Of a stretch of 64,000 nucleotides of DNA, positions 1 through 64,000 are shown piece by piece; positions within the stretch are counted from its first letter, which is position 1; the number at the start of each line of letters is the position of its first letter. Both the position numbers and the translations under genes were made by a program. The notes below the pieces were generated by a model that was not told the DNA's origin, did no database searches, and was given only the letters and a program-made list of their open reading frames with translations. Source of the stretch: Physcia stellaris (taxonomy: Eukaryota > Ascomycota > Lecanoromycetes > Caliciales > Physciaceae); the NCBI GenBank assembly GCA_018902385.1, contig JABSSW010000048.1, forward strand, positions 124,001 through 188,000, in the 5' to 3' direction.

Positions 1-1363
1 AAAGCCAAGACCGTGCGAGGGAGAACTACAGCAGGTGCCATACAATAAATAGATAACGGGATCGTGATGCTTTGAGAAGAGGAGATACTGACTACCTTAG
101 ACGATCTGGCGAACTTTCCGGCTTTTGATTGGCGGGAGAATAGGTTTGGGGAATCTTGCGTTGGGCGTGATGATGTGAGTCTATCGCATTGCGCTGTTCG
201 GATGGAGGGAGGCATGTCTGTAGAAGGAGTATATATAGGCTGTAGAGAGAGGGCATGGATCGCCCCCGGGAGGGGGGGGCGGGGGGGCGTGATGCTGTTC
301 TCCTTTATTTAGCATTCCCAAGTAGCTTGAAGACGGAAGAAAAGCAAACGTGCGATTGGAAATGGAGACAGAGACTTGTCACTTTCCTGAAGAAAGCTTG
401 AAGGACTGACGAAAAGCAATCGTGCCTTGGAAGATGTTACAGAGAATCCTCAAAAGAAAGCGAAGAAAGCATCATGGAAAAGGGGTTGTATGTGAAATTT
501 AGAGTTGGTTACTCCTCTATGCTCCGACGCCGTGAGAAACGCCGAGCGGAAATCTAGATACATGAAAACAAGCAAGCAAAGATTGTGCTTCGAATCCTCA
601 TTACTCTACCACACCCCTCAAAGGGATGAACAGAACTCAAAACAAATCGAAGGCAAAGTCAAACCCCTTACCATCCATCCCCCACCCACAGATCCATCCG
701 CCTACATGCCCTCAACATCCATCGCTATTCAGCACAAGTGATTCCTCTCATATGATAGTACACTCGTTGCCTTTGCAATCCCACCTCTTCCCTAACTTCC
801 GCAGATCGAAAAAGAAAATACCCAGACATGAAAAAGGAACGACCCTCAAATGAAAATGCCACACCCATAAAAAAATCGACTTGCGCACTTCTAGCCCACC
901 AGCGGGGTCTAGACGCGGTTGTATCAAATTCGTGACGTTGTGTGCGTAACATGACCTGGTATCCCCCAACCCTAGATCCGATGCACCGGTTTACCCTAAG
1001 CTGAAATGGTGAATGGAGCAAAAATGACAATGGTACTGCGAAGAAAGTGTTGGAGCTGAATGGCGTGACGGAGGTGAGGACGGTACCGTATGGCGGAATT
1101 GAAGATAATGTCTATGTGCATGTGGAAGGTGAAGAGTGATTCATCAGAGCTGAAAAGATGGTAGTGTCTAAATACCAAGGGTATCTAGTGCTGGTGTGAT
1201 AAAACTCGTGGAGAGTGTGGGTTTCCGGAAACAGTCGAAGGACGATAGGTGGCTGTGAGACTAGCTGTGTGTGACACGAAAGAAGCGTCTTGAAGCATGG
1301 TGACGTTGAGCGTGTTTGGCGATTAATTGCGCACGTGGACATCCATGTAGACGCAGCTCGCGT
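1..1363. other. Non-coding region 3' of areA
   Basis: No gene is supported here. Short open frames on both strands lack recognisable domains, codon consistency or splice structure. The part next to 1364 should include the areA 3' UTR. A G-rich tract at about 264-291 (runs of 8 and 7 G separated by single C) stands out and could form a G-quadruplex on the + strand. Confidence concerns only the absence of an obvious gene. Confidence 0.5.
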
Positions 1364-4359
1364 TTACAAGCTCATAGTCAGCCATTCCCACTCTTGCGTC
1401 CCTCCACCGGCACCGCCGGCCATAACGGGTTGCTGCATGCTCGGACCAACAAGGCTACCTCCTTGCATAACGCCTAGACTGCTCGGAGGCCCGTGTTGAA
1501 AGCTGACATCTTTCTTCTTTGCTGGTGCTGAAGAAGAGGCTTTGTTGTTAGCATCCTCTGCGTCTATCATGTCAGCCTCTTGACCGGCTCGACTCCCCTG
1601 CTTCTCGTGCTTGCGCTGGCGCTTTGGTGCAACAGCAGGTATTGGACGATTGGTCGAATTGCTGACGGCCACGATGGGTGCTGGTTTCGGCGGTGCCGCT
1701 GCAATCGGAACCACACCGCCTTTTGCAGTAAGAGGTATTGATGGGTTATAACTCGTAGGAGTACTTCCCGCAGTGGATCCGCCAGAACCCTGCAATGAAG
1801 GGGGAGAGGCGGAATCGTTCAGGCTAGGGGGATTTGCTGAAGTCGGAGTTGTTGCAGGGGTCTGGGCGATGGAGTTTTTGCGGGAGGCTTTTTTGATGAA
1901 CGAGTTGCGGTTCCAATGGGAAGCTGATTGCCACTGCCACGGTTACGCTTCTTGATGACATCCGTCTTCAAAGAGAGTGGGCGGACGACGCCGTGAAGCT
2001 TGAGGAACAAGCCACAGGCATTACAAAGTGGATGTCCTTCGGGGTTGCGGCGCCACAAAGGAGTGGTCTGAGTGTAGCAGTTGGTGCATGTTGTTGGTAC
2101 TCCGTTGTTCTCGTTGGTTTTGGTACCTCCTGGACTAGCCGGACGAGACGGGGCTACACTGCTGTAACCGGATTGTGGTGGTGAACAAGGCGAGGACTGT
2201 GGCCTAGCCGACATTTGGTTTTGTTGCTGCGCAAGCTGCACAGCGTTTGGTGTGGAATTAATTCGTGGGATCTTCTGCATTCGGAGATCGTTTGAGCGGT
2301 TGCGAATGTCACTTACAGAAGCCGTGGAGCTGTGACCACGGTGAAGACCACCTCCATGTGTCCAGTCTTGGGGTGATGATACCATCTCAGTCCCACCAAT
2401 CGTCACCTGCTTACGCGGTGGCCCACGTGGGTATCGTGCTGCCATGTTATTCAATTGACTTCCCATGCTGCCGTCCCATGGACTTGGTATGCCATGATTC
2501 ATGTCCATTGATGGGTCTTCCAGTGGGGAGAATTCCGTCTGCATTATCATCGATCCATCGGGGTAGGATGCCCCGTCCTCATCTTCATTATCCGAATCGG
2601 CGCCGAAAGTGAACATTCCTTCTTGACGTGCAGCATCCATTGCGGGGGAGTGAGAAGCCGGATAAGTAGGGTTGAGTACATGCGATGGGTTGATGTGTTG
2701 CATCGAGAACGCAGGCGCACTGAGATTGGCTGGTCCTGTGCCAGCAGTGGTCACAGGGCTGAACATCGAGTCGTTGTTCGGGTTGTATATGTAATGAGGT
2801 TGCATGTTCGACAGATTGGAGGCCCTGTTAGTCGCAAATCCTTGGATGGGCCGTTGCTGACGCTCGAAATACATACGGTCGCTGTCCTGTAGAGGTTGAG
2901 GAGTAGATGTTGCCGATGGGTAGGCGGAAGCAGGAGGGGAGTAGTAATCTGACGAGTTCAGGGATGAGCCCATGGGGCCGTTCTTGTAAAAAGGGCCATG
3001 TGGCCCTAACGGAGAGGCAGTCGGAGAATTGAAGGCGAAGTTTTGCTGATAGGGGCCAGCGGAATTAAGAATTGGGTCGTCGCTAATGCTATATGTATCA
3101 AAGTTGAAAGGGACTTGTGGGTAGTTGTTGGTAGTGTGCAGTGAGTACTGAGCTGGCTGTGTACTTGAATCGAGACTGTAGTCGGCTAGACCCGTTTCTC
3201 CATCAATATCATTGGGTATTGCAATGCTATGGGTAGCGTTCAGTTGGGGAGAAAATTCCGCTGGGCGTTTTCTAGGCTGGAGTCGCAACATGAGCGTCAG
3301 CATTTGGAAAGCTCATGTTCTCGAACAGAATTTCATAGACCTCGCGCTTAACGTACTTTTGTCTCGTCAATGCTAGTCTTGCGCACTCTACGCCGTACAT
3401 AGTCAAATTCGTTGTTCCTCATTCGGTCCTGCAAGGGTGCTGAGGGCGGAAAGTTGGGATGCGACAGCTCCTGCACTTGCTTGCTCGTTTTTATAGGAAT
3501 AGCGGAAGCCATGGCGGTTGATGCACTGGTCGAGGTACTTGGTACACTCTCCGAAGGAGGCGACGGCGATAATCCAGCAGGGGAAGCGATTGATGAGGGG
3601 AATATGAGGTCGTCAATGTTCATGGGATCATCTTGAGTGGTGTTGCTGTTGTCAACAGAGTTGCGTAGCCTCGCAATTCCCGATGGCGCGCTGGTAGTCT
3701 GCGTAGCTTGCTGATTGAGCCTAAGATATGATAACCTGTTAGCTGGAGTCTATCGCCTTAGGTGCGGCAGAAGCGTGGTGTTGCATCGCATACCTCGCCT
3801 GTTCTCGTTCTTTGCGTTTGAGGTTCATTGCCATCATCCTCCAAGTCAAGTTCTCCATGCGCTCTTGATTCGGCAGCTGTGTCTTCGTCTTGCTGTACAG
3901 CTTCCATATCTGCGTTGCCAATGGGTCCTGCTTCTGCATCTCGGCGGGGTTGGCAAAGCCGGCGTTGGCGGCGTCATTGTTCCAGTCCGGGAAGAAGGAC
4001 TCGCGGAGTAAGTCCTTCCGAGTATTCCGACTTTCCGTTGAGAGATCCAGATTGGTGGAGCGATGGTTGCTGTGCTTGTTGGTCGGAATGGTCACGGTTG
4101 TGGTTGCTGATGACTGGAGGCGATGCGATGACGAGCAATGGGGTGGTAAGTGTGATGTTTGTGGGGAAACGAGGGACGGAGGGACATGACTGCGTTGACT
4201 TGGCGTGTGCCCAATTAAGGGCTCGAATTCATCGTCCGAGGTGGCTGCAGACGCAGGCCCCCCCACGCGAGCCAAATTTGCTGTCGAAGTGGTGCTGGAC
4301 GGAGGGCTCATGGTAGCTCCCGGCCGAGAGCTGCTCACCGTCGCGGCGCGGGGAGGCAT
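1364..4359 (-). CDS. areA: AreA/NIT2-type GATA nitrogen regulator, in two frames
   Basis: Global activator of nitrogen-catabolic genes; a nuclear GATA-factor. Exons read 4359-3794, 3720-3357 and 3276-1364, with introns of 73 and 80 bp that have GTATGC/GTACGT donors and GCTAAC/GCTGAC branch sites. The N-terminal part holds the family block [20 protein letters not shown] and, after intron 1, [12 protein letters not shown] single C-X2-C-X17-C-X2-C zinc finger (CTNC...CNAC) lies near residues 707-731 and is followed by a basic tail. The last residues, EWEWLTMSL, are the AreA C-terminus known to bind the co-repressor NmrA. The frame changes by one base at an A6 run (1889-1894): upstream frame continues 24 residues and stops at 1819, giving about 795 aa, while the conserved tail is in the -1 frame, giving about 947 aa. 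A missing A in the assembly is the simplest cause; a real frameshift allele or programmed slippage are alternatives. Confidence 0.93.
1888..1894 (-). other. A AAA AAG slippery heptamer inside areA
   Basis: Read on the - strand in the areA frame the codons are TCA AAA AAG, so the heptamer A AAA AAG sits in exactly the phase required for a -1 tandem slip. After a one-base backward slip the next codon is GCC, and translation runs into the conserved AreA tail (K-K-A-S-R-K-N-S). I do not see an obvious downstream stem or pseudoknot, and a one-base deletion from an A7 run would leave the same picture. Confidence 0.5.
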
Positions 4360-7300
4360 ACAAAAGGGGAACGATCACAATGTTGTATGTGAAACCAAAG
4401 GCTGAAGCCGAAGCAACAAACGCTGCGCTTAATCGGTCTCTCTAGCGAAAGTCGCCTCTTCGCGTACAGGTTCTTATGTCAGATGGGTACCGAAGTATCA
4501 ACCGCAGGGCAATAAAGTGGAGCATCTTGATCTGCCCAGACAAGACAGCCAAAGTAGGTGGTCGCACATGCACCCAGTTGGCTGGAAGACTCTTCTACAG
4601 CAGGGTTCGGGGGCAAGCTTTGCTTTTGGCTTTGACACGGTCGTGAATGGCTGCAACACCCTGTCCAGACTCGCAATGGGGTGCATCGCTGGGCGCGGGC
4701 TAAGGCACACCATGCTGTCGAGCGAGGCCCACCAAGGCTTAGAGGGGGAAGGAAAAAGCGCTACAGGCTGGGGCAGGCGGAGAGACGGGCTGGTAGTGGT
4801 GGGAAAAGACCCTGAGGAACCCTGCTGCTGTGGCCGTAGATGAAAGGAGTCACAGTGGGGGACACATGCATCTTGGAGATCTCTAACAACTCTGGTGGCA
4901 ACAGGCTCAAATACTGTCAGTCCAGGGCGGAAGATGAAGCCGGAGAAGATCATCCTCATCGCCCAACCTGAAGGGATTGCTCCGGGTTAAACCCGTCTAA
5001 AGAGTGATACTTTGAGGCATTCATTCATTCATTCATAACAATCATATACATGTATCCTCTCCATGGCCTCTGCCTCCTCAGGGGTTTTACATTATTGGCT
5101 GACCAGGATCGGGTTGGCGTGTATCCAGGAGAGCTCCTGAGAACGTCACAGGTATAGCCTGCAGCAGTTCACTGACAGCATGATCTATGGGGTCAAGGGC
5201 AACAACAATCGAGGCATAAGTCAGCAATAATATGATTGGAGGCGATGGCATGGGCCAGCAGCAGAATTGATGAACGTCTGCAGAATGCCGCAGGATGCAC
5301 ATTAAGAATGCATGCATCTTCGCTTTCGGTCGGCTTCGAACTTAAAACTTAGGGGTCCGGCTGTTGCACTGCTTCCGTGAGGTAAATTTGGCTCCTGACC
5401 TAAAGCTACTCTACTCTAGATGATGATACTTGTGCTATATCTTGATTGCACACCCGGGCAATCACGTGCTCCTATTACTTGCTTCCGCCCGTTCACAGTG
5501 GTTCGCGTGATCGACTAATGTACGAAGCGGTGAAGACGAGGAGAGTCGACTTTCACATGCCCATGCCAGATGATCGCGCGCGCTTGTTACAAAATCCCAC
5601 CCCTTTCCGGAAATATCCGATTCCATCGATGTGGTGCATTCAACCTTAGGTATCGCTATAAGCTGTCGACTCAGCACTCTTGCTTTCCGCCCTCCCCTAT
5701 ATGAGACTCGTGTCTCGTAAGCCTTTCTTGTCTCGGTATACGGAGTGAAACAAGCCGGCCGAGCAGACATCTCACCCACGCTATGAATTTGTCAGCTGGA
5801 CGTCTTCATCCTCTGGCTGGTTTCAAAGACTGTAAGAGTAGATCGAGGAAGGTTTGCTCCGACATGCTGATGAATTGCTGTATTGCTATTCAAGTATTAG
5901 TGGCTAACAGTCGAGGCTCACATCGGCGTGGGCTACCGGGGAAACGGCTGTCACAGATCCGTTGAACTTTGAATAATACGGAGTATCATTGCTGCAAGCA
6001 GTTCTTACGGTGAAGGCCAGCAACATCGCCGGGCAAGGGATCTCGGTTCGCACAAGGGCTCCATTGGATCGGTCCGCAGAAGGTGATCCAGCTGCAGCAA
6101 AGGACCGTCTGATGTATGAATATTATGTCCCAAGACCGGCCATCAGTGGTTTTGGCGCATCCCAGTCCGAACAAGCACAAACTCAAGTGAACTTAGTCGT
6201 GCAAGATGGCCAGAGAGTAGAGATGAAGGTCCAAGGATAGGTAGCTTATAATCATTGTGATACTAGCGTGCTTTTTTGTTCATGAATAAAAGCGTTCAAT
6301 GGAAGCATCAATCCTGGAGGTTTCAAGTTGTTCGGTGATAAGGTAGATATTCACATCACATGGTGATACAGACCGCCGGTGGAAGATGCCCGTGCGGTGA
6401 ACATTGGTGGCGTCGGTGAACCCCCACGCCGCTTACTCAAAACAGCTGGCTCGTTCCAACTCGAATCGATTTCCCATTTTCGGACATTTCCTCCACGGTG
6501 GAAATTGAGACGCTCTTGTGACTGGTTCTGGTGGAGACGGCGGATGAAGAAGGTGCCTCATTGCACCTTGCCGGCTGTTGCTGTTTCAAATGACTGCGAC
6601 ACGAGAAGCGAAAGCGAATAGGAGAGACATTGGTAGGTCTCTTGTAGGAGAGGTCAGTGGCGAGTTTGAGGATCATCATCATTCCATCAATCGTAGGATG
6701 TCCCGTTAAAGCTCCAAGCATGCTCGCCTGATGGGGCCGGCGATTCTTTGCCAGGCAACAAGGTTTCCATGAGATGCTTCATCCGCGGCCAATTCTTGTC
6801 CAGGTGGTACCGAATACTAGCTTTTCAACAGGTAGCGTCTGAAGGTAGTAACGCCGCTTCCCAGGTCCGCAGGCTATTTAGACACAATGGTGAGCACGAG
6901 CATTCGCTAGGTGCAATCTCCCGTCTCGAGACTTCAAGTTCTCCAACCCTTGAACAAGGAGCACAAAGGCCATTGACTTCATAACCGTTTTTGTACTTCG
7001 CAGTTGTCCAGAGGGATCAACAATCTATGGAATCACTGGTGCCAAGAGTGGCGGCAGCGCCAGCGCGAGGAAACCTCTAAGTCCTCTACGACCTCGAGCT
7101 GGCCAATCCAGCGAGAAGAGGAAGCTGGTAGGAGAGTCAACCAGGAGTCAATGTGATGGACTGCTCCTTGCTGTGTTCCATGGGGCTGGTCCTCTGGCTC
7201 GCTTTGTTAACCCCAATGTCCACGGAGCTCGAGAGTGGATGTGATACAGTTGGGTTAGTGAGGAATCCTGTGTCACCGTCGTTGACTGCTGGCACTCGAG

Positions 7301-7988
7301 TAAGTCTGTATAGCAGAAACATGTTGTGGATGTTGTGAAGTAGGTCAGACAAAAGCAGTGGGAGCTTTGGAACTCATATGTTATCCAAATCGAGTAACCA
7401 CGTGTTCACCCTATTCGATGCTTAGACTTGGTGGGAGCGAGTGTGCGTGAGAACAAGTCCTCGAAGATGGCCTATGCGTGAAAATCATGTAGGAGAGCGA
7501 ATTGATATCTAATCTCGAGTGTTTGCCTGGAAAGATATGCTAGAACAGGACAGCCTACAGCCAGTAAGAGTAGGGAACAGCTAACCCAGAGTTGTGTTCC
7601 ATTACACATGGAGCTGCAAGCAAATGCAAGGCACAGTGATGCTGGTGCAAGCTGTGCTTCTCCTAAGTATGTAGAGATAAGGGAACGAATAGAGATAAGA
7701 ACCTACCTTCCTTAATCCTACCTACATCTTAAATATTTAGCCTTCCAAATCCATGCCATCCTTCACTTCATTCAACTCCGGAATCTTGGACATTCATGCA
7801 ACTCTCGGACTGATAATGGCTTCCTATCGCTTTGGAAAAACTGGCGTTTAGAGGGCCGTGTTATCTAGAGAAACAGAAACCATTAGGAAGAGTTCTGTGA
7901 TATCTAAACCACATCCAGAGGCAATCAAACTAAAGTGAGAGTAAAGTCGATTCAAAGCCCTTTGAAACTCGTAAAAGAGCGTTACAAA
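4360..7988. other. 3.6 kb without a supported gene (areA upstream region and beyond)
   Basis: This holds the areA promoter and probably a long 5' leader, then sequence I cannot assign. Open frames at 4498-4959 (-), 5087-5317 (-) and 5989-6240 (+) lack ATG context, homology or intron structure that I can defend. A short ATTC tetranucleotide repeat lies at about 5021-5036. Scattered GATA/TATC motifs occur upstream of areA, which would fit self-regulation but are too common to count as evidence. Confidence 0.4.
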
Positions 7989-8732
7989 CTATCTTAGTTC
8001 GCCATTGGCCATACTTGTCTTCGAATAACCCTTTTCGCCAATAAGGCGTGTCTTGCTGATCTCCTCGTCTGTCACCGCACGCCACTCTGAAACCGGAATC
8101 CAGCCAATGTAAGCTCTGTCGCCGAAGCCACCAATCCAGTATATCTCTTCCACAACCAGCCGTGCCCACCAGCTTTCGTGGATTGGGTTCCCTGGCGTCC
8201 ATGCCTCGGCATCCGGATGTGATCTCAGGAAACATGACTCAATCTCGTTTTTCTGGACGTCGGCTGGTGTGAGAGCTTCGATATGGCCGATTAGACTGAA
8301 ACGAGGCAGATTTGCTGGACTGTAGGTATACAGGTCCTCTGGCGGAGGATTTTGTGTACTTGGAGGGTGGTAGCGTATAGACAGTGTGACATTGCTGCCG
8401 GCTTGTGCATTTTTGAAGCTCGTAGCGATACTAATCGCAAGAATTGTAGGATCATATGATCTTGGCCCGCACGATGCGTAGTAGTCCATCAACCCGATGG
8501 GGATACCACCAAGATCGTCAGGTCGAGTTTCGAATGTCGACGCAGCTGAGGCAGGGAACACCGTGGAAAGAGTGGCTATAGAGGAGAGATTAAGGATGCG
8601 GCGTGCCTGTACGGCTGATTCGTGAGCAGACGGAATGGTGGTCGTGGACTGTGGATTGACAAAGACATGCTGAAGATCTGAGGTGGCCGCTGCAAGCTGC
8701 AGGAATGGCAGCAAAGCTGCAAAGCACTTCAT
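7989..8732 (-). CDS. CREG-like secreted protein (PNP-oxidase-like fold)
   Basis: Single-exon gene for about 247 aa. I chose the ATG at 8732 because it begins MKCFAALLPFLQLAAATS, a good cleavable signal peptide; an upstream in-frame ATG at 8828 would bury that signal. The body (ARRILNLSSIATLSTVF ... IPIGLMDYYASCG ... RFSLIGHIEAL ... WWARLVVEEIYWIGGFGDRAYIGWIP) matches the CREG family, a pyridoxamine-5'-phosphate-oxidase-like beta-barrel that lacks confirmed enzyme activity. Predicted N-glycosylation sites include NLS and NVT. It likely acts in the secretory or vacuolar system or outside the cell. The family call comes from remembered motifs; the precise role is unknown. Confidence 0.75.
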   Translation of the reverse strand: MKCFAALLPFLQLAAATSDLQHVFVNPQSTTTIPSAHESAVQARRILNLSSIATLSTVFPASAASTFETRPDDLGGIPIGLMDYYASCGPRSYDPTILAISIATSFKNAQAGSNVTLSIRYHPPSTQNPPPEDLYTYSPANLPRFSLIGHIEALTPADVQKNEIESCFLRSHPDAEAWTPGNPIHESWWARLVVEEIYWIGGFGDRAYIGWIPVSEWRAVTDEEISKTRLIGEKGYSKTSMANGELR

Positions 8733-9214
8733 TATGGGAGGGGAAGTCGGCGATGTCTTTCGGCTTAGCACGTAAAGTAGGCGTGCGAAAGGTGGTGCAT
8801 GAATGCTTCTGGCCGCCAAATGAATCACTCAGGGAGAGTCAGGGTTTGATGTCATGCCAAGCACATGCGAGTGTACTGTAGCTGTCTGTTGAGAGATGGA
8901 GCGGTATTGCGATCTGGACCTAGGACCTACAGTCCGATCACAGTATATGAGGTTTGACAAACCTTATATCATATCCTGTCGTGAAGTCCAAGCTCACGTC
9001 GTGAGAAAGTGAGTCCGAGCCTACGCACTATGTACGCACCAAACCGGCCGAGCTCCCCCCTGTCCACTTGACAATCTCTAGATCTTACCGTGCGCGCTGC
9101 CCAATTTTCATGCCCAACTTACTCATATACATCAGCATCGCCCTATTCGGCTTCGTGATGGCGAATCTCTCGTCGAGGGTACCTCCATCGACAATGTGAA
9201 CGAATGCATACCGT
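8733..9214. other. Intergenic, divergent promoters of CREG-like and coiled-coil genes
   Basis: About 480 bp between two divergently transcribed genes. No further coding or RNA feature is visible. Confidence 0.5.
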
Positions 9215-9785
9215 ATGTCACCCATGACCACCCTCCTCTCCATCCCCGACAGTCAGCTCGGCCTTTCCCAAGCCGAGATCCACATCTTGCGCCAGCACCA
9301 GCAAATCGCCCTTTCCTCGCACCCATATGCCCCAGCTTCTCGTGGACGTGGCCACGTTCGTACTAGCGCTTCAACCTCGCGTGCTGCAAGCGCAGCCTCC
9401 TCTGGCCAGGGGCGCCTTGTGCTTGATCCGAACAGCCTCGCTGTGCTAGGGCAACACTTTGAGCGGTTGATGGGCGCAATACAAAACCGAGTTGAGAATG
9501 TCAGTGGCAAGACCAGCCTTGTGGATGTTTGTTGCTGACATTGCCCAACCGTAGCTCACGGCTCAAACCCAAACCTGCACCATCAACCAATCATCGCGAG
9601 CTGGTGCAACAATGGCCGCCGCCGACGCAGAGATTGCTCGGTTCAGAGAGATTCTACGCCAGATCGATGAGTTAGAGACTGAATTCGACAAAGTGAGGCA
9701 TATCCGGGACATTGTCAAAGGTTTCCGAAGCCGCGTCGAAGGGCTGGAGAAAAGGATCGATGGGAAGGGGCCGCGGAGGAGATGA
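9215..9785 (+). CDS. Small coiled-coil protein, possibly BLOC-1-like
   Basis: Two exons, 9215-9499 and 9555-9785, joined over a 55-bp intron with a GTCAGT donor, a GCTGAC branch and TAG acceptor; the join keeps frame and gives 171 aa. The N-terminal half has a Ser/Ala/Arg-rich linker followed by LAVLGQHFERLMGAIQNRVE. The C-terminal half (EIARFREILRQIDELETEF, then HIRDIVKGFRSRVEGLEKR) has heptad spacing typical of a coiled coil. The combination recalls small subunits of the BLOC-1 endosomal complex (Cnl1-like), but I cannot confirm this; a kinetochore or tethering-complex subunit is also possible. The exon structure is more certain than the function. Confidence 0.65.
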
Positions 9786-10382
9786 CATGTTGTATACCTG
9801 TTCGAACATAACATTGAACGCTATCGGTGGAGCATGGTTGGATGCTTTAACCATTTATACCCATGTACTCATACTACTTAGCGATAGACGCATGAAAGAA
9901 GCAATTCTGTACTACTGCTCGAAACTACTTCCATGTGCCACATCAATTTTTTAACCGGTGGTCGCAGCCCGACTGAAAAAACTCAAGGCTCTTGACTTGA
10001 CAAATGTCTCAAGTATCTACGTCTACGTTGATGCCCGAGAAATCAGGGGAGCCAAAAACCACCGTCGGGGATGTAGTTGGACCGGAGAACGTCAGATCGT
10101 CCCATGTAACAACCCCTGAGCTGAATATCCAAGTCTTTTCTACGCGCGTATATGGCGATTGCTTTACTTGATGCATTGCATGATGATGAGGAATAGAAGG
10201 TAATATAACTGTTGGGATGTAAGTATCGGATCGTACTCCGTTCCCGCATTTTTCCGTGATCCTGGAAATCCAATAACCAAATCAACCTCGAGCTCATGAA
10301 GCTATTGAACTCACTCATTCAGTGGTAGTGACATTCAAGAATTTTTTGATAGAGTCGGTCGACATTATTTGTCACGCTCATC
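9786..10382. other. Intergenic region
   Basis: About 600 bp between two + strand genes. It should hold the terminator of the coiled-coil gene and the promoter of the dehydrogenase. I see no other feature. Confidence 0.5.
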
Positions 10383-11629
10383 ATGTTGTGGGGAAAGACG
10401 TTCAACCCTGATCTCGATATCAAGGATCTTAGTGGAAAAGTCATTATTGTCACAGGAGGCAACACAGGCCTTGGAAAAGAAGCTGTCCTTCAGTTGGCGA
10501 AGCATAACCCTTCACATATCTATCTCGCCGCAAGGACGCCGTCAAAAGGAGAGGCAGCTGTAGCCGCAATCAAGGAAGCCGTTCCATCCGCTCAGATCAG
10601 TTACTTGCCTCTGGATCTTGCCTCTTTCAGTTCAGTCTCTTCCGCTGTCAAAACCTTCACAAATGAATCAAAGCGTCTTGACGTCCTGATGAACAACGCT
10701 GGTATAATGGCCACGCCGCCCCAAAACACGGAGCAAGGCTACGAAATCCAGGTAAGCCATTCATGGAGTACAGCCCTTGGGCCGAACTCTGCTGATCTTT
10801 CTCTGAAGTTTGGAACCAACCATATGGGCCATGCAGTAAGCCTACTTGTAAATTTGTCTTTGTCTTCCGCATAATTGCTGCAAGAGAAATGGTCGGGTTG
10901 GTTGGGAGCCCATGAATAGCAAATGCTTGAAAATGCTATCAATACCAATGCTACCTGAATTCCCAAAACCAGATAAGCGGTGGCGAACAAGGCCTGACGC
11001 GCCTAGGGTTATGTTCGCCGCGCCAGACTATGGGTAGCTCCTAATTCAGTGTTGCTAATATCAGAGATCTCGTTGACGAATTATGCTAATCCAACTGCTC
11101 ACAGCTACTGACCAAACTCCTACTTCCGACGCTTCTTTCTACAGCCAAAGAACCTGGTTCGGATGTTCGTATTGTGAACCTCACTTCCGAGGGTCATCGT
11201 CTTGCGCCAAGTGGAGGTTGTCCATTGGATAAATCGAAGCTGGGTAACGCCGGGCCTTGGGGACGTTATGGCCATTCCAAACTGGCGAATATTCTCTTCA
11301 CGAAAGAACTTGCTGCACGATATCCCGACATCACGTCGGTAGCCATACACCCAGGGGTGATAAAGACCGATCTATATCTGCCAAACGCTTCATCGAGCAT
11401 GATCATGAAATATGGCATGATGGCGTTCGGGCCGTTCATGAAGACTGCATCGACCGGCGCATTCAATCAACTGTGGGCTACAACTTCACCGAAACAGGAT
11501 ATATTGAATGGCGCTTATTATACCCCTGTTGGTTCTTTGAGTAAGGCGAGTGGATATGGCCAGGATGTGCAGATGGCCCGAGAATTGTTTGACTGGACTG
11601 AGAAGGAGCTAGAATCGAAAGGCTACTGA
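10383..11629 (+). CDS. Short-chain dehydrogenase/reductase, retinol-dehydrogenase type
   Basis: NAD(P)-dependent oxidoreductase with a Rossmann fold; substrate not predictable. Exons 10383-10751, 10809-10835 and 11105-11629 give 306 aa. The 27-nt middle exon encodes FGTNHMGHA, an invariant stretch in this SDR group, which supports both flanking introns (57 and 269 bp, donors GTAAGC). The glycine motif TGGNTGLG is at residues 24-31, NNAG at 104-107, the catalytic Ser at about 160 (NLTSE) and the YxxxK pair at 187-191 (YGHSK). The 57-bp intron is a multiple of three without a stop, so its retention would add 19 residues. Relatives include fungal homologues of WW-domain oxidoreductase and retinol dehydrogenase. 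Confidence 0.9.
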
Positions 11630-13054
11630 TCTCGATGGTCTTCAGCTAAACTGCAGACGGGGTGTTTTCGACATTGACGACCGGCGATCGCATGTACATA
11701 TCAACGGGTCGCAGTCACTGCATGATGGATATTTACGGCGGATCAGACCTTTCGCACTGACACGACTTCAACAGTCTAGCCACGATAGGCATTCAACGTC
11801 GCCGATGAAATGAGGCTGACTCCTGAGATGGACAAACCCCAGAAGTCTGATCATTTCGGTTCGGCCACAACAGTGCCCCGTTCTTCTACGGTACCTTTGA
11901 ATATTTTCAGCCCCGAAATGCCATGATGGATCGTCTTGTGTCCTCACCGTTTAATTAGCATCTCACGTAGTAACGGTGTGATCTTGTGGAAGCGTGTAGG
12001 TATTGCGTAAGAAAGCGATCGCTCTTATTCCATCCCAACAGTGATAAGGTAAGGAAGACTAGGTAGGTACGCACGTACGTATGATTGCGACTAATGGACG
12101 GGAATGGCCTCGTTCCCTAGATAAGTGCTCGAAAGCGTAAGTACCTTGATTGGTGAGTTGGAAAAGAATTGTTATGACGACGCGAACGGTCAGATCGACG
12201 CATCTGACAGCTGCACGCGGAACAATCTTAGATGCCCCTGTTCAATGGACCGAGGCACGTTTTGCTGCGTTGTATCTCGATCTTCCCCGCAGTCGATTGG
12301 CGAGTTTGTCAGGTAGTTCAATGGATTATGGCGCAGGGGGCGCATAATGGAAGCCGAAAGTGAGTCGAGATATATGCAAGAGGTCCATTCTGGAAGGGAA
12401 GAAAGGGGCCAAATGATGAAATGATTATCTGGCGGGTATATCGAGGTCGAATGATCTTGCTCGTGAGATCGCTAATCTCCATCGGAACGTTAAACAGACT
12501 GGCGGGTATCTGGATGTCAGATCCCCCCCTAGATCGACGCTAATCGGATCCCTACATGACCGGCATCGCTTTCTATTCGCACACACGACTTCAACATCGC
12601 CATCTTCGCCTCATAGACTGACCATGATTCGTCATTCGAGAACAAAGCGGAAGTCGTTTCCACCCCAGGAGGATGCTGTTCCTTACACACCTTTGTCAGA
12701 CGCCGGGAATACCACCAACTCCCTCAGCGCCTGTGGCCCTCCACGGGAGTCTAGGAGCATCAGGTAGTAACCAGCTTTCGAGCCACCAGTCACCAGTGAC
12801 ATTAGTTCCTCCACAGCGCCTCCTTGGCTTAAGGCAATCCTAAATATCCCCGAAACCCCGACCGCGACTCGCGCTTCCATGTGCACCCGTATTCTCCAAG
12901 GATGCAATCTGCACTCTTCCGAGGAGCGCTCCTCCTTCAAATCATAAGTCCAACCGATATATAGTTTCGCTATCGGTACCCTCTGTAGCCGACTCTTGCT
13001 TACTACTCCTTTACACACCATCCTTGTTTCCTCTTCAAATTGACAAGCTCCACA
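11630..13054. other. 1.4 kb upstream region of the DASH cryptochrome gene
   Basis: No gene is supported. GATC/GATCG words cluster at about 12,440-12,550 (for example near 12,458, 12,466 and 12,531). They resemble loosely the GATC/CGAT-type light-response elements bound by White Collar factors, which would suit a light-regulated cryptochrome gene. This is inference from short words only. Confidence 0.4.
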
Positions 13055-15083
13055 ATGTCTTCTCCCCGGGTCCTAATATATCTCTTGAGGCGCGATCTAC
13101 GGTTTGCTGACAACCCCATTCTGAACGAAGTCTCCAAAACTTTCCAACAGTCGCAACACCCTTATACCCATTTTCTTCCCATTTATGTTTTTGCTGCCCA
13201 GCAAGTCGAAGTCTCGGGCTTTCTGTCATCAGATTCGGAACGATCGCCATATCCTGAAGCTAGATCGGTCACGGGATCGTTCTGGAGATGCGGCCGTCAT
13301 AGAGCAGAATTCCTAGCGGAAACTGTTTGGGATTTGAAGCAGTCTCTGGAAGGGTTGCACAGCGGACTTGTCATTCGAGTTGGCTTAATACGTCATGTTG
13401 TCAAAGAGTTGCTGGTAGCTTTCAAGAAAAACAATACGGAGCTTGCTGGAGTTTGGATGACGGAAGAGGAGGGTGTTGAGGAAAAGAAGGAGGAAGGAGA
13501 TGTACGCAAAATCACGAAGGATGCCAACATTGACTTCAAGCTTTGGGTTGACGAGAAATACTATGTGGATGAGTGAGCACGAACCTCTTGATAGACTTTT
13601 TGAAAACAAAGCTGACTATTTTCTAGTCGAGATGTTCCCTTTTCTAATGCCAAAGAGCTCCCGGATATTTTTACAACCTACCGTAAACAAGTCGAGCCTC
13701 TCCGCGATGCCCCTCGCCGGACACTTCCTGCCCCCTCCCAACTTCCACCTCTACCCCCTTCAATACCTCCACAACTAGCGCCTTTCACCATTCCAGATAC
13801 ATTGACTGACCTTGTCTCCGCTCTCCACAAACCCCTGGATTCATCGCTTGGCCTTAACAAAGTCCCTACGATGCCTCCCTCTGCCACCTCCGCACACCCC
13901 TTCCACGGCGGCGAAAACGCTGGCCACGAACGTATCAAACACCTCATTACAAGCGGCAGCATGACAGCCTACAAAGATACACGCAATGGCACCCTCGGTG
14001 CCGATTTCAGCACTAAGCTCTCGGCCTGGCTTGCTCTCGGCTGTGTCACCGCGCGGCAGATTCACACGTACCTCCTCGCATTCGAAGATGGGACCACTGA
14101 CCTCGGCAAGGGCGTGCAGGGCTACGGGAAGGGTGAAAACAAAGGAACCGCCGCCGTCCGCTTTGAGCTCCTCTGGCGGGACTACTTCCGTCTGACAACC
14201 CGCAAATTTGGCCCCCGCCTCTTCCGTATCTCGGGCTTCAAAGCTGACGATAGCTACTCGTGGAAGTACGCCACTCCGAAAGACCCCGAAACGGAAAAGG
14301 TCGTGCAACGCTTCCTGGAGGGAAGGACAGGAAATGGCTTCATCGATGCCAGCATGCGGGAACTCTACTTGACAGGTACGTGCCTCGCAGCCTTTTCTTC
14401 TTCCAGCTCTCCCCAACCGAGTAATAGGAGCGTTCAGCTCAAGAGATGTCCCGAAACTCAATGCTTACTCGACAATGGAAACGCTGACTCCGAAACCGTA
14501 AATAGGCTACACCTCGAATCGTCTCCGGCAAAACGTCGCCAGCTTCCTCGCCAAACACCTCGGTATCGACTGGCGCATCGGCGCGGAATGGTACGAATGC
14601 CTGCTGATCGATTATGACCTTAGCAGCAACTGGGGCAATTGGCAGTACAACGCTGGCGTAGGCAACGATCCCCGGGAGGCTAGGGTGTTCAACCCGGTCA
14701 AGCAGGCGTTCGACTACGATCCCAAGGGTGAGTATGTCAAGATGTGGGTTGAGGAGTTGAGGGGGTTGGACGATTTGCAGCTGCTGTTCCAGCCGTGGAA
14801 GATGGATGAAGATACGAGGAAGGAAAGGAGATTGGAGGAGAGTGAGATGGTGCGGGAGCCGTTGAAGAGAATTGACTTTCATGTCAAGAGGGGTGGGAAT
14901 GGTGGCGGACGAGGAGGGAGAGGCGGAAAAGGGGGTTGGAGAGGAGGTAGTAGAGGAGGTGGCGGAGGTGGCGGAGGTGGCGGAGGCGGAGGTGGGTTCA
15001 GTGGAAGAGGTAGGGGCGAGAAGTCTAGGGGACAGAGTAGGAGGGGGAAGATGGATCAGGCGAGAGATATGGGCGTTGTATAG
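13055..15083 (+). CDS. DASH-type cryptochrome with glycine/arginine-rich tail
   Basis: Flavoprotein of the photolyase/cryptochrome family; DASH members bind FAD and an antenna pterin and repair CPDs in single-stranded or looped DNA, with a light-signalling role in some fungi. Exons 13055-13572, 13627-14375 and 14506-15083 give 614 aa. The ATG at 13055 starts [20 protein letters not shown], the family N-terminus. Intron 1 (54 bp) falls in YYVD-DRDVPF and intron 2 (130 bp) in YLTG-YTSNR. The FAD-binding core is complete by eye: [69 protein letters not shown] and [13 protein letters not shown]. The last 80 residues are RGG-like with a long glycine run, as in other fungal DASH proteins, suggesting nucleic-acid binding. 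Confidence 0.95.
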
Positions 15084-15456
15084 TTTTCCCCTTGTTATCT
15101 AGCTGTTGTATATCATGACGTCGATTGCCATCAGTATTCAATTGTTTCTCTCATCCATTGGCTCTGTGCGTATAATCTAATCTGGAATACAGGATGCTCG
15201 TCCTCCGGTGGTTCGTCCAATGCTAGTATCACGAACTGACAAGCTGGCGTGCAAAGACCATATTTCTTGAACCTCATTCCTACCTTCAGAGAACGTGAAG
15301 AAATGAACAGTATTCCATCAGCAAGTCAAACCAGTTTCCATTCTCACGAGCTGTAGAACTACACACTCCACCCCAGCAAACACATCGCTCTGCAACAAAG
15401 GTCTGACAAAAGCAGAACGAAAGGCAATTATCTCTGTCTTCTCTCCTCATTCCCAT
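15084..15456. other. Convergent intergenic region
   Basis: Tail-to-tail gap between the cryptochrome and the acid phosphatase; it should hold both 3' UTRs. Nothing else is visible. Confidence 0.5.
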
Positions 15457-17623
15457 TCACTGATGCAGAAAAGTGATTCTCCCCGGCGCCTCAGGTCCAA
15501 GTCCACACAGCTCCCTGAAATCACCCACCTGCTCGCCTCTCCTCTTCACGTGCGCCAAAAACTCATCAAGCGGACAGCTCGACCCTGGACCTGAATTCGA
15601 GCAGCCCGGCAACACGACGATGCCGTCGTTGATGTTGATTCGGACGAAAGTACCATTATGAGGCCTGAAGTGCTGGGGAGGGGTTTGGTGGTGCTGTTTG
15701 CGGTCGTGGATGTGATTGTGTTGGTGCGGAGAGCTGGGTTTGTTGGACGCTGGTGAGGGATGGTCGGGAGAGTCAGGGAGGCAGGTCAGGCGCTCGAGGA
15801 TGATACGGCCGCCCATGGGGACGACTTGGGAGGTACGCCATGCTCGCGTCGGTGGACGGTGCCTGACCGGGAGGTGGGTAGGTGAGTGCATGATGTCGAG
15901 GGCTGCGAGCATGGGAATGATGTCTCCGTCGTGGACACTGTCAATGTTGATTTTTAGCTGAGCACGCCTGCATTAATGTCGTTTTCACGATGTACGAGAG
16001 GGCTATAACTCTTGCTCTTATCCCGTGGTCTGGTATGGTGCAATTGTGCCTCTGATGTATTGCCACTTTCAAACTCATCAAGGCAAGACGGGTACCACCT
16101 CATGACATAAGACATAAAGCATATGAATGTGACATGAAAGAAGTTATCATCTCCTGATTCAGTCCCAAGTCGGGTAAACGTACGTGTATCCTTGAGACAT
16201 TGCACGACTTGGTACCAGGCCACGGGATAAGGATACCACGATCTGTTCGCGGAGAATATAGGGGGAATATCGATATCTTACAAGCTAAAGAACAGCCTCC
16301 CAGCATCTGGTCCCTTTTCCAGTAGGTTAGCTGTAGCATTGAGCCAGAGCCAACCCATGGCGGGTCCAAAGCGATTGCCAGGCCCAGATCGATAGTAGTG
16401 GAGTATATCTCTCGCATACTGGAAATTGTACCAATCCTCATGAGTAAAGACGTTACACCATGGAGACTCTCCACGAGCCAAAATCTCAAAGCCACACATT
16501 TCTTGCATCGTGTAGACCTCTCTCTCGGTAAAGACTATACCAGGATTTTCCTCCTGAAGACGCTGGCTTATCTGAGGCAAGTAAGTAGCTGAGAAATCCC
16601 TAAGCTGCGTGTAACCGAGATCATGTCCAAGAATGAGGTCTGTCCGGTAATTCAAGCAGGTGTCTTGAGGGGTCAACGTATCAGCTCCTAAACCAGGAGA
16701 ATTGGAGATGATGTGCAGGTTTGCAGATTCTGAAGCCCAATCGTGGCCGAAAAACCCTGTTGAGAAGTAACGCGCTGTTTCTACCACCCGGGTTGTAGAG
16801 CTCGCCCAAAGATTAACTATGGGAAAATTGAAATTGGGGGCAAGAAGATGATGGTAACGAGTCCGTAACTTAGTCCCCGTACGAAATGCAGATAGGCTCC
16901 CAGCATATGGCCCAATCTTGGTAAGCTGGCCGTGCTGAGTTAGAGGATCTGTGAGCTCGGTGAGTATGATCGTAATGTGAGCAAGCCATGGAGGTCCTCA
17001 CCGTTGCTAAAGTACTCCCACTGATTGACAAATCCAAGCGCGCCTGTGAAGGTAGTATTGGAGTCTCTGATACGCTGAAGGAGATCAAGCATCCCTGCTC
17101 AGGCGTTAGTCAACAGACGTGGAACGTCCTTCATATCTTCTGAAGGCATAGCAAAGATGTATTGACCTACGACCACCGGAACTGATCGTTGGGTATCGTT
17201 CAGCGTGTCTTGACATCTGTTTCCAGATGTTGTTGTTTAGCTTATTCCCCACAACCCTTTCCTCTGAGGTTCAACACTCCCATACTCGCAGGCACTGACC
17301 ATATGGATTTGTTCGACTTTACATCCTGCTGGAGGTCCGATGTCTTCTCCCACGGTACCGTCCAATTTCTTGATCCAAGGTCCGTTGCCTCCAGCATGGT
17401 AGAGCATATCCCATGATGCCGCAGCGCCACTTGGAGCGTGAATATTGTGTGACCATGGCCAGATATTGTATTGGCCTTCCGCTAGCCAGCCTGATTCCCA
17501 GCTCTTCGCAAAATCGGCTACTGCAGACCTCCATGGGGCGGTAGTTCCCCAACTTCGAGGTTGAAGGGCATAGATACCAGCGCAGATGAGCCCGGCCAAA
17601 GCGTAGATTGTGAAGGTCCTCAT
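15457..17623 (-). CDS. Histidine acid phosphatase / phytase-like, secreted
   Basis: Hydrolyses phosphomonoesters, possibly inositol phosphates, outside the cell or in the wall. Five exons are inferred: 17623-17300, 17216-about 17174, 17094-17002, 16948-16282 and 15937-15457, for about 535 aa. The N-terminus MRTFTIYALAGLICAGIYAL is a signal peptide. After intron 1 the active-site loop reads MSRHAERYP (about residues 109-117), so the usual RHGxRxP has Ala for Gly. The second catalytic motif is FVHDGDI (about 376-382), formed across intron 4. Other family blocks are NGPWIKKLDG, FTGALGFVNQWEYF, HGQLTKIGPYAGSL and the C-terminal CPLDEFLAHVKRR with DFRELCGL. Introns are 83, about 79, 53 and an unusually long 344 bp. 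The exon 2 donor is the least certain boundary (17174 or 17177). Confidence 0.88.
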
Positions 17624-18337
17624 CTGGGCTCTGCGCTGTCGCTTGATATCTTTCGGTGCTTGTCTATAGGTTTCGCTTCGTCATCGTTGCATGGACTGGA
17701 TAATGTCGTTCCATTTCTGGAGGTGAGAAGCCTCCAAGTGTCGACTGGGAATTTTCCACTGCAACGAGAAGAGGTTATTCTTAGCCAGGCGCGGCATAGA
17801 GCTTCATAGCGACTTCAGCCCTCGTTCGCCACCGCTTACCCGACATTGGAGTCGGAAAGAAACAGCTGACGGTGCCCGATCAATATGATAACAAAGGCAA
17901 AGAACCTACTCTCTCGTAGAACAAGAAGGTGCTAGTTCAAATCCATTCTACGTTATTATTCCCTGATACAGGTTCGGGGTGGTGATCAGGCCAGCATTGA
18001 TGATCTAGTAGTTGGCTGGATTTTGTTCAACTCTTGACATTATCAAGCGATCCCCTTGGCAAGGTTCGTCCATTATTAGTAGCCGGTTGATGTTGCATGG
18101 CATGACTGTATGTCAGAAATGAACACCCAAATCGGTACTTCGGATGTCAACACCCTAGTACTACTGTAGTACTGGCCGTTGCTAAAACCTACAATGAGTC
18201 AAGGTTCTGACTCATGCGTCATGCCAGAGACATAAACAGGCAATTTCACGGTAGTGGTTTCATATCATTCATCAATTTTAGCTCTCGATATCTACATACA
18301 TTATTTCCCCTTGCCTGTTCCGATATCCCAAGCTGCA
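17624..18337. other. Divergent promoter region
   Basis: About 710 bp between the phosphatase (-) and the acetyltransferase (+). A stretch near 17,905-17,950 has a tRNA B-box-like word but does not fold into a tRNA by eye. No other feature is visible. Confidence 0.45.
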
Positions 18338-19162
18338 ATGCCTGTGATCCTTCAGGAGTGCACTGAAGAAGACGCCGAACGTATCGCCGAAGTTACATAT
18401 GCTGCCTTCGCTGACGATGTTTGGGGCCGTATCATGTTTCCCATGAGGCCTCCTCCAGGCGTTGACACTCCAACCATAAGACGATATCGGAGACTCATAA
18501 GCGAAGAACCTAATGTTTTCCTAATGAAAGGAGTAGATTCGGATACCAATCAAATGGTGGGCTTCGCGCGCTGGGAACTGAACCTTGAATTTAAATCAGA
18601 GGCCGAATGGGATACCAAGGCAAAAAGAGAGTGGGACGAAGGCACCAATGCTGCCGCTGCGGACTTTTTGATTGCTTCGGTTGTTGAGAAAGACCGAGAG
18701 TACATGGGAGGAGTACCTCATCTCTGTAGGTGGTTTTAACCTGACCTGCTCTTGCAGGATTTCTGACATGAGATCGTACAGGCCTAGGTCTGCTGGACGT
18801 GCATCCAGATTATCAGCGTAAAGGTGTAGGCAGAATGCTTGTCGAATGGGGTATAAAAGTGGCTGATGAGAAGGGAATCCCATGCTGGCTGCAGGCTACG
18901 CCTCAAGGGGCTGGGTGAGTATTCTCAGAGCGTTTGCTTGTCTCCAAACTTCATTCGGACCGCTAGAGGTCCCAGCTGTGCACTTCGACGCTCATATGTG
19001 ATTGGAAACGCTGACTTCGATATTCGAAACAGTCTCTACCACAAGCTTGGATTCGAGAATGTAGGAAATATGGATATCGATATGTCGAGATTTGGGGGAG
19101 AGGGTATTTACCGATACCTCTGCATGATACGACCAGTAAAGGGTGTAGGAAGTGGCACTTGA
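18338..19162 (+). CDS. GNAT-family N-acetyltransferase
   Basis: Transfers acetyl from acetyl-CoA to an unknown amine or protein. Exons 18338-18725, 18782-18914 and 19033-19162 give 216 aa; introns are 56 and 118 bp (donors GTAGGT, GTGAGT). It starts MPVILQECTEEDAERIAEVT, the usual beta-1/alpha-1 of fungal GNAT proteins. The acetyl-CoA loop spans exon 2: LGLLDVHPDYQRKGVGRMLVEW, with the Q/RxxGxG/A motif as QRKGVG. Exon 3 opens with LYHKLGFENVG, the conserved helix before the last strands. Substrate is not predictable. It converges with rpr2, with only 58 bp between the stop codons. Confidence 0.85.
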
Positions 19163-19220
19163 TAGCTTGATTTGGGAGGTCTGGATGCATTTCCCACCTC
19201 ATGGACAAAATCGATGAAGA

Positions 19221-19799
19221 TCAAGGCCTACCGTTTGGCTGCTGCAGTCGATCTTTTTTCTTCCGCTGCCGCTCTGCTCCTACTGGTGCTCTTCTTGAAG
19301 CCCCACAGATCTTGCAGGTGACAACAAGTATATTAGCCCATGGTTTTCTCCCACCTCGACTGGTGTTCTCAATCTTGCTACTTGATGTTGACCCTGGTAT
19401 CAGGGGACTCTCACAGTGTCGGCAGAATGAATGCTTAATGCTAGAGGAAAGCCTAATTTGACTCTTCAAGGAGACAGCTCGAAGATGGGACATCAAACGT
19501 TGGCTTTGACCTATCTTGGTGGATGAACCGTTCTGCTCAAGACCCTGCTGCTGATTTGGGATATTGGAAACACTTGAGGCCACAGGCCCAACGACAGTAG
19601 ACGTTTCCTGTGGAGATACGTCAATTGGCAGTTTTTCCTCTGTCGCCTTCGTTGAAGCTTGCTCCCCATTTGCGGCCTTTTCTGGATAGCCCCCATCCTC
19701 TTTCGACACTTGAGATAGGTAATTAGCAGCTTGGTATAGGAAGGTTATACGCGAGTGAATATGTTTGTGTGGTACTCGGTTATCCTTTTTCTTTCCCAT
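19221..19799 (-). CDS. rpr2: RNase P protein subunit Rpr2/Rpp21
   Basis: Subunit of nuclear RNase P, which trims 5' leaders of pre-tRNAs. Intronless, 192 aa. I took the ATG at 19799, giving MGKKKDNRVPHKHIHSRITF, which matches the family start (R-x-x-H-x-H-x-R-I-x-F-L-Y-Q-A-A); an earlier in-frame ATG at 19883 would add 28 residues of no family character. A low-complexity linker follows. The zinc ribbon has paired cysteines FCRHCESPLIPGST and TCKICGASRRAPVG. The Snm1 subunit of RNase MRP shares this domain, but the N-terminal block fits Rpr2 better. Confidence 0.88.
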   Translation of the reverse strand: MGKKKDNRVPHKHIHSRITFLYQAANYLSQVSKEDGGYPEKAANGEQASTKATEEKLPIDVSPQETSTVVGPVASSVSNIPNQQQGLEQNGSSTKIGQSQRLMSHLRAVSLKSQIRLSSSIKHSFCRHCESPLIPGSTSSSKIENTSRGGRKPWANILVVTCKICGASRRAPVGAERQRKKKDRLQQPNGRP

Positions 19800-20324
19800 A
19801 GCTCTGACGTGGTTGTGAAAGCTATCGATCTCCCTAGTAGAACAGCGAAGGCCTGATAGCGTAGTGCCTACGCCAGCTTTCAAAGTGAGAGGATCCTGAA
19901 GTCACTGGCTTAATGTCAGGAGTGTGAAAAAAAACTGTGACTCAGGGAGTCAGGGTCAGGGTCCTACAATATAGCTAGGGTTAGGGTCAACCGGCAACCT
20001 CAGTTAGCGTCAACCCTCAGCCGCTTGCAGCCTTTCTTTGCTCTCTCCCTCGTTCTTCAACTTTACATGCGACACATCTCCCGCCAAAACTCTGCCACTG
20101 TCTAAAACTATCAGGGCTTCGAGCGAGTTATCTCCTTTGCGAATCAGTCTTTGTTCTCTGCAAGTCCCTCAATCATCGGCCGCACATCACCGGAAACAGC
20201 ACACCAGGCACCCTCCTTCAACCACAACAAAACTTCCATCGACTCGGGCTTCGATTCCCTCGGTTTCACTTTTCTGTCATCTTTCGCATACCCCTTCTCC
20301 AGTCTATCCACGCCACTTTACACT
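19800..20324. promoter_or_regulatory. Shared rpr2-sub2 promoter with telobox-like motif
   Basis: The 525-bp gap drives two RNA-processing genes in opposite directions. At 19,976-19,986 it contains TAGGGTTAGGG, a telomere-repeat-like word (telobox), preceded by related AGGGTC repeats at about 19,944-19,963. Teloboxes are known in promoters of ribosome-biogenesis and RNA genes in several fungi and plants, where Tbf1/Myb-type proteins bind. A role here is inference. Confidence 0.4.
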
Positions 20325-22432
20325 ATGTCTCATGAGGAAGACCTTATCGACTACTCCGATGAGGAGCTCCAGACCAATGATGCCACTGCAACGGAGCCAG
20401 CGGCGGCTACAACCAACGGCGCTGCCAAAAAGGGCGATTTAACGGTATCAGGAGGCAATGCCGATAAGAAGGGTAGCTACGTTGGTATACACTCAACTGG
20501 GTTCCGCGATTTCCTGTTGAAGCCCGAATTACTGCGCGCCATCACGGACTGTGGCTTCGAACATCCATCGGAGGGTTAGTCATGACTTTCTTCCCAAGCT
20601 TTACCCTCAGTGCCACCGTATCCGTACAATCCGTCCATCTTTGCAGAAAGAGTCGCGTTGCTGTTGTTCGGACTTTCGGGCGGCCCACGGGAGTCTCCTT
20701 GGATGTAGCTTCACTGTATTTCGGCTGCAGGAAGCGACCATGGATCACTAGCGTGTCAAATGGATTTCACATCCCTTGTTATCGTTTATAATGATCAGAA
20801 GGTGTGGCCTCTGAAATGGCGCACTACCCGAGACTTCCAAGGCCGCTCGAGACATGCAGAGACCATGCCAGGCAAGCCTGTTGCTATGGATCCTCGGGCG
20901 GAAGTACGTGAAATATTTGTCGTGTTGGAGGTTGTGATTGCGGAAATCATTTCGAGTAATTGCAAAGATGGACGGATCCCGGAACGACATTGTGTCGTTA
21001 TATTCTGTTTCTTCGAGCGATTAAAGTCTAACTTCGGCCTCACATCATAGTCCAGCAAGTGTGCATCCCTCAAGCGATTCTTGGAACAGACGTCCTTTGC
21101 CAGGCCAAATCTGGACTTGGAAAAACAGCGGTCTTTGTGCTCACAACCTTGCAACAAGTCGAACCAGTACCTGGCGAGTGCGCTGTCCTTGTCATGTGCC
21201 ATACTCGCGAGCTTGCCTACCAAATCAAGAACGAGTACGCTCGATTCGCCAAATATATGCCGGAAGTCAAGACCGGAGTCTTCTATGGTGGAACACCAAT
21301 GCAAAAGGACATCGAAACCCTTTCAAATAAAGACACACACCCCCACATCATCGTTGCGACACCTGGTCGATTGAACGCACTGGTATGTAAACACCTCAGT
21401 CTCTTCTCCTCTAGGTACAAATCTCCAAACATACGATTATTGCTCAGCAGGGAGATCCTCCAGAAGAGATGTCTCAAGCTTTGGGAAACCTGATGGGCAA
21501 TGCTAACTCTGAACGACTTCTAGGTTCGTGAGAAAAAGCTTCGCCTGGGAAGTGTCAAGGTCTTCGTTCTCGATGAGTGCGATAAGATGTTAGATCAAAT
21601 TGGTAAGTAGTGTTGAAGAAGTCACAAGGACCAAAGCTAAACTGCTGCGAACAGACATGAGACGCGATGTTCAGGACATTTTCCGCGCTACCCCTACTCA
21701 AAAGCAGGTCATGATGTTCAGCGCCACGCTTTCTCAAGAAATCCGCCCTATTTGCAAGAAGTTCATGCAAAATCCACTTGAGATCTACGTCGATGATGAG
21801 ACAAAACTCACCCTTCACGGTCTGCAGCAATTCTATGTCAAGCTCAGCGAGTCAGAAAAGAACCGCAAACTCAACGAACTTCTGGATACACTTGAATTCA
21901 ACCAAGTTATCATCTTCGTCAAGAGCACCCTTCGTGCCACCGAGCTGGACAAGCTTCTGCGCGAGTGCAACTTTCCCTCAATTGCTGTTCACTCTGGTGT
22001 AAGCCAAGAAGAGCGGTAAGCTTAACTTCGTCATGATTAATTCATCGTCGCTCATACTGGTGGCATGTAGTATCAAACGCTACAAAGAATTCAAAGACTT
22101 CAACAAGCGCATCTGCGTTGCGACCGACGTGTTTGGGCGAGGTATTGACATTGAGCGAATCAACTTGGCCATCAACTACGATCTACCAGGAGATGCTGAC
22201 TCCTATCTCCATCGCGTGGGTCGTGCTGGCCGTTTCGGGACCAAAGGCCTTAGTATTTCGTTCGTGAGCAGTGATACAGACCAAGAAGTGTTGAAGGCGA
22301 TTGAGAAGCGATTTGAGGTGGCTTTGCCGTAAGTGAAAGCACACATTGGCACCGGACTAGTCCCGTACTGACTGTTGCAATAGGGAGTTTCCTGCAGATG
22401 GTGTCGACTCGAGCACCTACATGGCCAACTAG
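20325..22432 (+). CDS. sub2: ATP-dependent RNA helicase Sub2 (UAP56/DDX39B)
   Basis: DExD-box helicase needed for spliceosome assembly and, through TREX, for mRNA export. Exons 20325-20574, 21051-21382, 21524-21602, 21655-22015, 22071-22328 and 22384-22432 give 442 aa. It starts [15 protein letters not shown]. Motifs in order are the Q-motif region [16 protein letters not shown], Walker [26 protein letters not shown], the diagnostic DECD box, [21 protein letters not shown] and [10 protein letters not shown]. It ends SSTYMAN. Introns 2-5 are 52-141 bp, but intron 1 is 476 bp, long for this locus. It shares a promoter region with rpr2. Confidence 0.97.
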
Positions 22433-22968
22433 GTCGCAGTACTCGAACAACTTGCGACCTGTTACAAGTTTTTTTTCCATTTGGTCCGTCTCCCCTCTAG
22501 GATTCCAAAATTGCTTTAGACAGATGGGCTTCATTTTGCGGCAAGGATGCGGTTCATGCTAGTTACCTTGAAACGGCGACTTATGTATTCTAGGGATACG
22601 CAGTCAAGCTACACAAATGAATGTTGCTATTTCGCGTGACCCTTGGCCGGGCCTTACGAACTAGAGTGACCATATGGCTTCGTTCCATATCCGATGGCAT
22701 AACAGACAAGACAAGACACCAATATGCGCCTGAATGCACCGTTTAGCAGAGCAGAGATATATACATGAGTTAGTGCCAAATGTTGTAGAAGTACGATGTT
22801 GGTCCAAAAGTAGCATTCTTAACATTTCTGCCTGTAGACCTGACGGGCTGGGCATGATGACAACACTTACTGAAGATTGCGAATGCTAACTCCACGTTTG
22901 ATCTATTGGGTATCTTAATTTACTGTATCTCACATGAGATAGTCAAATGTCTCCTCTTCCTAAGCATG
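22433..22968. other. Convergent intergenic region
   Basis: 3' regions of sub2 (+) and the WBP11-like gene (-). Nothing else is visible. Confidence 0.5.
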
Positions 22969-24052
22969 TCACAAATCTTCGTCCTCCACCTCCTCTAACA
23001 TGACTCTTTTCCCTGCAATGGCTGCTTCTACTTCTCGCTCGTCTCCGTCCTCCCCATGCCCAGCCAATTCCATCTCTAACGCAAATCTCACCTCCTCCTC
23101 TGCTAATCGTCTTGCCTGTTCTTCGTCCCAGCTTCTATTCCCTCTTGCTCCACCTTGATTATCATTTATTGCAGGCGCAGCATCCACCTTCATACCCCCG
23201 GGTGTCGATGCTACCGCGCTATCTTTTGCGCCAGCATATCCCTCCTTCTCTAGGCTCTCCAACTCCTCTTCTTCCAGCAGTCTCCCCTTGCCCTTGATAG
23301 CATCGATCTTCCGTTTGACTACAGTAGGCATGAACCGCTGAGTGGCCTCTTTCCTCAGATCCCTCACTTGTGGCGCGGATTCATAGACCTTCTGCACCGC
23401 GGGTTCGGGCTTTGGTGGTAATGACAGGTCTGGTGGCTCTGACGGACGATCTTGTAAATGCTCTCTTCCGGCACCGAGGGGTTCCATATTCGCATTTCCC
23501 CCTCCGCCAGCGGTCGGAGCAACAAAAGGCCGTCGTTGTCGCGGAATTGGCGGGGGTGTATCTCTCGGCATAGGGATTCTCCTCACATCTTCGTCCGTTT
23601 CCTCACTACTGCTGTGATCATGTCCCCATCGTGGCCGGCCATCACGATCTCGCTTGCCCAGCACTCCGGCCCCTCGTGCACTTCTGTTTCCGCCATCACC
23701 CCTCTGCGGTACCAGATCAGGTCGCTCAGTCCTAGCCTTTTTGACTCGGGCGAGATCCCTCTCGAGTTCCTCGAGTTGTTTCTTGTCCCTCGCATTAAGT
23801 GAGCCAGAGGATACTTGGAGGTTCTTAAGGTCGGCGATCTGACGTTCAAGGCGAGATGGATTTCGAGTTGCGAGACGAGCGGTCCTAGAGGCGGCAACTG
23901 CTGCTTTACCTGCGGCGAGAAGAGCCAATCAGCGAACTTTGTGAAGGCAGGCGAGGTGTATGGTGAATGATACCTTTCTTTAAGGCTTTCTGTTTCTCTT
24001 GTTTGCGATGAGCAGCGGCCGGGTTGAGACTTCGCTCTTTGTCTTTAGCCAT
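22969..24052 (-). CDS. WBP11-like pre-mRNA splicing factor
   Basis: Nuclear protein related to WW-domain-binding protein 11, a spliceosome-associated factor. Exons 24052-23974 and 23909-22969 over a 64-bp intron give 339 aa. The N-terminus MAKDKERSLNPAAAHRKQEK, followed by QKALKKGK, is the WBP11 domain signature, followed by RNPSRLERQIADLKNL and a charged coiled coil (KKQLEELERDLARVKKARTE). The middle is rich in Pro and Arg (TPPPIPRQRRPFVAP, PPDLSLPPKPEP), giving candidate WW or SH3 ligands. A conserved short block FMPTVVKRK and an acidic C-terminus follow. No catalytic domain is expected. Confidence 0.85.
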
Positions 24053-24625
24053 GTTGATGATACAAATGTTTTCCTTGCACGAACCTCCTTGTTTCGGCTG
24101 AAGTCGTCAGGCACGTGAAGATCTCGAGGTGCTGGCTCGGATGCTTTACGAGGTACGACTTACTTAGGAGACTAGAACCTCATAAGGCTCGTGTAACCGA
24201 GGAACAGGCTCCGGACTTCCCCGCCGAACTGCAGATCACCCCACCAAAGCATCGTGGGACCATTCACGTTCTCCGGACTCTGGAAGCGGCGAGAAGCCAC
24301 AGGCTTGCTTGAGGCAAGCTGTGTTACCTGACTCTTGCCTTGAGATTTCGTAAGGCGTGATATTAGAGGTGAAGTTTTTTCTTCATTCGCATGTGATAGG
24401 CGTGACCCTTCACCTAATAGGGAAGGCCCTACGTAATTAGTGGGGCCATTTGTGACATTCCTCTCTACAAAACCCCTCCTTACTTCTATTTACCTCTTCT
24501 CTTACTACAAAGTCTCTCTTGCAACCACCATCAAAATACGAAGTCCTAAAGTCTCACAGCCCACACAACAATCATTACCAGTTCAAACTTCCTCTTGTTC
24601 TCACTAAGCTCAATCAGCAATCATC
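24053..24625. promoter_or_regulatory. Divergent promoter with STRE-like site before Hsp12-like gene
   Basis: 573 bp between the WBP11-like gene and the Hsp12-like gene. A CCCCT word at 24,473-24,477, about 150 bp upstream of the Hsp12-like ATG, matches the stress response element core bound by Msn2/4-type factors. The proximal leader is CT-rich. Function of the single site is inference. Confidence 0.35.
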
Positions 24626-25687
24626 ATGTCTGATCTCGGGTGAGTACCTCCATCGATCTGCTGTTGGCCTTGTAGCCTAACGCCCATTAAGCAATACTAA
24701 CATGACACTTGTAGACGTAAAGATCTTGGCCAGCAGGCTCAAGAGAAGTTGAACCCCGATAGCAACAAGTCCGGCCTTGACAAAGCCTCCGAATCTGTCA
24801 GCAGCACTGGTGATAAAGTGGCTGGCTCCCTTCAGCCTGGTAAGTTGCCTTTTCATTTTACGTCTTAATGGATGTATCATCTGTCTTGAAAGCGGTGTTG
24901 CCAATCAGATCGACTCCTTCACGGCTTTGGTGCTATCATAGAGGCTAATGCCAGATGTCCTAGGTGACTCGAAATCAACTACGCAGAAGCTAGGAGACGA
25001 ATCACGTTCATACGCCGATAGTGCTCAGGACCAGGGCAAGAACCTCGCTGGCAGCGCTCAGGACACTGCCTCCGATCTCTCCAATAAAGCCTCTGAATCT
25101 ACTAGTGGCGATGCTCAAGGCACTGCCAAATCCTACCTTAGCTCCGCGCAAGATACTGCCTCCGATCTTTCCAACAAAGCCTCTGAATCTACTAGTGGCG
25201 ATGTTCAAGGCACTGCCAAATCCTACCTTAGCTCCGCACAAGATACTGCCTCCGATCTTTCCAACAAAGCATCTCAATCTAGTGGCGGAGATGTTCAAGG
25301 CACCGCCAAGTCCTATCTCAACTCTGCACAAGAGACTGCTTCCGACTTGAGCAACAAGGCATCAGCGAATGCCCCGTCCTCTGACGAAGCCTCCGGAACC
25401 GCAAAGTCATACCTCCAAACGGCCCAGGACACCGTCTCTGACCTAGCGAAAAAGGCGAACGCCAATGCACCATCCCAGGAACAGACTAAAGGTTACGTTG
25501 AGACAGCTCAGAACTACGCTGCTAGTGCTGCTAAGACCGTTTCCGATACGGTCTCTGGTGAGCCTTGTCCCGTCTTCTTGTCTTTGTTTGATTTCGTACT
25601 CACCATTTAACAGACATCGCTAACAAGATTTCCGAGTCAGGCTCAGGCTCAGGCACAGGCACAGGCACAGGTTCTGGCAAGCAGTAG
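24626..25687 (+). CDS. Hsp9/Hsp12 stress protein extended by LEA-like repeats
   Basis: Four exons, 24626-24639, 24715-24839, 24964-25557 and 25614-25687, give 268 aa. Exons 1-3 spell MSDLGRKDLGQQAQEKLNPD ... SSTGDKVAGSLQPGDSKSTTQ, the Hsp9/Hsp12 N-terminal signature; these are small disordered proteins that fold on membranes under stress. Normal family members are only about 80-110 aa. Here a run of units of the type SAQDTASDLSNKASES...GTAKSYL follows, 30-32 residues each, resembling group-3 LEA repeats, then a short exon ending in a Ser/Gly/Thr-rich tail. Composition is very rich in A, S, D, T and K with almost no hydrophobic core, as expected for an amphipathic, conditionally helical desiccation or stress protectant. 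A 14-nt first exon is typical of this family. Confidence 0.88.
25053..25500 (+). repeat. Tandem 90-bp coding repeats in the Hsp12/LEA gene
   Basis: Units run 25053-25142, 25143-25232, 25233-25322 (90 bp each), 25323-25418 (96 bp) and a diverged partial unit to about 25,500. Units 1-3 are nearly identical at the DNA level, including silent positions, whereas units 4 and 5 have diverged. That pattern suggests recent duplication of the first units or ongoing homogenisation. Confidence 0.9.
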
Positions 25688-26246
25688 ACCGACCAATGAT
25701 ACCCCCCCAATCTGGTTTTCCTTTGTCTTTCGGAGCGTGCACGAGCGGCGCCTTTCCTAGAAGGTCCTCGATGGAGGCAATGATGACGAATGTGGCCTTA
25801 AATGGTGGAACATGAGTACCTTGTTGTGTATTCTAGATGAGCATTCGCTTGCACTGCTGGCATGAAAGTAGATGAAGCCTAAGGAATACAGCCGTATGCA
25901 TTATGCTACGTTGACCTGTTTCCCACTGTGGCATCTGATTGAGACTTGTCGCTGAGTCTGCCCCAACGAGGCCCTTGAGGCTTTGAACAAGTTGTGCACG
26001 AAAGACCATCCTCTGCCGTTTGCCAAAATCCCAGCAAGCTCATAGAGTTCTGCAGCTCGATTCAAAGTGACTTGAAGCAATGAGTCGCAGACGATCAAGA
26101 TTTACGATACCCAATGCTGACCAGACGGTGACAAAGCGAATAGTGGTATTCCCAGGACGCCTCGCCACATAACAGGTATCTTTCAACATGCTGAGGACAA
26201 ATTTAAGCGGATAGCGACTCCAATGACAGGCCCGTTGCCAATCTCA
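25688..26246. other. Convergent intergenic region
   Basis: 3' regions of the Hsp12-like gene (+) and the LC7 gene (-). No further feature seen. Confidence 0.5.
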
Positions 26247-26780
26247 TCAAGTTTGAGGCGCATCGTGTATGACCACAAGGAGAAACTTTGAATCTACACG
26301 GCACGAGTCAGCGGGACGTCTGGTCACTCCTTAATGTAGCTTCCTCACTAACCAGGTACAATAACGACCTCGTTTTTCCTTGTCCGCAATCGCAGAAGCT
26401 TGACCTCGTCCGCTGAGTCCACCCCTTCCGCGAACGCTTGCGCTTGCGACATGAAGGAGAAGACTTTGTGTGCCATGCTCTCCGCGCCCTTGTCGCGCGT
26501 AACGCCATCTACCGCAAGGGTAGAGTCCTCTTTATTTACAGACAGATTCACATCGCGGTCGGGGTCCGTGGTATCTCTTGATGTAGAGGATTGTGCCAGC
26601 AAGCCGGCCTTGTGGATGATGGAACCATCGATTCGGGAGAGGATCAAGGTAGATTGTACACCTGGTCTTGTAGCTAGGCGGGCGAGGTGGTCGAGAGTCG
26701 CGGCGGGCTTATATAGAGACCAATGTAAATAAATCTGTGAAGCATTTGGGCATGGAAACACTGACTGTAGTCTGGCTCAT
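26247..26780 (-). CDS. Dynein light chain, Roadblock/LC7 family
   Basis: Small subunit of the cytoplasmic dynein motor or a Roadblock regulator of small GTPases. Three exons are inferred: 26780-26766, 26707-26353 and 26293-26247, giving 138 aa. The five-codon first exon MSQTT is chosen because no in-frame ATG lies at the start of the main exon, and a GTCAGT donor with a TATATAAG acceptor makes a clean 58-bp intron. The core reads LDHLARLATRPGVQSTLILS, then RIDGSIIHKAG, the LC7 fold, and intron 2 (59 bp) lies in KNEVVIVPD-SKFLLVVIHD, the last strand of the domain. A central insert (about residues 50-90) is Asp/Ser-rich, as in other fungal members. Whether it serves dynein or a Ragulator-like complex cannot be told. 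Confidence 0.85.
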
Positions 26781-27083
26781 GCTGGTAGGAACGGGCGTAA
26801 CATGAAGAGCGATCGAGTGCGACAATGCTCCTTTTGACCCTAGAAACGTCAAGCAGGCAGGCAGGCTTGATGTAGATAATTCTACAGTATGCAAGAGGGA
26901 CGGAACCCGGAAAGTCCCGGTACATAATGGCTTATCGATAAGGAAACTGCGCAAATGTTCAGCTCTATCGCAACTTTAAAACAAAATTCTTGACCACGAC
27001 TCTTGTGACATATTCCATATGCAGAGTGTCATCAGCTCCAGTAGCAGTGATACGACTACGAGTCTGGCGGTCGCGGAGGAGCC
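26781..27083. other. Divergent promoter region
   Basis: 303 bp between the LC7 gene and ipi1. No motif beyond short common words. Confidence 0.5.
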
Positions 27084-28192
27084 ATGGGTTCGAGTGCGAA
27101 GAAGAAGAGGGATAAGAAGAAAGATTTCCAGGTCTAGGATAACGTACCTTTCGAGGATCTCCCTACGTGTTGCTGACAGGATCTAGAAACCCAAGTTGAA
27201 AGTTGGGAAGGCTCGTCCAAAACCTACCAATTTCACCGACACAAGCTTCAAGGCAAAGTGTACGTTTTGTTCACACCAGAAAGACATGAATAGGGCATCT
27301 AATTCCGAACAAAGCGATCGTTCTCAGTCAGCAATCTCTAAACACCGCCGCTCCCTCTGCAAATGCTCAATTCGCACATCATTTGTCCCTCTTGGCTTCC
27401 CGTTCAGACAGCCAGCGTCGAGAATCCCTGAGCTATCTCACTAGTACCCTTACTCCACAACAAAAGAGTCTCCCTCAGCCAGTCGCTATACTACTGCCCA
27501 AACTACTGCCGCTGACATTAGACGGGAGCAATGCCGTGCGGACGCAGCTCATCAAATTGTTGCGGAATCTGCCGCCAGAAGATATTGGCGACCACATGCA
27601 AAAGATTTCTCTGCATATCCGTGCAGGAATCACACACCTAGCGGCAGACATACGGAATACTGCTCTAGAGCTGCTTGAATGGGCGCTTGAGGTCGATGGA
27701 CAAGAGCTAGTTTCATGCGCTGGAGGATGGATCAAAACGTTGAAAACAATTTGCACGGTACTGGCTTGGAATGAAGAAGGAACAATCACTGGCTGGACTG
27801 CCAGCCGTGCTACCAGTGGCCGTTCGGGGGACAAGTCATTAGCAAAGACTCTAAGCATACTTGCCAGTCTTTTAGGGGCAGGATTGGTAGCCCGACCGCC
27901 TTCAGATGATCCAGGGAAGAATCAAGGCCGATTCCCGCTGTGGTATGTGGATTGTCACATGCTGCCAAAAAGGTCGAATGCCTACGGATACCTGAGCCTG
28001 TTTGGCCCTCCGAAGGATGAGGACAGTCAGGGATACGAAGATATAGAAGAGCGTCGACGCGTTTTCCAAAATACATTCGGAGACGGAATCGCCAAAGGAG
28101 CGTCTGCCGCACGGCGAGAAGGTGGTGAGGTAGGGAGGGCCGCCGCGGCAGTCTCAAAGGCCTTGGAGGAAGGGCTAGGAAGTTTGGTATAG
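27084..28192 (+). CDS. ipi1: Pre-rRNA-processing protein Ipi1 (Rix1 complex)
   Basis: Component of the Rix1 (Ipi1-Ipi2-Ipi3) complex needed for ITS2 processing and 60S maturation in the nucleoplasm. Exons 27084-27131, 27187-27259 and 27315-28192 give 332 aa. The start MGSSAKKKRDKKKDFQKPKL and then NFTDTSFKAKSIVLSQQSL is the Ipi1/TEX10 N-terminal signature. HEAT-like helices follow (LLPLTLDGSNAVRTQLIKLL, HIRAGITHLAADIRNTALEL, LEWALEVDGQELVSCAGGW). Introns are both 55 bp. The C-terminal part carries a variable charged region. Confidence 0.93.
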
Positions 28193-29219
28193 TTGAGCAA
28201 TGGCTTATAGTCTAAATTCGGACTCACTGCCCACGAAGAGCCATCAACGCACGAGCTAGGCACAGTGCGGATATCGAACTCTGGGGTCTCTCGAGTCGAT
28301 CCACCTCCAGTAGCTCATGATTAAATTCAAGCAAGGAAAGAAAGCACGGACGGTGCAAGATTCAGATTTTGATATGCCCTGTAGTGGTGCAGTAAGCCAG
28401 CCAATCAGCGTGTAGTTGACGAGCATAAAAAAGCCTCCATTCATAGACCTTTAGCTCGCTCCAGGACCAGGATTTCTTCTTGGCCGTGTATGGTCATTTC
28501 AAGATACTATAAGTCGAACCTCTAGCCAAGAGAACCCAGCAAACTTGAATCCTTTCCATTCTAATTTTAATGACTAAAAGGGTTAAATTGTTGCTGTTTC
28601 AGGAATAGTCGATCCCCAAAAACCTAAGGTCGATTTTCAACCTCAATCGACTAAGATACATCACCATTGGTAGATCTGTGTTCGAAACCTACAAGAGCTG
28701 TTATATGTAAGTCACGTTCTCTATGTGAAGGGCAAAATCCATGAAAGGACTTCACTTCTTAAACAAGATAATCTCGAACATTTCGATTGTTAAAATATTA
28801 CAACAAAATTCACAATTTCATGCGCAAAATTGAGAGTATCTATTTGTATATTTCGTCGTTCATGCTTCCCAAAACTAGGTAGGTGTGATTCGCTACATAT
28901 TGAAGAACAACACGATTGTTAGACGCAGTCTGACACGTTCTACTCGATTCGATATCTGAATTCAAAGTAGTCAAGGTCATTAACTCATCTTAATGCTGTG
29001 AAGCATTAAGATAAGTAACCAATTGAATGCTCTAATTGCAAAAATCAAAGCAAAAGCAATTCTAGTCTCAGTTCATCTCGTTGAAGTCAATTTGATAATT
29101 ATGGAACTAATTCAGTCATTTAAATCAGGCCTGAACAACAGATCGGATAATTAATCATATCCGAGTAGCCGATTCCAATTTGGCAAATAAACCTCAACAA
29201 GTTGGACCATACGGAAACA
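28193..29219. other. Intergenic region, moderately AT-rich
   Basis: About 1 kb between ipi1 and the DUF262 gene. It is more AT-rich than neighbouring spacers but has none of the base-context skew of the block beyond 37 kb. No gene, RNA or repeat was recognised. Confidence 0.45.
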
Positions 29220-31240
29220 ATGACAGACAACGAAGATCATGATGACCATGATGACTTCGAAGACGACGATGTCGATGACGGATTAGATAATGATAGCTTT
29301 TCGAATCACCAGAGAATGCCCGCCCAGCACCCTGCAACCAGAACATGCTTTCAGCTGATGGGTAAATCATCGTCCTGTCCTGCTCCATCACAGTTGATAG
29401 TTGACTTGTCATTGGACAGATTTGATGAGCGGCGAGCGGCCTTATCTGGATCTGAACCCTCATTATCAACGCAATGTTGTCTGGACGCGCAAGGCAAAGC
29501 AGATGCTCATTGACTCGATGTTTGAAGGGTTTTTCGTCCCTCCTGTAACACTGGATGTGGTCGCCATCTTACCCAGTACATACTGACGAGCAATAGGTCA
29601 TCTTCAATGTGACAAAGGTAATCGATGAGCATGGCGTCCAGAAGTTCAAGCGTACTTGTGTCGATGGGAAGCAGGTACAGGATTACCGCTCTCCTTCTGT
29701 GGAATCAATATTGATTGACTATGTAGCGTCTGACGTCGATCCGTGATTTCATGAGGGGCCGATTTCCCTGGAAGTTGAGGAATAAAGAATGGTACTTCAG
29801 CACGCCGGTAAACGAGGATGGCTCAGCGATGGTCAATGCTAAGAACAAGCCCATCCTTCCTGAGGAACAGAGGCAAATGTTTGGCAACAAACATTTGCTA
29901 TGTGTCGAGTATATGGACCTTACCCAAACGCAAGAGATCGAATTGTTCCAGAGAGTCCAGCTCGGAAAGCCTTTGACCAAGGCAGAAACTTTTAAGGCCT
30001 CCCAGGGCGCATGGCAAGACCTTGCACGGGCCTTCGAGGTAGACTATGCTGAAGTGGTTAATTGTAAGCGGGCAAAAAAGAACTGTAGTGAATAAAGCTG
30101 ACAGGACCCAGTACCAAGACAGAACAACCGTGCCAGCCAGGTAAGCATCGCTGTCAATGACATCAAGAATGAGGCTAACTTCAAATCATCCAGTTCTGGT
30201 CGGTCTTGTCATGCTTCTCCCAAATTTATGAGTGCATGGATCCAAGTGCAGCGGATGGAATCCCTAGATTGAAAATCCGTGTGCCACAGATCGAGAGGCT
30301 TTGCTCGAATGATAAATCCTTGGATAGGAAGACAAAGTCGCACCTGCGCATGGTGTTCGACAAGTTCCTTGAGCTTGTTCAGGCCGACCGGTCGCTCTTT
30401 GAAAGCAGTCAATATAAGACTACGAAGACCTTTTCGCCCATCGAATTAGAAGGGATCTGTTGTCTCCTATCGCAATGGGGTGAGCAGCGACCTATCGGCA
30501 TGCTGCGGGGGGATATTCGTCTGCTCCGAGATCACCTGCGTCAGAGGCATTCTGAGCTTCGTTCCAGTGACGCCCACTGGGCAACCTGCTGGAACTATAT
30601 TGAGGAACTCGAAGCCATCCGCGGTGCTGTGGATACCGCAACGGTGACGAAACCGAGGAGTCTCGCCCCTAGTCAACGTGCACGTCCACAGCATACTCCT
30701 CAAAACAGTGCCGCCAAGCGTGGACGTAAGCCCGCCATCAGCGACGAGGATGATGACGAATTCCGTCCTTCTGCTAGCGCGAAGCGTGCGGCTGGCTCTG
30801 GGAGGCGTGCCAAACTAACGGCGCCTCGCGCAAGTACCAATTTATCTTCCTATGCAATTAATCCAGATCTTGATGTGTTTGAGACAGAACAACCAGGTGT
30901 GCCAAGATCGACAGCACCTGGTGTCCACAAGGATTTGCCTACCCATTCGGCCCATCAAAATCCTAGGGCTCATGAGACCGACCAAATGGGCCTGAGTGCT
31001 GAGGACAGCAGCAGCTCATCACCCTGGGACTCGGACGACGAACGGGAGCAGATTGCCCGCCGAGCAGCCAGGGGCCAGGTAGCAGTCAAAGCCCCGGTGG
31101 CATCAATGGGAGGCGGTCAATTCGATCAAACCGCAAGGAAGCGGGCACTGATGGACCTTGGAGGTAATGCGAATGCTGCACGAGATCTCGACGCCAAGAA
31201 GGCTAGAGTGATGGCAACGCGTGTGAAGCAGGAGAAGTGA
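29220..31240 (+). CDS. DUF262 (GmrSD-N-like) domain protein with acidic N-terminus and disordered tail
   Basis: Function unknown in fungi. In bacteria DUF262 forms the NTP-binding half of GmrSD-type modification-dependent restriction proteins. Six exons, 29220-29361, 29420-29544, 29597-29674, 29727-30063, 30112-30140 and 30194-31240, give 585 aa. The ATG at 29220 follows an upstream in-frame TTG. Residues 1-30 are almost all Asp/Glu/His. The domain has NPHYQRNVVW at 60-69 and VDGKQRLTSI at about 111-120 (family D-G-x-Q-R), split by intron 3 exactly between Q and R, then LLCVEYMDLTQTQEIELFQRVQLGKPLTKAE. The 29-nt exon 5 encodes LPRQNNRASQ. From about 390 on the chain is disordered and basic (KRGRKPA, KRAAGSGRRAK) with acidic patches, suggesting nuclear location and nucleic-acid contact. 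No nuclease domain is seen. Confidence 0.87.
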
Positions 31241-31713
31241 GAGGAATCCCACGCTACGGCATGAATGGTTGAAAACAGAAAGGGGATCGGAGGCTGCAGG
31301 CAATAATAAACAGAAATCGTAACTTCAAGTACCCCAAGGGTGCGAAACAAGCAGAATATGCTTTTGATGAACATCGCAACAACTTACCTAATATTAATGA
31401 TAGCAACGATTCACAACTCATTGGTAAACCACCATCTTCAAATGCAAAATAATGTATCCAACCACATTCCCAAAGTCGGGATGTCGCAGCTTCGTTCAGT
31501 GATGCAAGCCTTCAAATCTGAGCTTGGCACTCGCTTAAAGCCCAGATTAGCTTCGATGGGCTTGGCATCGATTCGTTCTAGTGACACCAATTGAGTGAAG
31601 ATTCAATACTGGCAAAGCAACTCAAAACCTACTATCATATTCATAGGCCTCTGTTCCCAAAGTTCTTGACTGTGAGAACCGGTGAAAGAGTAGAGGAACG
31701 GCGATCCACAACC
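31241..31713. other. Intergenic region upstream of egd1
   Basis: About 470 bp holding the DUF262 3' UTR and the egd1 promoter and leader. An open frame (31591-31836) overlaps the egd1 first exon but begins without good context and is probably incidental. Confidence 0.5.
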
Positions 31714-32529
31714 ATGGATCAAGCAAAATTAGCAAGGATGCAACAGTCTGTGCGAATTGGTGAGCTCTATTCCCGTCGTCGTGAGCTCTACAAGGCCGAA
31801 ACACCCTTTGAAGCAGCCTTCTATGATAATTGCTGACACTGTGGCGGACATCAGGGTATGCTATTTCTCCCTAAAGCTTAACTTTCTGGCTTTCTTTCAA
31901 AGACGCCTTTTTTCGATCAATTCATAGTTGCGAAGAGAGGGGTCTTAGCTAGATCAAGAAGCTGATGCTTTCTGGCTCTTAGGGGCAAAGGAACACCACG
32001 ACGAAAACAGAAGAAAGTGCACAAGACGTCAGGCACTGACGACAAGAAGCTGCAAACTTCCTTGAAGAAGCTCAACGTGCAACCCATTCAGGCGATTGAG
32101 GAGGTCAACATGTTTAAGGAAGACGGAAATGTGATTCACTTCGCTGCTCCTAAAGGTAGGCTTACGGGAATCACCTAATCGTGTAGCAAGTGCCGCATCA
32201 CATTCTAGATCTCTCGATCGCATTCTTCCTCACCGATGGTGTTCTCATTAGCCCTTTGACATTCACTGACGAAACTCTGGGTAGTTCACGCATCGGTCCC
32301 ATCTAACACCTTTGCTATCTATGGTAACGGCGAAGATAAAGAGCTCACGGAGCTCGTCCCGGGTATCCTCAATCAACTAGGTCCTGATAGCCTAGCGTCT
32401 CTGCGGAAGTTAGCAGAGAGCTATCAGACTATGCAGAAAAAGGAGGGTGGTGGTGATGCCAAGGAAGACGATGATGATGATATCCCAGACCTGGTAGCGG
32501 GGGAGAACTTCGAAAGCCGGGTCGAATAA
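31714..32529 (+). CDS. egd1: Nascent polypeptide-associated complex subunit beta (Egd1/BTF3)
   Basis: Binds emerging chains at the ribosome exit with NAC alpha. Exon 1 is 31714-31759 ([16 protein letters not shown], ending one base into the Gly codon), exon 3 is 31983-32155 ([14 protein letters not shown]...NVIHFAAPK) and exon 4 is 32285-32529 ([16 protein letters not shown]...GENFESRVE). Exons 1 and 3 cannot be joined directly in frame: one base is missing. A single G at 31855, preceded by GCTGAC...CATCAG and followed by GTATGC, supplies it and gives the conserved [11 protein letters not shown]. With that one-nucleotide exon the protein is 154 aa, the normal length. The NAC domain lies at about residues 35-100. 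Introns are 95, 127 and 129 bp. Confidence 0.94.
31855..31855 (+). other. Candidate one-nucleotide exon of egd1
   Basis: The base G at 31855 lies between an acceptor (…CATCAG, ending 31854, with a GCTGAC branch site 16-24 bases upstream) and a strong donor GTATGC (from 31856). It restores the frame between exons 1 and 3 and completes the Gly codon of the RIGGKG ribosome-binding motif. Confidence 0.75.
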
Positions 32530-33221
32530 AGACCTTCAGATGAACGTATCATGAGATGAATTATTGGGAGCACCATTGAAATCGAGATGACTAACATCAT
32601 GGGATGGAAATATTCGACCTGAAAAGTTGCATCAAGCTTACTTGTTAGCATATGTACAGGGGCGTTGTTAACTTTGATTGACAGTGAGCTCAATCACTTA
32701 CACCTCCACATCTCGTGCCATTAGTGGAGCCTCAGAATACCAGGATCAACAGAGCAACTTTCCCAACGCAATGGATGTGGCGCTTCGATGTCAGTGACAA
32801 CGATGGTAGTATGCCCATAATTACATCTGGTTGCAGTATCTCACTTCGCTTATATACTTTACGTATACACTTCTCCTCCTTGTTCATCATTTTGCACTCT
32901 ACACTTGGTTTTTATCATCGAGTAAGTATAACAGTAAGGGATGAATGATTATGGAGCATCTTACTTCAGTAGGCTTCCCTTACAGACGTTGAAGGTAGTC
33001 TAAGTTCAAGCCAGCTGACTCACGGTCAACAAAATGATGTCCAACTGCTGTATATTCTCACTAGCGTACCAAACTTTTCAAACCCCATCTCTCTATATAA
33101 CTAGAAGTCCAACTTCTCTCTCACAGCTCCGCTAGACGCATACCTAAAGTACAAAGGCCTCGATATCATATTCATCATTTTCAAGTCACCAGTCCAAGGA
33201 TTAACGATCAACTCATCAATC
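32530..33221. other. Intergenic region with TATA box before small ORF
   Basis: About 690 bp. A TATATAA at 33,094-33,100 lies roughly 120 bp upstream of the ATG at 33,222 and the leader between them is pyrimidine-rich, a plausible core promoter. Nothing else is visible. Confidence 0.4.
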
Positions 33222-33587
33222 ATGGACACCCTAACCACCACACAAATCGGCCTCACCCTCGCCTACTACGAGTGTGCCTCCCGCCGTCCCATTTGTGCCT
33301 CGCTCGAAACCATCCAGGCACCGCTCCACCATGCTAGCCTCGAGCAACAAACGAAGCAGCCCCTAGCAGTCGCTTGCGAATCTATACAAAGCACGTGTGA
33401 CCGGCTAGGTCACGATCAAATCAGACAGTACCTAGATGTCCTGATTAAGATCACGGCGTTCATGATACAAAGGACTAGAGGGTACTTTGTGGACAATCCG
33501 CTGCATCATTTGGTTCAAAGGACGATATCAATGTTGGAGGCGAAGGTGATATGGAGCTGGGATGAGGGCTATTCAAGCTCGTATTGA
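33222..33587 (+). CDS. Hypothetical small helical protein
   Basis: Uninterrupted 121-codon frame from an ATG in good context (CAATCATGG). I do not recognise it. It is predicted to be mostly helical by eye (TLAYYECASRRPICASLETI; LDVLIKITAFMIQRTRGYFV), with four cysteines and no signal peptide or membrane segment. The TATA box upstream and the GC level, which matches true genes nearby, favour a real gene. It may be lineage-specific, for example a regulator of the type with scattered C and LGHD motifs found in secondary-metabolite factor C-terminal regions (AflR-like), but that is only a loose resemblance. Confidence 0.5.
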   Translation: MDTLTTTQIGLTLAYYECASRRPICASLETIQAPLHHASLEQQTKQPLAVACESIQSTCDRLGHDQIRQYLDVLIKITAFMIQRTRGYFVDNPLHHLVQRTISMLEAKVIWSWDEGYSSSY

Positions 33588-34499
33588 TCTTGAATAGGAA
33601 TGGGATGGAAGTCACGCGGTGTATATGTATGGAAAGGGAAGTTAGATGGTATTTGTACCTTTGGCTAATCGAGATCAGATACCAGTCCGTGGGAGTATGA
33701 CTGGACTGTGACGGGTTGGGTTAGGCGACGCAAGAGTGATAGGTCGTGTGGAAGTTGTCGATGGAGGTCCAGGAATCTTCGACTACTAATATTTAATCGC
33801 AACGCGGTGCCCCTTTTGACTTCCGTCTCATAAAAGTGATACGTAACGTAGGGTTGCAGGGCTTTGCTCTTGATTACTACCGACAAACATCCTTCTATTC
33901 GGCTGTCGACTCGTATTAGCATACGTAGATAGCCGCCTCGCTCGTCCATCGATCGATACATGAGACCAAGAATTCCTGGGTCATCTCATAGCGTCACAGT
34001 AGAGGAAAGAAGAGCCTGAGGATGTTCAAAATCATATGCCTTCGCACCTTCTTGTTCGAAGTGGGACTTCATACATGCTTGAAAAGCACATCACCCGCGG
34101 ACGATTTCTGATTGTATTGCTGTTCGTTCTTTTGTGAAAGGATGGAATGACTCAAGTGCTATGCAAATCTCCGTTCATGAATGTGCGGCATGGTCGGACT
34201 GTGTTAGGACAACTACAAAATGGTAACTAAACATATTCGGTTCTAATTACAAGATATCATCGATTGCATGAACGATTCAAGGACAGATCTCGTGAAGGCT
34301 ACCTACTTACATATCTCTAGAGACCTAAAGAGAATGGAAATTGCTCAAATCCATCAAGGGACTATTCTAAACATTGATGCTTCAGAAACAGCAGACACTA
34401 TGATGTATTGATCCGGCTAATCGGGTGTCAAATTCCGAAGTGCTGGGCTCTCAAACAGTGCGTCATTGCAGACGCACACAGCTGTCCCTGTGAATCATA
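33588..34499. other. Intergenic region
   Basis: About 900 bp with no supported gene. An open frame at 33,665-33,961 (-) has no recognisable domain. Confidence 0.45.
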
Positions 34500-35820
34500 G
34501 ACAAACGGACTCAATCGAGGGTCATCAGGCAATGATCCTCAGTGCTCATGGTATCTCGGGCTGGGCCGTCCGTAGATACTCACCAGGGATCTTTTTCGGA
34601 GGCTGACCGCCTACAGATCCTTCGTTAATGCCTTTGAAATCCATCCCCGAAGACCTTTAGGCGTGTACGTGTGATCGGATTAATGAATCAGAGTTTTGCT
34701 AAGGACCACTTCCTGATCCAGAAGCTAACGGCAAATGAAAAGTCCATAGCGGTCTAGAGTTGTCGAAAGGCGTTGGGAGTGTCGTGAGAAGCTTGAAGGG
34801 TATCAAAGCCATCGAGTACACAACGCACGTATATTTCACTGACGGGTGTAGACCGTTTCCAGTGGAAATTGAGTTGATCCAATCCAGCATACAATAGCCA
34901 CGGAGGCGAATACCAAAGCAATGAACAAGCTAATGTAGCGATCCTTTCAAGTGCTGTAACAACAGTCGAGCAGCTTCGTCCCAAAGTCCAATTCTGGACG
35001 CTTCAGTACGTTTTTTGGTTGTTTTATTTTCTTTTTTGGCGTCTACTTTGAGTGTGAGAGATGTTGGACAAGGAAGAAGTTGAGTACATCCCGCATTGAG
35101 AGACTCCATGCCGCGCATCCCTGAGCCTTGGGCTTCGAACACTTTCTACTACGCACAGTATGACTTGATGGAGAAGCTCAGTGAAGGGAAGAGCTAGAGC
35201 GTCACCGAGATAAGGCCTGACGCAATCGTCGAGTGGGAACCTCAGGCAGCAGAAGACTCAGTGACAACTGATCGTCAACTGAATTTTGTACCGAACCTCA
35301 ACGCCATGAATCTTGCCCAAGCTCTTGCTCTTTTTCTGTCCTTGTATCGAAGTATTGAGGGTGCGGATGCCAAAGCCCGATATCTTGGAAACCAAGCGGC
35401 CTTCGAAGCGTTGCACACGGACAGTTCCCAGGATCAACTCGCGCGCTTCCATATCTGCGCTTCTCTCCATCTGAAGGAAGTGTCCAAGCGTGCTTTCAAT
35501 GTCGCTGACGAAGACGCGATAATGCGGAAGCAGGTTTGGCCTGGCATATATGAATGGTTCCGGCTCAACGGTATAGAGCCTAATTAAACGGGGAACCACC
35601 AAGACCAGTGGCCGGCTTGGGTTGAGCAAAATGGGCTGACTGAAGGAACCCTTGAAGGGACGAGCTTGGAGTTCATGAGTGCTCTCATGGGCAGTATTAC
35701 ATTTGATCGGTAGTATGATATCAGTGCGAAGCGAAAGGTTGGCTAAGGAGGGACTCGACACCGTTACTGGTTACCACGTAGTATTTGAGCGGGTGAGGGA
35801 GGCGAGGTCCCTGATCATCT
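34500..35820 (+). pseudogene. Decayed PRISE-type NAD(P) reductase (5-beta-reductase-like)
   Basis: Pieces of a fungal progesterone-5-beta-reductase/iridoid-synthase-like (PRISE) short-chain dehydrogenase follow each other in the right order. They are MILSAHGISGWAV (about 34,531; cofactor loop, intact form GASGISGWA), HSGLELSKGVGSVVRSLKGI then TTHVYFT (34,744-34,840), VHPALRDSMPRIPEPWASNT then FYYAQYDLMEKLSEGKS (35,079-35,190), RPDAIVEWEPQ, then ALALFLSLYRSIEGADAKAR through HTDSSQDQLARF, QVWPGIYEWFRLNGIEP (to 35,580) and finally DTVTGYHVVFERVREARS (35,757-35,815). Several in-frame stops (for example after GKS and after IEPN) and at least two frame changes separate them. The longest surviving frame, 35,261-35,587, is not a gene in its own right. 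It lies 1.5-3 kb from the AT-rich block. Confidence 0.82.
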
Positions 35821-36281
35821 CCATTCGGGCAAGCTCATTGGTAAATGAGGTATTTTTGTGTTCGTATCACCCTTCCCCCTTTTCCTAGGAAGAAGTTCTC
35901 CTTGTATGTGATGCGACAAAGTAACGAATGAGGATAAGTAAACCATCAGCTAGGCATAGGTAGATCCCCAATCTTTCACCGTTGCCAGAGAGGTGCAATG
36001 TTCTCGAATGCTATTTTGTGAATTCTTCAATCAAGACACGCTACGCCGGCACATCGACTCCAGAAGGAAAAAAGAAAGGAGAAAAGGTAGTCCTGCAATC
36101 ATTCTATCTTGAGTCGTGAGCTTGGTTGTGGAAATTGCATGTGTCGTTGATATCTTGAGCCGCTTGGTGCTAGACCAAGAAACATGAAAACTCCTGATCG
36201 AATCCTATGTGGCACAAAGCAAAAGTCGCAGGTGTGGGGTGGAGACTCGAGATGCCTTGAGCATGGGAGAGAGACTCTATC
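35821..36281. other. Intergenic region
   Basis: About 460 bp between the decayed reductase and the GFA-family gene. Nothing recognised. Confidence 0.5.
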
Positions 36282-36693
36282 CTAAGCGAAGCTTGATCTG
36301 GGTGGCTCTTCACTATAATGTTCGACGTCTTCTGGGACGGTTATCTTTGCATTTTTGCACCAAATGTGTACGGCGTCTTTATTAACGTATAGCTTCTCTA
36401 GGCATCCCCCTTTCACACTAATGTTCTTTTCCCCTGAAGTTTTATGCTGCAACCTGGAACCACAGGTTGTACAGAAGTAGCAGTACACGGTGGATCCAGA
36501 AGCCGCCTTACGACTCCACATGCCAATAGCGCCATCTGGTGCAGGTATATCAAAATCCGGGAAGATGGCGGAGATTCCAAAGGCTGAAGAAGACTGTCGT
36601 TGGCACTGAACGACAGTAACAAATATAGACTGCTGTGGGGTTTGGAAGAGGTGTACTGAAGGTTATGGCACCGCATTGGCAGCGACCTTCCAT
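36282..36693 (-). pseudogene. GFA/CENP-V-domain gene with a one-base frameshift
   Basis: Glutathione-dependent formaldehyde-activating (GFA)-like protein, a zinc-binding fold; intronless, about 136 aa if read through. The N-terminus MEGRCQCGAITFSTPLPNP and TAVYICYCRS holds the first zinc ligands (C-x-C-G and C-x-C). At about 36,603-36,609 the frame moves by one base: the conserved continuation CQRQSSSAFGISAIFPDFDI lies in the next frame, then MWSRKAASGSTVYCYFCTTC with CGSRLQHKTSG and ISVKGGCLEKL. The span of 412 nt is one more than a multiple of three, consistent with a single inserted base. No plausible intron covers it (the only GT...AG is 25 bp). It may be a recent pseudogene or an assembly error. 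Confidence 0.8.
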
Positions 36694-37339
36694 GCTTGCA
36701 GGCTCCAGAATGGCAACACTACTGAGTACTGTATCGTAGAAAATCTCATTCGACAACGCTCGAGTGAGAAAAGAGGATAATTAGCGCAGGGGTAGGAGGC
36801 ACGAAATCGAGGCCCAATAGGTCAACAATCGAGTGTAATGCTCCTGGTTATAAGGTGGGTTAATTATGACTACTACTGCCAAGCATTTAAGGCTAGTCAC
36901 GTGCAACTCGCTTATGGGCCAATTACCAGTTTCTTGTAACTCCCCTCCAACAGAGTGGTTGTATCTAGGCAAAGGTTTGATTACTTAGGGCTATGTACCC
37001 TCCACTCTGATTCCCTTTGGACTTTTAGATTGACTTGAAGGTACCCGTGATATAATATACTCTAAGGGTTTGTGGTGTGTATAGAAAAGTTGGTACGAGT
37101 TGTTCTTGACTTATTCAGTGGCTCGCTCCGTCGAGATAGAGACCAGGCGCGACCTGAGTAAGGTGCAGTCTGAAGCGAACGCAGCGTCTTGAAGGAGGAT
37201 TACAGCATCTACGACTAGTTGACTAATGTACCTCAACGAATTACAGTTTAAAGATACATCAACGAAATTCAGGTTTAGGATAAACATCGTGTTGCAGTTA
37301 GCTCACCTAGGGTTAGGGCTGCAGAAAGCCTGATGAAAA
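36694..37339. other. Transition zone to the AT-rich block
   Basis: Last normal-composition sequence. It ends with a telomere-like TAGGGTTAGGG at 37,308-37,318, only about 20-30 bases before the composition drops. No gene is supported. Confidence 0.5.
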
Positions 37340-39635
37340 TCTCAACTTCAAATTCTGTACACTTAGTATTATCATCGATATAATCAATGAACTATTTTTA
37401 TTTCAACAAATTATGAATTCGAACAATTCGTTTTTTATCAATCAAATATTATTCGTTTCGTCATTTTCATTTTTTCAATGATTTTCGCATCGTCGTGCGC
37501 AATTTTTACGAAATCGAATACGTTTTTTGAAAAAAATGAATCAAACGAATTTTTTCGATTTTCAACGTTGAATTTATTGTTTTTTTATTGATTCATTATT
37601 TTGTTGTTTTTATTACATGAATTAATTCGCGTATACATATCGTTTTTTAATTTTTCAACGAATTTCGATGATTTTCGTCGTCGAATCAACGATTTACATT
37701 TTTTTTATCATTTCAATATCGTGCGCAAAACATTCATTTGATCGATATCATGATTCATTGCGATATTCGAATCATTACAACATTTTGTTTTATTTACGTG
37801 TCATCAAAACATTTCATCATGATGTTTTATGTTTGAATTATTGTTCAAACGATCAACAACATCAATCGTCATTCAAAATTTCGATTCGAATTTCACACGC
37901 AAATTGTGAATATTTGCGCACATTTTTTTATCAAATTGAATGCGTTATTTGCGTTAAATTTTTCAAATCGAATTTTCATATTCGAATCGACGTTATTTTC
38001 GATGAAATTTCATTGTTGAAAATTATGTTTTTACATTAAATTTCATTTTTTTTATTAATTTATTGTTAAATTACATTTGATTCGAATGTTTGAACATTCG
38101 TTTATTTTGTTCGTTCAAACGTTTGATCGTTTATTGATTTTTTCGTATCGTATAAATGAAAATTTGAACGAAATTTTGAATTCGAAAATCGTGTCATTGA
38201 TTCGTTTTTTACAAAACAAATAATTGATTTCGTTATTTTTTTTATCACACATTTTTTGTATTTTTCATTGTTCGTTATTTTATTTTCAATTTATTTTCGA
38301 TACACATATCAATACATTTTTTTGTTTATTTTATTTCATTGTTTGTTTCGAAATAAATCATACGATCGTCATTTCGAAAAAATCAAACAATTGACGCATT
38401 TGCTTTCGTCGTCGTTACACAATTGTTTATAAATTTTGACAATAAAAAAATGCATGAAACGAAACAAACACGATAATCATTTCATATTCACGTTCATTTT
38501 TTTAATAAACGTATTCAAATCAAAATGAAAAATCATTCGATCAAATTTTTGATTTACATCAAATCAAAAATTATTTTCAATTTCTAAATGTTTAATGAAT
38601 TATTTCGAACTTCATACGAATTCGTTTTATTAAAAATTTCATGACAATTGAAATCAAAACGAAAAATTATACGAACGAACATGTCGTCGTCAAAACGTTT
38701 GATTTGAAAATTGTTCAAAATCGTTATGATTTTGAAATCATCAAAACACATAATTTTTTATTTAATTTCGTGCATGTTTCACATCGTTTCATTATTTTGA
38801 ATCAAAACATTTTTTTGAAACGTTGAATCGTTATTGCATTTCAATTCAAAAAAAAAACGTTCGTTTTCGTCATGAATATCATTTTTACATTTTTAAATTT
38901 CAATTCAAAATCGAATGACGTTAAATCGTTCGTCGTTGTCGTGAAATTTATTCAAAATGATTTCATCATTATGAATGTCGAAATTTTCATTATTATATTC
39001 GTTATTTGTCAAAACATTTTGTTCGTCAAAATGAAACACGTTCATTTTTTTTTCGTTCAACAATAACGCAACAATTGAATCGAATTCAATACGAATGTCA
39101 ATAAATTTTGTTTCGAATTTCGTCATTATGCAAAAATTGTTCAATTTTTCAAATTCGTCGTCATGATTATACAAATTTCGAAATCGTCAAACAAACGAAC
39201 ACGTATTCATGATGATCAGACGTTTATTTTCACGTCAAAATTTTTCAAATATGTGAAATTATCGTGATGTTTTTTTTTAAATGCGTTGAAACAAATCAAA
39301 TTCATCATAATTTCAAACAATGTTTTTGACAAAATTTCAACATTGCATACAAAAATTGATTAAACAAAAACATGTTCGATTACGTTAAAAGCGAAACGAA
39401 TTGACAATCACAATCGATCGTCAATTGAAAACGTGTTTCATCGATTGTTCGAACGATCAATAACATGTTGTAATACGTTGATTCGAAAACAAATATTCAC
39501 GTTTGCAAAAACAAACATTTTATTCAATTATTTCGTTTTCACGAATTTATCGTTTTAATCGTCGATAAAATTCGTTTTTCGATTTCAGATTTGAACATGA
39601 TACAATTTTTTATCGTTTTATCAAATGAAAAAATC
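37340..39635. mobile_element. Unassigned degraded repeat DNA
   Basis: Same base-context skew as the identified retroelements, so almost certainly old repeat sequence, but I recognise no domain with confidence. Some - strand frames could be the continuation of the minus-strand element seen at 55.9-57.8 kb (they would be separated by the + strand element inserted at 39,636). That is a guess from nesting order. Confidence 0.4.
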
Positions 39636-40027
39636 TGTAATACGTTCGCGTTATCGAACAGTTAGTTCATGCGCTAATTCTGAATACGCGTCTGCGTAAC
39701 GCAAATGCTTGACATTAATAATGAATGTAATTCAAATGTAATTTAATTATAAACGCACGTTTAATAAAAACGTCATGAATTGATGTCATAATCATGACGT
39801 TAATCAAAACGTCATAACTATTACGTCAAATACGAATATAAATAAATTGTTCATTTTTTTTTTCGTTGAATTTCAACGATTAATTTTACATTTACAATAT
39901 TCATACGATGCTGATAGTTAATAATTGAAATTTATTAAATTTCACGTTTTTCAATAATTCGATGCGTTATCGTAAAATTAATACATTATTGAAATTTGTT
40001 TTACGTCAACGCGTTTAAATTTTTACA
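39636..40027 (+). repeat. LTR, family A, copy 1
   Basis: Begins TGTAATACG and ends TTTTTACA (TG...CA ends), 392 bp. It matches 55,482-55,872 along its whole length with roughly two dozen differences, nearly all transitions. A Ty3/gypsy internal region starts just downstream, so this reads as a 5' LTR. Confidence 0.85.
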
Positions 40028-43000
40028 ATTTTAATCGTTTCATTTTTCGAAAAAAAAAATTCGAAATTTATTAACATTATGATTGAATCAAATATCAACA
40101 TTTCAAATTTTAAAATAGAAAATCTTGATGATGTTTCAAATATTTCAAATAATTTTATTTTTTCGAATTGAAACGACGTGAATCAAATTCAACAAAACAT
40201 TTTTATTATCGACAATGCGACGACGCAAAACATTTTGAAACAAATGACAATTGTTTTTCGAAAATTTAACGATGAAATCGTTCAATTGCGAATTCAAATT
40301 CGAACAAATCAAAATGCAACGCAATTCGTTATCGCATCGCAAACGCAATCAATATCAATTGTATTTATCGTTCATTTCAAAAAGCGAAAATTCAAAAAAC
40401 AGTTTTTTTACAAAAACGAAAATGAAAACGAACATATTCGTTGATTTCGCGAAATCGAATTCGAATTTCTGACGTGTTTTAATTATTTTATGAATGATCG
40501 ATCGAAAATTTTTTGATGCATGTCATCGTTGCGAAAAAATTTTCAATTTCAATGATTCAATCGCATCGACAACGATAAAAATTTGAAAAATATTTTTTAC
40601 GATTATTATAAATTTTTTTTTTGAATTTGATAACAAATTCAATGAATCGTCGATTCGTCGTTTACGAAAATTGAAAACGAATTCGTCAACGTGCGAATCA
40701 AAAAATGTTTAATTTCAAAAATGAATTCGAAAAATACGAAATTCATTTGTCGTTTTTTGATGAAATTCATTCGATCAATTTTTTTTTTTGTAAATTATTG
40801 TCATCGTTGAAAAAAAAGTTGTTAAATATCGAAAAAATATCGATGAATAAAAAAAATTTGTTTGCGAAAATCGTCATGTTGAAAAAATTTTTGAACGCGA
40901 ACGACGAACAAATTCGCGTATTCAAAATAATCAAAACATTTTCAAACAAAAAAAAAAAATTAAAAAACAATTTCAAAAACAAAATCAACAACAAAATCAA
41001 CAACAAAATCAATCGCAAAATCGTTTCAATCAAAACATTTTTCACGATTTTGAACGCAATACGCATGCGAAAAACAAACGAAAACGCAATGAAAATGATC
41101 AAAATACAAAATCAACGTGTTATCGATGTCATCGCAAAAATCATTATGTTTTCGATTGTAAAATTGATATAAATGAATCGAATAATCAACATATCATCGT
41201 TGTCGTCAACGTCACATTTGAATCAAAAAAAAATCAAATTTCGCGAACGTTTCGCAAGCGAAACAAAAAAAATCAATAAAAATTCGAAATTTTATCGTGA
41301 TTCAAAATTGAATCAAATTTTTGAAAAATGAACGATTTGTTCGCGCGTTCGTGAATTTTGAAATCAAAATCAATTTTATCAATCAAATTTTTGTCATTCA
41401 ATGAAAAATGCAATCGATAAACGAAATTATTTTATCGTTATCGAATTTTTTGAATGAACAAAATCGTTATTGTCATGAAACGCATGAATTCATTTACAAC
41501 ATAATAAATTCGTGAAATCAACATCGTCAATGCAAAATTTTGTTTTATGCAATTGATTATATTGAATCGAATTTTATTTTGAATATGTTTATGTTGATTG
41601 TCGAAAACATATTAATGAATTCGACGAAAAACAATTGACGTTTCAAAATCAAATTCAAAAAATTTCAAATTGATACGTTTAAACAATTTGCAAAAATTTA
41701 AAAAATCACGAACAAATATTCGCGTTGATGTGTGCAAAAATCGAAAAACAATCGAAAAAACAAAAATTTAAAATTACGAAAATGTCAAAACAATTAAAAA
41801 ATTTAAAAAATCAATTTGACGACATTAAAACAAATATTTTATTCGAATTAAATAAAAATGATCATGTTATTGATTTGAAAAAAAACGAAAAATCGTCGTT
41901 CATGTCGTTGTATAATTTATTACAAAATAAATTAACGAAATTTCGACGTTACATCGAAAATGTTTTGATCAAAAAATGAATTAAACATTCAATTTTTTTC
42001 GTTGACGCGTCGATATTTTTTGTATCGAAAAAAAATGAAAATTTTCGTTTTTGTGTGAATTATCGAAATTTGAATGCGATGATTATCAAAAATCGTCATT
42101 CATTATTTTTAATCACAAAAACTTTGAATCGTTTTAATGATGTCAAAAAATTTATCAAAATCGATTTGAAAAATGTTTATCATCGAATTCGCATCAAACA
42201 AAACGACGAATGAAAAACGACGTTTCGCACGCGATATGAACATTTTGAATATCAAATCATGTCTTTTGAATTAATCAATGTTTCAACAATTTTTCAAATT
42301 TATATCAATAAAATTTTGCGAAAATTTGTCGACGTTATTTATGTGATTTATTTGAACGATATTTTGATATATAACAACGATTCAACGCAACATTGACGAC
42401 ATGTGCGTTTTGTGTTCAAACGATTGAAACAATATGAATTGTATGTCAATTTAAAAAATGCGAATTTGTCATCGATCAAATCGAATTTTTAAATTTCATT
42501 GTGTTCATTGAAAATGTACAAATGAATTCAAAAAAAATTCGAATCATTGAAAAATAATCGCAATTTAAAAATTATCGCGAATTACAAATATTTTTAAATT
42601 TCGTCAATTATTATCGTCGTTTTATTCATGATTATTCAAAATTAATTGCATCATTTATTGATTTGTTGAAAAACAATAAACAAAACAAAAAATTTGAATT
42701 TTTTGTTTGAAAAAAATCGAAATTGACGTTTCGTCGATTGCGCGATATTTTTACATCGATTTTCATTTTTTATCATTATGATTCAATCAAAAAAATCAAA
42801 ATGAAAATCGATATTTCGAATTTCGAAATTTCAAATATTTTTAATCAATTTGATGAACAAAATCATTGACGTTCGATCGCGTTTTGATCGCGAAAAATGA
42901 TATCGACAAAAATGAATTACGAAATTCATGATCAAAAATTATTAATTATAATTATGATTTTTCAACAATGACGACATTATTTCGAAAACGTTGCGCACGC

Positions 43001-44900
43001 GATAAAAATGTGATTTGATCACAATAATTTAAAAAAATTTATGAAACAAAAAAAATTTAATTCAAAACAAATCAAATGAATTTTTAAATTAATTGTTTAT
43101 GATTTCGAAATTTTTCATCGTGCAAACAAAATCAATTCGACAAATGAATTATCGAAACGTTCAAATTACGAAAAAACGTCGTCATTCAATATCAAATTTT
43201 TGTTCACGTTGCAAAATAAATTTGCGTTATCGTCAAAAAAACGAATCGATTTTGAAAATCAAAATTTTGTTTCGAATATCGCAACAAATATTCAATTATT
43301 CAAAAACAATACGCGTGCGAAAAACAAACGCGAAATGTTAAAAAATTTAAATTCATTGTTTCAATTGATTGATGTACAAATTGTCATTTTCAAAAAAAAA
43401 ATACGAAATTTATTTGAAAATTTTATGAAAAATCGCAAAAATCGATGAAATTTTTGATTAAAAAATTTCAAATTATCGACAAAACGATTAAAAAATTTGT
43501 CGAAAAAAGCAAAAAATCATTTCGTCGTCGACGCAACAAATTTTATTGAAAAATGAATTTCGAAAATTTTTTAAATTCAAAAATCGTTTTTATGTATTTG
43601 AAAATGCAAACAAAAATTTTTAAAAAATGTAAAAAAAACTTGTATAAAATTTTAAAAAAAAAATCACGATGATTGAAAATTTTTTTAAATTCAAAAATCG
43701 TTTTTATGTATTTGAAAATGCAACAATAAAAAAAATTCATAAACAAAAATCACGATGATTTTTTGACAAAACATTTTGATATTGATAAAATTGTGAATTT
43801 GATTTAACGAAAATTTTATTGATTCGTTTGCGCGAAACAAATTCGTTCATATGTCAAAATTTGCGACATATGTCAACGTATCAAAATTCATCGACATAAA
43901 TTTTATGAAAAATTCAAATTTTTATTTGTTTCGAATATTTTTGAAAAAAAATTATCATGAATTTTATTATCGATTTGTTTTTTAACAAACGTCGCGATGT
44001 CGTTTATGATTCGATTTTAATGATAATAAATCGATGCATCAAAATGATCAAATACATTTCGATTACGATCAAAATCGATGTCGTTGCGTTGACGAAAATT
44101 TTTTATGAAAAAATTGTTTTACGATTTGACGTTTCGAATGATATAATGAATGACAAAAATTTTGTTTTCACGAATGTTTTTTGATTTTCGATGTGTTATC
44201 ACGCACGCATTAAACGACGATTAAACATTGTTTTTCATTTTCAAACGAATGATTTAATCGAACGTCAAAATCAAATTTTTGAAACGTATTTGCGTACATT
44301 CGTCGACGCGAAACAAACGAAATGAACAAATATGTTTTCAATGATTGAATTTGTTTATAATAACGTTATTCATTTTTTTACAAATGTTTCGTTTTTTTAT
44401 TTAATGTATGATTATCATTCAGAAATTCATTATGTGATCGAAAACGATTTCAAAAAAAAAAAATATTCATTGCAAAAAATAAAATAAAACATTTGCATGA
44501 AATAAAAAAACGTTGATAAAACGTTTTGAATTCGTTGTCGCAACGCAAACGAAATATTACAATCAAAATCATGAATCAAAAAAATTCAATGTGAATGATT
44601 TAGTAATGTTCAATATCAAAAATTTTAAACAACGACGTTTTAACAAAAAAATGTCGCACAAATTTGTTGAATTTTTTCGTGTGAAAAATAAAATCGATGC
44701 GCAAACGTATCGTTTTATTTTATTCAATATTTATCGCATTCATAATATTTTTCATGTTTCGTTATTGAAAAAATATCATCATAAAACAAACGATAAGCAT
44801 GCGAAACAATTTATACAAATTTCAAAATTCATTGATGACGAAAAACAATGAAAAATTGAAAAAAATTTTGACAAAATGAATGATAAAAAAAATATTTGAT
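40028..44900 (+). mobile_element. Ty3/gypsy internal region (gag-pol relic), element A
   Basis: Fossil, many breaks, + strand. In order: gag-like frames from about 40,080; a CCHC zinc knuckle (CX2CX4HX4C) near 41,115-41,155; reverse transcriptase with a YLNDILIY catalytic-box relative near 42,340-42,375; RNase H; an integrase core near 43,957-44,184 (IIDLFFNKRRDVVYDSI...); an integrase C-terminal/GPY-like segment near 44,513-44,851 (FRVKNKIDAQTYRF, IHNIFHVSLLKKY). The domain order RT-RH-IN marks the Ty3/gypsy group. The LTR copy at 55,482 is the best candidate for its 3' end, with later elements lying between. Confidence 0.8.
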
Positions 44901-46360
44901 ACAAAATCAAATGATTTGATTGAAATTCGAAATATAATCAATGATTACATGAAAATAAATTCAAAAATATTTCAAATTTGATGAAAAAATACAATGAACG
45001 CGCGTCGCGCAAACGCAAACGACGTCATTGATCAATTCAAAATAATTTATTTTGTTTCAATGTCAACAATGATTTGATTTTTTCGTTTTATCGTTTAAAA
45101 CGATAAAAACGATAAAATCGTTCAATATCAACATATGATCACGAACAAAAAAAATAAACAAACGTCAAACGTCAAACAAAAAAAATTTATAAACAAAAAA
45201 AAATCGTTTATTTATCGCATATTTATTTTGAATCGAAATCAAAATCGTTCGAAATGAACGAATCGAAATTCGACGAATTCGAAAAATTCGAAATGTTCGA
45301 AAAATTCGTTTCATCGAAATTCATTTCGTTGATCGAAATCGCAAAAAAAAATTTTCGAAATTTTCGATTTTTGAATCATCATTTTTTGAACGAGAATCTT
45401 GTATTTAATCAATTGAAAATAAAAAATGTTTCAATCAACGAATTTTTCATCTTAATAAATGAACGTTTCGCGTTCGAAAATGAAAATAAAAATCGTTTCG
45501 CTTTCTCGAAATCATTTTGTTTATCGTCAATTTCTGTCAAAGTTTTTTTTCAAAAATGATGAAAAATCTCATCAATCTATTTTTTCTGTTTATTTAATTT
45601 TTAATTTTTTTTTTCATTTTTTTATCTTTTTGTTTTTTTATTTGTTTATCTGTTCAGCTATCTTTTATTGTCTATCTTGATGAATAGATAAATGAATAAA
45701 TAAATAATAATAAATTGATAAAAAACGTGAAAAATAACTTCATGTTTCGCATTTAATTCGAATTTGTTTCGAACAATAACATGAATTGTTTTTTTTCAAT
45801 AAAAATATTCATGACAAAAAGCTTTCAGAAGATGAAAATCGAAAAATTTCCGAACTGAGTTTCGCGAAAACGAGAACAGTTTCGGAAAGACGAGAACGAA
45901 TTCGAAAAAATTTCCGAATAGAAAAATTCAGTTATCGAACGCGAAACGTTCATTTATTAAGATGAGAAATTCGTATATTGATAATCTTTTTTTATCGTCA
46001 ATTGCGCATTTTTTTTCATCAGAAAATTCATCAATTTCTCATTTTTTTTTCAATTTTTTCATTTTTTTCGTCAATTTCATTTTTTTGCTTTTTTTTTTCA
46101 GTTTCATTCAACAAATCAATAATTTGTTTTTTCGTTTGTCAATCGTTCGTCAAATTGATTCGTCAAAATCGTGATACGATTGATTGTTTGATTTCGTAAT
46201 TGATTGTTTCAAATCAACAATCGATTTTTTTTGTTTTTCGATAATCGAAATGTATTCGATTTTGCGACGTCATTTGTTTCAAATCAACAATCGCATTTTT
46301 TTTCGCATTTTCGATGACGAACGAAAATGAATTGAAATTCTGATAAACGTTCGATTCTTT
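44901..46360. mobile_element. Degraded repeat DNA between elements
   Basis: Includes a + frame at 45,254-45,559 (FLNENLVFNQLKIKNVSINE...) that could be a retroelement accessory reading frame, then T-rich low-complexity sequence to about 46,200. Parentage is unclear: it may be the 3' part of element A. Confidence 0.4.
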
Positions 46361-48296
46361 TTGCATCGAAATTCGCGCACGATTTTTTCATTTGTTTTCG
46401 AAATCGTTTTGAAAATTTCGAAATATGATTTGTTAACGTCGTCGCAGACGTTTGAGAATCATATCTATTTATTTAGCAAATCAGCATTTGTTTTCTGTTT
46501 CGATGATAGCTACAATAACATCTCGAATCAGATTGTTTCGAGATATTTATTATTTACATCATCATTTCTATTGAAGAATTTTTCGAAATTTTTATCTATT
46601 TTTTTGCAAATCGATCGTTTTTTTCAATTTTCGCGATACGAACGATGCATTGTTCAGAAACTCAAAAGCAAACAGATTTCGAAATCGCGAAAATGGAAAT
46701 TTTGAAAATCAAACAACGATTGCAAATTCTACGTCAACGACGAACTCAAAGAAAAATTATCGAAATTGCAAAATCTATATCAACATTTCGTGATATCGAT
46801 ATATTCGATTCAACACTCATATGTGATATTCAGAAGTTCGATTTATATAATCAAATAACAGATTTTTTGCAACATTTTGAGCGTCAACAAAGTCAACATC
46901 AATATCGAAAATCAGATGTGTTCGCTTTGTTATTCAAATGTTTTCGAAAATTTGCATTCGCATGATTCAAAAATCAAATCTTTATCATCATACAAGATTT
47001 CGATCGCGATTTAACATGTGCATTTTTTACTATTTTCATTGAATTTACAACGAAAACATTTGTTTCGTTCGTTTCACAATTTTCGACTCAGTATCATTCG
47101 TGCGTTGAATGTTTCGCTCAATTCTCGTCAATGATTCGACTTTTAGAACATATCAAACAAATCAATTGTTCGAAAGAGATTTGCAAACATTGCGATGCAA
47201 ATTTCAATTTCAAAAACAAGTTTCACGAGCATATACGCGAACATTATGTTCAGAAATTTATTATTTCGTTTGTCACATCAAAAAACTCGAATTTTCGATT
47301 TTTCGCATCAGAATTCACGTACAAAATTAAAAAGAAGTCAACAGTCATTTGCTCGTCTGTTTCGTTTGTTTCGTTTATTTTTTTTGCAACATCAAAGTCG
47401 ATATCATGATTTGCATCGATATCTGAATCAATATTATCGAAATGTTCGAGTTTCTCGATTGCGACACATAGAATCACATCAGAATCGATGAAGAAACTAT
47501 CAATTTCATTTACATTTTCGATTTCATTTTTTCGAACATCTGTATCAAAACATCAGAAATTTTATTTCATTATTCATGATTTGATTCGCATGTTTCGTAA
47601 AAAATTTAAATCATTTGATTTGCAACAACATCAAAATCGTCGTTTTTTTCGCAAAGCGTTGACGCTCGTCGATTTATTTATCAATTACGAATTATCGCTT
47701 ACTTTTTGTTTGCAATCAATCAAAAGACATCGATTAATCAAATTTCGAAAAACTCGAATTCGAAAAATTTTCAGCAACATACGTTTGCGAAATCGATTCG
47801 TTTTGTTTTTGTTTTGTCAGAAAAATCGATCTTTTCGTCATACAAAAAAGTCAAACATCTTTTACATTTCGTTGCAATCAAGATTCTCATTCGCATGATT
47901 TCGATTTACGTTTTCGTTTGCGTTTTCGTCGTTTTTTCGATTTCTGATTTCAGATCACGTTTGTTGCATTTGTTTCGATCATTTCAATTTTCGCAATGAT
48001 TTGTTCGTTTATCAACGTTCTAATCAACGATATTTCTCGAATCGTCGATCGATGAGAAAAATGAAAAAAATGATTAATCGTTTCGAAACGAAGCTGAAAA
48101 AAACGAAAAATAATGTGACGAACGTATTATGTATTGAAATTTTGATAAATGTTTAAATTTTTATTTTATCACATCGAGATTCGAATTCGAATTTCGTTAT
48201 GATCAAATCATTTACATATGATTTGTCAGATTCTCATAGTTAATTTTGCAATCTAAAATTCTGTTGTTAATTCATATTTTTGCATAACATCTTACA
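46361..48296 (+). mobile_element. Partial LTR element of family B (3' part), element E
   Basis: Fossil. It carries the same capsid-like and C2H2-like modules as the complete family B element (for example FLQHFERQQSQHQYRKSDVF near 46,870, and CKHCDANFNFKNKFHEHIRE near 47,180). It ends in a purine-rich tract and an LTR copy at 48,114-48,296 (TGTGACGAACG...TTACA). No 5' LTR was found, so the left end is arbitrary. Confidence 0.6.
48114..48296 (+). repeat. LTR, family B, truncated/diverged copy
   Basis: 183 bp, starts TGTGACGAACG and follows the family B LTR with internal losses. The 40 bases before it (GATTAATCGTTTCGAAACGA...) match those before the 3' LTR at 55,186, which fixes it as a 3' LTR. 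Confidence 0.7.
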
Positions 48297-49060
48297 TGCG
48301 CAAACAAATACATATCGAATAACAAAAATTTGAATCGTGATGTTGAAAACAATATTTTTCGCAAATTTTCAAAATATCGCGAACGCACGCATGACGATCA
48401 AAAAACGTCATACATGCGAAATTTTCGCAAATTATGACATGTTAATTTGTTGTTGTTGTTTGCGTTCGTGACGCGTGCGTTTCAAAATATTTACGTCGAT
48501 TTTTTTGAAAATCGATCATAATTTGAAAGTAAATAAATTGTCGTATTGATAATTATATACATAAACAAACGTTGCGCAAACGTTGAAAAGTATTTTACGC
48601 GAAAAAAATTGTGATAAAAAAAAATGAAAAAAAAAAATGCGAATAAAAAAATTGTTGATAAACAATATCGTGAAACGATCGACACGTTGTTTTCGCAATC
48701 GACGAAATTTCAAGATTTATCAACAAAAAAATTCGCGTCGACGTTTCGATGAAATTGAATTTGAATTTCGTCATTCAAATTTTGATATTGACATTTCGAT
48801 TTTCGATTTTGAAACATTGTCATTCAAAATTTGCATTGAAAGCATGCTTTACGATTGCGCAATTACATTGAAAATTCTTTTTTTTCTGAACAAAGATTTG
48901 AAAAAATTTTAACGAATTTTTGAACAAACGATACATAAACGCAATGCGATATCGCTCATGATATTTCTTGAAAAAAAAATTTTTTCGTTTGCTTTCGAAA
49001 TTTTGAAATTTTTTTGATACGAATTTCAATGAATTTTTTGAAATTTTACAGTCAAAACAT
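48297..49060. mobile_element. Degraded repeat DNA, left flank of element B
   Basis: Unrecognised hypermutated sequence; its last five bases (AACAT, 49,056-49,060) are the left target-site copy of element B. It is probably part of the older element into which B jumped. Confidence 0.5.
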
Positions 49061-49274
49061 TGTGACGAACGTGCATCGATTTCAACATCTGAAATCAACA
49101 TCTGATCAGTCATTAGAATTAACATTCTTATTTTATCACATCGGAATTCGGATTCGAATTTCGTTATGATCAAATTTTTTACATATGCTTTGTCAGATCT
49201 CAATAGTTAGTTTTTCACTTCGATATTCTCGTGTAATTATGTAATAGTATCATATTTCTGCATAACATTTCACA
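49061..49274 (+). repeat. 5' LTR of element B
   Basis: 214 bp, TGTGACGAACG...TTTCACA, preceded by the AACAT target copy. Very similar to 55,186-55,400. Confidence 0.9.
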
Positions 49275-52200
49275 TTATATCGAAATTTTTTTTTTTTTCA
49301 TGTTCGTTTATGATACGCGAGCATTCAAATAAACAAAGTTTTCTGTTAAATTCAAGAACTGATAATGAAACATAATAGACTCGTATCGTTTGATCATTAA
49401 AAAAAAAAAACGTTATAAACTGATTGTGAATGCGAAAAAACGAAACATAATAGACTCGTTTGTCGATTCAATTGAATATTTTGACAGACGAATTTCAACG
49501 ATAGTCGATGTCACGAAAATAATCTTTTCGAGCGTTGATTCAGATTCGTTTCATCTCGATTGACAAAGTGTTTTTACGATGATTCGATTAAGTCATCAAA
49601 TCAAGTTTAGATCATCAGAAAAACATCATATCAGAATAATCAGACAGTGATCGAATCAGAATTTTCGTCGTTGAATCAAAAATCAGATTTTTGATCGTCA
49701 ATATTCGAAACACTTTTTTCATCCGAAAATTTTTCGATATTCTTTTTATTTATTTAAGAAATCGATCATATTTTTTTATTTCGAAAATAGATTCAATATC
49801 AATCAAAAAGTTTCGAAAGTGAGCTGAATATCACGTCAGAAACTTGATACAGAAATCATTTATTCTTGATGAAAACTTTGTGAAATCACTTCTCTTTATT
49901 TAGCGAAAGATTTTATTTTTTTTATTTCGATGATGAACTCAATAATAACTTTTCAGAATTTCATATCAAGAATTACGATCTCGGAAATTTAGTCATTACA
50001 TCAAAAATTTTCGATCGAATTTTCATTCTCACGATCGAATTCGAATCATTTATCGTTTTCGAGAATTTTTCGAAATTTTATCTAATTTGCTAACGAATCG
50101 ATCGTTTTTTTTTATTCACTCGATCAACTCGATATTTCGTCTAGAAATTTACAAATTTTTTCATCATATTTTTTTCAAACAACGAGCATTGAAGTCATTT
50201 TTCTTATTCGAAAATCGATCATAAAACATATTTAATGATCATAACAAAACGACATTTCTTTTTTTTTTGTTACAAAAATAATCTCAATAATCGATATTTG
50301 AATCATTTTTGATTTTTGAAAATTTTCAAGAATTACATCTGTTTGTTTTGCAATTCAGTCTGATTTCTTCAATATTTGATGAAATTAATAACAATCGAAA
50401 TTCAGATTTTTCATATTTTCGTTTCATACTTCGACAAGCATTCGATATTGATATTATTCATTTTTTTTTTCGAGATCATTGCGAGATCATATCTGTATCA
50501 CTAGCAAAAGATTTTGTTTTTTTCGTTTCGACGTTGAATTCAATATTTTCTTATCAAAAACGACAAGAATTTTCTAACGAAATTATACATCAACATTCGA
50601 TATTGAACTCATTCAATGTGTCTGAGAATTTTTCGAAATCACTTTCAATCATCTAGCAAATCAACGTTTTTTTTCGATCATTCAAATGATTTCAGTATTC
50701 AAGAATCTAGACATTTTCAATTCGGAATATTTTTATTCTGATTCAGAAAATGAAATATTCTGCGAGATCGCAAGTTTTTTTCAACATTTTCAACAATGTT
50801 TGCATCTATTTTGCGAGTCAAATCTGCTGAATAAAATGAAAACAGTTTTTTATGACACTGTCAGCACATGATTCGAAAATCAATCGAATTTCACGTTTTT
50901 GCGAGAATTCGATATAGTTTTGACGAACGCATTTTCTTCATCTGTTTTCAAACAACAAGAATTGAAAATCACGTTTGAAATTTCGAAAATCAAAAAAGTC
51001 GAAATCAAGAAAATTTCGAATGCAGAACAGATTGTCAAGTCAACATCAACGCTTCAAAATATTGAAATCTTCGATTCATCATTAGCATTTTGACAGATTC
51101 GAATTCGATTTATATAACGAAATCGCGATTTTTTTGCAACATTTTCAACAATGTCAACATCAATATCGCAAATCAGATTTGCTGAATTTATTGTCGAAAT
51201 GTTTGTGTGATTTCGCGTCTGAATGATTCAAAACTCAGTCTGAATTTATTTCGTTGAAACGTTTCAATAAGATTCTGACGAAAGCGTTTTTTTTGCAGAA
51301 ATTTTTTCGCGACGTGTTTCATCAAAAAATTCGAATTTTCAATTAAGTACATTCGATGTTATATCAGAATCGATCGAGAATTTATCAAATTATGAAGTCA
51401 TATGCGTTCGAGTGATTTGCAAACTTTGCAAGCAAATTTTCAACTTCAACAAGAAATTATACGAGCATATTCGCAATCATGAAATTTTGAAGTTTGTCAA
51501 AAACTCTCATCTCTCGATCAATGCGATCAATTTAGTATGCGAAATCAAAGAAAAGTCATTCGTCACGCATGTATCATCTGCTTCACTTGCGAGATTTCAG
51601 AAATCGATATTCGAGTTTGCAATAGCATTCGAAACAGTCATTTTATTGAAACGTTCGACTTTTCAGTTTTTTGCATTCGAAATTACATCAAAATCGACGA
51701 AGAAATTATCAATGTATCGACATTGCGAAAAGACGTTCAATTTCAAAAAAATATTTCGTCAGCACAAACGCGAACAACATGAAAAGAAATTTGTCGTCAA
51801 TTCACATTTTTTGATCGATGCAATCAAATCAACATGCGAATCGATGAAAATATCAACAATCAATTTATCGTCGTTCGTTTCGTTTGCAATGCAATCGAAA
51901 CAAATGTCTGAATTTTTTACATTTTTCGATTTATCATTACTCGCGAATCTTGATTTTTTTAATTCAGCTCGATTTCATCAGAATTCAAAAAAGAAACGAT
52001 TCAATCAAATCATCAATTTCATTCAACATTTTCAGCAATGTCAGCATCTGTATTGTGAATCAGAAATTTTCGAATGAATGAAAGTAATTTTTTGTGATTT
52101 TGTCGAGATTTGATTCGCAAATCAATCAGATTTCATTTTTTTGCACGATTTCGATATAATTTTAACGAAAACGTTTTTTATATTTATTTTCAGCACGATG

Positions 52201-53849
52201 ATCGACTCGCTTTTTCGATTTCATGTACTCAAATCAGTATGCAAAGCAGAAAAGAAGTCAACAACAAAAAATGTGACAATTTTGTTTGTTTCGCAAAAGT
52301 TGCAAATCTCTATTCAAAAACATCAAAAATCGATGTTCAGAAACATTCAGTTGTCAATTCATTTTTCACGAATTTTACATTCAATTCAATATGCGAATCG
52401 AATGAAAAATCAGCAATTGCATGTTCGTTTTCGTCGTTGAAATCATCAATTTTTTTGCAACATCAAAAATCTGATATCAAATACGAAAATAATTTTGCAA
52501 ATCGATTCGTCGAAACGTTCGAATTTCTCGATTACGACATCGGAAATCACGTTCGAATATGCGAAAAATACATCAGATTCGTTTACAAAAATCGCAGAAA
52601 TTGCAGAGATTTTCGCAAAATCGATCGCAAATATTCGAGTTCAAATTGTTCACATTCGCGCAAGACGAGAAGTCGAATGTTCAGATTTCAAGTTACAAGC
52701 ATTGAATTTTGCATCAAAATCGATGAAGAAATTGTTAATTCAACAGATTGTTTACGTTCGAGCGATTTGCAAGCGTTGCAAACAAAATTTCAATTTCAAT
52801 AACAAGTTTCACGAACATATACGCGAACATCATGTTCGAAAATCTGTCAAAAATTCTGTTCTTCGAGTTTTTGCATCAGAATTCACATACAAAATCATTG
52901 AGAAGTCAACAAGCATTTGTTCGTTTGTTTCGTTTGTTTCGCAAAAATCATTTATTTTTTTTGCAACATCACGAAGTCAAACATTTTATTTTGCAACAAT
53001 TTTCAAATCGATGTCATCAATTCGTTTGAATTTTTCGATTGCGTCACACGAAATCTCATCAAAACGCGCGAAAATTGCAACAATGCTAATCACACGAAAT
53101 TTTACATCAAAACGAGTCGAAATTGCTGCATTCAATTGTTCGTTTACATTTTCGATTTCATTTTTTCAAACATTTGTATCGAAATCTTATTTCATTATGA
53201 ATGATTTGAGTCGCATCTTTCATGAAAAATTTAAATCATTTGATTTGCAACAACATCACAATTGTCGTTTTTTTTTTGCAGAGCTTCGACGTTCGTCAAT
53301 CTCGCTTCGCATTTACGAAAAAGTCTCATCTCATTATCGAAAATCTGTTCGAAATGTTCGATGAAAAATTCAGAGAAAAAAGTTTATTTCAGAGTCGAAA
53401 CAACGTATCTTTTCGAGCATTTTTAAGTCAAATGCAAATCATCGTTTATTTCAAGTTTACAGTCAATCGAAAGTCGTCAGTAAGTCAGATTTCGAAAAAT
53501 TCAAAATCGAAAATTTCGAAACAGCACATGTTTGCGAAATCAATTCGTATTGTTTTTAGCAAAAGTTTGCTTGATGTTTTTTGCATTCATTTGAAACTTT
53601 TTGTCGAAACTTTTTTTTTCATTTTCATATTTTTTCGTCTTTTTTCGACTTTTTTTCTTGTTTTCGCATTCGTTTCGATCATTTTCGTTGCAAGAATGAA
53701 TTGTATTAGCGTTTATCAACAAGTTATTTCGATCATTGATCGTGTCATTCAATAAAAGTCACATTTGTCACTTCGAAACGAAGTTGAGAAGAGACGAGAG
53801 ATAAATGTTTATATTAATGTTTTATTATTTCATCGAAATTATCTATAAG

Positions 53850-54241
53850 ACTCGCGAGAATTATTTATTTTTCAGAAAATTTATTACATACACGTTTTAT
53901 TAAATAAATCGTACACATCGATTATCGCATGCGTTCAAATATCAATGCGTTAATCGTTGTTACGTTGATTTTACTAATGTGATGAAATTGTTTGTCTCAT
54001 AATATAATCGATTTGAAATTTTCGAAGATTTTTAATTGTTTGCTTACTAATTGTCGCCGAAACTACTCGCGAAAAATTGTATGAATTGATCATTTTTCAG
54101 AAAGTTCATTACGTTGATGCTTTATTGAATGCAATGTACACATCAATTTTCGCATATGCAGAAATATCAATGCGTTAATCGTTGTTGCGATGATTTTATT
54201 AACATGATCAAATTGCTCGTTTTATCGTATAATCGATTTGA
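53850..54241 (+). repeat. Direct repeat pair inside element B
   Basis: Two similar blocks at 53,850-54,015 and 54,064-54,241 (shared words ACTCGCG, ATATCAATGCGTTAATCGTTG and ATAATCGATTTGA), about 214 bp apart. Just upstream, 53,640-53,815 resembles the terminal part of the same element near 48,113 and 55,185, suggesting an internal partial duplication. Confidence 0.65.
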
Positions 54242-55185
54242 TGTTGCAAGAATTCAACATTTACATTAATGCGAAACGTTTACATTAATGTTTTCATTAC
54301 ATTCAAAAGTTCGAGTTTTCGATTCTTTACATTCTAAATTACGTATTAAATTTTGAAGAAACAAGTTTTCGATCGTTTGTTTATTTTATCATTTACGTCA
54401 TCGTTTGCATTTTCAGCGAGTTGATTGCAAATCAGTCTTTTTATCAATTGCAATAATTTCGACTTCAAATATTTCGCATAAATTTGCATTCGACATCGAA
54501 TACAAATATTTTTATTCATATCGAAAGTTTGATAGAAGCGAATCGCTATCCTGATCAGAAATTTCGAGCATTGATCAATTTTTTCGTCTCGATCAATTTG
54601 CTTCAAGATTTTCGAATTTCAGATATTTTCAAATGATCTATTATATCATTTATTCACGAATATCATGACTCATGTTTCGCAATCAGATTTCGAACAGAAT
54701 TTCGAAAATGTTTTTATCTTTTCTATTTTGTATTTGTATTAATCACTAACGAACATTGCATGCATGCTTTGAAATTTACAGAAGAAAGAGCGTTTTTGTC
54801 ATACAAAAAAACACGATATTTTTGCATATTTCAATTGTCTTAATAATTTTTTTCACATCTCGATTCAAAACGCAAACTTTCTGAAAGATTTTCATGTTCT
54901 GAAAAAACGATCGTTTCGTCATATTAAACGTCAGATATTTTTGACATTCAACGATTTTTGCAAATACAAAATCGTTTAGATTTGCAGAAGTTTATTTCGT
55001 CGATTTCGTCGTTTTCGTCGTTTTCATCTCAAATTTTTGTACGTTTTCACGATTGTCGCGTTCGCTATGAACTTTACACATTTACGAACAAGTCGTCAAG
55101 ATCACGTATTCTGCCGATCGATGAAAAGAAGAAAAATCAATGAATTAATCGTTTCGAGACGAAACTGAAAAGAAACGAAAAATAA

Positions 55186-55400
55186 TGTGACGAGCGTGCA
55201 TCGATTTCAACATTTGAAATCAACATCTGATCAATCATTAAAATTAACATTCTTATCTTATCACATCGGAATTCGAATTCGAATTTCGTTTATGATCAAA
55301 TCTTTTACATATGTTTTGTCAAATTTCAGTAGTTAGTTTTTCACTTCGATATTTTCGTGTAATTATGTAGTAGTATCATATTTCTGCATAGCATTTCACA
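55186..55400 (+). repeat. 3' LTR of element B
   Basis: 215 bp with TG...CA ends, preceded by a purine-rich tract and followed by the right target copy AACAT. Confidence 0.9.
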
Positions 55401-55481
55401 AACATTTACATGTTGTTTTTGTCTATTGCATTGATATTGTTTTTATGCATTGAAAATCAACGCATTGAAAAAAAAAACAAT

Positions 55482-55872
55482 TGTAATACGTTTGCGTTAT
55501 CGAACAATTAATTTATGCGTTAATTTTGAATACGCGTTTGCGTAACGCAAATGTTTGACATTAATAATGAATGTAATTCAAATGCAACATAATTATAAGC
55601 GTACGTTTAATAGAAACGTCATGAATTGATATTATAATCATGACGTTAATCAAAACGTCATAATTATTACGTCAAATACGAATATAAATAAATTGTTCAT
55701 TTTTTTTCTCGTTGAATTTCAACGATTAGTTTTACATTTACAGTATTCATACGATGCTGATATTAATAATTGAAATTTATTAAATTTCACGTTTTTCAAT
55801 AGTTCGATACGTTATCGTAAAGTTAATACATTATTGAAATTTGCTTTACGTCAACGCGTCTAAGTTTTTACA
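55482..55872 (+). repeat. LTR, family A, copy 2
   Basis: 391 bp, TGTAATACG...TTTTTACA, preceded by a GAAAAAAAAAA purine tract as expected for a 3' LTR. Element B lies only 77 bp before it. The flanks of copies 1 and 2 (AAATC and AGTTC) do not form a clean target duplication, so the pairing as one element is inferred from order and orientation. Confidence 0.8.
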
Positions 55873-57806
55873 AGTTCGAAAATTTAACTGATTGATCGAT
55901 GATTTGTTTTTAATGAAAAAAATGTTAATTTTAATATCGTTGTTCTTGATGCGACGATGTTCGTTATTCATGATTTGAAATTTGCGAAAATAATCGTCAA
56001 AAATCTTATAATCGTTCAAAACAACGTCGAAATGTTGAAATTTCGTTGTGATTTTTTCATTTTTCTTGAACAATTGATTGACTAAAAAAAATTCGAAATA
56101 AAATTCGTTGAAAAATTCAATGAATTTCATTTTCAAATCATCGTATTGACGACGAACGTTTCGAAAATGATCAACATCGATATAAATGTCGTTCAAAAGT
56201 TTGAAAATTTGATCAATTGATTCGAAAAAATTGCGTTTAATTTCACGTCGAATATCGATATATTTCGCAAATTTTTTTTTTGTTCAATCAATAATTGCAA
56301 ATTTTTTTTTGAATTTATCGACGTATCAATCGAAATTGATTTTCAATTTATCGATGCATTTATTTTTTCAGATATCGTAACGAATGTATTCGAATGTATT
56401 GAAATTTTTATGTTCAAAAAAAATAAAAAAGTCAAAATGTCGAAACGAACGCGTTTTAAAATTAAAACGAAATTTTTCAACAAAAAAATCAAATTGTTTG
56501 AACGAGCGCTTTTTAAATTCAAAACGAATTTTTTTTTCAAAGTTAAAAATTTTTTCAAATTTTGATAATTTAACAGTTTTTTTTCGTTGTTTATTTTTAT
56601 TTTCACGAATTCGTTAAATTTTGAAAAATTTATTACATTGAATTTGAACAGCAAAAATTTCGATTTTGACGACACGCAAAATTTCGTTGAATTCATATTT
56701 TTTCTTATTATGATTCGAAATTTTGATTTTCATGTTTTTTATTTGAAAATTTCAGATTCGAATGACGATCATTTTTCGATTTCGATTTCGTCGAAAAATT
56801 TCGAAAATAATTTTTAATTCGTCGAAATGACTGACGATCATTGATTGAAATTGTTTTTTCGAAAAAATATTTATCGAATTAACGATTTTGAACGATTCAT
56901 TTTTATCAAATTCATCGTCATTTTGATTAAAATTTATGACAAAAAAAATGTCGATGATATGTTGTTCGAAATTAATGATTATTCGATCAAAAACATACAC
57001 GTTCAATTGTGTAATTTCGCTAAGTAATAATCGATTTTTCAAATTGATTTCGAAAAAAAAATTTGAAAAAATCATGATTGTGAATTGAAATCGAATAATT
57101 GTTGAAACAAAAAAAAATGAACAAAACAATGATTTAAATAAATTTGATGATTGAATTTCATTTAAAATAACAAATTCGATGTGATGTTGAATGAAATTTC
57201 TAAATGTTTTTTTATGATGAAACAAATAAATGTTGAATAAAAATGTTTGTTTGTTGATGTTTTTTTTGATTTGATAATTTTCTGATTTTCAAACACGAAT
57301 GTTTCGTCAGAAATGATAAAAAAAAATTGTTGTATTGTGAATCGAAATTATCGCGTGAATTCGTTTGTTCTGAACGTTTTTTAAAACAAAGCAAACGAAT
57401 TTATTATGTTTCGTTTTTTTCAATTCACAACGAATTTATTATGTTTCGTTGTTTTCGTTGAATGATCAAAATCAAATTGAATTTATTATGTTTTTATTCG
57501 TTCACTGAATTTAATTGAAAAAAGTTTTGTTTATTTGAATGTTCGCATATCATGAACGAACATGAAAAAAAAAATGATTTCGATATAATGTGAAATGTTA
57601 TGCAATGATATGATATTATTACATAATTACACGAAAATATCGAAATGAAAAACAAATACATGAAAATTTGTAAAAACATATGTAGAAAATTTGATTTCTT
57701 GAATGCGTCAAAACGAATTTCGATTTTAACATTCGATGTGATAAAATAACGATATTAATTCGATGTTAATTTTGTCAAATGTTGAATTCGATGTACGTTC
57801 GTCACA
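55873..57806 (-). mobile_element. Minus-strand LTR element C: 5' LTR and gag relic
   Basis: Fossil, many breaks, read from 57,806 downward. It begins with a family-B-like LTR (57,589-57,806 on the - strand). Gag-type frames follow at 57,225-56,752, about 56,700-56,340 and 56,196-55,873; the last resembles a Ty3/gypsy capsid (FRNVRRQYDDLKMKFIEFFN...). It stops exactly where LTR A copy 2 begins, as if cut by that insertion. Confidence 0.65.
57589..57806 (-). repeat. LTR related to family B, minus strand
   Basis: On the - strand it reads TGTGACGAACGTACATCGAA...TTTCACA, 218 bp, with the same ends as the element B LTRs. Similarity to element B continues beyond it into the leader (both have AACATAATARA words). 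Confidence 0.75.
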
Positions 57807-60800
57807 TGCGTATCAAACATGAAAACGAATGAAAAACAATTTTTCGTATTCGATATAATCATTTCGAATATAACGTATTTTTTTTCGATTTCATTAATGT
57901 TTCGACGACGTTTCAAAATTTCATCAATCGAATTTTGACGATTCGTTTCGATATTAACGTCATAATATATTTGAACGATATAATAATTTATTCGATAAAC
58001 GTCGAAATTCATGTCAACGATGTCAAATGAATTTTTGATCGTTTTTAAAAAAAATTATATATTGTTTTTGAGAAATGCAAATGATTCGTTGACGAAATAA
58101 ATTTTTTGAATTCGTCGTTTTATTCAAAAAAATATTATTGCAAAACAAAAAAATCGAAATTATTAAAAAATGATTTGTATTTCGCAACGTTTTCGACATT
58201 ATGCAATTTTTCGATATCGTTAATTTTTATCGACGATTCATTAGACATTTCAATAAAATTGTTGAATTTCTGATCGTTATGTTAAAAAAATCGCAAAAAT
58301 TACGAACAAATATTCGTAAACGTAAACGAAATCAAAATCGAAATCGCAACAAATTATCAAATATTCACATTTTTTTGATCAGCGAAATATTGAAAATTTT
58401 CAAACGATTTCGCAAAACATTTATCGAAATATCAATTTTACGTCATTTCGATTTCGAATCTGTTATTCGAATCGAAAACGACGTATTCGACAAAATTATC
58501 GAAATCATTTTATGTCAACAAAACGACGAAAATTATTGACATTTTGTTGCGTATTTTCACGCAAAATGATTTCGATCGAATGCAATTACGAAATTCATGA
58601 CAAGAAATTGTCGATTATTGTGATTTCGTTCAAGCAATGAAAACATTATTTCGAAAACGCAAAAAAACAAATTTTTGTTTTTATTGATTATTGCAATTTG
58701 AAACAATTTATAATCACAATTAAATTGTCGTCACGTCAAATTCGATGAATTCAAAAATTAAATCGATATAATTTTTTAATTGATTATTGTTTCGATAACA
58801 AAAATTTTGTTAACGAATTTTCAAAACGATTCGATCACATAATGATTATTGAAAAAAACGTCGAAAAAAATCGTCAAATTTTAAAACAATTGCAAAAATC
58901 ATTGATCGCAAATTCGAAATATTTCGAAAAAATGCGAATAAATGCGATCAAAATCATGAATACGATGCATATCATGAAACGATTTATGAATACGATATAT
59001 AACATCAAATGTCAATCGCATTTAAATGATTTAATAATCGAATCAATTAACGTTATTTCGAAAACATTTAATTCAAAAAATTCAAAACGAAATTGAATTT
59101 CAATCAACGTTGTTTCGAAAATATTCGATTCAAAAAATTCGAAACATTCGATTGAACAAAAATTAAACGTGACATTCATAAAATGAAAATTTTTTGTATT
59201 AAAATTAACGATTGTATTTGAATGCGCAATACATAAAATTCGAATACAAATTGTTTTACGAAAAAAAAAACATATAACGACGAATTAACATTTTCATTGT
59301 TGAATTTCGTTCGAGATTTGATCGTTAAAAATCAATTTGTTTTTGAAATATATCGAAAATTAATTATTTCGAAAACAAAAACAAATCATTGACAACACAA
59401 AAATGAATTTTTGTATTACGACGACGTCGTTTACATTTCAAAAAATTTGCGTAAAAACGTTATTCGTGTCAATCACGATAATTCGTTCGTTGATTATTTC
59501 GACATTAAACGAACGTTGAAATTAATACGTCGAAAATAAAATTAATCGAATCAAAATTTTATCGAAATTTTTGAAATGCAACAACAAATTAAAAAATATC
59601 GTGAAACATGCGTCGTTTGTAAACGAAACAAAATTTCACGACACAAATCATACGACGAATTTTTTTTTCAATTTCAAAATTTAAATGAATTGATTTTTTT
59701 ATAAATTTCGTGACAGAAATTTTTTCAAATAAAAAATGAAATGAAACAATTTACGATTCGATTTTAATGATTGTGAATCGTTTAACGAAAATAATTTATT
59801 ACATATCAATGATTAAAACGATTTTCGCAAAAAAATTGATTGAAATTTTATTTCGCGAAATCATTCGATTTCACGATTTTTTTTCGTCAATCGTTATCGA
59901 CAAAAATTTCATCTTTACATTCAAATACAACGATGCATTGTGTTACGTTTTGAAAATCAAACGTAAATTGTTAATCGTTTTTCATTTTCAAATCGATAAA
60001 TAAATCGAACGAATAAACAACGTCATGAAACAATTTTTTCGCATTTTTGTCAATTTCGAACAAAATAATTAAATAAAATTGTTGTTTATAATCGAATTCG
60101 TTTACAACAACAAACACGCATTCACAAACATTTTTTCGTTCGAAATCATGTTTGAATATTCGTTTCGCATATTTTTCGAAAAAACATAAAACAAAAAAAT
60201 TAAATTCAAATTCGCAAAAAAACACGTTGAACATTTAATTGAATTATTTCGAATATTGAAAAACAATTTATTCGTGACACAACAACAACAAACGATATAT
60301 AAAAACGAACGCACGAAATCAATGTCATACAATATCGAAAATTACGTGAATTTGAACGATAAAAACATAAAAATTGAAATGAAAATTCTTTGAATCATTT
60401 CAAATTTTAAAAATTTTAAAAAATTAAATTTATCGTTTAAATTTATTCAAACGCTGACGTATTTACGACGTTTTTCACGTTTTTTTGAAAAATTTAATAA
60501 AAAAAAACGCACATACGTCACATTTTTCTAAATTTTCGTATTAAATTGAAAATATTAAATTCGACGAAAACATGAAAATAAAAATCACGAAAAAATTTTA
60601 TGAAATCGAAATCATGAAAAACAACAAAATTCTCAAAACAAATGAAATTTCAAACAAATTTTACAACGAATTCGATTTTTATTATTTGATAAAATGAAAA
60701 AATTATGAAAACGCGATTTGAAAATTTGTATCGTTTGTTAAACATATTCGAAATTTTTTACGACAATTTCACAACGAAAATTCAAAAAAATTTGATGTCA

Positions 60801-61000
60801 ATAGAAAAACAAATCATCGAAAATCACGAAAAAAATAAATTAAAATATTTATTGCATTTTAATACATTTTCGTTTTTAAAATTTTTGTGTGTTATTTATT
60901 GTTTAAAATTTACGACGCATAAAAAATTGAATTGTGTTAAAATTTTTTTCAAAAATTGTTGTTCGATTTAATCGAACAAAAAATCATTGAATAAAAAATG
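57807..61000 (+). mobile_element. Ty3/gypsy pol relic, element D
   Basis: Fossil, many breaks, + strand. Reverse transcriptase is entered in mid-domain right at the boundary with the minus-strand LTR, with a YLNDIIIYS catalytic-box relative near 57,965-57,995. RNase H follows (VNFYRRFIRHFNKIVEFLIV near 58,220; ILRHFDFESVIRIENDVFDK near 58,440). The integrase core is near 59,767-60,003 (MIVNRLTKIIYYISMIKTI, YNDALCYVLKIKRKLLIVFH). The C-terminal part fades out by 61,000. Its 5' half is missing, presumably displaced by the insertion of element C. Confidence 0.75.
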
Positions 61001-64000
61001 TGAAATGAAATAAAAAAAAATTCGAAATTTGAATATCAATGCGATCGCGATTTGTCAGAATTCAGATTTCGAAATTAGTTTTATATTCTTGTCACGTGAT
61101 TTAGGCGATCTTGGCGTCTCAATATGTATATAGCGAGCTCAAATTTTCAGCATTCTTAACAATACAATGCGTTTTATCTTTTACTTTTTGACAGATTATG
61201 AGCTCGAAAAAACGAATAATTTATCTGTAATCTTCGTATCAGATTAATCGTCTAAGCGAGCGAACGTCATTGTCTTCATGTCAAAATTCAATACATTTTT
61301 ATCGAAATTTCTTCTTTAAAGACTCTTCAGAATCAAAAGCTCATTGCATTGCAATGAGAAAGTACAACTTCAAAAACATGAGTTTTGAACAAGAAAACAA
61401 ATTTCAAGAATGTCATCGAAATTCTTTCGTCAAATTTGAACAAGAACAGATTTCAAAAATGTCGAAAACAAAAAACTGAACAGACGATTAAATTTATTTT
61501 TTATTCGCGACTTGTCGTTTTCGCTAAAAAGCGCATTGATTAATGAAATTGCAAACAAACAAATCATTGATGAATTCATTCAAACGATATGTATCAATCA
61601 TGTGAAACGATTGATATCGCAATTGATTAGCGAGATCTGAAGCGCGTTTAGCTTCGTCAAAATACGAATGTCGAGTCGTTAAAAACATGCAAAATCTTCT
61701 CAATTTCAATTTTTTCAGCTCATTTGAAATCGTATTGCGAAGAATCAACATCACAAAAACTCGAGCAATTGATTTCGAACAGTCGAGATTCGAACTCAGT
61801 CAATCTCTTTATTATTTTCAGTCAGGCGAATCACAGTTGCGACTCACAATTATCTCGTATTGATTTATCAGAGTCAATAATCGATCAATTGTTGAACGAC
61901 TTCAAAAACAAAGTTGAACTGAGACGACAGATGATTTTGATCAAAATTTTAACGCAATTGCATATTTCAATATCACGAGCTTTGATTCACTCGATAGTTT
62001 TTCAATCATTCGATTTGTCAAGAAGAAACAAATAAACTGACTCAAAAAGACAAATTCGAAAATTAAAAACGTGTCGCATTGAACATTGTTGCAATTAGTG
62101 CAAAGTCGAATCAAATTGAAATCACTCAATCATTCAATATTAGGCGAAATTCAATTTTCTGTTTTTCAAAGTTCAATCAAAAAATGATTGACATTTCAAT
62201 AAATCAAACATCTGAAACAAGTTCAGACTCAGTAGCGATTGACAATGTCAAAACGAAAACAGAAATCATTGTCGCATCATCAAAAACTGAATTTTCAATT
62301 ATCGTGAAAATCGAAATTATTGTCGCAACAAAAACTGAACTTTCAAACAATGTTGAAACAAATGCATATAATCAGACACTTTTTCTCGAAAGAATTGACA
62401 AAAAACGAAAACGTTACAAAATTATTTCAACATTTGAAGCTCAAGTTTATTCTCAACAATTTATATTTACGCTTTCTTTGCAATCATCTAAAAAACGATT
62501 CAGATTTAATTTCGAGAATCTTCAGCAATTCAATTGAAATGTGTTTATTGATCAACTCTTTTCAATCAATCTTATCAGCAGAGTAAGAGTCATTCGTTAT
62601 TTATACGTAAAACATTTCGAAACAAAGTTTTCTGACACTGTACACGAAATTGCACAAATCATAATTGATCATTTTCGCGAGTCAAACGAGAAAAACACTG
62701 AGAATTACGAGTATCAATTTTTTTTTTTCAAATTCGTCGAACTTTCATTTATAAGTTCATTATTTAGTTTTCAAATATCGAACTCATCGAATTCTTTCGA
62801 TTTCTTTCGCTTAATCGCACGAACTTTTTTCAAATTTTCAAAATTATCATGTTCAATTCGGCAACTCAACTCGACGTCGAAAACGTTTTTTTCATCGTCT
62901 TCGTTTTCGTTTTTTTTTCTCTTAGAATCATCATCAAAATCAGTGAGTCTCAGAGATATCTCAAGTGAAATCGAGAAATGAAAGACGTTTTTAAGTGAAC
63001 TCGTTTGTGAAAATATATTCAACGAACGTTTTCAACTGAGAATGAAAAAAATGAATTGTGTTGTATTGTTTTACGTACAGTTGTGAACGACGACTTGTAT
63101 CATAACATTAAAAATACGAATATGATCAAAAACGTTTGAAAAAAAATCATCAAAATTTGCAAATTCAAGAAATTCAATGCGCTCATGACTATTTATAGCA
63201 AATTTGAATTTCTCAAAATCTTTTTTTGCGTCGATATCAATGAATATGAATTCAAATTTCGAAACATCATTAACGAACTTGTCATTTATTCATTCAATTC
63301 AAAAATGAATGAAAATTGACTTATTTACAAATATTTTGCGAATCTTTCAAAATTCGCTCGTTTCTTCATTGATCGCTGAATTTCGAAGCATGAATTTTTC
63401 GACAATGATCAAAAAAATGATTTCAAACACGTTTTTTCGAACGTTATTCATTCATACGAAATTCAATGCATCAATTTTTTTGAAATTGCGATCATCAACG
63501 ATATTGATTTTGTTTTTTTAATTATCGATTTTGTTTCAAATTTCATCAAATCGTTTCAACAAAACGTCATTTTCGAACACATCAAAATTATCATTCAAAA
63601 AATCAAATGATGCGATCATTGTCAAAAATTTTATCATGATATTATCGAATGCATCATCAAGCATTTTCATTTTGTCGTTGTCAAACAAATTCGAAAAAAA
63701 AAAAAAAAACGACGCAAACGCAAAAATCAACAACGCAACGATAATCAAAATCAAAATCAAAATCAAAATCAAAATCAGAATCAGAATCAAAATCGAACGA
63801 GAAAAAACAAAACAAAAAAAACAACAAGAATAAAACGAAATTCGACGAAAATTTCTGAAAATCTGTGAACGAAGCGATAATCACGCATTCGATTTTCGTC
63901 GAAATTGTTGTTTTTTCGAAATCAATCAATTTTGACAAATTCATTGTCGTCAAAATTTTTTTTTTCATTTTTGTCATCATCAAGATTTTGAATTTCAACA
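61001..64000. mobile_element. Unassigned repeat-like DNA, less mutated patch at 61.06-61.25 kb
   Basis: The stretch 61,060-61,250 (GTCACGTGATTTAGGCGATC...) still contains CpT and GpG words and may be an LTR or leader. The frames between 61,270 and 62,981 (for example 62,079-62,537 and 62,541-62,981) show CpT/ApG more often than the pol relics but match no family I know. From 63 kb on the sequence is again strongly depleted. I could not assign it to an element. Confidence 0.4.
63741..63795 (+). repeat. (ATCAAA)n short tandem repeat
   Basis: About nine hexamer units ATCAAA with two ATCAGA variants, after an A-rich run. Confidence 0.9.

Follow-up and report, generated by a model that had tools for sequence, protein, structure and literature searches.

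The window, a 64,000-nucleotide stretch of the Physcia stellaris genome, is divided into a gene block and an AT-rich block (Table 1). Taking CpY as CpC, CpT or their complements, the edge of the AT-rich block is sharp, with a final CpY at 37,392 and then none until 38,403, as against a longest gap without CpY of 61 bp in the gene block. The original prediction had the region start at 37,340, which has to be moved to the edge at 37,392/37,393. Within the block, the intensity of CpY loss is uneven: hardly any CpY is left at about 37.6-45 kb and 56-61 kb, and at about 45.6-55.6 kb and 61-63 kb CpC is lost and some CpT is retained. The internally repeated units of the less saturated block translate into C2H2-finger-like motifs, with zf-C2H2_4 matches under the Pfam cut-off, and Pfam scans of 10 of the 23 listed open reading frames of the AT-rich block gave weak matches only.

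Table 1. Features of the window (positions in the 64,000-nucleotide stretch).
Feature	Positions	Strand	Description
Unaffected gene block	1..37392		GC about 0.5; ORFs: GATA-factor, photolyase-domain, histidine phosphatase, Ipi1
AT-rich block	37393..64000		CpC/CpT and complements largely gone, CpA/CpG retained; runs past the window (L012-L014)
Initial 1,010 bp of the block	37393..38402		247 C/G, no CpY sites
LTR-like direct repeat (family A), copy 1	39628..40031	+	Partner of 55475..55876
Degenerate reverse transcriptase	42025..42456	+	PF00078, E 1.1e-19; 2 in-frame stops, both TGA
Longest CpY-free stretch	42264..43508		291 C/G, no CpY
Second, less saturated block	45601..55600		CpC gone, CpT partly left; internally repeated units
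Repeat copy	49054..49274	+	Partner of 55179..55400
Repeat copy	55179..55400	+	Partner of 49054..49274
LTR-like direct repeat (family A), copy 2	55475..55876	+	Partner of 39628..40031
Weak RNase-H-like RT fragment	58174..58536	+	PF17919, E 0.003, under cut-off

Composition and repeats of the AT-rich block

Between 37,401 and 64,000, CpY accounts for 793 of 7,116 C+G sites, compared to a mean of 3,560 (sd 42, minimum 3,467) in 200 mononucleotide shuffles. The odds ratios on both strands of the AT-rich block (from 37,601) are 0.02 for CC, 0.30 for CT, 1.26 for CA, 3.20 for CG and 0.40 for TA, and those of the gene block (1-36,900) are 0.96, 1.07, 1.13, 0.84 and 0.69, respectively. The hand count of five lines that accompanied it was exact (43 C, followed by A 17 times, by G 25 times, by T once and never by C). 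A CpY index, (CC+GG+CT+AG)/(TC+GA+TT+AA), stands at 0.915 for genes compared to 0.059 for the block. In the block, TpA/ApT is 0.41 and (CpA+TpG)/(ApC+GpT) is 1.47, and the RIP thresholds as published in PMC2621366 are at least 0.89 and at most 1.03, respectively. Since both indices fall on the "no RIP" side, tests built on CpA and TpA give a false negative here, and the anticipation that standard indices would miss or invert the signal proved correct.

The two family A LTR copies are 92.6% identical and differ at 25 positions of the C/T type and at five others. As had been claimed for about 17 of about 25 differences, 17 of the 25 C/T-type differences precede T, the remainder preceding A (six), G (one) and A/T (one). 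Between the repeat copies at 49054-49274 and 55179-55400, 13 of the 15 C/T-type differences precede T. More diverged pieces of family A (72-76% identical) show C/T differences before every base, T being no more frequent than A or G, and the polarity is unclear at such a distance.

C-to-T change follows the 3′ base and is nearly independent of the 5′ base

A mutated rDNA copy was compared with strictly conserved Rfam columns, setting aside the columns in which either base is lower-case in Rfam, and the changes were counted both without the rows judged poorly aligned or cut and with the printed conserved-column rows restored. In the well-aligned rows, C had become T at 49/52 CC, 34/60 CT, 0/41 CA and 0/48 CG (Fisher p 7e-32); with the omitted rows restored, the counts were 54/63 for CpC, 37/69 for CpT, 2/54 for CpA and 2/52 for CpG, with 47 of the 54 conserved CpA retained. 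When every column is counted, conserved or not, CA stands at 17/131 and CG at 33/172. The loss of CpG expected under MIP or under the decay of methylated CpG is absent, and CpG decay was rejected as CpG is kept (odds 3.20 in the block; 2/52 in the rDNA).

A Copia element allowed for the same comparison, with the intact copy L040 as the reference for the mutated copy L045 over 3,443 columns. C:G-to-T:A transitions occurred on both strands (G>A 421, C>T 379), the remaining types amounting to 77 in total and T>C together with A>G to only 34. C became T at 429/458 CpC, 321/415 CpT, 26/479 CpA and 23/422 CpG, and 443 of the 479 CpA were retained. The 5′ base had a small effect, conversion ranging over 83-89% (ACY 178/208, CCY 195/227, GCY 165/199, TCY 212/237), and CC dinucleotides lost their first C (CCA 133/140, CCG 89/91). 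In a runs test on L045, C>T and G>A formed 319 runs, where 400 (sd 14) were expected; this measure of strand clustering was set aside because CC and GG clumps by themselves reduce the number of runs, though real strand clustering may be hidden in the result.

The reverse-transcriptase region of four mutated copies, pooled, gave 318/328 for CC, 251/298 for CT, 43/365 for CA and 36/388 for CG, and a comparison of L040 with L042, over 205 bp only, agrees in order (CC 17/28, CT 11/27, CA 5/21, CG 1/24). Copy L048 is the sole one of the four with a minor CpA component (CpA changed at 27/91, CpG at 14/96), its CpA changes being concentrated at CAT (15/22 compared to 12/69), which implies that CpA is not immune. 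In summary, the predicted attack on CpT and CpC stands for both dinucleotides, with the refinement that CpC is hit harder than CpT and that one of the four mutated copies carries a minor CpA component. CpA as the dominant C-to-T context, named at the outset as the contrary result, was not found in the repeat alignments examined.

Several other explanations have to be weighed against these counts. Ordinary CpA-type RIP, in which CpA is saturated and only a secondary CpT contrast is left between copies, may explain some published CpT signatures; in Colletotrichum truncatum, the families called CpT have (CpA+TpG)/(ApC+GpT) of 0.08-0.12 in the part of PMC6180176 consulted, so that CpA is depleted there by its low index and is kept here. 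It was rejected for this genome, where it has practically no chance of holding given the retained CpA (index 1.47; rDNA 47/54; Copia 443/479). Equally negligible is the possibility that the base composition belongs to foreign DNA rather than resulting from mutation: the uniform composition through long blocks would fit, but this explanation was rejected as the change is carried by an rDNA unit and by a transposon family that also has an intact relative in this genome. A sequencing or base-calling artefact, in which methylated CpY in heterochromatin is read as T, is extremely improbable, as the changes are found on both strands at 77-94%, and any miscalled methylated bases should be put right by reads from the unmodified strand; moreover, the copies differ among themselves, mostly at CpT.

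Editing of the repeats by an APOBEC/AID-type cytidine deaminase, or by a fungal enzyme such as a deaminase of the OTT_1508 family, would fit clustered C-to-T changes on both strands, as seen with APOBEC3/AID, and three OTT_1508-type matches without stops are present. However, APOBEC/AID enzymes read the 5′ base, whereas between L040 and L045 the 3′ base decides and the first C of CC is lost. A six-frame genome search, exon by exon, gave no match to APOBEC_N (PF08210) at E 0.1. An OTT_1508 enzyme would still be compatible with the data; overall, we consider a deaminase very unlikely.

Extent in the genome and consequences for codons

Among 100 sampled 2-kb windows, 46 were below 34% GC, across 10 contigs. 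All 46 retain CpA (0.35-0.59 as a share of C) and CpG (0.33-0.56), and in 41 of them the CpC share is 0.02 or less. From a word count, about 9.5 of the 44 Mb are estimated to be affected, corresponding to an estimated fifth of the genome. Where the identity of mutated stretches was tested, they proved to be copies of transposons and one extra rDNA unit, and the sampled gene blocks are clean. Repetition does not always bring mutation: the intact pairs L035/L036 and L043/L044 are repeated, with 95-97% identity, yet show no CpY bias, and hence the targeting is incomplete or has ceased. CpY conversion is 2-5% in these pairs compared to 86% in L045 (750/873), despite a background divergence of L045 from L040 of a few percent.

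In 287 matches to PF00078 and PF07727, of which 14 are stop-free, the in-frame stops were 651 TGA, 134 TAA and 6 TAG, an excess of TGA that is predicted by an attack on CpY. Between L040 and L045, TGG became a stop in 24/24 cases (22 TGA, 2 TAA), CAA was retained in 14/14 and CGA in 11/12, and CAG became CAA in 16/20. Gln and Arg codons are thus spared, and Trp codons are the main kill sites.

Candidate enzymes and relation to known systems

Three PF00145 genes were found in the genome, two RID-like (L029 and L031) and one DIM-2-like (L030). L029 and L031, which appear intron-split, both match PF00145 and show motif-X-like text; they are 40% identical over 174 aa and have an N-terminal stretch in common. 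We tentatively take them to be RID-like from their motifs. L030 matches N. crassa DIM-2 (9bap) with a phmmer E of 4e-181 in two stretches, residues 219-904 and 2-176, and the similarity extends past the catalytic domain. The combination of RID-like and DIM-2-like genes, together with the literature, suggests a filamentous ascomycete. NCBIfam scans of the methyltransferases gave a broad dcm model under the cut-off and one weak match. According to a review table, RID catalysis in vitro has not been detected (PMC13297926).

The DIM-2-like gene bears on a further alternative, a slow deamination of 5-methylcytosine in heterochromatin, with methylation restricted to CpY and no burst of RIP. This would be in line with the presence of a clear DIM-2-like gene, with the statement in the 2026 review PMC13297926 that methylation by DIM-2 falls mainly on non-CG sites and favours CpT, and with the graded loss of CpC over CpT, which suggests a rate process. 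However, CpA is spared, though the table of that review gives DIM-2 all CpN contexts, and the conversion in L045, set against that of the intact pairs, looks all-or-none. We therefore regard slow deamination as rather unlikely.

The usual preference of RIP is for CpA, although this is not universal; the process takes place between fertilisation and meiosis and depends on RID/Masc1 (or DIM-2). In Neurospora crassa, RIP is RID-dependent, prefers CpA and raises TpA. Our genome resembles N. crassa in the both-strand C-to-T changes in repeats and extra rDNA, the AT-rich blocks and the sparing of genes, and differs from it in that CpC and CpT are attacked, CpA and CpG are spared and TpA is low (0.40 of expectation); CpA was changed at 2/54, 26/479 and 43/365 sites, compared to 54/63, 429/458 and 318/328 for CpC. 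RIP-mutated rRNA pseudogenes, in the part of PMC5555474 consulted, have CpA/TpG mutated above other contexts, with CpT raised in N. crassa; the extra rDNA is likewise mutated C-to-T and G-to-A here, with conserved CpA becoming T at 2/54. A survey published in 2025 and covering 1,239 fungal species concluded that RIP-like defences have a CpA preference in common (PMC12543289).

CpT-biased signatures are recorded for Magnaporthe oryzae, Botrytis and Sclerotinia (PMC4352252), Anisogramma (PMC10998396) and C. truncatum (PMC6180176); for M. oryzae and for B. cinerea T4, PMC4352252 lists CpT as the predominant signature. Prominent CpT-to-TpT transitions are common to these fungi and to our genome, and the targeting of CpT alongside CpA is already in print. 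However, in the available parts of PMC4352252 and PMC10998396, CpA is a co-target, and it is kept here; CpC, the most complete target here, does not figure among the targets in the parts of the sources consulted for the CpT-biased fungi. For Microbotryum and rusts, the same partial sources describe a CpG-type mutation (TpCpG) in transposons (PMC4352252, PMC2621366), which shares a non-CpA context with our case and differs in that CpG, the target there, is strongly kept here (odds 3.20). A CpY pattern sparing both CpA and CpG was not found in the open PubMed Central text searched.

Taken together, it is likely that this genome has undergone a C-to-T process of the RIP type that is aimed at repeats and favours a pyrimidine 3′ of the C (CpC > CpT), probably through a DNMT-family enzyme. 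The parts of the original prediction of a RIP-type process with CpY preference that can be put to the sequence hold, as judged from the polarised contexts in rDNA and Copia, the untouched gene block and the standard indices. C has been changed to T on both strands of transposon copies and the extra rDNA unit, often to saturation, by a rule that the base 3′ of the C sets, with CpC attacked most, CpT next and CpA and CpG hardly at all. The actor may be a DNMT-family C5-cytosine methyltransferase, one of the two RID-like enzymes or the DIM-2-like one, with an altered reader of the +1 base; by analogy with Neurospora, it would act in the sexual cycle, and the mutations would arise in bursts and not through slow decay. 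We lean, if only slightly, towards a RIP lineage in which the enzyme recognises a pyrimidine on the 3′ side and rejects purines, a rule complementary to that of Neurospora. The CpY-specific mutator would have arisen from a RID-like methyltransferase after duplication, or from a DIM-2 whose DNA contacts had changed, and a weaker second activity would touch CpA, chiefly CAT.

If there is such a CpY-specific mutator, nonsense mutation would arise almost only via Trp codons (TGG to TGA). A rule opposite to CpA is carried by an estimated fifth of this genome. The CpN preference gives direct access to the identity of the mutating enzyme and to its way of reading DNA, and the residues responsible for target choice could be located by comparing the methyltransferases found here with their counterparts in CpA-type species.

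CpY loss in the window and across the genome

Loss of CpC and CpT (CpY, with their complements), with CpA and CpG spared, was originally predicted for the AT-rich part of the window (contig 48, bases 124,001-188,000, in an assembly of 43,974,083 bases and 147 contigs). We recounted the two tallies behind this prediction and found both to be exact: CpA 17, CpG 25, CpT 1 and CpC 0 in five lines of sequence, and 17 of 25 C/T-type differences preceding T between the two LTR-like family A repeat copies, where 6 of the 25 precede A. The gene DNA (1-37,392) has a GC content near 50%, no marked dinucleotide bias and a longest CpY-free gap of 61 bp. Past the edge at 37,392, GC is 21-32% (1-kb windows), and 793 of the 7,116 C/G sites in 37,401-64,000 are CpY, compared to a mean of 3,560 and a minimum of 3,467 in 200 shuffles of this stretch. 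The edge is sharp, the final gene-side CpY lying at 37,392 and the next at 38,403 (247 C/G in between), and the longest CpY-free stretch, 42,264-43,508, contains 291 C/G. From 37,601 onwards, on both strands, CpC survives as CCG 13, CCT 4, CCA 2, ACC 0 and CCC 0, against 774 CTN sites (CTT 290, CTG 214, CTC 167, CTA 103); by these counts, CpC was lost before CpT in the AT-rich block. A degenerate element with internal duplications lies at 46,837-54,397, and its repeated units translate to C2H2-finger-like motifs (ICKxCxxxFNFxxKxxEHIRxH).

We then examined 20 stretches of 10 kb. Six of them adjoin the window on contig 48, ten are contig starts and four come from the interior of large contigs, which biases the sample toward contig ends. 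Of its 100 2-kb windows, 46, across 10 contigs, have less than 34% GC. CpA (0.35-0.59 of C) and CpG (0.33-0.56) are retained in all 46, the CpC share is at most 0.02 in 41 and 0.03-0.12 in the remaining five, TpA/ApT is 0.29-0.70, and none of the 46 has the TpA-rich profile of classical repeat-induced point mutation (RIP). The CpY loss is not local: it is real and clean on every sampled AT-rich contig. For the word TTTCGATTTT, chosen for being common in the AT sample, we counted 63 copies in that sample (118.6 kb), none in the gene sample (140 kb) and 5,046 in the whole genome; read backwards, when it contains ApG and CpT, it has 99 copies genome-wide. Scaling from these counts, with a small and non-random sample, gives a rough figure, which may be low, of ~9.5 Mb of mutated DNA (22% of the assembly).

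Direction and sequence context of the mutations

The direction of change was read against two references independent of the mutated blocks, Rfam rDNA columns and the intact Copia element L040. In the mutated rDNA unit L033, a strict count (columns strictly conserved at C plus its neighbour) over the rows judged well aligned gave C-to-T changes at CpC 49/52, CpT 34/60, CpA 0/41 and CpG 0/48; with the poorly aligned printed rows restored, these became 54/63, 37/69, 2/54 and 2/52. All columns of the well-aligned rows, a noisier set, gave 157/226, 92/149, 17/131 and 33/172, respectively. L033 holds the sole 5.8S match among 39 scored of 2,644 candidates, and the assembly may thus lack a functional rDNA array.

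Between L040 and its mutated copy L045 (3,443 columns, 7 gap characters), conversion reached 429/458 at CpC and 321/415 at CpT, compared to 26/479 at CpA and 23/422 at CpG; other changes were T>C 19, A>G 15 and 43 transversions. Pooling L045 with three more mutated copies over the RT region gave CC 318/328, CT 251/298, CA 43/365 and CG 36/388. In the L040-L045 comparison, the 5′ base matters little (83-89% CpY conversion whichever of the four it is), and CCA and CCG lose their first C (133/140 and 89/91), whereas APOBEC3G would target the second C of CC. The decisive role of the 3′ base is better matched by DNA methyltransferases than by APOBEC enzymes; the genome profile search gave zero APOBEC_N matches. 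It gave three matches to the OTT_1508-type deaminase, all without stops.

One heavily mutated copy, L048, has changed at CpA 27/91 and CpG 14/96 in the RT region, compared to 16/274 and 22/292 in the other three. Its CpA changes favour CAT (15/22 vs 12/69 elsewhere; Fisher p 2e-5, the context being picked post hoc), and a weak second activity, or a late wave, likely acted on CpA.

CpY attack predicts that stops arise from TGG→TGA only, with TAG→TAA and CAG→CAA; classical CpA-type RIP creates TAA and TAG stops from Gln codons. Genome-wide, the in-frame stops in reverse-transcriptase matches were TGA 250, TAA 33 and TAG 3 in PF00078 (150 matches, 10 stop-free; 150 scored of 527 candidates) and TGA 401, TAA 101 and TAG 3 in PF07727 (137 matches, 4 stop-free; 150 scored of 165). 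From L040 to L045, all 24 Trp codons became stops (TGA 22, TAA 2), CAA was retained in 14/14 and CGA in 11/12 cases, and CAG became CAA in 16/20. The stop spectrum agrees with the CpY-attack prediction, and the TAA stops may partly come from the CpA activity.

Coordinates of the loci discussed
Locus	Contig	Positions	Description
L030	3	338,823-342,998	DIM-2-like protein
L033	41	44,399-47,552	mutated rDNA unit (LSU, 5.8S, SSU)
L048	15	146,102-146,787	heavily mutated copy with additional CpA C-to-T
	38	375,945-376,130	OTT_1508-type deaminase match
	34	399,643-399,828	OTT_1508-type deaminase match
	17	41,218-41,403	OTT_1508-type deaminase match

Candidate methyltransferases and published signatures

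PF00145 gave four matches at three loci. The methyltransferases of L029 and L031, which we take to be RID-like from their motifs, are 40% identical over 174 aa and have an N-terminal stretch in common; two TGA inside the L029 PF00145 match are taken to be intronic. The third candidate, L030, matches N. crassa DIM-2 (9bap; E 4e-181), the sole comparison made for its residues, with chain numbers set at paper number + 2, as inferred from W1153 and R1145. L030 keeps R1145, T1164, T1166, T1167 and D1173, and has Ala aligned to N1170 and Ile to R1175. In N. crassa DIM-2, N1170 contacts the +1 position of the non-target strand, and R1175 intercalates, R1175A having abolished activity in N. crassa (PMC11315935).

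In published work, CpT is affected beside CpA in M. oryzae, Botrytis and Sclerotinia (PMC4352252), Anisogramma (PMC10998396) and C. truncatum, where five CpT-labelled families have CpA indices of 0.08-0.12 (PMC6180176); by our own reading, this suggests that CpA was consumed first there. In the RIPCAL paper, CpT stands out in Tad1 of N. crassa and in short rDNA repeats of S. nodorum, its link to RIP there being doubted; in the repeats of S. nodorum, CpC is depleted together with CpA and CpG, CpA being dominant (PMC2621366). In an Ascomycota survey, CpT-to-TpT is among the dominant changes when the RIP-capable control genomes are aligned, while the survey's indices show classical RIP (PMC7882544), and a 2025 kingdom survey concludes that a CpA preference is shared (PMC12543289). 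No description of CpC-led targeting with CpA spared was found in the open PMC literature, and as the search covered open PMC text only, we regard this pattern as provisionally new.

A RIP-like process

The TE pairs L035/L036 (95.0% identity) and L043/L044 (96.8%) are intact and lack CpY bias; with L049, they are long-ORF reverse-transcriptase elements (89-97% identity within L035/L036 and L043/L044/L049). They therefore escaped, or the process occurs rarely or has since fallen silent, the pairs in the latter case having been copied after silencing. Conversion is all-or-none at similar background divergence, a pattern more in keeping with a targeted burst than with slow decay, short of proof. 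Most likely, a methyltransferase-type enzyme would act on paired repeats and read the +1 base, with C preferred, T next and purines rejected. The CpY process, a putative case of RIP in the strict sense, works like RIP as judged from its sequence traces.
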